From: Pseudomonadota bacterium
GTDB lineage: Bacteria; Verrucomicrobiota; Verrucomicrobiia; Limisphaerales; SXTU01
NCBI GenBank assembly: GCA_009924135.1
Contig: RFSE01000031.1
Location: forward strand, 1 to 43,694
Direction of reading: 5' to 3'
DNA length: 43,694 nt
The notes beneath the pieces are model-generated. The model had not been told where the DNA came from. It was given only the letters and a program-made list of their open reading frames with translations, and made no database searches. The position numbers and the translations under genes are program-made. Shown here piece after piece: positions 1 to 43,694 of the stretch. The first letter of the stretch is position 1. Every line of letters begins with the position of its first letter.

Positions 1-15
1 CAAACCCCGGCCGCC

Positions 16-119
16 CCTCGCCTGCCAGTGAGGGAACGGCTGGAACCGGAGCGCAGGGCGCTCCCAACCTCTCGCTACTGGCCCGGTTGACGTGGCCGTG
101 GATCGGTCCGGTGGCGAGG
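16..119 (+). ncRNA. Possible 3' part of a structured RNA (unidentified)
   Basis: The segment folds as a closed multi-arm structure. Bases 16-22 (CCTCGCC) pair perfectly with 113-119 (GGCGAGG). Inside, GCCAGT at 24-29 pairs with ACTGGC at 77-82, GAGG at 30-33 with CCTC at 68-71, and GGAGCGC at 48-54 with GCGCTCC at 58-64. A terminator-like hairpin follows directly at 123-175. No protein reading frame here looks real. It does not match RNase P, tmRNA, SRP RNA, 5S rRNA, or the cobalamin, TPP or SAH riboswitches as far as their conserved cores can be recalled. The window edge may cut its 5' end. The RNA call is an inference from pairing alone. Confidence 0.3.
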
Positions 120-122
120 AGG

Positions 123-175
123 AAAAGCGGAAATACAACCGCGCGAGAGATACCCTCCCGCGCGGTTGTGCTTTT
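123..175 (+). terminator. Bidirectional Rho-independent terminator
   Basis: An 11-bp perfect GC-rich stem (135-145 with 159-169) encloses a 13-nt loop. AAAAGC at 123-128 and GCTTTT at 170-175 flank it and are also complementary, so the hairpin can work on both strands. On the plus strand it would end whatever transcript enters from the left, including the structured segment at 16-119. Confidence 0.6.
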
Positions 176-253
176 GCAGAATCAGGAAAGCAGGAAGGCA
201 GGAATCGGAATTCACGACACGAACCTGTTTGGGGCACGTGGATGGAAGTGGTT

Positions 254-326
254 GGCAGGGCGGGGTTCACCCCGCTTCAACGTGATAAGCAGTTCAAACA
301 TTGAAACGGCGTGAACGCCGCGCCCC
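254..326. repeat. Imperfect palindromic repeat (GGCGTTCACGCC family)
   Basis: Arm 254-282 and arm 300-326 are imperfect reverse complements. Each arm also holds a small perfect hairpin of its own (GCGGGG-TTCA-CCCCGC and GGCG-TGAA-CGCC). A related single arm lies at 35033-35058. The element sits in the 508-bp stretch before the first gene. Bases 327-508 hold nothing else recognisable. Confidence 0.6.
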
Positions 327-508
327 ACGGGCTCACTCCCCCAAACGGACCGTCAGACACCAGTTGTGGCTTGCCCGATGCTGGTGACGTGGTTTGACGT
401 GCGTCTCGTTTCGCGCAGGTCGATCGCGCAAATCATTACAATGAAACCGAGAGCGACAACCAGGTTGCCGGAACGAACGCTGGGAAGTTAAACCGTTCGC
501 TCTAGCGA

Positions 509-2158
509 TCACTCGGCGGCGGCTACAGACACCGGCACCACTTTTGCCCCCTTCTGCACAGCCCAAAGATAGCTTTGCGAACAGATAAACAACGTGCCAT
601 TGGCGGCGACGGGTGTGGCGTAGGCGGTGGACCCAAGGGGAATTTCCGATAGTACTTTCAGGTCTTTGCTGGCGACGTAGGTGACGAGCTTCTTCTTGGT
701 ACCGAGGTAAACCTTGCCGTCGGCCACCAGTGGCGTGCTCCACGTTTCAGACTTCGTGTCATGGACCCAGTAGGGCTTGCCGGTCTTTTCATCAAGGCAA
801 TGAACGTGGCCGGCCAGATCGGCGGCAAAGACCAGGCCACCGCTGATCGCGACGCTGGAGATGCTCCGCTCAAGAGCGTCGTAGGTCCACACGCAGCCGG
901 AGTGCGTGATGTCGCCCGTTTTCGTGGCATCAATGCAGTTCAAAATCCCGCGCCCGCGCCCGTGCATCGGGTCCTGGCCAATCGTGCAATAGACGCGCCC
1001 TTCGTGAAACACCGGCGAAGCGATGAGCTCGCTGGGCCCGAGGAAGGTGCCGTCATCCTTGTTGGTCGTGTACTTCTTGCGCTTGTCGCCGATGTAATAG
1101 TTGAACGGTTTGCCGTCGCCCAAGGGGTCCCGGTAGTTCGGCGGGTTGCAGTCGTAGGACCAGACCTTCTTGAAATGGACCGGCTCGCCCGAGGCATCGG
1201 CGAGCGCCTCGAACGCATAGCATAGGCCGTCGCCGCCGCCGAAGAATACGAGCTTCTTTCCGTTCACCATGCCGATGGTCGGAGGCGACCAGAGACAGTG
1301 CCACATCCGGTGGCCGAGGTCTTCGGTGTCGGTCGCCAGCAGCTTGCCAGTCTTCGCGTTGAGCGCGATGAAGCTCGGCGCGTTGGGGCGCAGGCAGAAC
1401 GTGTGGGCCTGATTCACGCCATTCGCCGAGGTGCAGTAGAGGATATCGCCATCCACCAGAACCGAGCACGCCGCCACATCGTGCGGACAGACGCCAAGCT
1501 CGTTCACGAGATCGTAGCGCCAGAGGATGTCCCCATCGGTCTTCTCCAAAGGCACGGGCGGGTTCTTGCTGCCGGCGATGTAGCTGGCTTCGTCCTTGAA
1601 CGGCCCGTCGTTGCCATCGGCCTGGCCCCTGACATCGAGACACAAAATCTCACACGCACTGGTCACCACATACGCCCGGTTGCCAACGATGGTCGGAGAG
1701 GAGCAGACGCCGAGGTTCTGCTGGCCGTAATGCGCGTCCCTGGGCAGTTGATCCTTCGGCCGCGCCGGCACCGGCAGCCGCCAAAGGGTACGGCCCGTCT
1801 TTTCGTCCAGGCACCAGATCATGCCGCCCTTGGTACGTTTCAAGCGGCTGTCGTTCACCAGACTGGCGTCATCGGTGCCGACAAACACCCGGCCATCGGC
1901 CACGGTCGGATTGCCGCAAATCAAGGTGCCCAGCTTGACGACCCAACGCACATTCTCGGTCGTGCCCGGCAGCATGCCCAAGCCATTAGGGGACTTTTCG
2001 CCCGGCTTGAACGTATCCGGCAAGCCCCGCTCCACCGAGACCATGTTGCGTCCCAGATCGGCACCACCCCACGCCGGCCAGTCCGCCGCCCAGGCCGGAG
2101 CGGCCGCGAAAATGAGGGACAACGTTGCCGCAAGGACGATGGGTTTGGTGGTGGCCAT
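509..2158 (-). CDS. Secreted PQQ-like beta-propeller protein
   Basis: 549 residues. A Sec signal peptide (MATTKPIVLAATLSLIFAAAPAWA) ends near residue 24 and is followed by the DWPAWGG segment typical of secreted PQQ-like WD propellers in Verrucomicrobiota and Planctomycetota. Several repeats of the form 'VADGRVFVGTDD' or 'LDEKTGKPYWVHDT' alternate strand and turn through the chain, as in PQQ/BamB-type blades. It is probably periplasmic. The family includes both quinoprotein dehydrogenases and scaffold propellers without cofactor; no PQQ-ligand set is obvious, so no enzymatic activity is assigned. It is divergent from a second propeller gene 58 bp away. The ATG start is favoured because the signal peptide begins there. 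Confidence 0.85.
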   Translation of the reverse strand: MATTKPIVLAATLSLIFAAAPAWAADWPAWGGADLGRNMVSVERGLPDTFKPGEKSPNGLGMLPGTTENVRWVVKLGTLICGNPTVADGRVFVGTDDASLVNDSRLKRTKGGMIWCLDEKTGRTLWRLPVPARPKDQLPRDAHYGQQNLGVCSSPTIVGNRAYVVTSACEILCLDVRGQADGNDGPFKDEASYIAGSKNPPVPLEKTDGDILWRYDLVNELGVCPHDVAACSVLVDGDILYCTSANGVNQAHTFCLRPNAPSFIALNAKTGKLLATDTEDLGHRMWHCLWSPPTIGMVNGKKLVFFGGGDGLCYAFEALADASGEPVHFKKVWSYDCNPPNYRDPLGDGKPFNYYIGDKRKKYTTNKDDGTFLGPSELIASPVFHEGRVYCTIGQDPMHGRGRGILNCIDATKTGDITHSGCVWTYDALERSISSVAISGGLVFAADLAGHVHCLDEKTGKPYWVHDTKSETWSTPLVADGKVYLGTKKKLVTYVASKDLKVLSEIPLGSTAYATPVAANGTLFICSQSYLWAVQKGAKVVPVSVAAAE

Positions 2159-2177
2159 TGTGCCCCATTAACGACAT

Positions 2178-2201
2178 GGTTGAACTGCTGTTTCTTCAAC
2201 C
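2178..2201. promoter_or_regulatory. Inverted repeat in divergent intergenic region (possible operator)
   Basis: GGTTGAA (2178-2184) and TTCAACC (2195-2201) form a perfect 7-bp inverted repeat with a 10-nt spacer, central in the 58-bp gap between two divergently transcribed propeller genes. Half-site spacing of about 17 bp suits a dimeric regulator. It could equally be chance; no regulator is encoded next to it. Confidence 0.3.
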
Positions 2202-2216
2202 TGTCAGATTCCGCCC

Positions 2217-3506
2217 ATGAAGATGCTCCGTGCAAATCAACTGGTCCCGTGGCTGGCCTTGCTGGCTGGAGTCGCCCACGGGGTCGCCGCCGCCCTCCCT
2301 TCGCCGGAGGAATTTCAGACAAACTGGCCGCGCTTCCGTGGTCCCGGCGGTGGCGGTGTCAGCACGCAAACCGCCGTGCCATTGACCTGCGATCTCAAGA
2401 CCGGGGCGAATCTGGCTTGGACGGTTCCGGTGCCAGCCGCAGGCTTCAGTTCGCCGGTCGTCTGGGGCAGCCGGGTTTTTCTCTCCGGCGGGGATGCTGC
2501 CCGTCACGGCGTGATGTGTTTCGACACCCATTCGGGTAAACTGGTCTGGCACCGCGCGGTTCCCAAAACCGTCGCCGATCCCGACGAGCCGGCGGAAGTG
2601 CCCGATCAGTGCGGCATGGCCGCCGCGACCGTCGCCACTGATGGACTCCGCGTTTACGCCATGTTCGCGAATGGCGACGTCGCCGCATTCAGTTTCACAG
2701 GCGAAGTAATCTGGTCGAAACACCTGCCCGTCCTGAAGAACCCCTACGGTCATGCCACCTCGCTGCTCACCTGGCAGGACCGCGTAATCGTCCAGCTTGA
2801 TCAGGGCGAACTGGAAGACAAGCTGAGCAAACTCTACGCCTTCGATGGCACCACTGGGGCCATCGTTTGGCAGCAACCCCGCCCGGCGGGCGCGTCGTGG
2901 GCCACGCCGATCACGTTGGAAGCTGCCGGCCAGCCCCAGATCATCACTCTCGCCGTGCCCTGGGTCGTCGCGTACGCGGCCAAGGACGGCGGTGAACTTT
3001 GGCGGGCCAATTGTCTCGACGGCGAGGTCACTCCCTCGCCGGTCTTCGCCGGCGGCACCCTGTTTGTCGTCAGCCCAACGCGGAAGCTGCAGGCCATCCG
3101 TCCCGATGGGCGTGGGGACGTCACGAAAACCCATCTCGGCTGGGTGGCCGAAGACGGCATCCCCGATGTGACCAGTCCCGTGAGCGACGGCGGGCTGGTG
3201 TTCCTCCTCGACTCCAGCGGCGGGCTGACCTGCTACGACGCGAAAAACGGCAAGAAGCAATGGACACAAGACCTGGAGGAGGAATGCAACGCCTCACCCA
3301 GCCTGGTCGGCAACCGCGTGTATCTCATCACGAAGAAAGGCACCCTGTTGGTGTTGGAAGCGGCCCGTCAGTTCAAGGAACTCGGCCGGTCATCGCTCGG
3401 CGAACCCATCTTCGCCAGCCCGGCCTTTGCCCAGAACAAAATGTTCGTCCGCGGGCTCAAGCACCTGATTTGCCTCGGGGCCAAGAACGAGAGACCAACC
3501 AATTGA
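2217..3506 (+). CDS. Secreted PQQ-like beta-propeller protein
   Basis: 429 residues with a signal peptide (MKMLRANQLVPWLALLAG..., cleavage near AAA at about residue 26), then 'NWPRFRGPGGGGVS', the usual opening of Verrucomicrobial and Planctomycetal PQQ-like propellers. Blades such as 'GLVFLLDSSGGLTCYDAKNGKKQW' and 'LYAFDGTTGAIVWQQ' carry the aspartate/glycine turn and tryptophan of the PQQ_2 repeat. Probably periplasmic; substrate and cofactor unknown. It is divergent from the 549-residue propeller gene and shares its 58-bp control region. A start at the third codon (also ATG) is possible. Bases 3507-3803, downstream, hold nothing convincing. Confidence 0.85.
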   Translation: MKMLRANQLVPWLALLAGVAHGVAAALPSPEEFQTNWPRFRGPGGGGVSTQTAVPLTCDLKTGANLAWTVPVPAAGFSSPVVWGSRVFLSGGDAARHGVMCFDTHSGKLVWHRAVPKTVADPDEPAEVPDQCGMAAATVATDGLRVYAMFANGDVAAFSFTGEVIWSKHLPVLKNPYGHATSLLTWQDRVIVQLDQGELEDKLSKLYAFDGTTGAIVWQQPRPAGASWATPITLEAAGQPQIITLAVPWVVAYAAKDGGELWRANCLDGEVTPSPVFAGGTLFVVSPTRKLQAIRPDGRGDVTKTHLGWVAEDGIPDVTSPVSDGGLVFLLDSSGGLTCYDAKNGKKQWTQDLEEECNASPSLVGNRVYLITKKGTLLVLEAARQFKELGRSSLGEPIFASPAFAQNKMFVRGLKHLICLGAKNERPTN

Positions 3507-3803
3507 TTCGGAGATAAACGGTGGTTAAAAGCGCAGCGGGGCTGTCGCACATGCCTCCGGTGACATTGATAGAAAGTACATTCCTCACCGCCAGCGGAGT
3601 CTTAAAGCGTGCAAACGGAAATTCCATAGTGGCCTGCGTCAGGCAGGACAAGTTCAGTGCTCGCACGATCGACCTGCCATCCATTCGCAAACCTTCGGTT
3701 GCTAAAAGTCAAGCTAATCAATCACCGCTTTTGAATAAACCGGGCTTTCCAAAGTCTCACCTTGGCTGTGATTACTGAAAATCTGAAACCTGAAATTGAT
3801 ACC

Positions 3804-4025
3804 GTGAAAAGCTCCGCCAAAAAGTCTCTGCCCATGTGGGTCCGTTGGATACCCGCCTTCGCTCTGGTTACGATCCTCTATTTCGCCAGCGTTGCCCCCG
3901 TTTTGCAGCTCGTTCAAAACCACACCTTGAGCAACCACGCGTTGCTCATCTATAAGCCGCTCATCAGCATCCACTCTCCCCTGTACCAGCTGACGTTCGA
4001 TTATTTGATGGAATACCCCAGTTGA
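3804..4025 (+). CDS. Small hydrophobic protein, unknown function
   Basis: About 73 residues from the GTG chosen here. One hydrophobic stretch (WVRWIPAFALVTILYFASVAPVLQLV) could span the membrane, followed by a polar tail ending in LMEYPS. No family was recognised. The frame is open back to a TTG at 3762, but bases 3774-3800 look like a repeat arm (CTGAAA/CTGAAAC units), so the later GTG, or ATG 3834, is more likely. A dedicated hairpin terminator follows 51 bp after the stop, which supports a real expressed gene. Confidence 0.5.
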   Translation: MKSSAKKSLPMWVRWIPAFALVTILYFASVAPVLQLVQNHTLSNHALLIYKPLISIHSPLYQLTFDYLMEYPS

Positions 4026-4076
4026 GGTATTTTCCGGCCCGGGATCGGCTGCCGGTTAATTTCCCGTTCGTTCTCA

Positions 4077-4110
4077 CACACCAAGCTAACACCTTGGTGT
4101 GCTTGCTTTT
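4077..4110 (+). terminator. Rho-independent terminator
   Basis: CACACCAAG (4077-4085) and CTTGGTGTG (4093-4101) form a perfect 9-bp stem with a 7-nt loop, followed by CTTGCTTTT. It lies after the small membrane protein on the plus strand and before the converging 811-residue gene. Confidence 0.7.
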
Positions 4111-4146
4111 AGGGTCCGCAAGGCGGAAACCGGGGCGATTAGATGG

Positions 4147-6582
4147 TCATCGGTAACTCAGCGACGCCGTGGCCGTGCAGTTGACGTTTGCGGTCAGGCG
4201 CAGCCAATGCGCCGGGAGGAGCGGATCGAACACCACCGTCGCCCCCGCTTCACCGGGTGGTGCGGTCACCCGCTGGTGCGGCACCCATTTGCCGGTGCCC
4301 AGCGGATCAACTTCGATCTCAATAATGACCGGCTGCGGGTGCTGATGGCTCAGCTTCAGGGTGCGCTGGTCAAAGCCCCACATTAAATACGGGTCGCTCG
4401 GCGTGCCGGCTTGCACCGGGGTGAGCTTCCATGGTCCCCCGTCTCCCCGCGGCTTCCCGAACTGCCAGAGATCATCAACTGCGCCGGCCCAAAGCGCGGC
4501 CTTGCCATCGTCGCTGCGGATGATGTGTGTCCCCTTGGCATCGTCGGTGACACCGCTGAGCAGCAACAGGCCCCGGTAGGTGGCATAGTCCTTGATCCGC
4601 CGGTTGTGGGTGGTGACGGGCCGGATTTTTCCGAAACCACCGGAGCTTTCAGCCGGCAGTTCGTAAAAGATGCCGCCACAGTTGAAGAGGTCACGTTCGG
4701 TGACAACCTCGCGATCTACCCGTTCAGCGCCCAGCACGCCGGGGGCATCGAACGCCACGTCCCCCTTCGGCAACCGCCAGCGCCGGCCCTTTTCATCGGT
4801 GTACAGGACGGACGCCGCATCGTAGGTGAGCACGCCATCGGGGATGGCCATGTTCTTCCGCAGATATGCTTCCGCTGGCGCGTCGTTGCGCCGCACGAGG
4901 TTCAGCTCGCCGTCCAATTCGTAGTACGCATCCGCCGTGGCGAAAGCGAGGGTGCGGAGGTTGTCGCCCCGGGCGCGCAGCAGGCCCCCGGAGACGTTCT
5001 TGTCCACCGGCTTCGCAACGCCGTCGAAAATGTCCGTCGCGGAGGCGCCACGCTTGTCCTCGTTGCGATAATGCAGCAGCGCAGTCGCACTCGCGCAGTC
5101 ACGGCTGGCGGTTACGCGCAGCCAGATGCCCTGTTCATCTGCTTTGAAATTGAGCTGCGCGCCTGAACGCGCCGCCACCGGCACCTCGCGCAACTGGGCC
5201 CACTGACCATCACCTCTGGCATCCACCTCCAGCGTGAAGGTGACCGGCTCCGGCTCGTCGTGTTGCAGCCAAAGCGCGCGCTGCGCGAAACCGCTGAAGA
5301 GAATGGGATCGCTTGGGGCGCGTGCGGCCACCTTGTCCGCGAGCCACACCGCGCCCTGTCCAATGGGCGGGCCGAGTTCATCCAGCCGACGCGGCTCGAC
5401 AAACCAGAGATTGGATTGCGACTGCCCGGGGGAGAGGACTTTGCCCTTGGCTTTGCGCGCGTTCAGGAACTCGCTTTTGGCCGTCACGTCGCAGCCAAAA
5501 ACCACGCGGTCATTCCAACGGCAGAAGTCACCGGTGACGCACAGATGCGTCGAACGCGGGGCGATGCCCGCCGAGTTCCGGGCCGAAAACGTCTTCGGGA
5601 AATTCCAGAGCGTGCCATGCATGGTCATGAGCAGGTCGCGCTCGCCGATGTCGCGGATGCGCGGCCACTCGGTGTGCCAGCCGTGGCCGCCATCGTAGGT
5701 GTGCGAAGCCTTGGGCAGCCGGTAAGTGAGCCACTTGCCCCCATCAAGACACAACACGATCACGGAACGCTTGTCCCAGCCCGTGGCCCACACGGGGTCA
5801 GTGTCGGGCTGGGCGTTGCCGTAAATCCCGCCGGGACCAGTGACCTCGACAAACTGGTTGCGCCGCACCAGTTGGAAATCGCCCGCACCCGTCCATTCGC
5901 CAAGCGCGCCGCTCTCGGTATCGGGGTTTGTCTCGGCCGCCTTGCCGTGCTCCCCATTGTTGGAAAAGACCAGCCGGCCCTGGCCGGAAAACAATCCCTT
6001 GCCATGCCAGCCAGGAAGTTTGGTCTCCAGCGTGGCGGGATGCGCTTCGCTCGTCTGCCCCGGCTTCGGCTTGTTCATGCGCTCCTTCAGCAGGCCGGTG
6101 ACCACGAGCGAATGGACATCCACCTCGTAAAGTCCGGCCTCCATGGTCGCGACGTACACCTTGTTCGCGGGATCAGTGAGGTGGCGCGCAACTCCCGTGA
6201 GCCGGCCGGGCATCTTCTGCCACGGAACGACCCGCACGTTGCGCTGGGCGTCGATGAAGTAAGGCCCGATGATCAACTGCCCCGACTCGCGATGGATCAT
6301 GCGATCGGCCGGGGTGCCGCCGATGCTCTCGGGCCGGACAATCTGCCGGAGGTCCGGGGTGATTTCGTAGAGTTTGTCCGACGATCCAAACGGCAGGTGT
6401 GGCCCGTAGCTCACCACCCACAGCCGGTCCGCCCACGGCACCACCGCCCCTGTGCCACACTCGCCCTCGTTGTTGAACATCGCGAGGGACGGATAGACCC
6501 CGCTGATGCTGCGTGGTCCATCAGCCCGTGTCGCGCTGGAGAAACAGGCAGCCAAAAGGAGCGGGACCAGGTGCAATTTCAT
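4147..6582 (-). CDS. Large secreted protein, unknown function
   Basis: 811 residues with a Sec signal peptide (MKLHLVPLLLAACFSSATRA, about 20 residues). The mature part has short beta-rich repeats such as 'LYEVDVHSLVVTGL', 'NKVYVATMEAGLYEV' and 'WLTYRLPKASHTYDGGHGWHTEWP', consistent with a beta-propeller or other all-beta exported fold. Two similar segments (about 440-510 and 740-811) each contain 'GTGKWVP' or 'GDGQWAQ' followed by 'WLRLTAN' or 'WLRVTAS', suggesting an internal duplication of a beta-sandwich module. No catalytic motif was recognised. It is divergent from the frameshifted AraC gene with 92 bp between, so that regulator may once have controlled it. Confidence 0.75.
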   Translation of the reverse strand: MKLHLVPLLLAACFSSATRADGPRSISGVYPSLAMFNNEGECGTGAVVPWADRLWVVSYGPHLPFGSSDKLYEITPDLRQIVRPESIGGTPADRMIHRESGQLIIGPYFIDAQRNVRVVPWQKMPGRLTGVARHLTDPANKVYVATMEAGLYEVDVHSLVVTGLLKERMNKPKPGQTSEAHPATLETKLPGWHGKGLFSGQGRLVFSNNGEHGKAAETNPDTESGALGEWTGAGDFQLVRRNQFVEVTGPGGIYGNAQPDTDPVWATGWDKRSVIVLCLDGGKWLTYRLPKASHTYDGGHGWHTEWPRIRDIGERDLLMTMHGTLWNFPKTFSARNSAGIAPRSTHLCVTGDFCRWNDRVVFGCDVTAKSEFLNARKAKGKVLSPGQSQSNLWFVEPRRLDELGPPIGQGAVWLADKVAARAPSDPILFSGFAQRALWLQHDEPEPVTFTLEVDARGDGQWAQLREVPVAARSGAQLNFKADEQGIWLRVTASRDCASATALLHYRNEDKRGASATDIFDGVAKPVDKNVSGGLLRARGDNLRTLAFATADAYYELDGELNLVRRNDAPAEAYLRKNMAIPDGVLTYDAASVLYTDEKGRRWRLPKGDVAFDAPGVLGAERVDREVVTERDLFNCGGIFYELPAESSGGFGKIRPVTTHNRRIKDYATYRGLLLLSGVTDDAKGTHIIRSDDGKAALWAGAVDDLWQFGKPRGDGGPWKLTPVQAGTPSDPYLMWGFDQRTLKLSHQHPQPVIIEIEVDPLGTGKWVPHQRVTAPPGEAGATVVFDPLLPAHWLRLTANVNCTATASLSYR

Positions 6583-6674
6583 CGTCCCAGACTGGCCACC
6601 CGCCGGCCGGGAGGCAATCGCAATGCCTTATGCCGGCTTGAAATCGCTTACACTCCCGCCATCGTGTTCGCTGA

Positions 6675-7546
6675 ATGCCGGACGCCCTGCGCCACCAACT
6701 CTCACTTGATGTCTGGCGCAGCCTGCGCTGTGAGTGGCTGTGGGTGTATCGCGGCGAACCAAAGCGAACCCAGGTGTGGTCGGCGGAGATCCCCGTTCCG
6801 CCGGGCGTGTTTTTCGTCGAGCAGGGCGAAGCACGGATCCGCGCTTACGGTCAGGAACACAGCATTGCCCGGGGCAGCGCCTTTTTCACAGCGCCTGGCC
6901 ACCGGCAGCAATGGTTTGCGACCGGCACCCGGTTGCTTTCAGTCGGTTTTCGGGCCGACTGGCCGGACGGCACTCCCCTGCACCGCACCGGGCTCAACCT
7001 CGTCGCGAGTGTGCCCGGACTTCGCCGTGCCACGCTGCAACTGTACCGCCAGATTCATGGCAGCAGGAAGGCCATCGACTATCAGGAATCGGTCCTGCCA
7101 CACCCGCTGGACCCAATGGCCTGGGCTCAACGCGAACCGCGTTTCACACTTGGTTCGTCGTGTTTCTGGACACCTTGCAGAAATGCGGCGTCGCTCCCGA
7201 ACTGCGGGCCGGAAGCAGCCAGCGCATTGTGGATCAACTCGTCGCGTGGCTCAATTCACTCCCACTCGATCATACCAGCCCCTCGTTGCCCGACGGTTTT
7301 CCGCTGGGTCTCCGCCGCGCCGACCAACTTCTGCAACAGCAGGTTGGCATCGGCCTGCGCGCGTTCATCGAACGACGGCGGCTCAACGCGGCCCGGACCC
7401 GGCTGCTGGGGGAAACCATCCCCATCAAGGAACTCGCCTTTGCCCTCGGCTTCCGGCACGCCTCCCACTTCACCGCCTGGTTTCGGCGCCATGCCGGCCT
7501 GCCGCCCTCGGCGTATCGGTCCAGCGGTGCGCCCGACGCAGCTTAA
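6675..7546 (+). pseudogene. AraC-family transcriptional regulator, frameshifted
   Basis: An AraC regulator is split over two frames. The first frame (6675 to about 7142) gives a cupin-like sensor half ending LDPMAWAQREPRF. The next frame (about 7142-7546) continues HTWFVVFLDTLQKCG and ends in the two helix-turn-helix units, with 'IPIKELAFALGFRHASHF' and 'RHAGLPPSAYR', the AraC signature. Joining needs one extra base near 7140-7146, so a single base seems missing. Repaired length would be about 290 residues, normal for the family. As read, the protein loses DNA binding. It is divergent from the 811-residue secreted protein, its likely former target. A sequencing error is a real alternative. 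Confidence 0.8.
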
Positions 7547-7599
7547 AGCAGTAGGGCGAAAACAGGATGAACCACGAAGACACAAGGAACACAAAGTAG

Positions 7600-8163
7600 C
7601 TACTCCTTGACGCGGATATTCCGAATCTGGATCGCACCAAACTCCGCGCGCAACATGAACCGGGTGTTCGCCGCGCCGGCCTTGGAAGTGCGGACGGTCT
7701 CCCCGCCGACCTTGTGCTCGACCTTGTCGCCTTGGACGATGATTTCCAGCGTGGACCAATCGCCTTCCTTCACGTTCTTGGTTTCCTTCACTCCGGGGAC
7801 GACATCGAACTTCGTACCGCGCAGGAAGAAGTCGTTGTTGCACTTCGGGCCGGCCTGGAAATCCAGCTTGATGTGGACGTCCTTGGTGAACTCCTTCGTC
7901 GTCTCGATGTAGAGGTTCCCCTTCACCGCCGGGTCATACACGAGGATGCCATCCACCACCTTGAACCGGCCGCCGAATGCCTCCGTCTTGCCCTGTAGTG
8001 GTTCGGGTTTGGGCGTCTTGGCCGTCTGCCAGCCGTCCAGGTTCTTGCCGTTAAACAACAGGGTGAAACCGGGCTCCGGAGTGAAATCAGCCGCCCCGGC
8101 GCGTGGCCCCGAAAACAAGGCCGTGAGACTGGTAAGCAGAAGGACCAATGGGAAGATGCGCAT
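7600..8163 (-). CDS. DUF1080 (3-keto-disaccharide hydrolase-like) secreted protein
   Basis: 187 residues with a signal peptide (MRIFPLVLLLTSLTALFSGPRAGA). The mature chain begins 'PEPGFTLLFNGKNLDGWQ', the hallmark of DUF1080 (PF06439), a concanavalin-like beta-sandwich common in PVC bacteria. Some members hydrolyse 3-keto-glycosides. The family pattern continues with 'GILVYDP', 'DVHIKLDFQAG', 'NNDFFLRG', 'WSTLEIIVQGD' and 'IQIRNIRVKE'. It is short but complete. The frame is open further upstream to 8571, but the signal peptide fixes the start at 8163. A repeat-like single arm (7556-7590) lies just past its stop. It could act with the Tat-exported oxidoreductase at 29477 in 3-keto sugar chemistry, which is an inference. 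Confidence 0.85.
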   Translation of the reverse strand: MRIFPLVLLLTSLTALFSGPRAGAADFTPEPGFTLLFNGKNLDGWQTAKTPKPEPLQGKTEAFGGRFKVVDGILVYDPAVKGNLYIETTKEFTKDVHIKLDFQAGPKCNNDFFLRGTKFDVVPGVKETKNVKEGDWSTLEIIVQGDKVEHKVGGETVRTSKAGAANTRFMLRAEFGAIQIRNIRVKE

Positions 8164-8349
8164 GGCAATCTGATATCGCGAACACCGCCCCGGCGCGAGG
8201 GCAAATTTGGGCGTGGCCGGATCATGGTTGCATCTCTCTCCCCCCGAGGAACTAAATCTTCCGGAGATACGGCGTTGAGGGGCAAGTTGCGCCCGCTTTA
8301 CGTCGCCCCATGGAAGGTGATAATCTCTGCCCGTGAAAGCAACGTGGTA

Positions 8350-8931
8350 ATGCCTGTCCCGCCGCCAACGATCTACGTCATCGCCGGCTGCAACGGCGCG
8401 GGCAAAACCACGTTCGCCAAGGAGTTTCTGCCCCGCGAAGTGAAGTGCCTCCGCTTCCTGAATGCCGATGAAATGGCCCGAGGTCTCTCGCCTCTCGACC
8501 CGGCTGCCGGTGCGGCCAGAGCGGCTCGCCTGCTGCTGACTGAAATCCAAAGAGCATTCGATGCCCGCCAAACCTTCGGGTTGGAGACAACCCTGAGCGG
8601 CCTCACCTACAAGCGGATGCTGATCAACGCACGTGAGCGAGGTTATGTCGTGAAGCTCTTTTACCTATGGCTTCCTTCGGCAAAAGTGGCGATCCGGCGT
8701 GTGCGCGAGCGCGTGCGCAAAGGCGGCCACGCCGTTCCTCCCGCCGACATACGCCGCCGTTATCACCGGAGCATCAGCAATCTGGCCCAACATTACCTGC
8801 CTCTCGCCGACGAATGGACGATCTTCGATAACAGCTGCAAGGTGCCCCGCGTGGTGGCCGACGGGGCTGAAGGTGAAACCAGAGTTATGGACGAATCCCT
8901 GGTCCGACTGATAAAAACTCATCAGACATGA
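8350..8931 (+). CDS. Zeta toxin-family P-loop kinase
   Basis: 193 residues. Walker A 'GCNGAGKTTF' lies at about residues 13-22, followed by 'RFLNADEMARGLSP', a phosphate-acceptor-site motif, then 'LETTLSG', which together match zeta toxin / UDP-GlcNAc kinase-like proteins. The arginine-rich segment 'IRRVRERVRKGGHAVP' is the usual lid. The frame extends back to 8224, but the ATG at 8350 starts the conserved fold exactly. The stop overlaps the start of the next small gene (ATGA, 8928-8931), so the two are translationally coupled. It may be one half of a toxin-antitoxin-like pair or a metabolic small-molecule kinase; the substrate cannot be told. Confidence 0.85.
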   Translation: MPVPPPTIYVIAGCNGAGKTTFAKEFLPREVKCLRFLNADEMARGLSPLDPAAGAARAARLLLTEIQRAFDARQTFGLETTLSGLTYKRMLINARERGYVVKLFYLWLPSAKVAIRRVRERVRKGGHAVPPADIRRRYHRSISNLAQHYLPLADEWTIFDNSCKVPRVVADGAEGETRVMDESLVRLIKTHQT

Positions 8932-9092
8932 AGCCCCCGGCTAAACCGAAGAACGGGAAAGGCTCCCCGAGCACCGCGAACGCCCTCCGCGCTTTGCGCC
9001 GTGCCGCCCAAAAGGTGCAGACCGAGAACCGCAAGCTCGGACTGCCGATCATCTTGTGGCAGGACGGCAAGGTAGTTGAAAAACCTGCGTGA
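8928..9092 (+). CDS. Small protein coupled to zeta-type kinase (possible antitoxin)
   Basis: 54 residues. The start codon overlaps the kinase stop codon (ATGA). The protein is basic at its N-terminus, has a helix-like middle (TANALRALRRAAQKVQTENR), and ends 'LGLPIILWQDGKVVEKPA'. Small proteins with an 'R-x-G-x-P-hh-hW-x-D-G-x-V' ending often sit beside stand-alone zeta-like kinases. This supports a functional pair, but the antitoxin role is inferred from arrangement only. Confidence 0.65.
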   Translation: MKPPAKPKNGKGSPSTANALRALRRAAQKVQTENRKLGLPIILWQDGKVVEKPA

Positions 9093-9173
9093 ACCGTAAA
9101 TCACAGTCTGCGAAGCTGCACCTGACAATAGCCTTGCCTCAGCGGCAGCCGGTAGCCGCGTCCGTCGCATTTA

Positions 9174-10265
9174 TCAGGACTTTTGCAGCCGCTCACTGAT
9201 CTTCCCCATCGCCCACTGCGCGTGCTCCGCAATCAGCGGCTCGGGGTCACCCGCCGCCCGCTCCAAGGCGGGCAACGACTCCGCGCCGCCGATATTGCCG
9301 AGGGCCACGCAGACGTTGCGGAGAAGGCCACGGCGCTTGGTGCGCAAGATCGGTGAACCGGCGAAACGCTGTTTGAAACCGGCTGCATCGAGCGCTAGGA
9401 GTTCCAACAGGTCCGCCTGGGCCAGCCCGGCTCGCGCGTGCGATTGCATCAGGCGGCCTTCCGCAGCGAACTTGTTCCACGGGCAAACGGCCAGGCAATC
9501 GTCGCAGCCGTAGATGCGGTTGCCGATGGCGGGCCGGAGTTCCACGGGGATCGACCCTTTCAGCTCGATGGTGAGGTAGGAGATGCACCGTCGCGCGTCC
9601 AGTTCGAACGGCGCGGTAATGGCCTGGGTAGGGCAGGCCGTGATGCAGCGCGTGCAGGAGCCGCAACGGTTTTTCTCCGGCGCGTCGGCTTCCAGTTCCA
9701 GTGTGGTGATGATCTCGGCAAGGAAAAACCAGTTGCCCAGCCGGCGGCTGATGAGATTGGTGTGCTTGCCGGCGAATCCAATCCCAGCGCGTTGCGCCAG
9801 GTCACGCTCCAACAACGGACCGGTGTCCACGTACCAGAGCGACCGCGCCGTCGGCCCGCCGAGCTGGTCCACGAACGCGGTGAGTTCCTTCAGCGGCCCG
9901 GCAAGCACGTCGTGGTAGTCCGTGTACCGCGCATAGTGCGCGACGGCGCCAGTAATCAGTGAGCAGTGTTCAGTGTTCAGTGGACTCTGGCCAGTCGCCC
10001 CACTGAACACTGAACACTGCTTACTGATTACTTCCTCCCCTTGAGAGTAGCTGACCGCCAGACAAATCACCGTCCGAGCCCCCGCCAGCACCAGCTCCGG
10101 GTCCACGCGCTTGTTCGCATTCCGGGCCAGCCAGGCCATCTTGCCATGCTGGCCAGTGGCCAGCCAGCGCTGGAATTGCTCGCGGTGTTCCGGCGCGTCG
10201 GCGGAGGTGAACCGGCAGTCGTCAAAGCCCAGCTCGCGGGCCCGCTGGCGGATGGCCTCCCTCAC
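9174..10265 (-). CDS. queG: Epoxyqueuosine reductase
   Basis: 363 residues. QueG reduces epoxyqueuosine to queuosine in tRNA, using cobalamin and two [4Fe-4S] clusters. Both cluster motifs are visible: 'CGSCTRCITACPTQAI' and 'CDDCLAVCPWNKFA'. The body matches the family ('GKHTNLISRRLGNWFFLAEI', 'GSIPVELRPAIGNRIYGCDDC') and ends in a short HEAT-like tail. The GTG start at 10265 is chosen because it begins the conserved helix and overlaps the stop of aroK (GTGA). Oddity: residues about 79-105 (VISKQCSVFSGATGQ...) are encoded by an 80-bp palindromic element at 9952-10031, which is in frame and absent from ordinary QueG. Confidence 0.93.
   Translation of the reverse strand: MREAIRQRARELGFDDCRFTSADAPEHREQFQRWLATGQHGKMAWLARNANKRVDPELVLAGARTVICLAVSYSQGEEVISKQCSVFSGATGQSPLNTEHCSLITGAVAHYARYTDYHDVLAGPLKELTAFVDQLGGPTARSLWYVDTGPLLERDLAQRAGIGFAGKHTNLISRRLGNWFFLAEIITTLELEADAPEKNRCGSCTRCITACPTQAITAPFELDARRCISYLTIELKGSIPVELRPAIGNRIYGCDDCLAVCPWNKFAAEGRLMQSHARAGLAQADLLELLALDAAGFKQRFAGSPILRTKRRGLLRNVCVALGNIGGAESLPALERAAGDPEPLIAEHAQWAMGKISERLQKS
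9952..10031. repeat. 80-bp palindromic element inside queG, in frame
   Basis: Arms 9952-9983 and 10000-10031 are reverse complements at 31 of 32 positions, with a 16-nt loop. Each arm carries GTGTTCAGTGTTCAGTG units. The element is read through in the queG frame with no stop and adds about 27 residues between the 'AVSYSQGEE' and 'HYARYTDYHD' segments. Confidence 0.9.
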
Positions 10266-10807
10266 GACCGCGGCGGCTGTTGCTGGGCCGCGCGATAATT
10301 GTGCAGGACGTGCGCGGCGATTTCCTTGAGCGAACGCTGCTCGGTGTTGACCAGCACATCGGCCTGTTTGTAAGCGGCTTCCCGGGTCGCCAGCAGGTCG
10401 CGGATTTTGCCCAGCGGGTCCGGCCCTTGCAGCAGCGGGCGGTGGGTCTGGTGCTTGGTCCGCTGGTAAATGGTCTCGGGCGTGGCCCAGAGGCAGACGA
10501 CGAGCGAATGGTACTTGAGGCTGGCCAGGTTGGCCGGATTCACCACCAGACCACCGCCGGTGGAAATCACCCGGCCGCTCCAGCCGGTCATCTCGGCGAC
10601 CAGGTCGCACTCGAACTTGCGAAACGCCGCCTCGCCGTGCTGGGCAAAGATTTCGCTGATCTTGACGCCCGTACGCCGTTCGATCACCTCGTCGGTGTCC
10701 ACGAACTCGAACTGGAGTTCGGCGGCGACCAGCCGGCCCACGGACGATTTCCCCGCGCCCATGAACCCGGCCAGCGCGATGTTGCGAATCTGGCGTGGCA
10801 CGCTCAT
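10262..10807 (-). CDS. aroK: Shikimate kinase
   Basis: 181 residues. It phosphorylates shikimate at the 3-hydroxyl using ATP in the chorismate pathway; cytosolic. Walker A 'GFMGAGKSSVGR' lies near residues 14-25. The shikimate-binding 'DTDEVIE' and 'FRKFE', the glycine-rich 'STGGGLV' and the lid arginine in 'RPLL' are all present. The ATG at 10807 gives the normal length; the open frame upstream to 11857 has no homology. The stop overlaps the queG GTG start, so aroK-queG form a coupled pair. It is divergent from serA with about 230 bp between. Confidence 0.93.
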   Translation of the reverse strand: MSVPRQIRNIALAGFMGAGKSSVGRLVAAELQFEFVDTDEVIERRTGVKISEIFAQHGEAAFRKFECDLVAEMTGWSGRVISTGGGLVVNPANLASLKYHSLVVCLWATPETIYQRTKHQTHRPLLQGPDPLGKIRDLLATREAAYKQADVLVNTEQRSLKEIAAHVLHNYRAAQQQPPRS

Positions 10808-11038
10808 GGCTTGAGCATGGCGCACCGGCGAAAGGGAGGCACGAAGTTTCAGCCGGGAACCGTGGCAATTATTGTTTGGTGCGCGGCGGGATCGGAGGCC
10901 AATCGCACCGCTCCCGCCTCCGGCGCGACCGGCACTCCGCACCCAACCGCGCTCCCACCCCTGACAATTTAAGGGACCCGTCCGCCGGATGAAGATTTGA
11001 CCCGCCCCCTGCCCTCTCCTAAAGTCCGCGCCTTGATT

Positions 11039-12637
11039 ATGAAGGTCCTGATTTGTGATCCGATTTCGCCGAAGGGTATTGAGCTGTTCAAGCAACGGCC
11101 TGAGTTTCAGGTGACGGTGCTCGACAAACGCCTGTCCGAGGCCGAACTGCTGCCGCTGGTCGCGGATGTCGAAGCCATGGTCGTGCGCTCCGAGACCAAG
11201 GTGAGCAAACGCGTGCTCGAGGCCGCCACCAAGCTCCGCGTCGTGGGCCGCGCCGGTGTGGGCGTGGACAACGTGGACGTGGAAGCCGCCACGCAACGCG
11301 GCGTGGTGGTCATGAACACGCCCGCCGGCAACACGTTGACGACCGCCGAACTGAGCTTCGCGATGATCCTCAACCTCGCCCGCAAAGTGCCGCAGGCGCA
11401 CGGCTCGATGGTCGCCGGCAAGTGGGACCGCAAACTTTTCATGGGTGTGGAATTGTATGGCAAGACGCTCGGCATACTCGGGGCCGGCCGCATCGGCACC
11501 GAGGTCGGCAAGCGCGCCCTCGCCTTTGGCATGAAGGTGCTCGCCTACGACCCGTTCCTCACCGAAGCCCGCGCCAAGGCCCAGGGCTTCGCGCTCGCAG
11601 CCGATGTGGATGCGATTTATCAGGAGGCCGATTTCATCACCGTCCACCTGCCGGTCACCGAGCAGACGCGCGGGATGCTGAACACCGCCGCGTTTGCCAA
11701 GATGAAGCCCGGCGTGCGCATCGTGAACTGCGCCCGCGGCGAGATCATCGCCGAGAACGACCTGCTGGCCGCGCTGGATTCCAAGAAGATCGGCGGCGCC
11801 GCGCTGGACGTGTTTTGCGTCGAGCCGCTCGCGGCGGATCATCCGTTCCGCAAGCACCCGTCACTCATCCTCACGCCGCATCTCGGAGCCAGCTCCGAGG
11901 AAGCGCAGGAGAAGTGCGGCATCGAAGTCGCCGAGGTCATCACGTCGTATCTGCTGACCGGTGAAGTGCGCAATGCAGTGAACCTGCCGTTCCTCGATGC
12001 GCGCACCTTCGAGCAGGTAAAGCCCTACATGGCTCTAGGCGAAGCGCTGGGCAAACTGCTCGCCCAGGTCGTCCCCCAGCAGGTGGACCGCATGCACATC
12101 ACCTACGGGGGCAAGGCGCAGGAACTGCCCAACACCGACCCGATCACCCGTTCCGTGCTGATGGGCTTCCTGGCCCGCGCCGCCGTAAAGGACTTGAACC
12201 ACATCAATGTGCGCGGCATCGCCAGCACGCTGGGCATCGCCGTCGAGGAGAAACGCTCGAATGAACCCGTGACGTTCAACGAGTGGCTTCACGTGCAGCT
12301 CTTCAAGGGTGAGGAAAAGGTTGGTTCGGCCGGCGGCACCTTCTTCGGTTCGCCGAGCAATCCGCGCATCGTGCGGCTGTTCAGCAACCCGCTCGAGATT
12401 CCGCTGCACGGCACGTTCCTCATGTTCAACAACTCGGACCGGCCGGGCATCGTCGGCTATGTCGGCACGCTGTTGAGCAAGCACGGCGTGAACATCGCCA
12501 ATCTCAGCCTCAGCCGCGACCACGCCGGCGGCCATGCGCTCTCCGTCTTCCACGTGGACAGCGAACCGCCGCTCGAAGTTCTCGAAGAACTGCGCCGGGA
12601 TTCCGTCTTCAGCAGTGTCCGTGTGGTGAAACTCTGA
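11039..12637 (+). CDS. serA: D-3-phosphoglycerate dehydrogenase
   Basis: 532 residues, the long form of SerA, which oxidises 3-phosphoglycerate with NAD in the first step of serine synthesis. Visible are the Rossmann motif 'GILGAGRIGTEVGKRALAFG', the catalytic arginine in 'NCARGEIIAE', the glutamate in 'VEPLAADHPF' and the histidine in 'LTPHLGAS'. An intervening allosteric substrate-binding domain and a C-terminal ACT domain ('GTFLMFNNSDRPGIVGYVG') complete the protein, so serine feedback is plausible. The ATG at 11039 (MKVLICDPISP) is chosen over the longer open frame at 10997. Only 13 bp separate it from the downstream parvulin gene. Confidence 0.95.
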   Translation: MKVLICDPISPKGIELFKQRPEFQVTVLDKRLSEAELLPLVADVEAMVVRSETKVSKRVLEAATKLRVVGRAGVGVDNVDVEAATQRGVVVMNTPAGNTLTTAELSFAMILNLARKVPQAHGSMVAGKWDRKLFMGVELYGKTLGILGAGRIGTEVGKRALAFGMKVLAYDPFLTEARAKAQGFALAADVDAIYQEADFITVHLPVTEQTRGMLNTAAFAKMKPGVRIVNCARGEIIAENDLLAALDSKKIGGAALDVFCVEPLAADHPFRKHPSLILTPHLGASSEEAQEKCGIEVAEVITSYLLTGEVRNAVNLPFLDARTFEQVKPYMALGEALGKLLAQVVPQQVDRMHITYGGKAQELPNTDPITRSVLMGFLARAAVKDLNHINVRGIASTLGIAVEEKRSNEPVTFNEWLHVQLFKGEEKVGSAGGTFFGSPSNPRIVRLFSNPLEIPLHGTFLMFNNSDRPGIVGYVGTLLSKHGVNIANLSLSRDHAGGHALSVFHVDSEPPLEVLEELRRDSVFSSVRVVKL

Positions 12638-12650
12638 TTCGTCGCCGCTT

Positions 12651-13712
12651 ATGAAACACTTCCTGCTTCCCGTGCTGGCCGCGACCTTGTGCGCGACCGG
12701 AGCTTCCCGGCTTTCGGCTGCCGACCCGAAAGATGCCAAATCACCAGCCGCCCCGCCGCTGCCCAAGCCCGTGGTGTCCGAGGACGCCCTGTTCCCTCCC
12801 ACCGTACTGGCGCGCGGCCGGGGGTTTGAGGTGAACAGCCGGCAGTTGGATGAGGCCTTCCTCCATTTCCGCACGGCCGCCGCCTCGCGCGGCCAGCAGC
12901 CGCCTCCGGAAGAGAAGCGGCTGGAACTGGAAAAGAAGATGCTCGACCGCCTCATCGTGGTGGAGGTGTTGAAGCGCCAGGCAACGGAGGCGGATAAGGC
13001 CAAAGGCAAGCAGGCGGCCGACAAGATGCTGGACGAGATCCGCCGTCAGACCGTCACGCCCGAGGGCTTCCGCCGCCAGGTGGAGGCGATGGGCATGACG
13101 CCCGAGGCCTTCACCGCGCAGTTCACCGAACGCGCCATCGTCGAGGAGGTCGTCAACCGCGAGGTGCGCGACACGATTCCGGTCACTCCCCAGCAGGTGC
13201 AAAAGTTCTACGACGACAACCCCAAGCGCTTTGAACAGCCCGAGACCGTCCGTGCCGCGCATATCCTGCTGGCCACCCGTGACCTCACGACCAATCAGGA
13301 CCTGTCGCCCGACAAGCAGAAGGCCCAGCGCGATCTCGCCGAGGCCCTGCTGAAGCGGGCCCGGACTGGTGAGGATTTCGGCAAACTGGCCAAAGAGTTT
13401 TCCCAGGACCCAGGCTCCAAAGATCGGGGCGGAGAGTATTTGTTCGCGCGGGGCAGCATGGCGATGGAGTTTGAGAACGCGGCCTTCGCCCTGCGTCCCA
13501 ACCAGATCAGCGACGTGGTGACGACCAAGTTTGGCTATCACGTCATCAAAGTGATCGAACGCAACCCGCCCAAGAAAGTCGAATTCGACAAGGTGAAAGA
13601 CCGCATCCGCGAAAGCCTCCAGCAGGAGGAAGCTGACAAGCGTCTGCCGGCATTCTTGGAGAAGGTGAAGAAGGACGCGGGCGTGGAAATCCTCGTGGAC
13701 AAGTACAAGTGA
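12651..13712 (+). CDS. Periplasmic PpiC-type peptidyl-prolyl isomerase (SurA-like)
   Basis: 353 residues with a signal peptide (MKHFLLPVLAATLCATGASRLSAA). A helical chaperone segment covers about residues 40-185 (AREQLE-type helices around 'RLELEKKMLDRLIVVEVLKRQ'). A parvulin domain covers about 200-310, with 'AAHILLATRD', 'FGKLAKEFSQDPGSKDRGG' and 'FGYHVIKVIE', which are the conserved active-site segments. It probably folds exported proteins in the periplasm. It follows serA by 13 bp and may share its transcript. A repeat element separates it from thiD. Confidence 0.9.
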   Translation: MKHFLLPVLAATLCATGASRLSAADPKDAKSPAAPPLPKPVVSEDALFPPTVLARGRGFEVNSRQLDEAFLHFRTAAASRGQQPPPEEKRLELEKKMLDRLIVVEVLKRQATEADKAKGKQAADKMLDEIRRQTVTPEGFRRQVEAMGMTPEAFTAQFTERAIVEEVVNREVRDTIPVTPQQVQKFYDDNPKRFEQPETVRAAHILLATRDLTTNQDLSPDKQKAQRDLAEALLKRARTGEDFGKLAKEFSQDPGSKDRGGEYLFARGSMAMEFENAAFALRPNQISDVVTTKFGYHVIKVIERNPPKKVEFDKVKDRIRESLQQEEADKRLPAFLEKVKKDAGVEILVDKYK

Positions 13713-13725
13713 ACGGAGTGGGGCA

Positions 13726-13804
13726 GGATTAAGCCGGAACGATCACGAGTAAGATTAAGAAACCCAGCCGTATTGCTTCTTACTCTTTCTCGTACTCTTA
13801 ATCC
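13726..13804. repeat. Imperfect palindrome upstream of thiD
   Basis: GGATTAAG...ACGAGTAAGATTAAG (13726-13759) is imperfectly complementary to 13779-13804 (CTTACTC...CTTAATCC). It fills nearly all of the 94-bp gap, and its right arm ends two bases before the thiD ATG, so it covers the place of the ribosome binding site. Confidence 0.65.
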
Positions 13805-13806
13805 CC

Positions 13807-14592
13807 ATGCTCCCCATCGCCCTCACCATCGCGGGCTCCGACAGCGGCGGGGGTGCCGGCCTCCAGGCCGATCTCAAAACATTCGCCGCTCTCAGGGTCC
13901 ACGGCACCACCGCCGTCACCTGCCTGACCGCCCAGAATCCCCGGCGCGTCTCCGCCATCCAGGCCGCGCGGTCCACGATGGTCCGCGCGCAAATCGAAGC
14001 GGTCTTCGAGGAACTGCGTCCGGCGGCCGTGAAGACCGGGATGCTGTTCGATGCTGCCATCATCCGCGAGGTTGCACGCTTCTTTCGTGAGTTGAGCGGT
14101 CCGAAACCTCCACTTATCGTCGATCCCGTGATGATCGCCACCAGTGGGGCCAGCCTGCTCAAGCCCGCTGCCATCCGGGCCTTGCAGGCCGAGCTGCTTC
14201 CCCTCGCCACCCTCGTTACGCCGAACCTCGATGAGGCCGCCGTCCTGGTGGGCCGGAAGTTGGAGTCGGTCGAGGACTTGCGATTCGCCGCGCGTGCGAT
14301 CCATCAGAAGTTTCAATGTGCCGCGTTGGTCAAGGGCGGTCATCTACGGGGCTTGCGCGAGGCGGTGGATGTGTTCTTCGACGGCGGGACGGAGTTGCTG
14401 CTCTCCGCCCCCTTTGTGCGCGGCATTTCCACCCACGGCACCGGCTGCACCTATTCCGCCGCCATCACCGCCTACTGTGCCCGGGGCCGCACACTGTCCC
14501 AGGCCGTCCCGCTCGCCAAAAAGTTCATCACCCGCGCCATCACTCACAGCGTTCGCGCCGGCGGGTACTCAGTTTTGAACCCATTCGCCTGA
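13807..14592 (+). CDS. thiD: Hydroxymethylpyrimidine/phosphomethylpyrimidine kinase
   Basis: 261 residues. ThiD phosphorylates hydroxymethylpyrimidine twice for thiamine synthesis. Ribokinase-like motifs are clear: 'AGSDSGGGAGLQADLKTF' at residues 8-25, 'VKTGML', 'IVDPVMIATSG', 'LVTPNLDEA', 'LVKGGHL' and the catalytic 'HGTGCTYSAAI'. Length is normal. No other thiamine gene is adjacent and no TPP riboswitch is visible. The upstream gap is occupied by a palindromic repeat, which may affect initiation. Confidence 0.94.
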   Translation: MLPIALTIAGSDSGGGAGLQADLKTFAALRVHGTTAVTCLTAQNPRRVSAIQAARSTMVRAQIEAVFEELRPAAVKTGMLFDAAIIREVARFFRELSGPKPPLIVDPVMIATSGASLLKPAAIRALQAELLPLATLVTPNLDEAAVLVGRKLESVEDLRFAARAIHQKFQCAALVKGGHLRGLREAVDVFFDGGTELLLSAPFVRGISTHGTGCTYSAAITAYCARGRTLSQAVPLAKKFITRAITHSVRAGGYSVLNPFA

Positions 14593-14593
14593 C

Positions 14594-14620
14594 GGTGCGC
14601 CGGTCTCCGACCCGCCGCGC
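14594..14620. repeat. Single arm of the GCGCCGGTCTCCGACCC repeat family
   Basis: This 27-bp stretch starts two bases after the thiD stop and matches one arm of the complete elements at 20711-20778 and 38171-38241. No second complete arm is visible nearby, so it looks like a half element or a decayed copy. Confidence 0.6.
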
Positions 14621-14691
14621 AACGGGGCGCTTACTACACCCGGATACGGGCAGGTAACTCGAATGAAACGGTGAAATGCTAACGAACCGAG

Positions 14692-15573
14692 CTACGCCGA
14701 GCGCGCACGCCACCAAAGCCAGCCGCCGACACTGGCCGCCAGCAGTGCCACCCACGGCCAGACTGGTGTAGCCCCGGTCCGGTCAGGCGTGGCGGTTGCG
14801 ATGGCTGAAGTTGACCCGGATGGCTTGGAACTGGAAGGGGCAGCGTTTGTTGGTTGTCTGGGCGTCATGCGCATGGCCGGTGGAAGCGCGGCGGCGGGGA
14901 CACTTGCTTTAACGGGAGGCAAGTTAGTCATTAACTCAGGGGGTAAAATCGGCGGGCGCACAGCTGCAAAATTCTTCGCGGCCAGTAACGCAGCATTCTG
15001 CTGCCAGAATGTGCGCACCTCCCCGCGCAGTGCAACCCGCGGTTTGGCCGAGCCAGAAAGTTCCCGCGCCCATTGCTTGGCTGGTTCCGCAAACTCAGGG
15101 CAACGCTTGATCAAACCAAGGCACAACTGGGAAGCTCCGAAAGAACGCGGCACCACCATTTTCTCACCGTTTACCGTCGGTTCAGCGGATTCCTCGATCA
15201 TCAGGACAGGGCCCAACGCAGTAATGATACTGGGCTGTCTTGAGGCGAACAATACATCAACCCCAACGCCATTCCCACCATGGCCGAATCCGGAGTCGAG
15301 ATACCGCTCAATCGTGGGTCGGTCGCCTAGATCAAGCAATAGCACATCAATTCGCATCCCAAATGTTAGTGACAGAGGTACGCTTTCCCGGGCTGCATAC
15401 AATTCGGCAATCATCAATTGTCGCGTGTTTTCATCGACCTCCGGTACGCCCCGTTCACGAGAACGCACCTTTAGCCAAGGGTTGGTCAATGGGATAAGTT
15501 GAAGCGGATCATCGGCACCCTCCGCCAACAATGCACATATCAAGAAAACTAGTGCTATCAATAAACGCAGCAT
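14692..15573 (-). CDS. Exported protein with C-terminal membrane anchor, unknown function
   Basis: 293 residues. A signal peptide (MLRLLIALVFLICALLAEG) is followed by an alpha/beta domain with 'LMIAELYAARESVPLSLTFGMRIDVLLLD'. Then comes a linker rich in proline, alanine, serine and threonine (about 205-265) and a final transmembrane helix (WPWVALLAASVGGWLWW) with an arginine-rich cytoplasmic end. No family was recognised. The frame allows a TTG start at 15582 that would overlap the zinc-ribbon gene's stop; the ATG at 15573 is preferred because the signal peptide begins there. It is probably cotranscribed with the zinc-ribbon gene. Confidence 0.7.
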   Translation of the reverse strand: MLRLLIALVFLICALLAEGADDPLQLIPLTNPWLKVRSRERGVPEVDENTRQLMIAELYAARESVPLSLTFGMRIDVLLLDLGDRPTIERYLDSGFGHGGNGVGVDVLFASRQPSIITALGPVLMIEESAEPTVNGEKMVVPRSFGASQLCLGLIKRCPEFAEPAKQWARELSGSAKPRVALRGEVRTFWQQNAALLAAKNFAAVRPPILPPELMTNLPPVKASVPAAALPPAMRMTPRQPTNAAPSSSKPSGSTSAIATATPDRTGATPVWPWVALLAASVGGWLWWRARSA

Positions 15574-15578
15574 GGCAC

Positions 15579-15767
15579 TCAATCAAAGTCCGAGCAGCTC
15601 ATGAAGTAGTGGCAGCGGGGGCAGCGGAACTTGCACTTCTGGTTCTCCAGCTCGTGCCCGCAACGCGGACACCAGCGCCAGTGTTCACCCTCGACGGCGG
15701 CGCTGTCGTCGGCTGGTGCGGGCGGGGTCCCGTTGGCGGCATCGGTGGCTGGCTGGGGCTTCGACAC
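15579..15767 (-). CDS. Small zinc-ribbon protein
   Basis: 62 residues from a GTG start. The N-terminal 30 residues are low complexity (TPPAPADDSAAVEG). The C-terminal half is a zinc ribbon with two pairs of cysteines, 'CPRCGHE' and 'CPRCHYFMSC', spaced for one zinc ion. It may bind nucleic acid or a protein partner. Its stop lies at the start region of the exported protein gene, so the two are likely translated together. Function unknown. Confidence 0.65.
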   Translation of the reverse strand: MSKPQPATDAANGTPPAPADDSAAVEGEHWRWCPRCGHELENQKCKFRCPRCHYFMSCSDFD

Positions 15768-15958
15768 GTTGCTTTTCTACCCTGCGGTCAGCCCCGTGCA
15801 AGCGAGTTCGCAAGCCCCTGCCCCGCCACCCGGAGAATTCTCAACCTTGTGCCCCAATTGTCTGGCTTGCGTGTCCGGCAGCGGCCCCACCTCAGGATAA
15901 TTCCGTAGATTTGGCACTTTTTCACCGCCACGAATGCGAACGGCACTGACGCTGCTAA

Positions 15959-16146
15959 GTGAGAACCATGTTTAACATGCTCTCACTGGCTCTACGAGCC
16001 ACAGCATGCCCATCAGTCGCCGCCCTCCTTGCGGTGACGGACGATCCACCAGCATCCCCCTGACGCGAGCCGGGCATTCCTGCCTGCTTCTCGCTCCTCG
16101 AAAACGACACCGGCGGCGGCGCAATCCGCCGCCGGTTGTTTTTTCC
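15959..16146 (+). ncRNA. Candidate structured RNA or leader with terminator, unidentified
   Basis: A run of hairpins on the plus strand: GTGAGA/TCTCAC with inner CATGTT/AACATG (15959-15986), TGGCTC-TAC-GAGCCA (15987-16001), GTCGCCGC/GCGGTGAC (16016-16038, 8 bp with one G-U), GCGAG/CTCGC with inner GGCA/TGCC (16065-16094), and finally a perfect 11-bp terminator stem (16109-16136) with a T tract. No coding potential is convincing. It matches no RNA class I can recall. It is either an independent small RNA or an attenuator leader of the glycosyltransferase that starts 40 bp later. Bases 15768-15958, upstream, contain nothing recognisable. Confidence 0.5.
16109..16146 (+). terminator. Strong Rho-independent terminator
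   Basis: Left arm 16109-16119 and right arm 16126-16136 are perfectly complementary (11 bp, GC-rich), with a 6-nt loop and then TGTTTTTTCC. It lies 40 bp before the next gene on the same strand, so it must end an upstream transcript or act as an attenuator. Confidence 0.8.
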
Positions 16147-16185
16147 GCTTCGCGCTACGGGCCGACTCTGTTATTCACCCGCCCC

Positions 16186-17001
16186 GTGACCAGCCCAGCG
16201 CCCAGTGTGCTGCTATTGATTCCGGCCTATAACGAGGAGGAACGCATCGAGCCAACCCTTCGTGAGTATGCTGCGTATTTCCGCGCCCATTACTCCGGCC
16301 CCTTCACCATCCTCGTCGTGCTGAACGGCTGCCGCGACAACACCCTAGGGGTCGTGCAACGCGTCGCCAAAGATTTCCCTGAGGTGCAGGTCGAAAACTT
16401 CCCCGCCCCCATCGGCAAGGGGGGAGCGCTCATCGAGGGCCTCCGCCATTCTCCGAAGGCGGAACTCATCGGCTATGTGGACGCCGACGGCGCCACACCG
16501 CCCGCCGCCTTCCATGCGCTCATCGGACATACGCAATGGGCGGACTGCGTGATCGGGTCGCGCTGGCTCGAAGGAGCGGTGTTGCACCAGGCGCAACCGT
16601 GGTTCCGTCGTTTCACCAGCCGCTGTTTTCACGCCGTGGTGCAGGGGCTGTTCTGGATGGACATCAAGGACACGCAGTGCCCGGCGAAGATCGCCCACCG
16701 CCACGCCATTGTGCCCATCTACGACCACCTCCGTATCGCGGATCTGGCGTTTGATGTGAACCTGCTCTACTCGCTCACGCACGCCGGGTTCAAGGTGCTG
16801 GAAATGCCGACGGAATGGACCGACAAGCTGGGCAGCAAAGTCACCAGCTCCCTCTTCCGTTCCTCGGCCATCATGTTCTTCTCCACGGTGCGGTTGCGAC
16901 TGGTCTATTCGCCGTTTTACGAAAGACTGCAACCGCTCCGCTGGGTGGGTGACCGGCTCTACCGCGCGTTACGCGCACCGACGCTGAAACGCGCGAAGTG
17001 A
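16186..17001 (+). CDS. Family 2 glycosyltransferase (polyprenyl-phosphate sugar transferase-like)
   Basis: 271 residues. The GT-A fold is shown by 'LLIPAYNEEERI' at the N-terminus, 'VLNGCRDNT', the metal-binding 'YVDADGATPP' and 'DTQCPAKI', which resemble dolichyl-phosphate glucosyl/mannosyl synthases (ALG5-like). It probably transfers a nucleotide sugar to a lipid phosphate at the inner membrane. A GTG at 16186 is chosen because the longer frame (from 16006) would run through the RNA candidate and its terminator. It converges on the flippase gene, and its stop is immediately followed by a palindromic repeat. Confidence 0.88.
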   Translation: MTSPAPSVLLLIPAYNEEERIEPTLREYAAYFRAHYSGPFTILVVLNGCRDNTLGVVQRVAKDFPEVQVENFPAPIGKGGALIEGLRHSPKAELIGYVDADGATPPAAFHALIGHTQWADCVIGSRWLEGAVLHQAQPWFRRFTSRCFHAVVQGLFWMDIKDTQCPAKIAHRHAIVPIYDHLRIADLAFDVNLLYSLTHAGFKVLEMPTEWTDKLGSKVTSSLFRSSAIMFFSTVRLRLVYSPFYERLQPLRWVGDRLYRALRAPTLKRAK

Positions 17002-17118
17002 GTTCAAGGTTCAAGGTTCAAGGTTTCAGGTTCAGAGTTCCAAGCCCGTCGGTGGTGCCAGCACGCGGCAAGCGTCAATCCGCCGACTTTGAACCTTGAA
17101 CCTTGAACTTTGAACTTC
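17002..17118. repeat. Palindromic repeat of GTTCAAG units between convergent genes
   Basis: Arm 17002-17040 consists of repeated GTTCAAG-like heptamers. Arm 17085-17118 is its imperfect reverse complement (CTTGAAC units). The glycosyltransferase stop abuts the left end. The flippase runs into the right arm, which encodes its last residues (KFKVQGS), and stops in the loop. Confidence 0.85.
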
Positions 17119-18376
17119 CCCAAGTGAACCAAACCGCCGTCCCGAGCAACGCGACGCACGCCGTCCCCAGCACCTGCGCTACCAACTGGAAAGCCGCCAG
17201 CGGTTCCATCCCCGCGAGCTTGGGCTGCACCCACCACAGTCCGCCAGCGAAGCCAGCCGCCACGAACACCAGCCACGGCACGATGGCGAACTGCTCGCGG
17301 GCGAGGAGGTTTTGCACGAGCACATTGCCCAACACGAGGAAGAGAATGCTCCAGGCAAACCACGGCACCAGCGGCGCAGCCTGGAGGAAATAGTCAGGGT
17401 TCCGGAAATACACGATGCGCAGCGGCCAGGTCGGCATCAGGGAACATACCGTCGCCACCGCGCCGCCCAACGCCGCCGTACCCAGCAACGTATGGCGCAG
17501 CGCAGCGTCCTGCCCGCCGCCGGTGCTGCCAGCGATCTTGGGAAACATGACGGAGGCAATGGGCAAGGTGAATTGACTCAAACCGAACCCAACGATCACG
17601 CCGGCCTGATACAGCGCGGTGATCTCCTTGGGAAACTGGCTTTGCACGAACACGGCATCGGCGGTGGAAATGAACACCAAGGCCCCCATGCCCAGCGTCA
17701 GCGGCAGCACCCGCGCCAGCCATGGCCGCCAGGCGAACTTGCCCCCAGGCACTGCCCTTATTTCACGCGTCCCATACCAGGCCAGGGCGACGGCGGCAAA
17801 CTGACTGAACAACGACGCCGCCATGGCACTCGCCGCCTGGCCGTTTAGCAGGATTACCAAAACGATAATCGCGCCGAAGCGTCCGACGCCGTCAATCATC
17901 AGCGTCCCACCATACCGGGCGAAGTCCTGCCGCCCTTGGAGCACCCCGCGCAGCACTGGCAACCAGAGCGAAGTCAGCCCCAGTCCCAGTGTCGCCCACA
18001 GGGCGGCCGGGTTGCTTATTTTAAGTGTCGCACAGATCCCATCGCTGCCAATGAATCCAGCCGCCAGCACGACCAGCCAGAGGCCGAAGGTGCCGCGCAA
18101 CACCGCCCGGAGGGTCGCGGCGAGTTCCGCCTGCGAAGCGGGTTCCTTCGCCGTCGCCGATTGCAACGCAAACACCGCCTGCAACCCCGCCGCCGGAACG
18201 CCGAGGAGCAGGAACACTTTCAGCAACGTGGCGAACACGCCGTATTCCGCCGGCGTCATCACGCCTGGTTTGTTCACCAGCGGATGCACGGCCATCATGA
18301 AGACACCGCACCCGAGATTGGCCATGACGAGCCAGCCCGCCTGCTTGAAAAAATTCCGGCCGGACTCGGTGCTCAC
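17075..18376 (-). CDS. Polysaccharide flippase (MATE/Wzx-like)
   Basis: 433 residues with about twelve hydrophobic segments, e.g. 'VFLLLGVPAAGLQAVFAL', 'LWLVVLAAGFIG' and 'ATLGLGLTSLWLPVLRGVLQG'. The overall layout matches polysaccharide biosynthesis/oligosaccharide flippases of the MOP superfamily, with a short conserved 'RGVLQGRQDF' after the fourth helix. It probably moves a lipid-linked sugar across the inner membrane. The GTG start overlaps the stop of the upstream glycosyltransferase (GTGA at 18373-18376). The final dozen residues (SSKFKVQGSKSAD) come from a palindromic repeat and are probably not native. Confidence 0.85.
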   Translation of the reverse strand: MSTESGRNFFKQAGWLVMANLGCGVFMMAVHPLVNKPGVMTPAEYGVFATLLKVFLLLGVPAAGLQAVFALQSATAKEPASQAELAATLRAVLRGTFGLWLVVLAAGFIGSDGICATLKISNPAALWATLGLGLTSLWLPVLRGVLQGRQDFARYGGTLMIDGVGRFGAIIVLVILLNGQAASAMAASLFSQFAAVALAWYGTREIRAVPGGKFAWRPWLARVLPLTLGMGALVFISTADAVFVQSQFPKEITALYQAGVIVGFGLSQFTLPIASVMFPKIAGSTGGGQDAALRHTLLGTAALGGAVATVCSLMPTWPLRIVYFRNPDYFLQAAPLVPWFAWSILFLVLGNVLVQNLLAREQFAIVPWLVFVAAGFAGGLWWVQPKLAGMEPLAAFQLVAQVLGTACVALLGTAVWFTWGSSKFKVQGSKSAD

Positions 18377-19317
18377 GCTGGGAAAATGGTTTCCAATGCC
18401 ACCGGCACCTGCCCCGGCGGTTTGGGTTGCGGCCGGGTAAACAGCCCCTTCCAGAAGCCCAGCCCGTAGCAGACGTGCGACACCAAAATCAGCGGGGCGA
18501 CGCGCGCGGCGTTAAACAGGCAATGCGAACTCACTGCCATGGTCTGCGCCAGCACGGCCAGCGCGTAAAATGCGAGTGGCAAAAGCAAAAACGTCGGCAG
18601 CACCGGGGTGAGCACGAGATAGAGCAGAAACAGCGGCGGCACGAAATTCGGCGCGGAGCCAGGGGTCGGGTGCAGCCGGAACTGCTCGGCCCGCCCGCGC
18701 CCGTAGTTCATCAGCATCTTGCAGAACGCGCCCAGCGTGTGCCGTGGCCGGCGATGAACGATGAACTCGGGATCGTACAACAGCTTGCCACCGCGTCGCT
18801 GCAGCTCATCCATCAGGGCGTTCTCCTCGTTCGGATACAACGCCTCGTCAAAGCCCCCGGCCGCCAGCAGGGCCTCACGTCGCCCCATCAGATTGCACAG
18901 GATCAGTTCTTTTTCTCCACTCACCCGGGCCTTGCCCACCGGAGTATATCGGGCCCGGCTCGGCCCGAAGGCCAGCAGCGTGCCCATCACCGTGGCGAAG
19001 GCCTGCTCCAGCGGCGGAGCGGCGGCGGGACAAACGTTCGGCCCGCCGACCATCATGATCGCCGGGTCGGCAAAGTGAACGAGCGCGCGGCGCAAGTTAT
19101 CCGGCGGCGGGAGCGAGTCGTCGTCGAGAAAGTAAATCAAGTCGCCCTTCGCAGCCCGGAGCGCAGTATTCCGCTGGACGGAAGGCTGTTTGCCGCGCGC
19201 CACAATGATTTCGAGGCGGTCGGCCGGATGCTCCAATTTTCGCGTGGCCGCCAGCGCCAACGGTTCCGCGTCACCGGGTCGGGTCGGGATGATTACGGTG
19301 ACGAGCGGGACACTCAT
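18373..19317 (-). CDS. Membrane-associated family 2 glycosyltransferase
   Basis: 314 residues. GT-A motifs: 'VTVIIPTRPGD' at the N-terminus, 'IVARGKQPSVQRNTAL', metal-binding 'FLDDDSLPP', and 'NEENALMDELQRRGGKLLYDP', the acceptor-side ED-type motif. Hydrophobic segments follow ('FLLYLVLTPVLPTFLLLPLAF'), so the protein is membrane-bound. The ATG at 19317 gives MSVPLVTVII; the frame upstream runs into a palindromic repeat that is not coding. It is translationally coupled to the flippase, forming a glycan assembly unit. Confidence 0.88.
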   Translation of the reverse strand: MSVPLVTVIIPTRPGDAEPLALAATRKLEHPADRLEIIVARGKQPSVQRNTALRAAKGDLIYFLDDDSLPPPDNLRRALVHFADPAIMMVGGPNVCPAAAPPLEQAFATVMGTLLAFGPSRARYTPVGKARVSGEKELILCNLMGRREALLAAGGFDEALYPNEENALMDELQRRGGKLLYDPEFIVHRRPRHTLGAFCKMLMNYGRGRAEQFRLHPTPGSAPNFVPPLFLLYLVLTPVLPTFLLLPLAFYALAVLAQTMAVSSHCLFNAARVAPLILVSHVCYGLGFWKGLFTRPQPKPPGQVPVALETIFPA

Positions 19318-19340
19318 GCGCGAAGCGAAGACAGCGTCGC

Positions 19341-19422
19341 CCCCGTAGTCGCAACCTTCAGGTTGCGCACACAAACATCGGCACGGAAAGTGATCCGCAA
19401 CCTAAAGGTTGCGGCTACGGGG
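19341..19422. repeat. Palindromic repeat (GCAACCTTTAGGTTGC family)
   Basis: Arms 19341-19367 and 19396-19422 are reverse complements at 25 of 27 positions, with a 28-nt loop. Each arm also contains an inner hairpin, CAACCT/AGGTTG. It lies between the M20 deacylase stop and the glycosyltransferase start. Confidence 0.85.
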
Positions 19423-19426
19423 TGGC

Positions 19427-20623
19427 TCATGGCTGGTCACGGAGGAATTTGACCAGCAACCGCGTCGCCCGTTCAAGCTGCGCCAGCTCCACCCACTCGT
19501 CCGCCGTGTGCGCCTGGGCAATATCCCCGGGTCCCAGCAGGACACTTGGGATGCCCCCGCTGGCCAGCACCGCCGCATCGGAGAAATAATCCACCCCTTG
19601 CGGCAGCCGTTGGCCGGCGCAACGCATGAGCTGACGGACCACCGGCAGGTCGGGATCGGTTTCCATCGCGGGACATGGCGCGTTCTTCGTGTCGGACAAC
19701 GTCGCGTCCACCCCGAGACGGCTCAACAAGGCGTTGAGTTCCTTAAACACTCCGGCATCCGATTCACCCGGCACGGTGCGGCGGTCGATGGTGATTTCGC
19801 ACTGATCGGGCACGATGTTTGGCTGCCGGCCGCCCGCGATGGTGCCGACGTTCACGGTGGCGTGGCCAAGCAGCGCATGCGTGTGCCCCTTCAACGTGGC
19901 GGCGTACGTGGTCTCCAATTCCTCCACCACGCGGGCCATGGCGTGAACGGCGTTCTTGCCAAGGTGCGGCTTGGAACCGTGCGCCGACTTGCCATGGGTG
20001 GTGATGCGGAGCCACAGATCGCCCTTGTGCGCCGTGACTACTTTCAGCCGCGTCGGTTCGCCCACGATGGCCAAGTCCGCTGCAATCGTAGCGCACGCAG
20101 CCTTGCCCGCGCGAACCGTCCCGGCGGAAGACAAGGCGGGCAAGGCTGCCCGCGCTACGAGCGCCCGGCTCCCGCTCTGATTGTTCTCCTCGTCCACGAG
20201 CGCGGTGAGAATGATTTCGGTCTCGTGTGGCCGGGCCCCGCCGGCTGCGATTTCGAGCATCGCCGCGAGATAGGTGGCAATGCTCCCCTTCGTATCACAG
20301 GCCCCCCGACCATGCAGGCGGCCCTGTTTCACGACCGGCTTGAACCGGGCCTCACCATCCACGCCCACCGTGTCCATGTGCGGGGCAAGGAGGATGCGGC
20401 GGGAAACCTTGCCACCGGACGGGGTGAGGTGAATGAGCAGATTCGAGCGACCGGGAAAAACCTCCTGCCATTTCAGTTCCAAGCCCGCCCGGTCAGCGGT
20501 GAAGGCGAGGAAGTCCGCCACGCGCCGCTCGCCGGTGAGGTCATCACGCCCCGACAAGAACGCAGGATTCACGCTGGGCAACGCGATCAGTTCGCGTAGC
20601 AGTTGATGAGCGGCGAGAGGCAT
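19427..20623 (-). CDS. M20-family deacylase (ArgE/DapE-like)
   Basis: 398 residues. Metal-binding and catalytic segments of M20 amidohydrolases are clear: 'LLAPHMDTVGVDG', 'GRGACDTKGSIATYLAA', 'LVDEENNQSGSR', 'VGEPTRLKVVTAHKGD', and a C-terminal histidine in 'AQAHTADEW'. It is closest to acetylornithine deacetylase / succinyl-diaminopimelate desuccinylase relatives; the substrate is not certain. Oddity: residues about 155-179 (ARAALPALSSAGTVRAGKAA) are encoded by a 73-bp palindrome inside the gene; other ArgE-like proteins have only a few residues there. ATG 20623 is chosen; an upstream in-frame ATG at 20680 is less likely. Confidence 0.9.
   Translation of the reverse strand: MPLAAHQLLRELIALPSVNPAFLSGRDDLTGERRVADFLAFTADRAGLELKWQEVFPGRSNLLIHLTPSGGKVSRRILLAPHMDTVGVDGEARFKPVVKQGRLHGRGACDTKGSIATYLAAMLEIAAGGARPHETEIILTALVDEENNQSGSRALVARAALPALSSAGTVRAGKAACATIAADLAIVGEPTRLKVVTAHKGDLWLRITTHGKSAHGSKPHLGKNAVHAMARVVEELETTYAATLKGHTHALLGHATVNVGTIAGGRQPNIVPDQCEITIDRRTVPGESDAGVFKELNALLSRLGVDATLSDTKNAPCPAMETDPDLPVVRQLMRCAGQRLPQGVDYFSDAAVLASGGIPSVLLGPGDIAQAHTADEWVELAQLERATRLLVKFLRDQP
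20087..20159. repeat. 73-bp palindromic element inside the M20 deacylase gene, in frame
   Basis: Arms 20087-20110 and 20136-20159 are reverse complements at 22 of 24 positions, with a 25-nt loop. The core is GCAGCCTTGCCCGC. The element is open in the host frame and adds about 24 residues between 'GSRALV' and 'AADLAIVGEPT'. Confidence 0.85.
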
Positions 20624-20710
20624 CGGTCCCGGTGAAGGTAGGCGGCAACCCGCGCGGTGTCGAGCCGACGCATGTTTCATTATTGCGGGCGAATTTGCCA
20701 CTATCCCGGC

Positions 20711-20778
20711 GTGCCGGTCTCCGACCCGGCGCGAACCAATCGAAGACCTGAACGCGCCGGATCGGAGATCGGCGCTCC
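20711..20778. repeat. Complete palindromic element, GCGCCGGTCTCCGACCC family
   Basis: Arm 20711-20733 pairs with 20753-20778. The same element, including the loop-edge sequence GCGCGAACCAA and GAACGCGCC, occurs inverted at 38171-38241 within a coding region. Here it is intergenic, in the 263-bp gap between the M20 deacylase and the DUF2135 gene. Confidence 0.85.
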
Positions 20779-20886
20779 GTCCACCCGCAGCGACTTCCGC
20801 CAGACTCGGGTGGCACCCGCCGTGCGGGGGCTTCGAGCGCGAGGGGCTGTTCAACGTCGCGCCGTCGTGCTTCACTGGTTCGTCAC

Positions 20887-22287
20887 ATGCGCAAGCTCGT
20901 TCATCTCATCCCGAAGCCGGTGCTCTTCGGCCTGTTGGGGGCGCTCGGCTGCGTGCTGGGCTGGGCAGCCGGCGAACCGCTGCTGAAGACCATCAAGCCC
21001 CCCGTGGCCAAGGCCGGCGAGGAGGCCAAGGGTCAGCCCGCCGCCGCCCCCGTGCTCGTCTTCAGCAACGAACTGCAAAAGCGGCTCAAACGGGAGGAGG
21101 CCAAAACAGGCGACGTGCAGATTTCGCTGATGTGGGACAACTACAACGACCTGGACCTGCACTGCGTGGACCCGAACGGCGAACGCATCTTCTACGGGCA
21201 CAAGAACTCCGCCTCGCGCGGCGAACTGGATGTGGACATGAACGCGCGTCCGCCCTATTCCGCCCAGCCGGTGGAGAATATTTACTGGCCGACCAATGGC
21301 GCACCCGAGGGTACCTACAAGGTTTTCGTGAACCACTACTCCCTGCACGCGCTGGTGAACGAGACGCCTTACACCATTGCCATCAAACAGGGCGGCAAGG
21401 CGCAGGAATTTCGCGGCACCATCCGCCACGGGGTGACCAACCTGGTGCAGACTTTCGAAGTGAAAAAGGCACCGCCTCCCGATCTCGCGAAACTGAATCA
21501 GCGTCAACCTCCCTCGCTCAAGACCACGTTCGTCATCGGCCTCTGGACCGCGCTGCTCGCCGTGGGCATGGCGGCGCTCATCGTGGCGGGACAGAACTTC
21601 CTCCTGCGTCGCGCCCTGTTCAGTCTGAAATCTGCAGCGCTCGTGCTGGGCGGCGGTTTGCTGGCCGGGCTGATCTCCGGGGGGGTGAGCCAGCACTTGT
21701 TCGCGCTCGGGGCAAACAGCTTCGCCGCGCAACTCACCGAAACCGAGGCCGAGCGAATCCTGCCGCTCATCATCAAGACCGGGCAAGTTGTAGGCTGGTC
21801 CCTGCTCGGAGCGTTGCTGGGCTTTGGTCTCGCGTTTTCCATTCCGAACCTGCCGAAGTTTCGCGCTGGCTTCGCAGGTTTGATCGGCGGCGCGCTCGGG
21901 GCGACGGCGTTTCTTTTCGCGCTCGCCAAGTCCGGTGAGGTTTCCGGCCGGCTTCTGGGCGCGGCCATTCTGGGGCTGACCATCGGACTGGTCGTCGCGC
22001 TGGTGGAACGGCTCGCGCGGGAAGCGGCCCTGATCGTCCACTGGCACGAAAACGAGCGCACGGTCATCAATCTCGGCGCGCAACCGGTCATCCTCGGCAG
22101 CTCGCCCGAGGCGCACCTTTACCTGCCCAAGCACAAGGGCTTCCCGCCCATCACCGCCATCGTGACCTTCCGTGAGGGGCGCGTGCAGATGGAGAACAAA
22201 CTGTCCAACTCCACCCACACGCTCGCCAACGGCAACAAGCTTCAGATCGGCGAACTGTGGATCGAGATCCAGACGGACGCGAAGTAA
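20887..22287 (+). CDS. DUF2135 (YfaP-like) / multi-membrane / FHA-like protein
   Basis: 466 residues. An N-terminal hydrophobic segment comes first. Residues about 74-180 match DUF2135 (YfaP-like), with 'VQISLMWDNYNDLDLHCVDPNG', 'FYGHKNS' and 'EGTYKVFVNHYS'. The middle (about 210-385) holds several glycine-rich transmembrane helices ('LKTTFVIGLWTALLAVGMAAL', 'AALVLGGGLLAGLISGG'). The C-terminus (about 400-466), with 'VILGSSPEAHLYLP' and 'LANGNKLQIGELWIEI', has the shape of an FHA phosphothreonine-binding domain. It may link phosphorylation signalling to an extracytoplasmic beta-domain; that role is inferred. It starts 12 bp after a palindrome-rich gap. Confidence 0.75.
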   Translation: MRKLVHLIPKPVLFGLLGALGCVLGWAAGEPLLKTIKPPVAKAGEEAKGQPAAAPVLVFSNELQKRLKREEAKTGDVQISLMWDNYNDLDLHCVDPNGERIFYGHKNSASRGELDVDMNARPPYSAQPVENIYWPTNGAPEGTYKVFVNHYSLHALVNETPYTIAIKQGGKAQEFRGTIRHGVTNLVQTFEVKKAPPPDLAKLNQRQPPSLKTTFVIGLWTALLAVGMAALIVAGQNFLLRRALFSLKSAALVLGGGLLAGLISGGVSQHLFALGANSFAAQLTETEAERILPLIIKTGQVVGWSLLGALLGFGLAFSIPNLPKFRAGFAGLIGGALGATAFLFALAKSGEVSGRLLGAAILGLTIGLVVALVERLAREAALIVHWHENERTVINLGAQPVILGSSPEAHLYLPKHKGFPPITAIVTFREGRVQMENKLSNSTHTLANGNKLQIGELWIEIQTDAK

Positions 22288-22310
22288 CTCCGCGTGCCGC
22301 CGGGCAGCCC

Positions 22311-22448
22311 CCGGAGCGCGGCTGTGTCCCGCTCGGCGCGGGATCAGCCGCAGCATCGTCAGAAAGCCGAGCGGGGGGGCTTAACGCTTCAACACCCCTG
22401 CCAGACGCAGCCGCTGCGGCTGGTCTCCGCGACACAGCCGCGCTCCGG
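22311..22448. repeat. 138-bp palindromic repeat (CGCGGCTGTGTC family)
   Basis: The outer 18 bases (22311-22328) match the reverse complement of 22431-22448 exactly, and the inner CAGCCGCAGC at 22345-22354 matches 22412-22421. A larger interior separates the arms. It lies in the 256-bp gap between the DUF2135 gene and the next hypothetical gene. Confidence 0.85.
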
Positions 22449-22543
22449 AAGATTTCGCCCCTCGGGGGACAGTGTCGAGAAGCGCCCGCATGCCGTCGGG
22501 GGTGTGCGGTTGCTTTCGCCCCGCCCTGCCCCATACTCCGCCC

Positions 22544-23359
22544 ATGCAAACCTTCGTGGACGCGGTGGCGACGGAGCTGGAGCGGCCCCGCCCGCTGCTC
22601 AAACAGGTGGTGGACCACCTCGCTTCCCATTATTCCGTCAGCCGTGATGCGCAGGGCGCGTTTTTCTCGGAGCAATTGGCGGCGCTGGAAGATTACGAGG
22701 TGGACCTGCTGTTCTCGCCGTTATTCACCCCCTCGCTGGCCGAGCAAGCCGCCTTCTCCGGGCTGTTGGATCGCCAGACCCTGCCGGCCGTGGAGTGGCC
22801 CGTCCTGATTCGCCGTCTGGGCGACCGTCCCACCGTCACCCAGCTCACCACGGAAGACGGGATTACGCATCCGATCCGGCTGCGTGAGGTAAGCATTGAA
22901 CGCTTTGTCACCCGGTTGAACCTGGATGTCGTCATCCCGGACCCGCTGGGCAAGCTGCTTAACTCCCTGCCCCCCGCCGAGGACCGCCCGCTGCTCAAAG
23001 CCCTGGCCCGCCGCATCGTTTGGAACAAGGAACCCCGCCGGGCCGTGCTTTACCGCTACCTGCTGGCTTCAACCAGCGAGGACTTTTACTCGCGGGCCGA
23101 CGCGCTGCTGCTGTTGCGGCTCATGGAGAACTACCAGCCGAAGGACGCCGCCGATCTGCTCGCGCGCATCCCGCACTGGCAGGAAGTGCTGAAGAACGAA
23201 ATGCTTACCGCCGCCAGTCCCAAGCCCTTCTTCGCCTCCCGCGTGCAGGAACTGCACGGCGGCGGGCGCGACCAGCGGCATCAGGACAACTCACTGATCT
23301 CCGGCAAGCAACACGAGCTGGAATTTCTCACCCGGCTGCAAACCGTGCTCGCAGCCTGA
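22544..23359 (+). CDS. Conserved hypothetical helical protein
   Basis: 271 residues, soluble and largely helical, starting MQTFVDAVATELER. It includes 'DYEVDLLFSPLFTPSLAEQAAFSGLLD', 'SLPPAEDRPLLKALARRI' and 'DALLLLRLMENYQPKDAADLLARIPHW'. Leucine-rich amphipathic helices suggest a repeat scaffold. No catalytic motif, signal peptide or membrane segment is visible, and I do not recognise a named family. The frame is open back to 22472, but that part overlaps sequence adjoining the palindromic repeat. It converges on the 721-residue gene, with only 9 bp between. Confidence 0.7.
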   Translation: MQTFVDAVATELERPRPLLKQVVDHLASHYSVSRDAQGAFFSEQLAALEDYEVDLLFSPLFTPSLAEQAAFSGLLDRQTLPAVEWPVLIRRLGDRPTVTQLTTEDGITHPIRLREVSIERFVTRLNLDVVIPDPLGKLLNSLPPAEDRPLLKALARRIVWNKEPRRAVLYRYLLASTSEDFYSRADALLLLRLMENYQPKDAADLLARIPHWQEVLKNEMLTAASPKPFFASRVQELHGGGRDQRHQDNSLISGKQHELEFLTRLQTVLAA

Positions 23360-23368
23360 CGAGGTGTA

Positions 23369-25534
23369 TCACTTCCCCTGTGCTGGAAAGACATGGGTGC
23401 TCTTCAGTGGTTCGGGCAGGTAGCCGTCGAGCTTGCCGATGGACCAGCAGTAGGCCAGAAAGACCAGCACCAGCCCCACGGTATAAGTACGCCAGGGTCG
23501 CTTTTTCTCCGCGTAAGGATCGTCGAGGGAACGCTCGGCCAACAACGGCAGCTTGGCCACGTGCGTCAGCGCGGAACCAAACGGGACGTTCATCTTGGCC
23601 TTCGTGTTGATGGCCCATCCGTTCGCATCAAGAATCGGGGCCAGGTTGCGTTGACGGAGCTTCATGAAGGCCAGCAGCATTGAAGGGCCGGAGATGATGG
23701 CAATCACGCCCAGCAACGCTCCCAGCACCATGAGCGGACCACCTACCAGGACACTCATGGCATACGCCGAGGCGTGGGTGAGGAAGCCGCCGATGGCCCC
23801 AAACGCCACTCCTAATGCGGCGACCGTCCCGACGTCGAGCTTCTTGGGATCAGCCTTGGTCTTGTCGGCGTTGGCAACCGTGGTGGCGACGGTGGACACC
23901 TTGGTGTGGGCTTCCGCCTCTGCCGCCGCCGCGCGCTTGGCAATCTGCTCTTCAACGAGCCGGACAAACTTCTTATACGGTGACCAGAAGGCTTCGCGGA
24001 TGCTGATGGGGTTCGCGACAATCTTGGTGATGGTGGCGTCCCAGTCGAGCCCCTTGCAGTCGTAGAAAACGCCGTTACGCCCGACCATGAGGTTGTCGGA
24101 GTCGCCGTCGGTGAAAACCGCCACGATGGTTTTCTTCGTCCCGCCCACCCGGGTCACATCGCAGTAGGCGAGGTACGCACCCGCCAAACCGGCGAGCGTG
24201 GCGTGTTTGGCCGCGTCCACGACTTCGATGCAGAGGTGGCAGGTGCGGGCATCAAGGTAAAGCGAGCCAGCCTGGAAGATCGCCCCGCGCTGCCCGTAAA
24301 ACTCGGCGAAGCTGACGTAGTTGTTCAGCAACCGCACCAGATCACGCTGGAAGAGCACCAACTTCTCCACTGCACTGATCTGCTTGAACTCCGCCTCGAG
24401 CGCCAGATCCTCGGTGATCAGGGCATTGATGGCAGCTTGAGCATTGCCAGCCAGAAGTTCACGCACCCGGACGAGACCGAGCTTCTCCACCAAGGTGGCG
24501 GGCTTGGCGGCCGCCCAGGCGTTGAACGGCGCGACCATCGCCTGTAGTGCGCCCCAATCGGCTTCGGTCAGGAACGTCCGGTCCGGAGCCAGCAGCGGCG
24601 TGACCGCGCTGGCGACGAGGATTTCCACCCCGTTTTGCCAGGCGGGATTCAACCCGGTAACGAGCGGCAGCGGCCGGCCGGCTTCGACATGGGCGAGCGG
24701 AAGCTTCGCGATATCGTCGGAGCCGAGGCTCAACTCCTTCCCTGCCAGAGCGACAAAGTCAGCCTCCGCCCGGTTTAACGGCGCAGCCGCCCGTGAATCA
24801 AATGCAGCCAGGCGGCAGCGGGCGAAGTAATCATCCACCTTCGCTTTAACCTGCTTGATCGCGGTGGCGGCGGCGGCGGTGGCTTCGCCAAGCGGAAGGA
24901 TGGCCGCCCGGTCCGCCTCGGATTTGGCGTGCCACTCGGAAAATGCCTTCACCTCCGCAAAAAACTGGTCGGCCTTGGCCTGGTTCACGCCGGGCTTGCC
25001 GCTGCGGTCCGGCAATCCTCCAACCGTGGCGAGCATTTCCTCGATGATTTGCCTGATCGCCACGTCGCCGGCGGCATCGGGAGGCACGACGCCGTCACCG
25101 TTCAACCTGGTTGCGGCGAAGATGTTGGTGGTATCCGTAACATCCGCCAGCGAGATGACCGAAGCCGAAGCCTTGCCGAGGTTTTGCAGAATCCGCCGGG
25201 CACTGGCGGCCAGGGCGGAATCCTGAATCGCTTCCAACGGCACTGAATCGCCCCCCTTGAACAAATCATCCAGCCGCTTGAAGGAAGCCTCCGCCCACTT
25301 CACGGCCGCGAGGAGTTCCGGCGGACGGATGCGCCCGTCCTTGTCGGTGTCGATCAGGTCAAGCGTCTTGGGATCAAACTCAATGCCGCGCGTGGGCACC
25401 GTCAGAGCGACCCAGAGCTTCTTGTCGAGCTGGTCCAAGTGCGCCAGGTCGGCCCCCGTGCGCAACGCAACTTGATCCACGCCGCCGGCGAGGAAGAACT
25501 TCCAACCGTGATTCCGGGGAGTCGTTTCAGACAT
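23369..25534 (-). CDS. Large membrane-anchored protein with an EF-hand-like loop
   Basis: 721 residues. Near residue 62 is the loop 'DTDKDGRIRPPEL', a DxDxDG calcium-binding pattern with a following glutamate, like a single EF-hand/dockerin loop. The central part is helical and alanine-rich ('ATAAAATAIKQVKAKVDDYFAR'). From about residue 570 there are several hydrophobic helices ('VGTVAALGVAFGAIGGFLTH', 'VGGPLMVLGALLGVIAIISG') and a final one ('YTVGLVLVFLAYCWSIG'). No signal peptide is seen. Role unknown. It converges on the helical hypothetical. Confidence 0.75.
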   Translation of the reverse strand: MSETTPRNHGWKFFLAGGVDQVALRTGADLAHLDQLDKKLWVALTVPTRGIEFDPKTLDLIDTDKDGRIRPPELLAAVKWAEASFKRLDDLFKGGDSVPLEAIQDSALAASARRILQNLGKASASVISLADVTDTTNIFAATRLNGDGVVPPDAAGDVAIRQIIEEMLATVGGLPDRSGKPGVNQAKADQFFAEVKAFSEWHAKSEADRAAILPLGEATAAAATAIKQVKAKVDDYFARCRLAAFDSRAAAPLNRAEADFVALAGKELSLGSDDIAKLPLAHVEAGRPLPLVTGLNPAWQNGVEILVASAVTPLLAPDRTFLTEADWGALQAMVAPFNAWAAAKPATLVEKLGLVRVRELLAGNAQAAINALITEDLALEAEFKQISAVEKLVLFQRDLVRLLNNYVSFAEFYGQRGAIFQAGSLYLDARTCHLCIEVVDAAKHATLAGLAGAYLAYCDVTRVGGTKKTIVAVFTDGDSDNLMVGRNGVFYDCKGLDWDATITKIVANPISIREAFWSPYKKFVRLVEEQIAKRAAAAEAEAHTKVSTVATTVANADKTKADPKKLDVGTVAALGVAFGAIGGFLTHASAYAMSVLVGGPLMVLGALLGVIAIISGPSMLLAFMKLRQRNLAPILDANGWAINTKAKMNVPFGSALTHVAKLPLLAERSLDDPYAEKKRPWRTYTVGLVLVFLAYCWSIGKLDGYLPEPLKSTHVFPAQGK

Positions 25535-25587
25535 AAACGTCGGGAGGCTAAGCAGATCGTGACGAAATGCAATTCACTCGTTGGCCG

Positions 25588-25622
25588 AAAAAAGCAGCAG
25601 GCCCGGCGTGAACCGGGCCTGC
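25588..25622 (-). terminator. Rho-independent terminator of the DUF11 gene
   Basis: On the minus strand, GCAGGCCCGG and CCGGGCCTGC (25597-25606 with 25613-25622) form a perfect 10-bp stem with a 6-nt loop, followed by a T tract (A run 25588-25593 on the plus strand). It lies 25 bp after the DUF11 gene's stop. Confidence 0.85.
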
Positions 25623-25646
25623 GCACAATTTTGCTGGAGCCGTCGC

Positions 25647-27197
25647 TTAGAAGACGCGGGTGCTCTCTTCCTTGATGACCGGCGCGGTGAGGCTGTCCTC
25701 CGTGAAGATGAACTTCACGCGGGCATCACCCTCGCTCGCGCCCCGGGCCGTCACCTTGAACTGCACGGACTGCTTGGAGGCAAGACGCGCCACCGTCTGG
25801 AAGCGCACGCTCTGGCCGCTCACAGTCCCGCCTTCCGCCGCCAGCGGGGTCAGCTCCTTCGGGAACTGGCCGACCGTGTTGATGTTGATGAGATCGCCGG
25901 AGCCCTGGTTGGTGATGCGCACCGTGTAGGTCGTCGTGCCGCCGACCAGGATCGGGTCCGGATCATCCACTGCTTCCACCAGCATGCCGCCGACGCCGCG
26001 CCAGATGGTGGCGGCCTGGGCATCGGCCTTGAGGCCACCAGCCACAGCCGCCACGGTGTTGGCGTGGGTTCCGGCGGTGGCGGTGGTGAGCGTGAGGGAG
26101 AAGGTCTTCTTCTCGCCCGCACCGAGTTCCGGCAGACGCCAGATGGCCTGCGTACCGGCAACGGTCGCGCCCGGAGCGGCGATGATGCGCGTGACCTGCG
26201 GCGCATTGTCCGTGATGACCACGTTGTTCAGGGTGGTGTCACCGATGTTGTTGAGGGTGATGGTGTAATCCGCCGACTTGCCGATGTACTGCTCCTGCGG
26301 GCCGGTCTTCGTGATCTGCAGGCCGGGCTGGAAGATCGTGGTGGCCGCCTCGGCGTTGACCTTGCCGGCGTTCGTGGAGGTGGCCACGGCAGCGTTTACG
26401 AAACGACCACGCTTCGTGCCCTTAAGCGGGACATTGATGGTGCGCGACTGCGTCGGGCCGAGGTCGCCGACATTGAAGGTCAGGGTGCTCTGGCCGCTGG
26501 CGTGGGTCAGACCGTCGGGAATGGTGTCCGTAACCACTACGCCCCTGGCAACCGCCGTGCCGGAGTTGGAGACAACGATGTTGTAACCGATGTCATCACC
26601 CAGGACTGCCGTGGCAGGCCCGGTCTTGGTGATGGCAAGGGTCGCCCGGCCGACCATGGTAAACGCACACACGCGGGACAATGCGTGGACCGTGGCGCAT
26701 GAACCAAGGCGGCCTTCCCGCTCGGGACGCAGCCAGACCCGGATCTCGCGAACCTGGCCGGCATCCATCTCGTTCAAGTTCCATTCGAGCAGGTTGCCCG
26801 TCACCTTGGCCGGAGGCTCGCTGCGGATGTACACCGCCCCTTCGGGCACGGTGTCACGCACGATCACGTCAGCGACGTTCTCGTTCGCGTACACTTGGAG
26901 TTGATACATGAACTCCTGACCGAAATTGACTTCGCCGGGCATCTGCTTGACGAGCCGGACGTTCGTGCCGCGCGACTCGGCACTCACCTGCGTGGCCTGC
27001 ACCACCAAGGGCACCGGGCGCGGGGCCGGTTGCGGCGCGGGCCGGACCGGGGGAGCTTGATAGTTGCTGTCGACGCGCGTCTTGTCCACGAGATCGATGG
27101 AACGCCCGATGAACCGGCCGTCGTCATCGGCTCGTACTGCGGAGGTGGCCATGGCAAGCAGGAGTGCCAGGAAAGGAAGATAGGCAATACGTTTCAC
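25647..27197 (-). CDS. DUF11-repeat envelope protein (OmcB-like)
   Basis: 516 residues. A signal peptide (VKRIAYLPFLALLLAMATSAVRA) is followed by a proline-rich stretch (PPVRPAPQPAPRPVP), then four or five beta-sandwich repeats with 'ITKTGPATAVLGDDIGYNIVVSNSGTA', 'ITKTGPQEQYIGKSADYTITLNNIG' and 'VLVGGTTTYTVRITNQGSGD', i.e. the DUF11 pattern shared with chlamydial OmcB. A cysteine pair occurs near residue 180 (GSCATVHALSRVCAF). It is probably a surface or periplasmic structural protein. The GTG at 27197 is chosen because the signal peptide starts there. It ends at a strong terminator. Confidence 0.85.
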   Translation of the reverse strand: MKRIAYLPFLALLLAMATSAVRADDDGRFIGRSIDLVDKTRVDSNYQAPPVRPAPQPAPRPVPLVVQATQVSAESRGTNVRLVKQMPGEVNFGQEFMYQLQVYANENVADVIVRDTVPEGAVYIRSEPPAKVTGNLLEWNLNEMDAGQVREIRVWLRPEREGRLGSCATVHALSRVCAFTMVGRATLAITKTGPATAVLGDDIGYNIVVSNSGTAVARGVVVTDTIPDGLTHASGQSTLTFNVGDLGPTQSRTINVPLKGTKRGRFVNAAVATSTNAGKVNAEAATTIFQPGLQITKTGPQEQYIGKSADYTITLNNIGDTTLNNVVITDNAPQVTRIIAAPGATVAGTQAIWRLPELGAGEKKTFSLTLTTATAGTHANTVAAVAGGLKADAQAATIWRGVGGMLVEAVDDPDPILVGGTTTYTVRITNQGSGDLININTVGQFPKELTPLAAEGGTVSGQSVRFQTVARLASKQSVQFKVTARGASEGDARVKFIFTEDSLTAPVIKEESTRVF

Positions 27198-27266
27198 GGA
27201 ATACTTTAAGTTGTTGGTTCGCACGGAGTGGACACTAGCTGTTGTTGGTCGCCAATTGCAGGCAGC

Positions 27267-27295
27267 CAGATACCGCCCGCCTGCAAAAGCGTCAA
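27267..27295 (-). promoter_or_regulatory. Weak sigma-70-like promoter candidate
   Basis: On the minus strand, TTGACG (27290-27295) and TATCTG (27267-27272) are spaced 17 bp apart and sit about 70 bp before the DUF11 gene start. The -35 is good; the -10 matches only half the consensus. Confidence 0.2.
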
Positions 27296-27325
27296 GCAAC
27301 TACCCCGACTCCACGGAAGTGTAAC

Positions 27326-28357
27326 CTATGGCCGGGCCGAAATTTCGAGCATCCGCTCGATGGGCAACCGGGCCCGGGCGATGATGTCAGCGGGCAGATC
27401 CAGATGCGGTGCCCGCCGGGCCATGCAGTCACGGAGCTTCTCCAGCGTGTTCATCTTCATGTAGCGGCACTCACTGCACCGGCAATTGTCCGTGGGCATG
27501 CGCATCACGTCAAAGACTGGGGCGCAGAGGAATTCCTTGCCGGGACATTCCTTACGCATCCGGTGGATGATCCCCGACTCCGTCACGATCACGAACCGCC
27601 GTGCAGGGCTGGTCTTGCACCAGGTGATCATCTTCTCCGTAGAGCAAACCACATCCGCCAGCTCCCGGACCTCACGCAGGCTTTCAGGGTGGACGATGAT
27701 CTGGGCGTCCGGATAGGCGGCACGCGCGCGGAGGATTTGTTCCCGTTGGAACTCGACGTGGGCGTAGCAATTGCCCCGCCACAAGGTCATCGGCCGGCCC
27801 GTCTGCTCCATCACCCACGCGCCGAGGTTCTCGTCCGGCACGAAGAGGAGGTCCTTGTCTGCCGGCGCGGCATTCACGATCTTAAGCGCGTTGCCGCTGG
27901 TGACAATGACATCACTCAGCGCCTTCACCGCTGCCGAGCAGTTGATGTAGGCGATGGTGTAAAAGTTCGGGTTGGTGGCCTGCAACTCGGCGAGCTTCGG
28001 TGCCGGGCAACTGGCTTCGAGCGAACAGCCTGCGTCCAGGTCCGGCAACAGCACCAGCTTGCCGGGATTCAAGATCTTGGCCGTTTCCGCCATGAAGTGA
28101 ACCCCGCAGAAGACGATGACATCCGCGTCCGTGCTCGCCGCCTGTTGCGACAGTCCGAGGGAATCACCCACGAAATCCGCGACATCCTGAATCTCCGGCA
28201 CCTGGTAGTTGTGCGCGAGGATCACGGCGTTGAGCTGCCGCTTCAGCTCCCGGATTTCCCCGGCCAGCGCCTCCGTCTGCGCGGATGGACGCGCCTCGCG
28301 GAATACGGGCTGCGTCAGATCACCGGTGCGCGGTTGGACTTCGGCCAAGTCAATCAT
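27326..28357 (-). CDS. nadA: Quinolinate synthase
   Basis: 343 residues. NadA condenses iminoaspartate with dihydroxyacetone phosphate to quinolinate for NAD synthesis, using a [4Fe-4S] cluster. Motifs: 'VILAHNYQVPEIQDVADFVGDS', 'FCGVHFMAETAKIL', 'GCSLEASC', 'HPESLREVRELAD', 'STEKMI', and 'CRCSECRYMKMNTLEKL'. Cysteines in 'FCGVHF', 'GNCYAH' and 'CSEC' are the likely cluster ligands. Length is normal. No nadB or nadC is adjacent. It starts 50 bp upstream of the prepilin-like gene's end. Confidence 0.95.
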   Translation of the reverse strand: MIDLAEVQPRTGDLTQPVFREARPSAQTEALAGEIRELKRQLNAVILAHNYQVPEIQDVADFVGDSLGLSQQAASTDADVIVFCGVHFMAETAKILNPGKLVLLPDLDAGCSLEASCPAPKLAELQATNPNFYTIAYINCSAAVKALSDVIVTSGNALKIVNAAPADKDLLFVPDENLGAWVMEQTGRPMTLWRGNCYAHVEFQREQILRARAAYPDAQIIVHPESLREVRELADVVCSTEKMITWCKTSPARRFVIVTESGIIHRMRKECPGKEFLCAPVFDVMRMPTDNCRCSECRYMKMNTLEKLRDCMARRAPHLDLPADIIARARLPIERMLEISARP

Positions 28358-28407
28358 CGGTGGACGCTACCGCGCACGGCGGCGACCGTCAACCAAGGGG
28401 CCACGGG

Positions 28408-29259
28408 CTACGGCACCCACAATTGGTGCCGGTAACGGTAATACATCCAGTAGTACGACGGATTGGTCAAACTACCCCCAGCCCAATAGAAGGACGCGAT
28501 TCCATTGACCGAATCCGTGGCTGCTTTGATCACCGCCGGATCATCCCACCGGTGCAACTCAGCGTGCCCGTCAGCATAGCTCAAAGTACTGGCGTTCCCG
28601 TGATAAATCGAAAAGGAATCGACCCAGCCGGGGGCGGGTAAAACATCCATCGCCCACGTACCCCAGTTGTAGCCCCGCGGATCCGCCTCTTCCAAGAAGA
28701 CCAATGAATCGGAAGGTGCCTGCACTTCAGTGTGGCGGGTGAATACCGGCTGAGCAGCCCCCTGCCATACCCCTCCGTTCATCCCGTTGGCCTTCGAATA
28801 GCTGTCATAACCCCAACCCGCACCAGGTGTATTATTGGCCGACCGTTTGTCGCCGGGGCAATGGTAGCTTTTCACCACATTGCAGTACTTGAACATCAAG
28901 CCGGCCTGTAACCCGGCCTCCACGTAGGCTTGGCAGACATCCCTTGAGATTCCTGTGAAGTTGGGAGGCGGGGTCATCACCGTTCCGGTGTTCGTGTTGA
29001 TGGCCCCCGGCCAGTAGCCTCCACCCGCCGCGTTAGGCACCATCTTTTCGTCGAAGTCAGGCGCATACAGCACGAACGCCAAAGCAAGCTGTTTCTGGTT
29101 ATTTACGCAGGCCCCCCCGATGGTCTTCATCTTGGCCTTGGCCAAGGCCGGCAATAACATCCCGGCCAGAATCGCGATGATCGCGATGACGACAAGCAAT
29201 TCAATCAGGGTAAAGGCCTGCCCCTTGCGGGCAGAATTGCTACGCCAGAACAGGCTCAT
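28408..29259 (-). CDS. Prepilin-type N-terminal cleavage protein
   Basis: 283 residues. The type IV prepilin/pseudopilin signature '[29 protein letters not shown]' lies at residues 15-43 (split by the usual cleavage after the glycine-like site before F). The rest is a C-terminal soluble domain with '[12 protein letters not shown]' and '[18 protein letters not shown]', the H-x9-DG-like pattern typical of Verrucomicrobial and Planctomycetal members. These proteins are abundant in PVC genomes; whether they form pili or serve export is unknown. No secretion machinery is adjacent. Confidence 0.9.
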
Positions 29260-29476
29260 AGGCGGTCGTTAATTTAACTGTGGGTCTGAGTGGTGGGACC
29301 TTACCGCACGAAGCCCCCTTGGCAACCACAATTTAAGCGATGCCAACACAAACACCACGCCCACTCCGGCAACCAGCCTCAGTGCCCCCCCTCGGCGGAG
29401 CTCACTGAAGCTTGTCCAGGCGAAACTCTACGCCGCCCAAGGCAACCCGTTGCCGCCCTGCCGCCCCGACCAGGGT
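29260..29476. other. Intergenic stretch with no recognised feature
   Basis: 217 bp between the prepilin-like gene and the oxidoreductase gene. Short open frames here have no coding look. The segment AAGCTTGTCCAGGCGAAACT (29409-29428) is repeat-like but no second arm is visible. Confidence 0.5.
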
Positions 29477-30820
29477 TTAGCTTAACCCTTTCACTTCCCA
29501 GCCATTGCGGTACGCGCGGCGGACGAACTGGTTGGCCTCCGGCACGTTCTTAAACTTCAGCGCCGGGGCGTCCCACTCCAGTGTCGTCTGCGGGAAACGC
29601 GACGCGATGCCACCCAGCAGAATCGTCTCCGTGAGGGGACCGGCGTAGTCGAAGTTCGCGGAGGTCTTCCCGTTCCCGCGCACGGCCTCGACAAACGAAT
29701 GCCAGTGGTTCACCGCCTCCAGCTTGGGCATTTCGTAGCCTTGGAATTTGTCCTCCGGCAACAGGATGGGCTTGCCCACGTGCGGCAGCACCAGCACGCC
29801 CTTGGTACCGATGAAGATAGACCCCTGGTCCGGCTGCTTTGTCTTGCCAAGTAACGCGAGGATCTCCGCCGGGGGGCGCTGGCTGCCGTCATACCACGTC
29901 ACCTTCACCGTCGCGCCGTCCGTGAACGGCGTGCCGGGGAAAACGTAGTGGACGATGGCGTCGTTGGCCCAGTTGTGCTCGTTGGGCTTGGGCCCCTCGC
30001 TGCGCACCGTGATCGGAGCGGTGACGCCGAGGGCCTTGAAAACGGGATCGTAGATGTGGCAGCCCATGTCGCCAAAGGTGCCGGTGCCGAAGTCCAGCCG
30101 TTTGCGCCAGTTGCCCGGATGGTAGTAACCGCCACCGATATATGGCCGCTCGGATACGACACCGAGCCAGAGGTCCCAGTTCAGGTTCGCCGGCACGGCA
30201 TCAGTCTTATCTGGGCGTGGCGCGGGATCACCCCACTTCTTGCTGCTCCAGGTGTGGACTTCCTTGATCTTGCCCACCGCCCCGGCCTGCACGAGCTGCA
30301 CCGCCGAGCGATACTCAATGTTGGAATGAATCTGAATGCCCATCTGCGTCACGAGCTTCTTCTCGCGCGCCATCTCCGTCATGCGACGGGACTCATAGAC
30401 ATCGTGGGTGAGCGGCTTCTGGCCATAGACGTGCAGGCCCAGCTGCATCGCGCTCATGCCGATGGGCGCGTGCATGTGGTCCGGCGTGGAGACGTTCACG
30501 CAGTCGAGGTTCTTGTGCTCCTTGTCCAGCAGCTCGCGCCAGTCCTGATAGACCTTCAGGTCCGGGAACTTCTTCTTCGCCGCCTCGGCGCGGGACACGT
30601 CCACCTCGGCGACCGCGACGAACTTCACGGCCTTGTGGCTCGTGATCGCTCCCCAATCCGCCCCCGCCATGCCCGACGCGCCAAAACTGGCGTGCCGCAC
30701 GGTTTCATTGGGTGAAGCGGCCATCAAACCGCGCGTGACAAACGGCGCAGCGAACGCGGCCGTACCGAGGTGTTTGAGGAAAGACCGGCGAGAGGGTGTA
30801 GCGGTATCTGTATGTTTCAT
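29477..30820 (-). CDS. Tat-exported Gfo/Idh/MocA-family oxidoreductase
   Basis: 447 residues. A twin-arginine signal (SRRSFLKHLGTAAFAAPF) opens the protein. The Rossmann part has 'ASFGASGMAGADWGAITSHKAVKFVAVAEVD' and the Gfo/Idh/MocA hallmark 'VSTPDHMHAPIGMSAMQLGLHVYGQKPLTHD' with the catalytic-region lysine in 'QKPLT'. The C-terminal domain includes 'HPGNWRKRLDFGTGTFGDMGCHIYDPVF' and 'NHWHSFVEAVRGNGKTSANF'. These enzymes use bound NAD(P) to oxidise or rearrange sugars; Tat export means cofactor-loaded delivery to the periplasm, where it may act with DUF1080 proteins. The substrate is unknown. Confidence 0.92.
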   Translation of the reverse strand: MKHTDTATPSRRSFLKHLGTAAFAAPFVTRGLMAASPNETVRHASFGASGMAGADWGAITSHKAVKFVAVAEVDVSRAEAAKKKFPDLKVYQDWRELLDKEHKNLDCVNVSTPDHMHAPIGMSAMQLGLHVYGQKPLTHDVYESRRMTEMAREKKLVTQMGIQIHSNIEYRSAVQLVQAGAVGKIKEVHTWSSKKWGDPAPRPDKTDAVPANLNWDLWLGVVSERPYIGGGYYHPGNWRKRLDFGTGTFGDMGCHIYDPVFKALGVTAPITVRSEGPKPNEHNWANDAIVHYVFPGTPFTDGATVKVTWYDGSQRPPAEILALLGKTKQPDQGSIFIGTKGVLVLPHVGKPILLPEDKFQGYEMPKLEAVNHWHSFVEAVRGNGKTSANFDYAGPLTETILLGGIASRFPQTTLEWDAPALKFKNVPEANQFVRRAYRNGWEVKGLS

Positions 30821-30903
30821 GCGTAGCTACTAGCGACGAAGTTCAGCGGTTTAAGTTCAAAACAAGTTATCGGCCCAGGCTGAAGATGATGCCCAATCGA
30901 CCA

Positions 30904-31932
30904 TCAATCGACGGCCACCACAGCCTTGATGACGCCGGTCTCCGGCTTGGTCCAGCTCGGGAACACGCCGATCATGTCCTCGAAGGCGGACTGGTGCGTG
31001 ATCCACGGGCGGGTGTCGATCTGGCCGTCCTCGATCAGCTTGATGATGCGGCTGAAGTCCGGCGGGAGGGCGTTGCGGCTGGCGCGGATGTCCAGTTCGC
31101 GCCGGTGCAGCGCGGGGGCTTGGAGGAAGCTGATCTCGGACTGCGTGATGCCGACATACACGAGCCGGCCCTTGAAGGCGCAGTAGCTGAGGGCATTGCC
31201 CATGGATTTGTTGCTGCCCGTGGCGTCCACCACCACGTCGGCGAGCTGGCCGTTGGTGAGTTCGGCCAGGCGCTTCAACTCCGAGCCGTCACCCGTGGCG
31301 AGGATGGTATCGGGCACGCCCATGGTGTCGCGCACGAAGGCGAGGCGCTGCTCGTTCATGTCCATGACGATGGTCTTCGCGCCGGAAAGCTTGGCGAATT
31401 CGACGACCGAGAGGCCGATGGGGCCCGCGCCAATGACAAGCACGGCCTCGCCGGGCTTCGGCTCACCGCGATTCACCGCGTGACAACCAATGGCGAGCGT
31501 CTCGACCAGCGCGAGCTGGTCGAAGGTGAGTTTCTTCGACGGGTGCATTTTCCGCGCGGGCAGGATGATGCGCTCCGTCATGCCGCCGTCGCACATGACG
31601 CCGAGGGTCTTGTTGGTCTCGCAGCAGTTGGTGAAGCCGCGCCGGCAGGAGTAGCAGTGGCCGCAGTTGATGTAAGGCTCGACCGAGCAGCGGTCGCCGG
31701 GGGTGACGTTTGTGACCCCTGCCCCGACGGCGAGCACTTCGACACCGAGTTCGTGGCCGGGGATGCGCGGGTAGCTGAAGAAGGGCATCTTGCCGAGATA
31801 GCCGGAGATGTCCGTGCCGCAAATGCCGATGCGGTGAACACGGAGGAGGACTTCACCGGCGGCGGGCGCGGCGGGTTCGGCGATGTCGATACGTTTCCAA
31901 GACTGGGGCTTTTCGAGTTGCAGGGCTTTCAT
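30904..31932 (-). CDS. Zinc-dependent alcohol (sugar-type) dehydrogenase
   Basis: 342 residues, medium-chain dehydrogenase family. The catalytic zinc site is 'GICGTDISG' and 'GHELGVEV'. The structural zinc cluster has four cysteines in 'CGHCYSCRRGFTNCC'. NAD-binding Rossmann motif 'VLVIGAGPIGLSVVEFAK' is followed by 'IVMDMNEQRL', whose acidic residue favours NAD over NADP. It is close to sorbitol/threonine dehydrogenase relatives, but the substrate is not assignable. It lies 84 bp upstream of the Gfo/Idh/MocA gene on the same strand, so the pair may process one sugar. Confidence 0.9.
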   Translation of the reverse strand: MKALQLEKPQSWKRIDIAEPAAPAAGEVLLRVHRIGICGTDISGYLGKMPFFSYPRIPGHELGVEVLAVGAGVTNVTPGDRCSVEPYINCGHCYSCRRGFTNCCETNKTLGVMCDGGMTERIILPARKMHPSKKLTFDQLALVETLAIGCHAVNRGEPKPGEAVLVIGAGPIGLSVVEFAKLSGAKTIVMDMNEQRLAFVRDTMGVPDTILATGDGSELKRLAELTNGQLADVVVDATGSNKSMGNALSYCAFKGRLVYVGITQSEISFLQAPALHRRELDIRASRNALPPDFSRIIKLIEDGQIDTRPWITHQSAFEDMIGVFPSWTKPETGVIKAVVAVD

Positions 31933-31956
31933 GTGTGATGTCGCGGACGGGAGGTT

Positions 31957-32285
31957 TTAGTCCAGACCGGGTGGCTCAAGCAAGCGGCAGGACAAATCAC
32001 GGGAGCCGTGCATGAGGCGCCAGGCTTCAAGCCGCTCGTCCATCAGCCGGTAAAAATGACCGTTTTATTGAACGGTGGCTCGACGCGGAAGGAGCGCAAA
32101 CCACTCAGGCGCGGATGGCGAAACCGGCGGCGACGGCCCAGTTCGGGATGCAGTTCCAAACGTGCGAGGGTGGTAATTACAGCTTCCTCGAAACGCCACG
32201 CCACCCCTTCAGCAGCTTCATCGGCATACCAGGTGAAGCAATGCTCGTAGTCCGCAGCGAAAGTGGCAGTGCGAAGGACCTTCAC
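31957..32285 (-). pseudogene. ParE/RelE-type toxin, frameshifted near its end
   Basis: A ParE-like toxin starting with GTG two bases after the antitoxin stop. The frame gives MKVLRTATFAADYEHCFTWYADEAAEG... and 'HPELGRRRRFRHPRLSGLRSFRVEPPF', then stops after 'NKTVIFTG' (stop at 32043). In the -1 frame from a run of five T (A 32052-32056 on the plus strand) the expected ending follows: 'YRLMDERLEAWRLMHGSRDL' and eleven more residues to a stop at 31957. 'HGSRD' is the ParE C-terminal hallmark. One T seems missing. As read the toxin is truncated; slippage on the T run could restore it. Confidence 0.8.
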
Positions 32286-32287
32286 TG

Positions 32288-32554
32288 TCAGGAGACGTGA
32301 GCGGCACGTCGCTCGCGCATCACCCGTTCTCCGATGGCGCGCAATTCCGCAGGATTATATGGCGCAAGCGGGCTGTCAGCCGCCTTCAACAACTCCGCTT
32401 CCAGCTCGGGCGAGTCCACGTCGGGGTCGATGTCCGATGGCCTGTGTGGAATGTTGTCATCGGAGTCGGACGCGCGCAACCAGCGTTCCAACTCGGCGCG
32501 TTCCTTGTACGAAAGCGTCTCAATGGCGGCCTTGATTTCCGTGACCGTACTCAT
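32288..32554 (-). CDS. Antitoxin-like partner of the ParE gene
   Basis: 88 residues. 'STVTEIKAAIETLSYKERAELERWL' at the N-terminus matches small antitoxin-like proteins of plasmid-stabilisation modules. The acidic middle (DSDDNIPHRPSDIDPDVDSPELEAELL) suits toxin neutralisation. Its stop lies two bases before the toxin's GTG, the usual antitoxin-first order. ATG 32554 is chosen; the upstream extension to 32608 is repeat sequence. With the toxin broken, it may be a solitary relic. Confidence 0.75.
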   Translation of the reverse strand: MSTVTEIKAAIETLSYKERAELERWLRASDSDDNIPHRPSDIDPDVDSPELEAELLKAADSPLAPYNPAELRAIGERVMRERRAAHVS

Positions 32555-32573
32555 GCCGGAAAAGTAATGCTCC

Positions 32574-32617
32574 CGACCGGAAACGCCAACCCGAAACGCC
32601 AAACTCAAAACCCGAAA
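32574..32617. repeat. Single repeat arm (CCGAAACGCCAAAC units)
   Basis: Tandem-like units ACCGGAAACGCCAACCCGAAAC... fill the 63-bp gap between pdxJ and the antitoxin gene. They resemble one arm of a palindromic element; no opposing arm is visible. Confidence 0.4.
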
Positions 32618-33349
32618 CTACTTCATGACTGCCAGCATTTCCTTCACCGCCTTGGCGAGGCCGACGGTGATGCTCCGGCTGATGATGCTGTGACCGATGT
32701 TAAGCTCGACCAGATGAGGTACGACCGCCAGCAACGGCGGCACATTGGCCACGGTAAGCCCGTGGCCCGCGTTGACTTGGAGGCCCAGTTCGTGCGCCTG
32801 CGCGGCAGCGGCGGCGAGGCGTTTCAGCTCGGCCTTGCGCTCACGCGCCTTGCCGAAGCATTCAGCGTAAGCCCCCGTGTGCAGCTCGATAAACTGGCAG
32901 CCCACCATGGCGGCGGCAGTGACCTGGATCGGGTCAGGCGCGATGAACAGGCTCACCTCGATGCCCGCGTCATTCATCCGCTGCCGGGTCTTCTTCAAAG
33001 CCGCGAGGTTGCCTTCCACATCCAAACCGCCCTCAGTGGTGACTTCCTGGCGACGCTCCGGTACGAGGCAGACGATCTCCGGTTTCAACTTCAGGGCAAT
33101 CCGGACAATCTCCTCGGAGTTGGCCATCTCCAGATTCAACCGGGTGGCAATTTTCTTCCGCAACGCGATCACGTCGCGGTCCTGGATATGCCGCCGGTCC
33201 TCGCGCAAGTGCGCCGTGATCCCGTGCGCGCCCGCCGCTTCGCAGACCAGCGCCGCCGCGACCGGACAAGGTTCGCCCGTCAGTCGCCCGCGATACCGCG
33301 CCTCACGCACCGTGGCCACATGGTCAATATTGACACCGAGTTTCAACAT
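32618..33349 (-). CDS. pdxJ: Pyridoxine 5'-phosphate synthase
   Basis: 243 residues. PdxJ condenses 3-amino-2-oxopropyl phosphate and deoxyxylulose 5-phosphate to pyridoxine 5'-phosphate. TIM-barrel motifs: '[14 protein letters not shown]' at the N-terminus, '[12 protein letters not shown]', '[10 protein letters not shown]', '[16 protein letters not shown]', 'ELHTGAYAE' and '[12 protein letters not shown]'. These include the conserved histidine and glutamate residues of the active site. Complete and of normal length. The toxin-antitoxin remnant follows downstream on the same strand. Confidence 0.95.
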
Positions 33350-33430
33350 GGGAGGAAGTTAGCCGGAGAGTGGCGGGGGGAAAACGTAAAACATGAAGCG
33401 TGACGCTCCTGACTAATTACAGACCACCCC

Positions 33431-34862
33431 CTACTTGCCCGGCAGCTTCGGCGCTCCACCCGGCATCGCCGGCAAACCCGGCAGCATGTTCGTCGGGTAG
33501 GCGAAGGCGGGGAAGGCGGGGTTGTCCAGCCAGCGCGCCAGCAGCGTCAGTTCGATGGCCGTCAGTCCGAGGTCCGAGCGCCGCACGGCGTGCAACTCGG
33601 TCGGCGACACTGCGGTGGCTTCGGTGATGGTGTTGACCAGCTTGGGCGAAACAGACCGCAGCCAGCCATGGGCGGCCCCTGTAGCCGGGAAGGACGGCGT
33701 GGCCGCAAGCATCGCGGTGAGTTGGAAAATTGGCACCCACTGCGCCAGCTTTGCCTCGGTGATTTCCCAATCGTAATAGACCATGTTGGTGCGCGGCAAA
33801 AACTGATTGAGCAACTCGGCGGGCGGCGGGTTGGTGTTCGGCCCGCTCGGCACGATGCCAGCCATGCTGCCAAACAGCAGAAAATCATCACCCGCTTCCG
33901 GAGCCGGACGCACGAACGGCACGAGGATGGGCATCCCCACCCAGCCAATTTCGGTGCGATTCGTGGTGAACAGGATGCGCCCAAGTCCGCTCTTCACCAC
34001 GTTGGTGCCCCACGTATGCAACGCATGCGGCGCGGTGCGTACAACCGTATTGGTCGCTTCGGACATCGGCGCAGCCGCGAGCAGATTGTACGGCACGTCC
34101 GACCGGGCCCAGGTGAAGAGCTGGTTGGGCGAGGATTTCCACTCCAAGTCCTTGAACTCCGGCTGACGCCCCAGCCAGTCACCAAAGCCCTGCACCGCCG
34201 TGAAACTGATCAGCGGATCGCGCACGGAATTGGTCGGCAGTCGGAAGGGATCCAGCTTCCAGGGCACCCCGCTGGCAAACTTCAAAGTGGCCTCGCTGCG
34301 GAGGGTTTCTCCTTTCGCCGTGACGCTGACCGAGAGCTGCGGCCAGGCCACATTCGGGGGCAGATTCAAAGCGCCTTGCCAACGCGGCAGGTCCGCCACC
34401 AGATTCCGCCGCCTGCCATAGGTTCGTGTTCCACCGCGCCCGGCGCTCGGCGGTGAGAAACACCGTGAGCATCCAGGTCGCCGCATGGTCGTCGTGGGTT
34501 TCGAAGAGGAACTTGCTCGCCGCCAGGTCATCCAGCAGCGGACGCACCAGCGCACTGCGGTTCGTCCGCGCTGATCCGGAGCCAAAGAGCACGTCGGGCA
34601 ACACGAGCGCCAGCCGGTCATGCACCTGCTTGCGCGTGGCGACTGCCTCGGCGTTGTTAAGCAACGCGTTGAGTTTCGCGGTGTTCGTGTCGGTTGCGAG
34701 CTTGTCCAAACCGGCAAAATACAGGCGGAACACCGGCCCGGCGGAGACCGCATTGCCAGCGGGTGTGGCTGGTTTGGGAACGACCGCGCCCGGCGGCTTC
34801 TCGCCGCAGGCTACGAAGGCCGTGGAGCAACCCAGCAATAAGGAGAGAACGAATCGTCGCAT
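33431..34862 (-). pseudogene. Lipoprotein-like gene with a single-base frameshift
   Basis: The start frame from ATG 34862 gives a signal sequence MRRFVLSLLLGCSTAFVACGEKPP with lipobox-like cysteines, then a helical domain with 'FRLYFAGLDKLATDTNTAKL' and 'LLDDLAASKFLFETHDDHAATW'. At about 34405-34411 the reading must move past one extra G in a GGCGGCGG run. The other frame then continues 'NLVADLPRWQGALNLPPNVAW' to the stop at 33431, with 'WEITEAKLAQWVPIFQLTAM'. Repaired length is about 477 residues. No family was recognised. Whether the lesion is real or a consensus error cannot be decided here. Confidence 0.75.
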
Positions 34863-35032
34863 CGGTCGGTGTGAATTGCCAAAAGCCGCGCCCGGAAGCA
34901 AATGCAATCAACCGGCCAGGGCTAAGGAAAAACGCGCAGTGCTGCCGAATCTGGGACGCAGGGTCCACCCCAATTCAACGGACCGCTCAACGTGCGTGAT
35001 GGAAATCCCCGCCTGCGCTGCGCGTCGAGCGG

Positions 35033-35058
35033 TGAAGCGGCGGGAACGCCGCGCTCCG
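35033..35058. repeat. Single arm of the GCGGGAACGCCGCG repeat family
   Basis: GAAGCGGCGGGAACGCCGCG resembles the right arm of the palindrome at 254-326 (about 20 of 26 positions) and forms its own small hairpin. It ends just before the C-terminus of the 1659-residue gene. Confidence 0.5.
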
Positions 35059-35067
35059 CTGGCCGCG

Positions 35068-38000
35068 CTACCTCGCCCGGATGAAAGCCAGCAGGTCCGC
35101 CATGTCCTGGGGCTTCAGCGCCGCCTCCAAACCTTCCGGCATCAGCGAGAGCCCGGAGCCCAGCAATTGTTTCAGGTCGGTGCGGAGGATGGTCTCCTCG
35201 GAGCCGTCCGCGCCGCGCATTACGAGGTTGTTCGGCGTCTCGGCGGTGATGATGCCGGTGAACTCGCGGCCCGACTTCGTCTCAGCCGTGTAGGCGAGGT
35301 AACGCGTTTCCACGGCCGCGTTGGGGTCGAGGATCGCGGTGAGCAGCCAGTCGGTGTCGCGCGTGGTGACTTGCCCGAGGTCGGGGCCGATCTCGCGGCC
35401 CTCGCCCTTGAGCTTGTGACAGACGCCGCAATTCTTGGTGAACAGCTCGCGCCCGCGCGTCTCGTTGCCCGCGAGCGTGGCGACGATGGCGTAGTCCTTG
35501 ATGACCTTCGCGCGGTCGGTATTGGTGGCGGTAAAAAGTTTCGCGGCGCGATCGCGGAGTTCAACCTGCGTGTGGGTGGTGAGCTTCTGTCGCTGGACGG
35601 GACTGATTTGCGTGGGGACCACCTGCCCGCGCTCGATGGCAGCGAGGAGGGTATCAATCCAAGCTGGGCGCGAGAGCAGAGCGCCAACGACGGCCTCGCG
35701 GAGCGCAGGACTGTGCGCCTTCCAATCGGCGAGCAGGGCGGCGGCGGAATCGGAGCCGCCAAGCTTGGCCAGCTGCGCGACGGCGGCGGACTGGATTTCG
35801 GCGGGCTGCTGGGGCTTGAGGAGCATGGTGAGGGTGACGAGGTCTTCGGCGCGTCCACTCGGACCGCGACCGAGGAGGGTGATGGCTGATTGCCGGCTAC
35901 CGATTGCCGATTGGGAAGTAGCTAATGTGCGGGCTTCGGCAAACAGGCTGGCTTGCTTCTCGATTGAAGCTCGAAGCGCGGGTTCTGACTCGGCAGCGAA
36001 CTGGCTCAATGTCTTGCCTCGTTGCGAAAGGCCATCAAGGAGCGTGGCAATGACGCCTTGCTTCCACGCAGGTGGCGACGGTTGGTAACCTTTGTCGAAG
36101 TAGTCCAATACCGTGCGCAAGCCGCGCACGTCATTCTCGGCGAGTGTTTGTCGAACCACGGCTTCGGCAAGCCACTGCGGAGGAAGAGTGTGGGCGCTGT
36201 AGGTGGCTGCGCTGAAAGTCTCTCCAGCGCAGCCGGAGAGCGAACTGATGATGGCCGTTTGCAAGCGCGGGTCAGTGACGGCGGGCATGGCGAGCGAAGA
36301 AAGGGAGCCGGCTGCCATTCGCTTGCTCCAACCGCTCAGTTGCCCCGCGCTCAGAGCGAGCTGGAAGTAAACCCGAGCCGATAACTTCTCTCCGCGGTCT
36401 CGAAACGAAGTCAACCCTTCACCTTGGAGCGCAGCCTCCGTGAGTGTTGGGAGAATTGGTTCAAGAACCCGGAAGAGCTGTTCAAGAACGCCATCCTGCT
36501 TATCGCCGAACACGAAGCCGAGTGTCCCCGGTGCCAGCGCGTTCATGCCATCGAGGGTGCAGAGTGCTTGCATTCGCGCCTTCGGATTCATCGAGGATTT
36601 CACGAGTGTTTCCAATGGCTTCACTGCCTCCTTGTCTTTCCGCTCCACCAACAGGCGTTGTGCGGTGTCGCGTTGCCAACCGCTCGGGGAGTCGAGGGCG
36701 GCAACGAGCTGGGCAGTGTTCAGTTTGGCGAGGTTCGGAACTGGGCGGAGCGGTTGGTCCATCGGCACGACTCGCCAGATTCGCCCTTTGTCCGCGCCGG
36801 CGCGGATGTCGAGGCGGGCCTGGGTCTCGGGAGCGATCCACTCGGGGTGCTCCAGCACGAAACGGTAGAAGTCGGCGATGTAGAGCGCGCCGTCGGGGCC
36901 GGTCTTGAGCATCGTGGGGCGGAACCAGTTGTCGGTGCTGGCGAGGAATTCGCGGTCCTGCTCGTCGAGCGCGCGGTGGCTGGTGAAGCTCACGCCGTCG
37001 GGTTCGAGCACTTCGCGGTGGACGAGGTTGTGCACCGGCTCGCTGATGAAAACGCTCGTGGCGAAGGCCGGGCCGAAGAGGTCGTCGCGGTACGGCGTAG
37101 GCGAGCAGCCAGAGGTGACATGGCCGACGGCCTGCGGCTGGTTGAAGCGGATGGGCGGCACGCTGATGGGGTAGCAGCGCGTCGGGTCCGGATAGTTGGC
37201 CAGCATCTGCTTGCTGGATTTCACCGCCAGGTGCGGGTTGCGGCGGAGGTAACGGTCCGGCAGCCAGTAGTGCCAGAGCCAGGTGGGGTTGTTGTTGCCG
37301 AACCAGTTGCCCCAGTCGTCCCGCCGCCGGCCAAACTGCGTCTGGCCCTCGACGGCCTCGAACTCGCCAGTGTCCGGGCGGAAGCGGAAATCCCTGCCCG
37401 AGATGGAGGTGCCAGTGTTTGAGAGTGTGAGGGTGTGAGCGTGGGCGGCTCGTTCACTCTCAGACCCTGTCACACTCACACTCCTCACCGTCCCTCCGCT
37501 GTCGCCGTTGGCACCGTAGATCCAGTTGTCCAGGCCCAGTTCAAACCCGTTGAGGCGGTGCTGCTGGTTGCCTTCGCGGAAGCCGGTGAAGAGGACCTTC
37601 ACCACGTCGGTCTTGCCGTCGCCGTCGGTGTCTTCGGCGTAGAGGATGTTCGGGGCGGCGGCGATGAGGACGCCCTTGCGCCAGGGCATGACACCGGTGG
37701 GAAACGGAAGGTTGTCGAGAAAGACCGTGGCCTTGTCGTAGGTGCCGTCGCCATGGGTGGATTCGAGAAATTTTACGCGCCCACCGGCCTTGCCCTTGCC
37801 ATCCATGCCGAGCGGGTAGTCCGGCATTTCGACAACCCAGAGCTTGCCGTCTGCACCCCACTCGAAGGCAACGGGACTTTGCACCAACGGCTCGGCGGCG
37901 ACCAGCTCCACGCGGAAGCCGGGCTTGGCCTGGAAGCACGCCTGTGACTCGGCCGGAGACTTGGGCGGCGGCATGTCGAAGGCGATGAGTTCGGAGAAGG

Positions 38001-40047
38001 ACTTGTGCCAGACGTGATCCGGCAGGTGCGCGGTGTCCTCGTTCTGGACGAAGAGCTGGCCGTGATGGAACCACGCGCCGTTGTTGCGGTGGGGGCCGGT
38101 GCGGACGAAGGGCGGGATTTCCCGCGAAGCGGGAATTGGTGATGGGGAATGGGCAATCGGGGCTGACTTCGGAGCGCCGCTCTCCGAGCCGGCGCGTTCG
38201 GGTGACGGGTTGGTTCGCGCCGGGTCGGAGACCGGCGCTCCGCGCTGCTCGTGGAGAACCTTGTGGGACCAGCCGGCGGTCCAGCCGAGGCCGGGCTTCA
38301 CGTCCCTGGCCCAGAGGTAGATGGCGTACTCCTTTTCGTTCGACAGGATGAGGTCGTCGAAGCCGTCGCCGTTGAGGTCCACGAAACGGAGGCCGTTGTC
38401 CTCGCCACGCTCGTTGACGAGGGCGAGGCCGGGTGGCAGGGCGTAAGGGAGATTCTTCCAAACGCGCTCGGTGTCAGACCACGCGAAGATGTTGTTCTGT
38501 TTGTCGTTGCTGACGAGGAGTTCGCAGCGGCCATCGCGGTCGAAGTCGCGGAAGCGGACGCCCAAGTCACGGCGTTTCCAAGGGCCGTCAGCGGCGTAGA
38601 TGGTTAGCAATCCACCGAGTGTCAGCCCAGAGAGCAGTGATTTATCATTGGCCCACTTGCCGTCACTGAAATTCCACGATGTTGCTTGGTGGCGGTTGAG
38701 AGCGAATGCATATGCGTTTCCGTGGGGAAGCCACGGGGCGAACTTGACGCCAGCATCCCAGCGGTTGTCCAAGCCTTCGGTGAAAGTTGTGACCATGTCT
38801 GAAACAACTTCAGCCCAAGATTGTGACTCTCCGCGCCAGACACGCGTTTGCTGATTTTCGACCGGACCCATGACCACGTCCTGAATGCCGTCATTGTTCA
38901 GGTCCAGCAGGCGCACGCCCTGGTCCATTCCATTGCCAGCTCGCAGGGCATTTGATTTCAAAAAATTCCCATTCAACCGCTCCACCGCCTCTTTGAACGT
39001 CAGGAACTTCACCTTCTTCCCGTGCGTGCGCTCGGCGTGGTCGATGAACTGGATGATCTGGTCGCTCCGAATCCAGCCGTGCGGGTGGAAGACGAAGGTG
39101 AAGACACCTTGCGCCCGGACGACGGCGTCGAGTGCGAGTTGCCAGTCGGTGACGGTGGCGGCGTTGGTGGGGCCGTGGGCGTTGAAGGCCTCCCAGTCGC
39201 TTGGTACCATCACGGGGAATTCCCAGCAGGTGCGGTTGATAACGTAGGGATAGGGATAGTCCTCGATGTAGGTGGCGAAGTTGGCGAGGGGCTTTTTGGT
39301 CAGGGCGTTGGTCGTTGCTGGGAAGTATTTACGAAATGTCGAAGGGCGAATTTCGAATGGTGAATCCTTGGTTCGAGCCGCGTCCGGCGGGGAGACTCGA
39401 CGTTCGCCATTCGCCATTCGGAATTCATCCGTCAGGAGGCACATCACGGAGGAGTCGGCCTGGAGGAAGTTGCCGCCGGGCGAGGTGTGGTTGAAAATCT
39501 CGGCGTAAAATCGCGGGCTGGGCGAGTTCATCGAGTCGCAGCAGGGCATGCGGAAGGCAACAGGCTTGTTCCCCGGCACCTGGTTCAGCAGGTCCACGCC
39601 GCCGTGGTAGGTGTTCCAGGCATTGGTGAAATCACCCTTCTGCAACAGCGGGCACGGATGCGTGAGCCCGTGGACTTCGAGCGAAAGGCCTTCCTTGAGC
39701 CACTTCTGGAGCTGTGGGTCGGACGGCTCGATGGCGTTGGCGAAGATGCTCACAGGCGCGCGGCCATCCAGCTTCTTCAGGCGGTTCAGGATCGGGCGGA
39801 GAAAGGCCTCGTACTTCTGCGAGTCCCTCATGTCATCAACGGCCAGGATAACGACGGCCTCGACGCCCGGCTCGCCGACCCATTGCGGCGTGACGAGCTT
39901 GGGGAAGTCACGGTGCGGGTAAAACGGATTGTCCTCGTCGAGGTAGGCGAGGCGGTTGGCGTTGGTGGAGAACGGCGCGGCGTTGGCTCCCGGGCCACCG
40001 GCAATCGCAAACAGGAGAAAAGGGAGAACAAACCGCAGCGGGTGCAT
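35068..40047 (-). CDS. Giant fusion: deacetylase-like / FG-GAP / PVC propeller / HEAT / c-type heme protein
   Basis: 1659 residues with signal peptide (MHPLRFVLPFLLFAIAGGPGANA). Order: polysaccharide-deacetylase-like domain (about 55-360; 'VVILAVDDMRD', 'EVHGLTHPCPLL' with the HxxxH metal pair); FG-GAP-like calcium loops (about 380-560; 'DLNNDGIQDVV', 'DFDRDGRCELLV', 'DLNGDGFDDLIL'); TIGR02604-type propeller (about 705-1095; 'PGFRVELVAAEPLVQSP', 'DTDGDGKTD', 'ISGRDFRFRPDTGEFEA'); HEAT-like helices (about 1100-1490); TIGR02603-type heme domain (about 1535-1659) with one CxxCH, 'NCGVCHKLKGEGREIGPDLG'. Probably a periplasmic electron-transferring sugar oxidase with a carbohydrate-processing head (inference). 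At least three palindromic elements lie in its coding region and are in frame. Confidence 0.85.
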   Translation of the reverse strand: MHPLRFVLPFLLFAIAGGPGANAAPFSTNANRLAYLDEDNPFYPHRDFPKLVTPQWVGEPGVEAVVILAVDDMRDSQKYEAFLRPILNRLKKLDGRAPVSIFANAIEPSDPQLQKWLKEGLSLEVHGLTHPCPLLQKGDFTNAWNTYHGGVDLLNQVPGNKPVAFRMPCCDSMNSPSPRFYAEIFNHTSPGGNFLQADSSVMCLLTDEFRMANGERRVSPPDAARTKDSPFEIRPSTFRKYFPATTNALTKKPLANFATYIEDYPYPYVINRTCWEFPVMVPSDWEAFNAHGPTNAATVTDWQLALDAVVRAQGVFTFVFHPHGWIRSDQIIQFIDHAERTHGKKVKFLTFKEAVERLNGNFLKSNALRAGNGMDQGVRLLDLNNDGIQDVVMGPVENQQTRVWRGESQSWAEVVSDMVTTFTEGLDNRWDAGVKFAPWLPHGNAYAFALNRHQATSWNFSDGKWANDKSLLSGLTLGGLLTIYAADGPWKRRDLGVRFRDFDRDGRCELLVSNDKQNNIFAWSDTERVWKNLPYALPPGLALVNERGEDNGLRFVDLNGDGFDDLILSNEKEYAIYLWARDVKPGLGWTAGWSHKVLHEQRGAPVSDPARTNPSPERAGSESGAPKSAPIAHSPSPIPASREIPPFVRTGPHRNNGAWFHHGQLFVQNEDTAHLPDHVWHKSFSELIAFDMPPPKSPAESQACFQAKPGFRVELVAAEPLVQSPVAFEWGADGKLWVVEMPDYPLGMDGKGKAGGRVKFLESTHGDGTYDKATVFLDNLPFPTGVMPWRKGVLIAAAPNILYAEDTDGDGKTDVVKVLFTGFREGNQQHRLNGFELGLDNWIYGANGDSGGTVRSVSVTGSESERAAHAHTLTLSNTGTSISGRDFRFRPDTGEFEAVEGQTQFGRRRDDWGNWFGNNNPTWLWHYWLPDRYLRRNPHLAVKSSKQMLANYPDPTRCYPISVPPIRFNQPQAVGHVTSGCSPTPYRDDLFGPAFATSVFISEPVHNLVHREVLEPDGVSFTSHRALDEQDREFLASTDNWFRPTMLKTGPDGALYIADFYRFVLEHPEWIAPETQARLDIRAGADKGRIWRVVPMDQPLRPVPNLAKLNTAQLVAALDSPSGWQRDTAQRLLVERKDKEAVKPLETLVKSSMNPKARMQALCTLDGMNALAPGTLGFVFGDKQDGVLEQLFRVLEPILPTLTEAALQGEGLTSFRDRGEKLSARVYFQLALSAGQLSGWSKRMAAGSLSSLAMPAVTDPRLQTAIISSLSGCAGETFSAATYSAHTLPPQWLAEAVVRQTLAENDVRGLRTVLDYFDKGYQPSPPAWKQGVIATLLDGLSQRGKTLSQFAAESEPALRASIEKQASLFAEARTLATSQSAIGSRQSAITLLGRGPSGRAEDLVTLTMLLKPQQPAEIQSAAVAQLAKLGGSDSAAALLADWKAHSPALREAVVGALLSRPAWIDTLLAAIERGQVVPTQISPVQRQKLTTHTQVELRDRAAKLFTATNTDRAKVIKDYAIVATLAGNETRGRELFTKNCGVCHKLKGEGREIGPDLGQVTTRDTDWLLTAILDPNAAVETRYLAYTAETKSGREFTGIITAETPNNLVMRGADGSEETILRTDLKQLLGSGLSLMPEGLEAALKPQDMADLLAFIRAR
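35880..35925. repeat. Repeat arm inside the 1659-residue gene, in frame
   Basis: GATTGCCG-type tandem units at 35889-35920 encode 'SQSAIGSRQSAI' between HEAT-like helices (about residues 1374-1389). They look like one arm of a palindromic family; no clear opposing arm is seen. Confidence 0.5.
37408..37490. repeat. Imperfect palindrome inside the 1659-residue gene, in frame
   Basis: GAGTGTGAGGGTGTGAG on the left faces CACTCACACTCCTCAC on the right. In the host frame it encodes 'SVSVTGSESERAAHAHTLTL', which interrupts the conserved stretch between 'GDSGGTVR' and 'ISGRDFRFRPDTGEFE' (about residues 852-880). Confidence 0.7.
38171..38241. repeat. Complete GCGCCGGTCTCCGACCC-family palindrome inside the 1659-residue gene, in frame
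   Basis: Arms 38171-38196 and 38216-38241 are reverse complements at 24 of 26 positions. It is an inverted second copy of the intergenic element at 20711-20778 and encodes 'APVSDPARTNPSPERAGSES' in a linker between the FG-GAP part and the propeller. A further repeat-like arm (38133-38160) abuts it. Confidence 0.9.
39338..39430. repeat. Imperfect palindrome inside the 1659-residue gene, in frame
   Basis: GGCGAATTTCGAATGGTGAA (39345-39364) faces TTCGCCATTCGCCATTCGG (39403-39421). In frame it encodes 'FRMANGERRVSPPDAARTKD' followed by 'SPFEIRPSTF', inside the deacetylase-like domain (about residues 206-236). Confidence 0.75.
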
Positions 40048-40147
40048 GGTGGATGGACGATAACCAGGCCCAGTCGCTTCGCACGAGGGAATTTACCGGC
40101 TGCGAGACTATTGACGAACGGGCGCGCAGACGCTTTCCTCGCGCCCC

Positions 40148-40759
40148 ATGAATGTTGACCAGAACGACGTTAAAGACCTGATCGCCAGCATCAAAGCCGA
40201 GAAGCAGGCGCAAAAAGACAAGGAAGCCCGTGAGTCGTGGACCAAGTACGTCTCGCTCACGCTGGTGTGTCTTGCGGTGCTGACCGCCATCGCCACGCTC
40301 AAGGGCGGCGGTTTCACCACGCGCGTGCTCAAGAACCTGAACGAGGCGACCTTCCAGCAATCGCTCGCCTCGGATGAGTGGAGTCTTTATCAGGCCAAAT
40401 CCATCAAGCAGAAGCTCTACGAGTTCCAGCTCGACACCCAGGGCAATGCCACCGACCCCGCCGTGGAGGCGCGGTCAAAGAAGCTCAAGGAGAAGATCGC
40501 AGAGTACAAAACCGAGCAGGCAGATTCCTTCAAGAAGGCCAAGGAACACGAAAAGAAGCGCGACGACGCCCGCGTCGATGCGGACAAGATCGGCGCCCTG
40601 GGCCGGGACATGGGCATGGCGATCACCTTCTTCCAAGTCTCCGTGGCGTTAGGCGGTATCTGCCTCATCGTGAAGAAGAAGTGGCTCTGGTTCGCCTCGC
40701 TGGGGCTGGGGTCGTTCGCGGCGATCAAGATGTTCATCGTGTTGAACACGGTGATTTGA
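40148..40759 (+). CDS. DUF4337-like membrane protein
   Basis: 203 residues. A charged N-terminal helix precedes a membrane segment (about 34-52, 'YVSLTLVCLAVLTAIATL'). Then comes the DUF4337-like 'ASDEWSLYQAKSIKQ' and a lysine/glutamate coiled coil (about 110-150, 'SKKLKEKIAEYKTEQADSFKKA'). Two more membrane segments close the protein ('MAITFFQVSVALGGICLIV', 'LWFASLGLGSFAAIKMFIVL'). Function is unknown for the family. It is divergent from the giant heme protein, with 100 bp between. Confidence 0.8.
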   Translation: MNVDQNDVKDLIASIKAEKQAQKDKEARESWTKYVSLTLVCLAVLTAIATLKGGGFTTRVLKNLNEATFQQSLASDEWSLYQAKSIKQKLYEFQLDTQGNATDPAVEARSKKLKEKIAEYKTEQADSFKKAKEHEKKRDDARVDADKIGALGRDMGMAITFFQVSVALGGICLIVKKKWLWFASLGLGSFAAIKMFIVLNTVI

Positions 40760-40786
40760 GACTGGTTGCAGGAGGACGATACGCAC

Positions 40787-40953
40787 GTGGCGGCAGGCAT
40801 CCTGCCTGACGTGGAGGGCGCGCATCTTGCCGCCCGGATTGGCGTGCGGAGTTCTGCGGCGTGGTGTTCTCCGGGAGTGAACGGAAAGCTGCGCGTCTCC
40901 TTCCGCCGGGCTGGAAGCCACGGCTCTACGGCAGGCAGGATGCCTGCCGCCAC
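40787..40953. repeat. Palindromic element with 22-bp perfect arms
   Basis: Arm 40787-40808 (GTGGCGGCAGGCATCCTGCCTG) and arm 40932-40953 are exact reverse complements (22 of 22), separated by 123 bp. Each arm also has an inner hairpin, CAGGCATCCTGCCTG. It fills the gap between the convergent DUF4337-like gene and the following propeller gene. Confidence 0.85.
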
Positions 40954-40973
40954 AGGGTTGGCCGGCGCCCCGG

Positions 40974-43289
40974 TTATTTCGGCAACTGGTTCAGCGTGTA
41001 CCAGAAGGTGTCGTTGACGAGCGACTCCCCTGCCCCGTCCTTCACGTCCAGGCTGCGCACCATCGTCACGTAGCCGGTCTTCCAGCCGGCCAGCTTGAGA
41101 CGGACTTTGAGCTTGTCCGGAGAAACGGTCGCACCGACGACCTTGATGACTGTCGCGGCGTTTTCCTTGCCGTCATGGTCCAGCTCCGGCGAGCCGTACT
41201 TGGCGTGGTACTTGAAGCCGTATTGTGTCACGTCGTAGCTCTCGGGGTCGGCGGCGGCCTTCGCTTCGACCGGCTGCGTGAACGTCAGCTCGAAGCCATC
41301 GGGCTGCGCGTGGACCTCCTTCACCTCGAACGGCAGCTTGCCCGTGTACTCGATGCGCTCCAGCGACGCGTTCAGCGGCGCGACGGCCTTCCACGAGACC
41401 GGCGCCTGCAAGCCACCGACGTAAAGCTTGCCGTCCGGCCCATACACGAGGCGGTTCACGCCCGACTGAAACTGTTTCAGGAACGGCCACACCGCGCCCT
41501 GATACTCGCCGTTGACCTTCTCCAACTGCACGCGCGTGACGATGGCGTTCTGGAAGTCGCCGACCATGAGCTGGCCCTTGAACGGCCCGAAGCGGTCGTC
41601 CGTGATCTCGGCGAAGCCCGTGGTGGAGCGTGCGAGCTTGTAGGGGAACCACACCGCCGGCGGGTCAAAGCGAGTGTGTTTGCCGTATTCCTCTTCCTTC
41701 GCCGGCCACGCGCTGGGATGGCCGTAGAACTTGCCCGGCGTGACGTGGTTCAGCTTGCACGCGGCCATCCACTGGCCCTGGTTCTCCGTCACAAACACGT
41801 CGCAGTCCGGACCGAAGGTGCCGATGCCGTTGGGCTCACGCAGGCCGGAGCAAATCGTGTCGAGCTTCTTGCCATCGGGCGAAATGCGCAACGCCCAGCC
41901 CATGTAAGCACTATCCCAACGCCCGCTGTGGCCGGCGTTGGCGAGCATGAAGTTGCCCGCCTTGTCGAACACGGGGCCGTATGAGAAGGCGTTGTAGTGG
42001 CCGGTGTAGCTCCAGCCCTGGCTGAGGCATTCGTACAGGTCGGCCTCGGCATCGCTGTCCTTGCTGCTGAGTCGGTAAAGCCCCTGTTTCGTACCGACGT
42101 AAATCTTCCCATCGCGCACCGCCACCCCCATGGGCTCGCACAAGCCACGGGCGAACCGGCGATAACGCACATCCTTGGCCGAACCCGTCGCCTTCTCGAT
42201 GATCCATACCTCGCCCGGCCAGGTGCAGACCACGAGGTCGCCATTGGGCACGAAGTCCATGCCGCAAACGAGGAGGTTTGCCTCCGGTGGTAATGGGAAG
42301 GATTCAGCTCGGAAGCTGGGAGTTGAAGCAGAACTGGGACGAGGAACTGCCCCGGCTCCGGAGGTTCTTGCAATGGCGACGTTCAGTTGAGACCGCAGGC
42401 CTCCAACCGCCGTCACCGTTGGTCTGCCTGAAAAGTCGGTTAGCAGTTCGAACCGGACAGGTTCGGAATGAGGCGGCACTTTTACCCAAACACGGCCCTG
42501 CGGGCTTTCGACCATGCGGCTCGCGACACCCTTTTCCGAACCTGTTTCCGTGACGATTGCCGCATCGTATAGCGCCTTCACCGAGTGAGAAATCAAGGTG
42601 GCAACGTTCGCTGGCTGAAGAGCGATGCTGGTTGCGTTCGGGCCGTTGAGAAGTTGAACCGGGACCTTGGAATCAAGACGCGGCCCGTCCTTTAGGGTTG
42701 CACCGTCCTCGGCATGGGCGAGAAAGAACAGGGACTGTCGGCAAGGGCTGATCTCATAAAGACGAAGGAAGCCGCCCTGCTTCATTGCGATGCTGGATTC
42801 ACGGATGCGCACAGTTTCATCTCCAGCGCGAATCTCGTAGAGGATTGCTGTCGAGTCCTTGCTTTGGGCGACTCCCAGAAAACGCGCGCCGGCCGGCAGT
42901 TTAGTCTCATCCTTCTCCGGCAGCTTCCCCACCGCCCACGGAAACACCGGCGGCATGGTCCACAGCACCGTGCCGTCGTTCGTGCTGATGAACGGGGCCT
43001 TGGGCAGGCCGAATTGCGGGCCGAGCAGCGCCAGGCCCTTGCCCGACCACACGGTGTGCGTGCGCAGCAGCGCGGTGTCGAAGGCCAGGTGCAGGTTCGT
43101 CGCCAGCGGCACCACGATGCTGCGCGTGCTCTGCGGCATCGGGGCCATGCGGAACGGCTGGTCCGGCGGGTCGTAGTACGGCGTAACGGGAGCGAATTTT
43201 TCCTTCGCCGACGGGGCACCGTAAACGGCGGGGGCGGCCAGCGACCAGAGGGCGCAGGCCACGGACAGGCAAACGAGCGGGCGACGCAT
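40974..43289 (-). CDS. Secreted glucose/sorbosone dehydrogenase-like propeller protein
   Basis: 771 residues with a signal peptide (MRRPLVCLSVACALWSLAAPAVYG). After an N-terminal beta region, residues about 340-650 form a propeller like soluble sugar dehydrogenases and the TIGR02604 group: 'MDFVPNGDLVVCTWPGEVWII', 'GLCEPMGVAVRDGKIYVGTKQGLYRL', 'GLREPNGIGTFGPDCDVFVTENQG', and 'GVNRLVYGPDGKLYVGG'. There is no CxxCH, so electrons would leave to a separate cytochrome; the neighbouring giant heme protein is a candidate. A C-terminal beta domain ends 'VKDGAGESLVNDTFWYTLNQLPK'. The cofactor is not identifiable. Confidence 0.82.
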   Translation of the reverse strand: MRRPLVCLSVACALWSLAAPAVYGAPSAKEKFAPVTPYYDPPDQPFRMAPMPQSTRSIVVPLATNLHLAFDTALLRTHTVWSGKGLALLGPQFGLPKAPFISTNDGTVLWTMPPVFPWAVGKLPEKDETKLPAGARFLGVAQSKDSTAILYEIRAGDETVRIRESSIAMKQGGFLRLYEISPCRQSLFFLAHAEDGATLKDGPRLDSKVPVQLLNGPNATSIALQPANVATLISHSVKALYDAAIVTETGSEKGVASRMVESPQGRVWVKVPPHSEPVRFELLTDFSGRPTVTAVGGLRSQLNVAIARTSGAGAVPRPSSASTPSFRAESFPLPPEANLLVCGMDFVPNGDLVVCTWPGEVWIIEKATGSAKDVRYRRFARGLCEPMGVAVRDGKIYVGTKQGLYRLSSKDSDAEADLYECLSQGWSYTGHYNAFSYGPVFDKAGNFMLANAGHSGRWDSAYMGWALRISPDGKKLDTICSGLREPNGIGTFGPDCDVFVTENQGQWMAACKLNHVTPGKFYGHPSAWPAKEEEYGKHTRFDPPAVWFPYKLARSTTGFAEITDDRFGPFKGQLMVGDFQNAIVTRVQLEKVNGEYQGAVWPFLKQFQSGVNRLVYGPDGKLYVGGLQAPVSWKAVAPLNASLERIEYTGKLPFEVKEVHAQPDGFELTFTQPVEAKAAADPESYDVTQYGFKYHAKYGSPELDHDGKENAATVIKVVGATVSPDKLKVRLKLAGWKTGYVTMVRSLDVKDGAGESLVNDTFWYTLNQLPK

Positions 43290-43386
43290 GGACTAAACTT
43301 GCAACGAGCCCCGCCCCAGCGCGATGCAAATTGCAGGGCACCGCACGGGACTCGAACCCAAGCATCCTTCCACCGACCACTGCTTT

Positions 43387-43450
43387 GGTCAGAAAAATCG
43401 GGGCAGAAAAATGGATCGAAGAAATCTTCTGACCTAATCTTTCTGATCAA
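43387..43450. repeat. Imperfect palindrome of GGTCAGAAAAAT units
   Basis: GGTCAGAAAAATCGGGGCAG and the following AAAAATGG (43387-43414) face 43424-43450 (ATCTTCTGACC...TTCTGATC). Non-coding. The rest of 43290-43694 holds no gene. Confidence 0.55.
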
Positions 43451-43616
43451 TTTTCGGGTTCACGGCCTGAGATGGTTCGCGCTGAAGCAGGCCGCCATAT
43501 GGACCTTCCACCGGTCATTAATTTCATCTGTGGCCGCCTTGAATCCTTGGAAATCCTCCTCACCTCTCGTTAGGGCGCATCTCAGTTTCTTGCACACCGG
43601 GAGGCCGCTTGGGGAG

Positions 43617-43647
43617 CCTTCTCCCTTTGCGGAGCAAGGGGAGAAGG
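43617..43647. repeat. Hairpin repeat of the CCTTCTCCC/GGGAGAAGG type
   Basis: CCTTCTCCCTTT (43617-43628) pairs with AAGGGGAGAAGG (43636-43647) at 11 of 12 positions, followed by GGCCGGAGGCCGG. This resembles a widespread bacterial palindromic repeat. It lies at the right window edge. Confidence 0.6.
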
Positions 43648-43694
43648 TGGCCGGAGGCCGGATGAGGGGTTGGGCCACCCTCGCCCACGCACGC

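Follow-up and report, generated by a model that had tools for sequence, protein, structure and literature searches.

Which process, or processes, produced the many unrelated palindromes of this locus? The window, i.e. the whole stretch of 43,694 nt analysed here, had been described as dense in palindromic elements, and 14 sites had been listed in it. We scored each site for a gapped inverted repeat and took as a null 60 dinucleotide-shuffled 180-bp pieces of the window, whose maximum score was 10.0. An inverted repeat was present at 14 of the 14 sites, with scores from 11.5 to 30.5, hence above all 60 shuffles; the lowest scores (11.5-14) belonged to the sites at 254, 13726, 37408, 39338, 43387 and 43617. 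A strict ungapped finder (score at least 14) returned 8 inverted repeats in the window, whereas 50 shuffles averaged 0.26 and never exceeded 2. In a genome sample of 742,879 bases (about 11% of the genome, the window included) we counted 101 inverted repeats versus 3 in one shuffle, so that the window is typical of its own genome. The palindromes are therefore real and denser than expected at random, as the preliminary description had it, and a chance origin was ruled out by the shuffled controls in both the window and the genome sample.

The same description held that no mobilising enzyme was visible. This is correct for the window, in which no profile match to RAYT, S23 or GxxExxY, no Rfam family match and no tRNA were found, but not for the genome, which contains 1 RAYT, 16 S23 and 10 GxxExxY matches. 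Some of the palindromes (9951-10032, 20086-20160 and 37408) lie inside ORFs whose frame stays open.

The window palindromes are two overlaid systems, REPINs (class A) and tandem-unit-arm elements (class B), and the claim that one plan is common to all of them had to be dropped, since six elements, plus probably that at 254, are REPIN-like hairpin pairs and five have tandem-unit arms. Class A consists of the GC-rich REPINs at 19341, 20087, 20711, 22311, 38171 and 40787. A tag followed by a hairpin, in two inverted copies, was read directly at 19341, 20086, 22311, 38170 and 40787, the tag being GTAG, GGAG or GTGG. All these families are multicopy, with 8-39 motif matches each in the 742,879-base sample versus 0-2 in shuffled sequence. 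Precisely, the REPIN at 19341..19422 (GTAG tag and CGCAACCTNNAGGTTGCG hairpins) had 8 motif matches versus 0 shuffled, that at 20086..20160 (GTAG tag, within an M20 peptidase ORF) 13 versus 2, that at 22311..22448 (GGAG tag) 39 versus 2, and that at 40787..40953 (GTGG tag and CGGCAGGCATCCTGCCTG hairpins) 11 versus 0. The REPIN at 20707..20779 (gapped score 17.0; 10 motif matches versus 0 shuffled) belongs to the family of the GGAGCGCCGGTCTCCGACC-type REPIN at 38170..38242. The element at 260..321, an imperfect pair of GCGGGGTTCACCCCGC / GCGGCGTTCACGCCGC-type hairpins (gapped score 14.0), is probably a further class A member, and by eye it resembles hairpins adjoining the RAYT of locus L341.

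Copies of the 22311 family flank both sides of the single RAYT match of the genome (L001). In L348, a RAYT-like gene with a sub-threshold Pfam match is bracketed by the 19341 family, and a near match to the 38170 motif brackets, by eye, the RAYT of L346; no such bracketing was seen for the 20086 and 40787 families. In the 22311 family, the only one compared in this way (6 copies), the REPIN interior is conserved (0.66 versus 0.12 shuffled). Class A thus agrees with the REPIN/RAYT system, in the part of its description available in PMC3733652, in its tagged hairpins, inverted pairs, multiple copies and one family placed around a RAYT, and would represent REPINs of the known kind, spread by RAYT transposases. 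Class B differs from that system in having no tag, arms of tandem units and loops that, in the one S23-type family compared, are not shared between copies.

Class B comprises the elements at 9952, 13726, 17002, 37408 and 39338, whose arms are made of 6-8-bp tandem units. Of the arms of 7- to 10-bp tandem units reported earlier, those of five elements were found to be built of tandem units, with best periods of 6-8; the REPIN-like elements differ in plan. The best period is 7 at 9951, 17001 and 39341, 6 at 13726 and 8 at 37408 (left arm). The palindrome at 9951..10032 (33-nt arms made of 7-bp units of the TTCAGTG type, around a loop of 16 nt) lies in frame within a QueG-like ORF (9174..10868, minus strand; PF08331, PF13484) that is open through the element and whose relatives align across the site; in 8 relatives the frame is open in 8/8 and clear inverted arms are present in 4/8. 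The element at 13726..13807 (core 13745-13793, gapped score 12.0) has 6-bp units of the GATTAA/GAGTAA type, and elements like it are present in L007, L010, L011 and L041. The intergenic palindrome at 17001..17116 has GTTCAAG 7-bp units and a 66-nt loop; its orthologous site holds a related or a different palindrome in 5 of 9 relatives. An ORF of 1659 aa (35068..40047, minus strand) contains the elements at 37408, 38170 and 39341 with its frame open. The first of them, at 37408..37490 (core 37420-37480, gapped score 13.0), has GTGTGAGN-type units and lies within the DUF7133 domain (aa 697-1096); units of this type also bracket the S23 gene of L045 in the same genome, where the arm pair scores only 11. 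The last, at 39341..39433 (score 13.0), has 7-bp units of the GAATGGN/GAATTTC type with periods 7 and 14.

Two sites stand apart. At 43385..43450 there is a tandem-unit palindrome with a period of about 14 bases (GTCAGAAAAAT; gapped score 11.5), of ambiguous class, with like elements in L008, L011 and L017. A short CCTTCTCCC hairpin at 43617..43647 (gapped score 11.5) resembles, by eye, hairpins of L013, L016 and L029.

Elsewhere, the class B architecture encloses one small gene, either S23/four-helix-bundle (PF05635) or GxxExxY (PF13366; its Pfam name is PDDEXK_3, of the PD-(D/E)XK nuclease superfamily). We considered a gene as flanked by arms if these scored at least 14. Arms flank 60 of the 72 S23 genes, versus 3.0% of mispaired flanks, and 33 of the 44 GxxExxY genes, versus 4.0%; both sets include orthologous loci and are hence not independent. 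Clear arms at this threshold were missing in 12/72 and 11/44 genes, respectively, and were present at 40 of 1500 random positions. Among S23 loci of named genomes from several phyla, arms were found at 61 of 78 (control 5.1%), and plasmid S23 genes had them at 13 of the 13 loci fetched (24 records matched; control 12/156). Twelve of these 13 were cyanobacterial, and those with heptamer arms include plasmids of Nostoc, Calothrix and Anabaena. Among 6 plasmid GxxExxY genes, arms were present in only 2. The gene-arm association therefore holds across several phyla for S23 and mainly in one order for GxxExxY. Of the reading frames scanned there, the gene identified between the arms was S23 or GxxExxY, with no recognised transposase. 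We found no S23 in phage records and no defence family with PADLOC, and almost nothing in print on the GxxExxY family; S23 has relatives with solved structures.

The arm unit period is specific to the partner protein. For S23 the best period is 7 in 45/60 and 8 in 11/60 arms, and for GxxExxY it is 9-10 in 26/33, within a range of 8-11 bp. The periods of the window elements at 13726 (6) and 37408 (8) depart from the one usual for S23, although single S23 arms with such periods occur at L051, L163, L045 and L146. The arms also co-diverge with the protein clade, as arm and protein similarity at non-orthologous sites are correlated both for S23 (rho 0.239, reached by 0 of 1000 permutations) and for GxxExxY (rho 0.238, 1 of 1000).

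These data bear on the explanation in which RAYT (Y1) transposases would move all the palindromes, these being REPIN-like throughout and class B a divergent form of REP. Class A fits it, and RAYT-family matches are present in the genome of the window and, within the genus, in 8 of the 11 genomes. Nevertheless, 3 of the 11 (drafts) have no RAYT match, class B elements are not built of a tag plus a hairpin as REPs are, class B-type arms enclose S23 and GxxExxY genes, and tandem-unit arms bracket the RAYT in 0 of 16 RAYT-family loci (two of them below the Pfam cut-off, the arms being judged by eye); in L338, L340 and L348 a tandem-unit element lies near the RAYT locus and does not span the gene. 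We thus rejected one REP system for everything, which the arm-gene data largely refute and which we regard as very improbable. That all families belong to a single enzyme-linked REP family, the finding that the preliminary description had named as its own refutation, is excluded by the same S23/GxxExxY and RAYT loci. Its proposal of several parallel systems is borne out by the coexistence of REPIN families with RAYTs, S23-linked palindromes and GxxExxY-linked ones.

For two S23 elements, the corresponding site is empty in some sister species. That of L055 faces an empty site in 6 of 9 sister loci, the filled site having 2 bp (GA) extra, and that of L054 in 3 of 9, with 0 or 1 bp extra; in both cases arms and gene are missing together, and the arms of the two elements are perfect or nearly perfect. 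With 0-2 bp added at their sites, these two S23 elements have evidently inserted. For GxxExxY elements no empty site was found, the L169 site being occupied in the sisters by other inserts or by a 92-bp stretch. Since no pair of S23 proteins within the genome of the window exceeds 57% identity, full-size S23 elements are not multiplied in the manner of ordinary transposons, and they may have arrived horizontally, as passengers. The gaps that are repeatedly occupied also take ordinary reading frames without clear arms (L182, L191, L192, L194, L196 and L333), so that their recurrent use may indicate no more than permissiveness. Such variable gaps, into which other genes enter too, and the heptamer arrays known from several bacteria would suit an origin in which simple repeats slip and are inverted by chance, and in which the S23 and GxxExxY genes are passengers that land in repeat-rich gaps. 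The protein-specific period, the co-divergence of arms and protein and the joint absence of arms and gene at empty sites make this improbable.

Gene-less copies were then considered by type. In one S23-type family the arms are common to 12 copies and the loops are not (loop similarity 0.24 versus 0.23 shuffled), whereas 8 GxxExxY-type copies share both arms and loops of about 96 bp (0.56 versus 0.11 shuffled). For 20 loops no source was found in the approximately 12% of the genome searched, a search of low power from which L213 and L219 were excluded as not being proper loops.

Arms changing together at one site first seemed to be found in 39 of 42 pairs, a figure obtained with arms delimited by their very match to each other and, for the L169/L126 pair, with a below-threshold element. 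We therefore rejected it in favour of a comparison of orthologous sites (proteins 76-97% identical, best-armed element as reference), in which 5 changes were two-sided, 30 one-sided and 22 broken: the two arms decay mostly independently. At the LivKH site (L085 versus L094) the left flanks are 95% identical and the S23 proteins 72%, which looks like replacement of the element rather than inheritance. This comparison, of the kind suggested beforehand as a test of copying, speaks against continuous copying. Template switching or snap-back copying, as first proposed, may have taken part in forming the palindromes; it draws support from the S23-type arms without shared loops and from the near-perfect arms of L054 and L055.

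The same comparison weighs on a reading at the RNA level, in which class B would behave like rRNA intervening sequences: RNase III would cut the stem from the mRNA, whereby insertions between operon genes would be tolerated, and selection would keep the pairing. The S23 intervening sequences of 23S rRNA are indeed excised by RNase III, according to the available part of PMC4990558, and the elements read lie between genes, often right at stop and start codons. On the other hand, two-sided changes are rare (5 versus 30 one-sided plus 22 broken), and mismatches on the S23-coding strand (32 G.U versus 41 A.C) and in GxxExxY elements (14 versus 22) show no wobble preference. We consider this reading possible, although rather unlikely.

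The closest known system is the intervening sequence of 23S rRNA that carries S23. In Coxiella burnetii, as the accessible text of PMC4990558 describes it, this has one S23-family ORF, about 430 nt and terminal inverted arms of about 28 bp, with tandem heptamers adjoining the ORF, and its authors and the works they cite suspect mobility. The likeness lies in an S23 ORF inside inverted arms with heptamers (60/72, 61/78 and 13/13 here). The elements described here differ in having different heptamers, gene-less derivatives and empty sites, and in being many per genome and intergenic among protein-coding genes, with none in a 23S rRNA gene among the S23 loci read.

Cyanobacterial STRRs are heptameric intergenic repeats. 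Others are GGGAATC in Xanthomonas and GGGGA(T/C)T in Nostoc (PMC4692102, in part) and TAACTGA in Beggiatoaceae (PMC4679880, in part); the former source, as far as its available text goes, gives 70 and 75 convergent (inverted) heptamer pairs for two Xanthomonas genomes and states that heptamers are generally not associated with mobile elements. They share with class B the 7-bp tandem arrays between genes, but here the arrays are arms around S23 genes, including those of the Nostoc, Calothrix and Anabaena plasmids; Xanthomonas and Beggiatoaceae were compared by description. The 8 GxxExxY-type gene-less copies, which keep their arms together with a loop of some 96 bp, recall MITEs, from which they differ in that no transposase is recognised and the full-size element carries a GxxExxY gene; candidate target-site duplications amount to 0 or 1 bp at L054 and 2 bp (GA) at L055. 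Finally, S23 belongs to the same protein superfamily as Avd of diversity-generating retroelements (DGRs): PF05635 resembles Avd (PMC10053308, in part), and of the 3 S23 proteins scanned, 2 gave weak matches to the NCBIfam Avd model (1e-7 and 9e-5, below cut-off). A DGR-like process, with S23 working with a reverse transcriptase that copies the arms from RNA, was rejected and appears scarcely credible to us, as RVT_1 was not matched in the genome of the window and was matched in just one of the 11 genus genomes (drafts, 71-95% complete).

In the reading that we consider likely, class A corresponds to REPINs with their RAYTs, and class B to short forms, without a gene, of mobile palindromic elements that in full size carry S23 or GxxExxY. 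In the full-size forms, an S23 gene would lie between arms of mostly 7-bp units, or a GxxExxY gene between arms of 8-11-bp units, and the gene-less copies would reuse these arms. S23 and GxxExxY are candidate proteins for element mobility, each of which would bind its own unit array and bring one arm next to the other. Cutting of DNA at the element ends would fall to GxxExxY, whereby the whole element, loop included, might be copied. We suggest, very tentatively, that S23, without a known nuclease fold, acts as a ring-shaped nucleic-acid binder and helps host repair to fill a gap with copies of an arm and of its inverted counterpart, with a fresh loop each time. It is conceivable, if somewhat short of probable, that the elements form a new class of mobile DNA without a recognised transposase, in which the arm is the propagated unit, the protein sets the period and not the sequence, and paired copying around a fresh loop is followed by decay; the STRRs, the Xanthomonas heptamers, the Beggiatoaceae TAACTGA repeats and the 23S rRNA intervening sequences would be forms of its S23 branch.

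Whereas REPINs are an already known kind, tandem-unit-arm palindromes are a little-described one, whose full-size relatives occur in several bacterial phyla. The coexisting systems account for the many unrelated palindrome families within one bacterial genome. Heptamer arrays and the intervening sequences of rRNA have so far been treated as distinct subjects, and the available parts of PMC4692102, PMC4679880 and PMC4990558 do not settle how they arose or what they do. The full-size S23-type elements may account for the seven-letter repeats of cyanobacteria and other bacteria, and the link of one small protein family to heptamer arrays makes the question of their origin and function directly testable, while the GxxExxY family gains a genomic role that is open to test.

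The preliminary description had listed palindromes at 14 sites of the window, and their presence was confirmed at all of them, the inverted-repeat score of each exceeding that of every one of 60 dinucleotide shuffles on 180-bp pieces of the window. Their density also exceeds chance, as a strict finder returned 8 inverted repeats in the window vs 0.26 expected. A genome sample of 742,879 bases, drawn from the 6.68-Mb draft genome that includes the window, is as rich (101 inverted repeats vs 3 after shuffling). Arms were periodic in 62 of the 213 palindromes of this sample, with period 7 in 19 and period 9-11 in 30 (at least five of the period-11 cases are REPIN 22311, at or near the threshold). 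After shuffling, 64 of 1065 arms were counted as periodic, with no peak at period 7.

We considered as class A the GC-rich elements built from a GTAG, GGAG or GTGG tag and a hairpin on either side. Their families, named by window start coordinate, are each multicopy, with 8-39 motif matches per family in the genome sample vs 0-2 after shuffling. The single match of the genome to a REP-associated Y1 transposase (RAYT; locus L001, NCBIfam 'REP-associated tyrosine transposase', 82 bits with a cut-off of 80) has copies of family 22311 on both sides, and a RAYT-like gene of a sister species (L348), whose Pfam match is just below the cut-off, is bracketed by family 19341. Among the RAYT loci examined, none bracketed by 20086 or 40787 was seen. 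Class A elements are REPINs; GTAG-tagged REPs are known, among others, from the Verrucomicrobium O. terrae, as reported in the accessible text of PMC3733652.

The arms of class B elements consist of tandem units, with a best period of 7 at 9951, 17001 and 39341, of 6 at 13726 and of 8 at 37408. The same kind of arm surrounds genes of two families. In the window's genome PF05635 (S23, a four-helix bundle) had 16 matches, 14 of which passed the cut-off, and PF13366 (GxxExxY) had 10; inverted tandem-unit arms, with units judged by eye, spanned 10 of the S23 and 9 of the GxxExxY matches. We extended the count to loci from 55 other genomes searched (automatic retrievals plus 40 regions picked from listings), five S23 and five GxxExxY loci being left out because of short flanks. 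With stricter scoring, and own genome included, arms reaching at least 14 flanked 60 of the 72 S23 genes and 33 of the 44 GxxExxY genes that could be tested, vs 154/5112 and 76/1892 mispaired flanks, respectively, and 40/1500 random genome positions. The best period was 7 in 45 and 8 in 11 of the 60 S23 arms, and 9-10 in 26 of the 33 GxxExxY arms. For both families, the similarity of the arms tracks that of the proteins at non-orthologous sites. The 6-bp period of window element 13726 is shared by the S23 arms of L051 and L163, whose S23 proteins are mutual nearest non-orthologous relatives, possibly an S23 branch with a shorter unit. At L063/L067 (own genome, C358), one open frame with two GxxExxY domains is jointly bracketed by a single arm pair of CACCGCAGAGG units.

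Both gene families are numerous in the window's genome and their members are mutually divergent, the S23 proteins sharing 57% identity or less, which is not the pattern of recently amplified transposons. Of known systems, the 23S rRNA intervening sequence comes closest, having an S23 gene, inverted arms and heptamers (accessible text of PMC4990558). As far as the available portions go, a study of Xanthomonas and Nostoc heptamers counted convergent array pairs and reported generally no association with mobile elements (PMC4692102), and one of the TAACTGA arrays of Beggiatoaceae discussed a tie to a binding protein or mobile element as possible (PMC4679880). In the accessible parts of the open-licence literature, nothing was found that connects inverted arms of tandem units outside rRNA with genes for S23 or GxxExxY.

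Two further kinds of palindrome recur in the genome. Hairpins of CCCTCACCCCGGCCCTCTCCC type and long palindromes (window 43617-43647, L013, L016, L029, L059) lie outside the assigned members of both systems. Palindromes of GTCAGAAAAAT units, with a period of about 14 (window 43385-43450, L008, L011, L017), had no S23 or GxxExxY partner that we noticed.

A scan of a genome collection gave at least 80 S23 loci, mostly in Verrucomicrobiota and Planctomycetota, those listed including also Bacteroidota, Gemmatimonadota, Acidobacteriota, Cloacimonadota, proteobacteria and others. Among the matches listed, arms were present at 61 of 78 testable loci (mispaired control 5.1%), and those of at least 24 nt had a best period of 7 in 50 of 53. 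On plasmids, inverted arrays, mostly heptamers by eye, flanked S23 in all 13 loci examined of 24 matching records (12 cyanobacterial, one Gemmatirosa; mispaired control 12/156), and arms scoring at least 14 were found at only 2 of 6 GxxExxY genes (mispaired 1/30). Within 49,856 bases of a Nostoc plasmid, the S23-arm unit AGGGAGT reappears in further arrays, one of them an inverted pair. On cyanobacterial plasmids, S23 elements with tandem-unit arms lie between cas6 and cas4 at loci L304 and L314; the one at L309 has cas10 on one side and a gene of the Cmr3 family on the other. The S23 element of L262 (CALQJI020000002.1), a record under the title Klebsiella pneumoniae, has arms that match those of L094, a locus of the window's genus, letter for letter, and the record looks like a mislabelled Verrucomicrobial MAG.

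S23 elements insert. The element L055 (650 bp, 56-bp arms) is missing at 6 of 9 sister loci, the filled site having an extra GA; the right flank could be aligned no closer than about 34 bases to the element, so the junction on that side was read by eye via the shared stop and start codons. The remaining three sisters have a REPIN-like insert, a gene insert and a site that could not be aligned. The S23 element L054 is missing at 3 of 9 sister loci, with 0 extra bases relative to one and 1 base relative to two. Of the other six, one shares the element, L320 and L323 each hold a different, clear gene-less palindrome, L324 holds a weak one, and L317 and L321 are short stretches free of palindromes. 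The GxxExxY element L169 is shared with one of seven sister loci. Of the rest, one has in its place 92 bp containing a gene-less palindrome, another a similar stretch in which no palindrome is clear, and four hold other inserts, hence no clean empty GxxExxY site was seen. At the site of window element 17001, related or different palindromes occur in 5 of 9 relatives; no palindrome is present in two others, a third carries an insert that ends on the right in an array, and the last could not be aligned. Two orthologous gaps hold S23 elements in some species and GxxExxY elements in others, and the same kind of gap also takes in ordinary genes.

Summed over nine comparisons of orthologous sites, arm changes were two-sided in 5 cells, one-sided in 30 and broken in 22, with 332 unchanged and 8 gapped. 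The two arms of an element thus diverge from each other in place, and therefore their matching is made at or near insertion. In the gene-less S23-type family AAGCTCC (12 copies, 8 from a sister species and 4 from the window's genome), loops are unrelated both mutually (0.24 vs 0.23 shuffled) and to the L055 interior; the seven TTCAGTG-type loops, mostly very short, gave 0.37 vs 0.33. Loops are retained in GxxExxY-type copies (n=8; 0.56 vs 0.11) and in copies of REPIN 22311 (n=6; 0.66 vs 0.12). This suggests that the arm is the spreading part of S23-type elements, whereas GxxExxY-type elements and REPINs spread whole.

Several palindromes of the window lie in open reading frames and add amino acids to the host protein: 9951-10032 in the QueG ORF, 20086-20160 in that of an M20 peptidase, and 37408-37490, 38170-38242 and 39341-39433 in that of a DUF7133/FG-GAP/cytochrome c protein. 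At the QueG site all 8 of 8 relatives keep the frame open; inverted arms are still clear in 4, and in the others they have decayed within a stretch of about the same length. Palindromic elements of Rickettsia likewise sit in frame and lengthen proteins.

The gene-arm association, the period, the co-divergence, the insertion of S23 elements and the reuse of arms are direct observations. On the protein side, S23 has relatives of solved structure in 2gsc (E 3e-24) and, as a weak match, 2rld (E 0.007); both have five chains, which is consistent with a ring of five members. According to the accessible text of PMC10053308, PF05635 resembles Avd. A D...E-x-K pattern is visible in GxxExxY sequences, and the Pfam name places the family in the PD-(D/E)XK nucleases. 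The stem may act at the RNA level, as in rRNA intervening sequences, but wobble pairs are not enriched. In the explanation that we prefer, S23 and GxxExxY proteins would each bind their own array, GxxExxY could cut at the arms and host repair might supply a snap-back or template-switch step, which would fit the unrelated loops and the 0-2 bp junctions. No match to a reverse transcriptase was found in the window's genome, and therefore such an enzyme is probably dispensable. Taken as a whole, we consider it quite likely that these palindromes are best explained as REPINs together with arm elements of S23 and GxxExxY genes, whose proteins would act on the arms.
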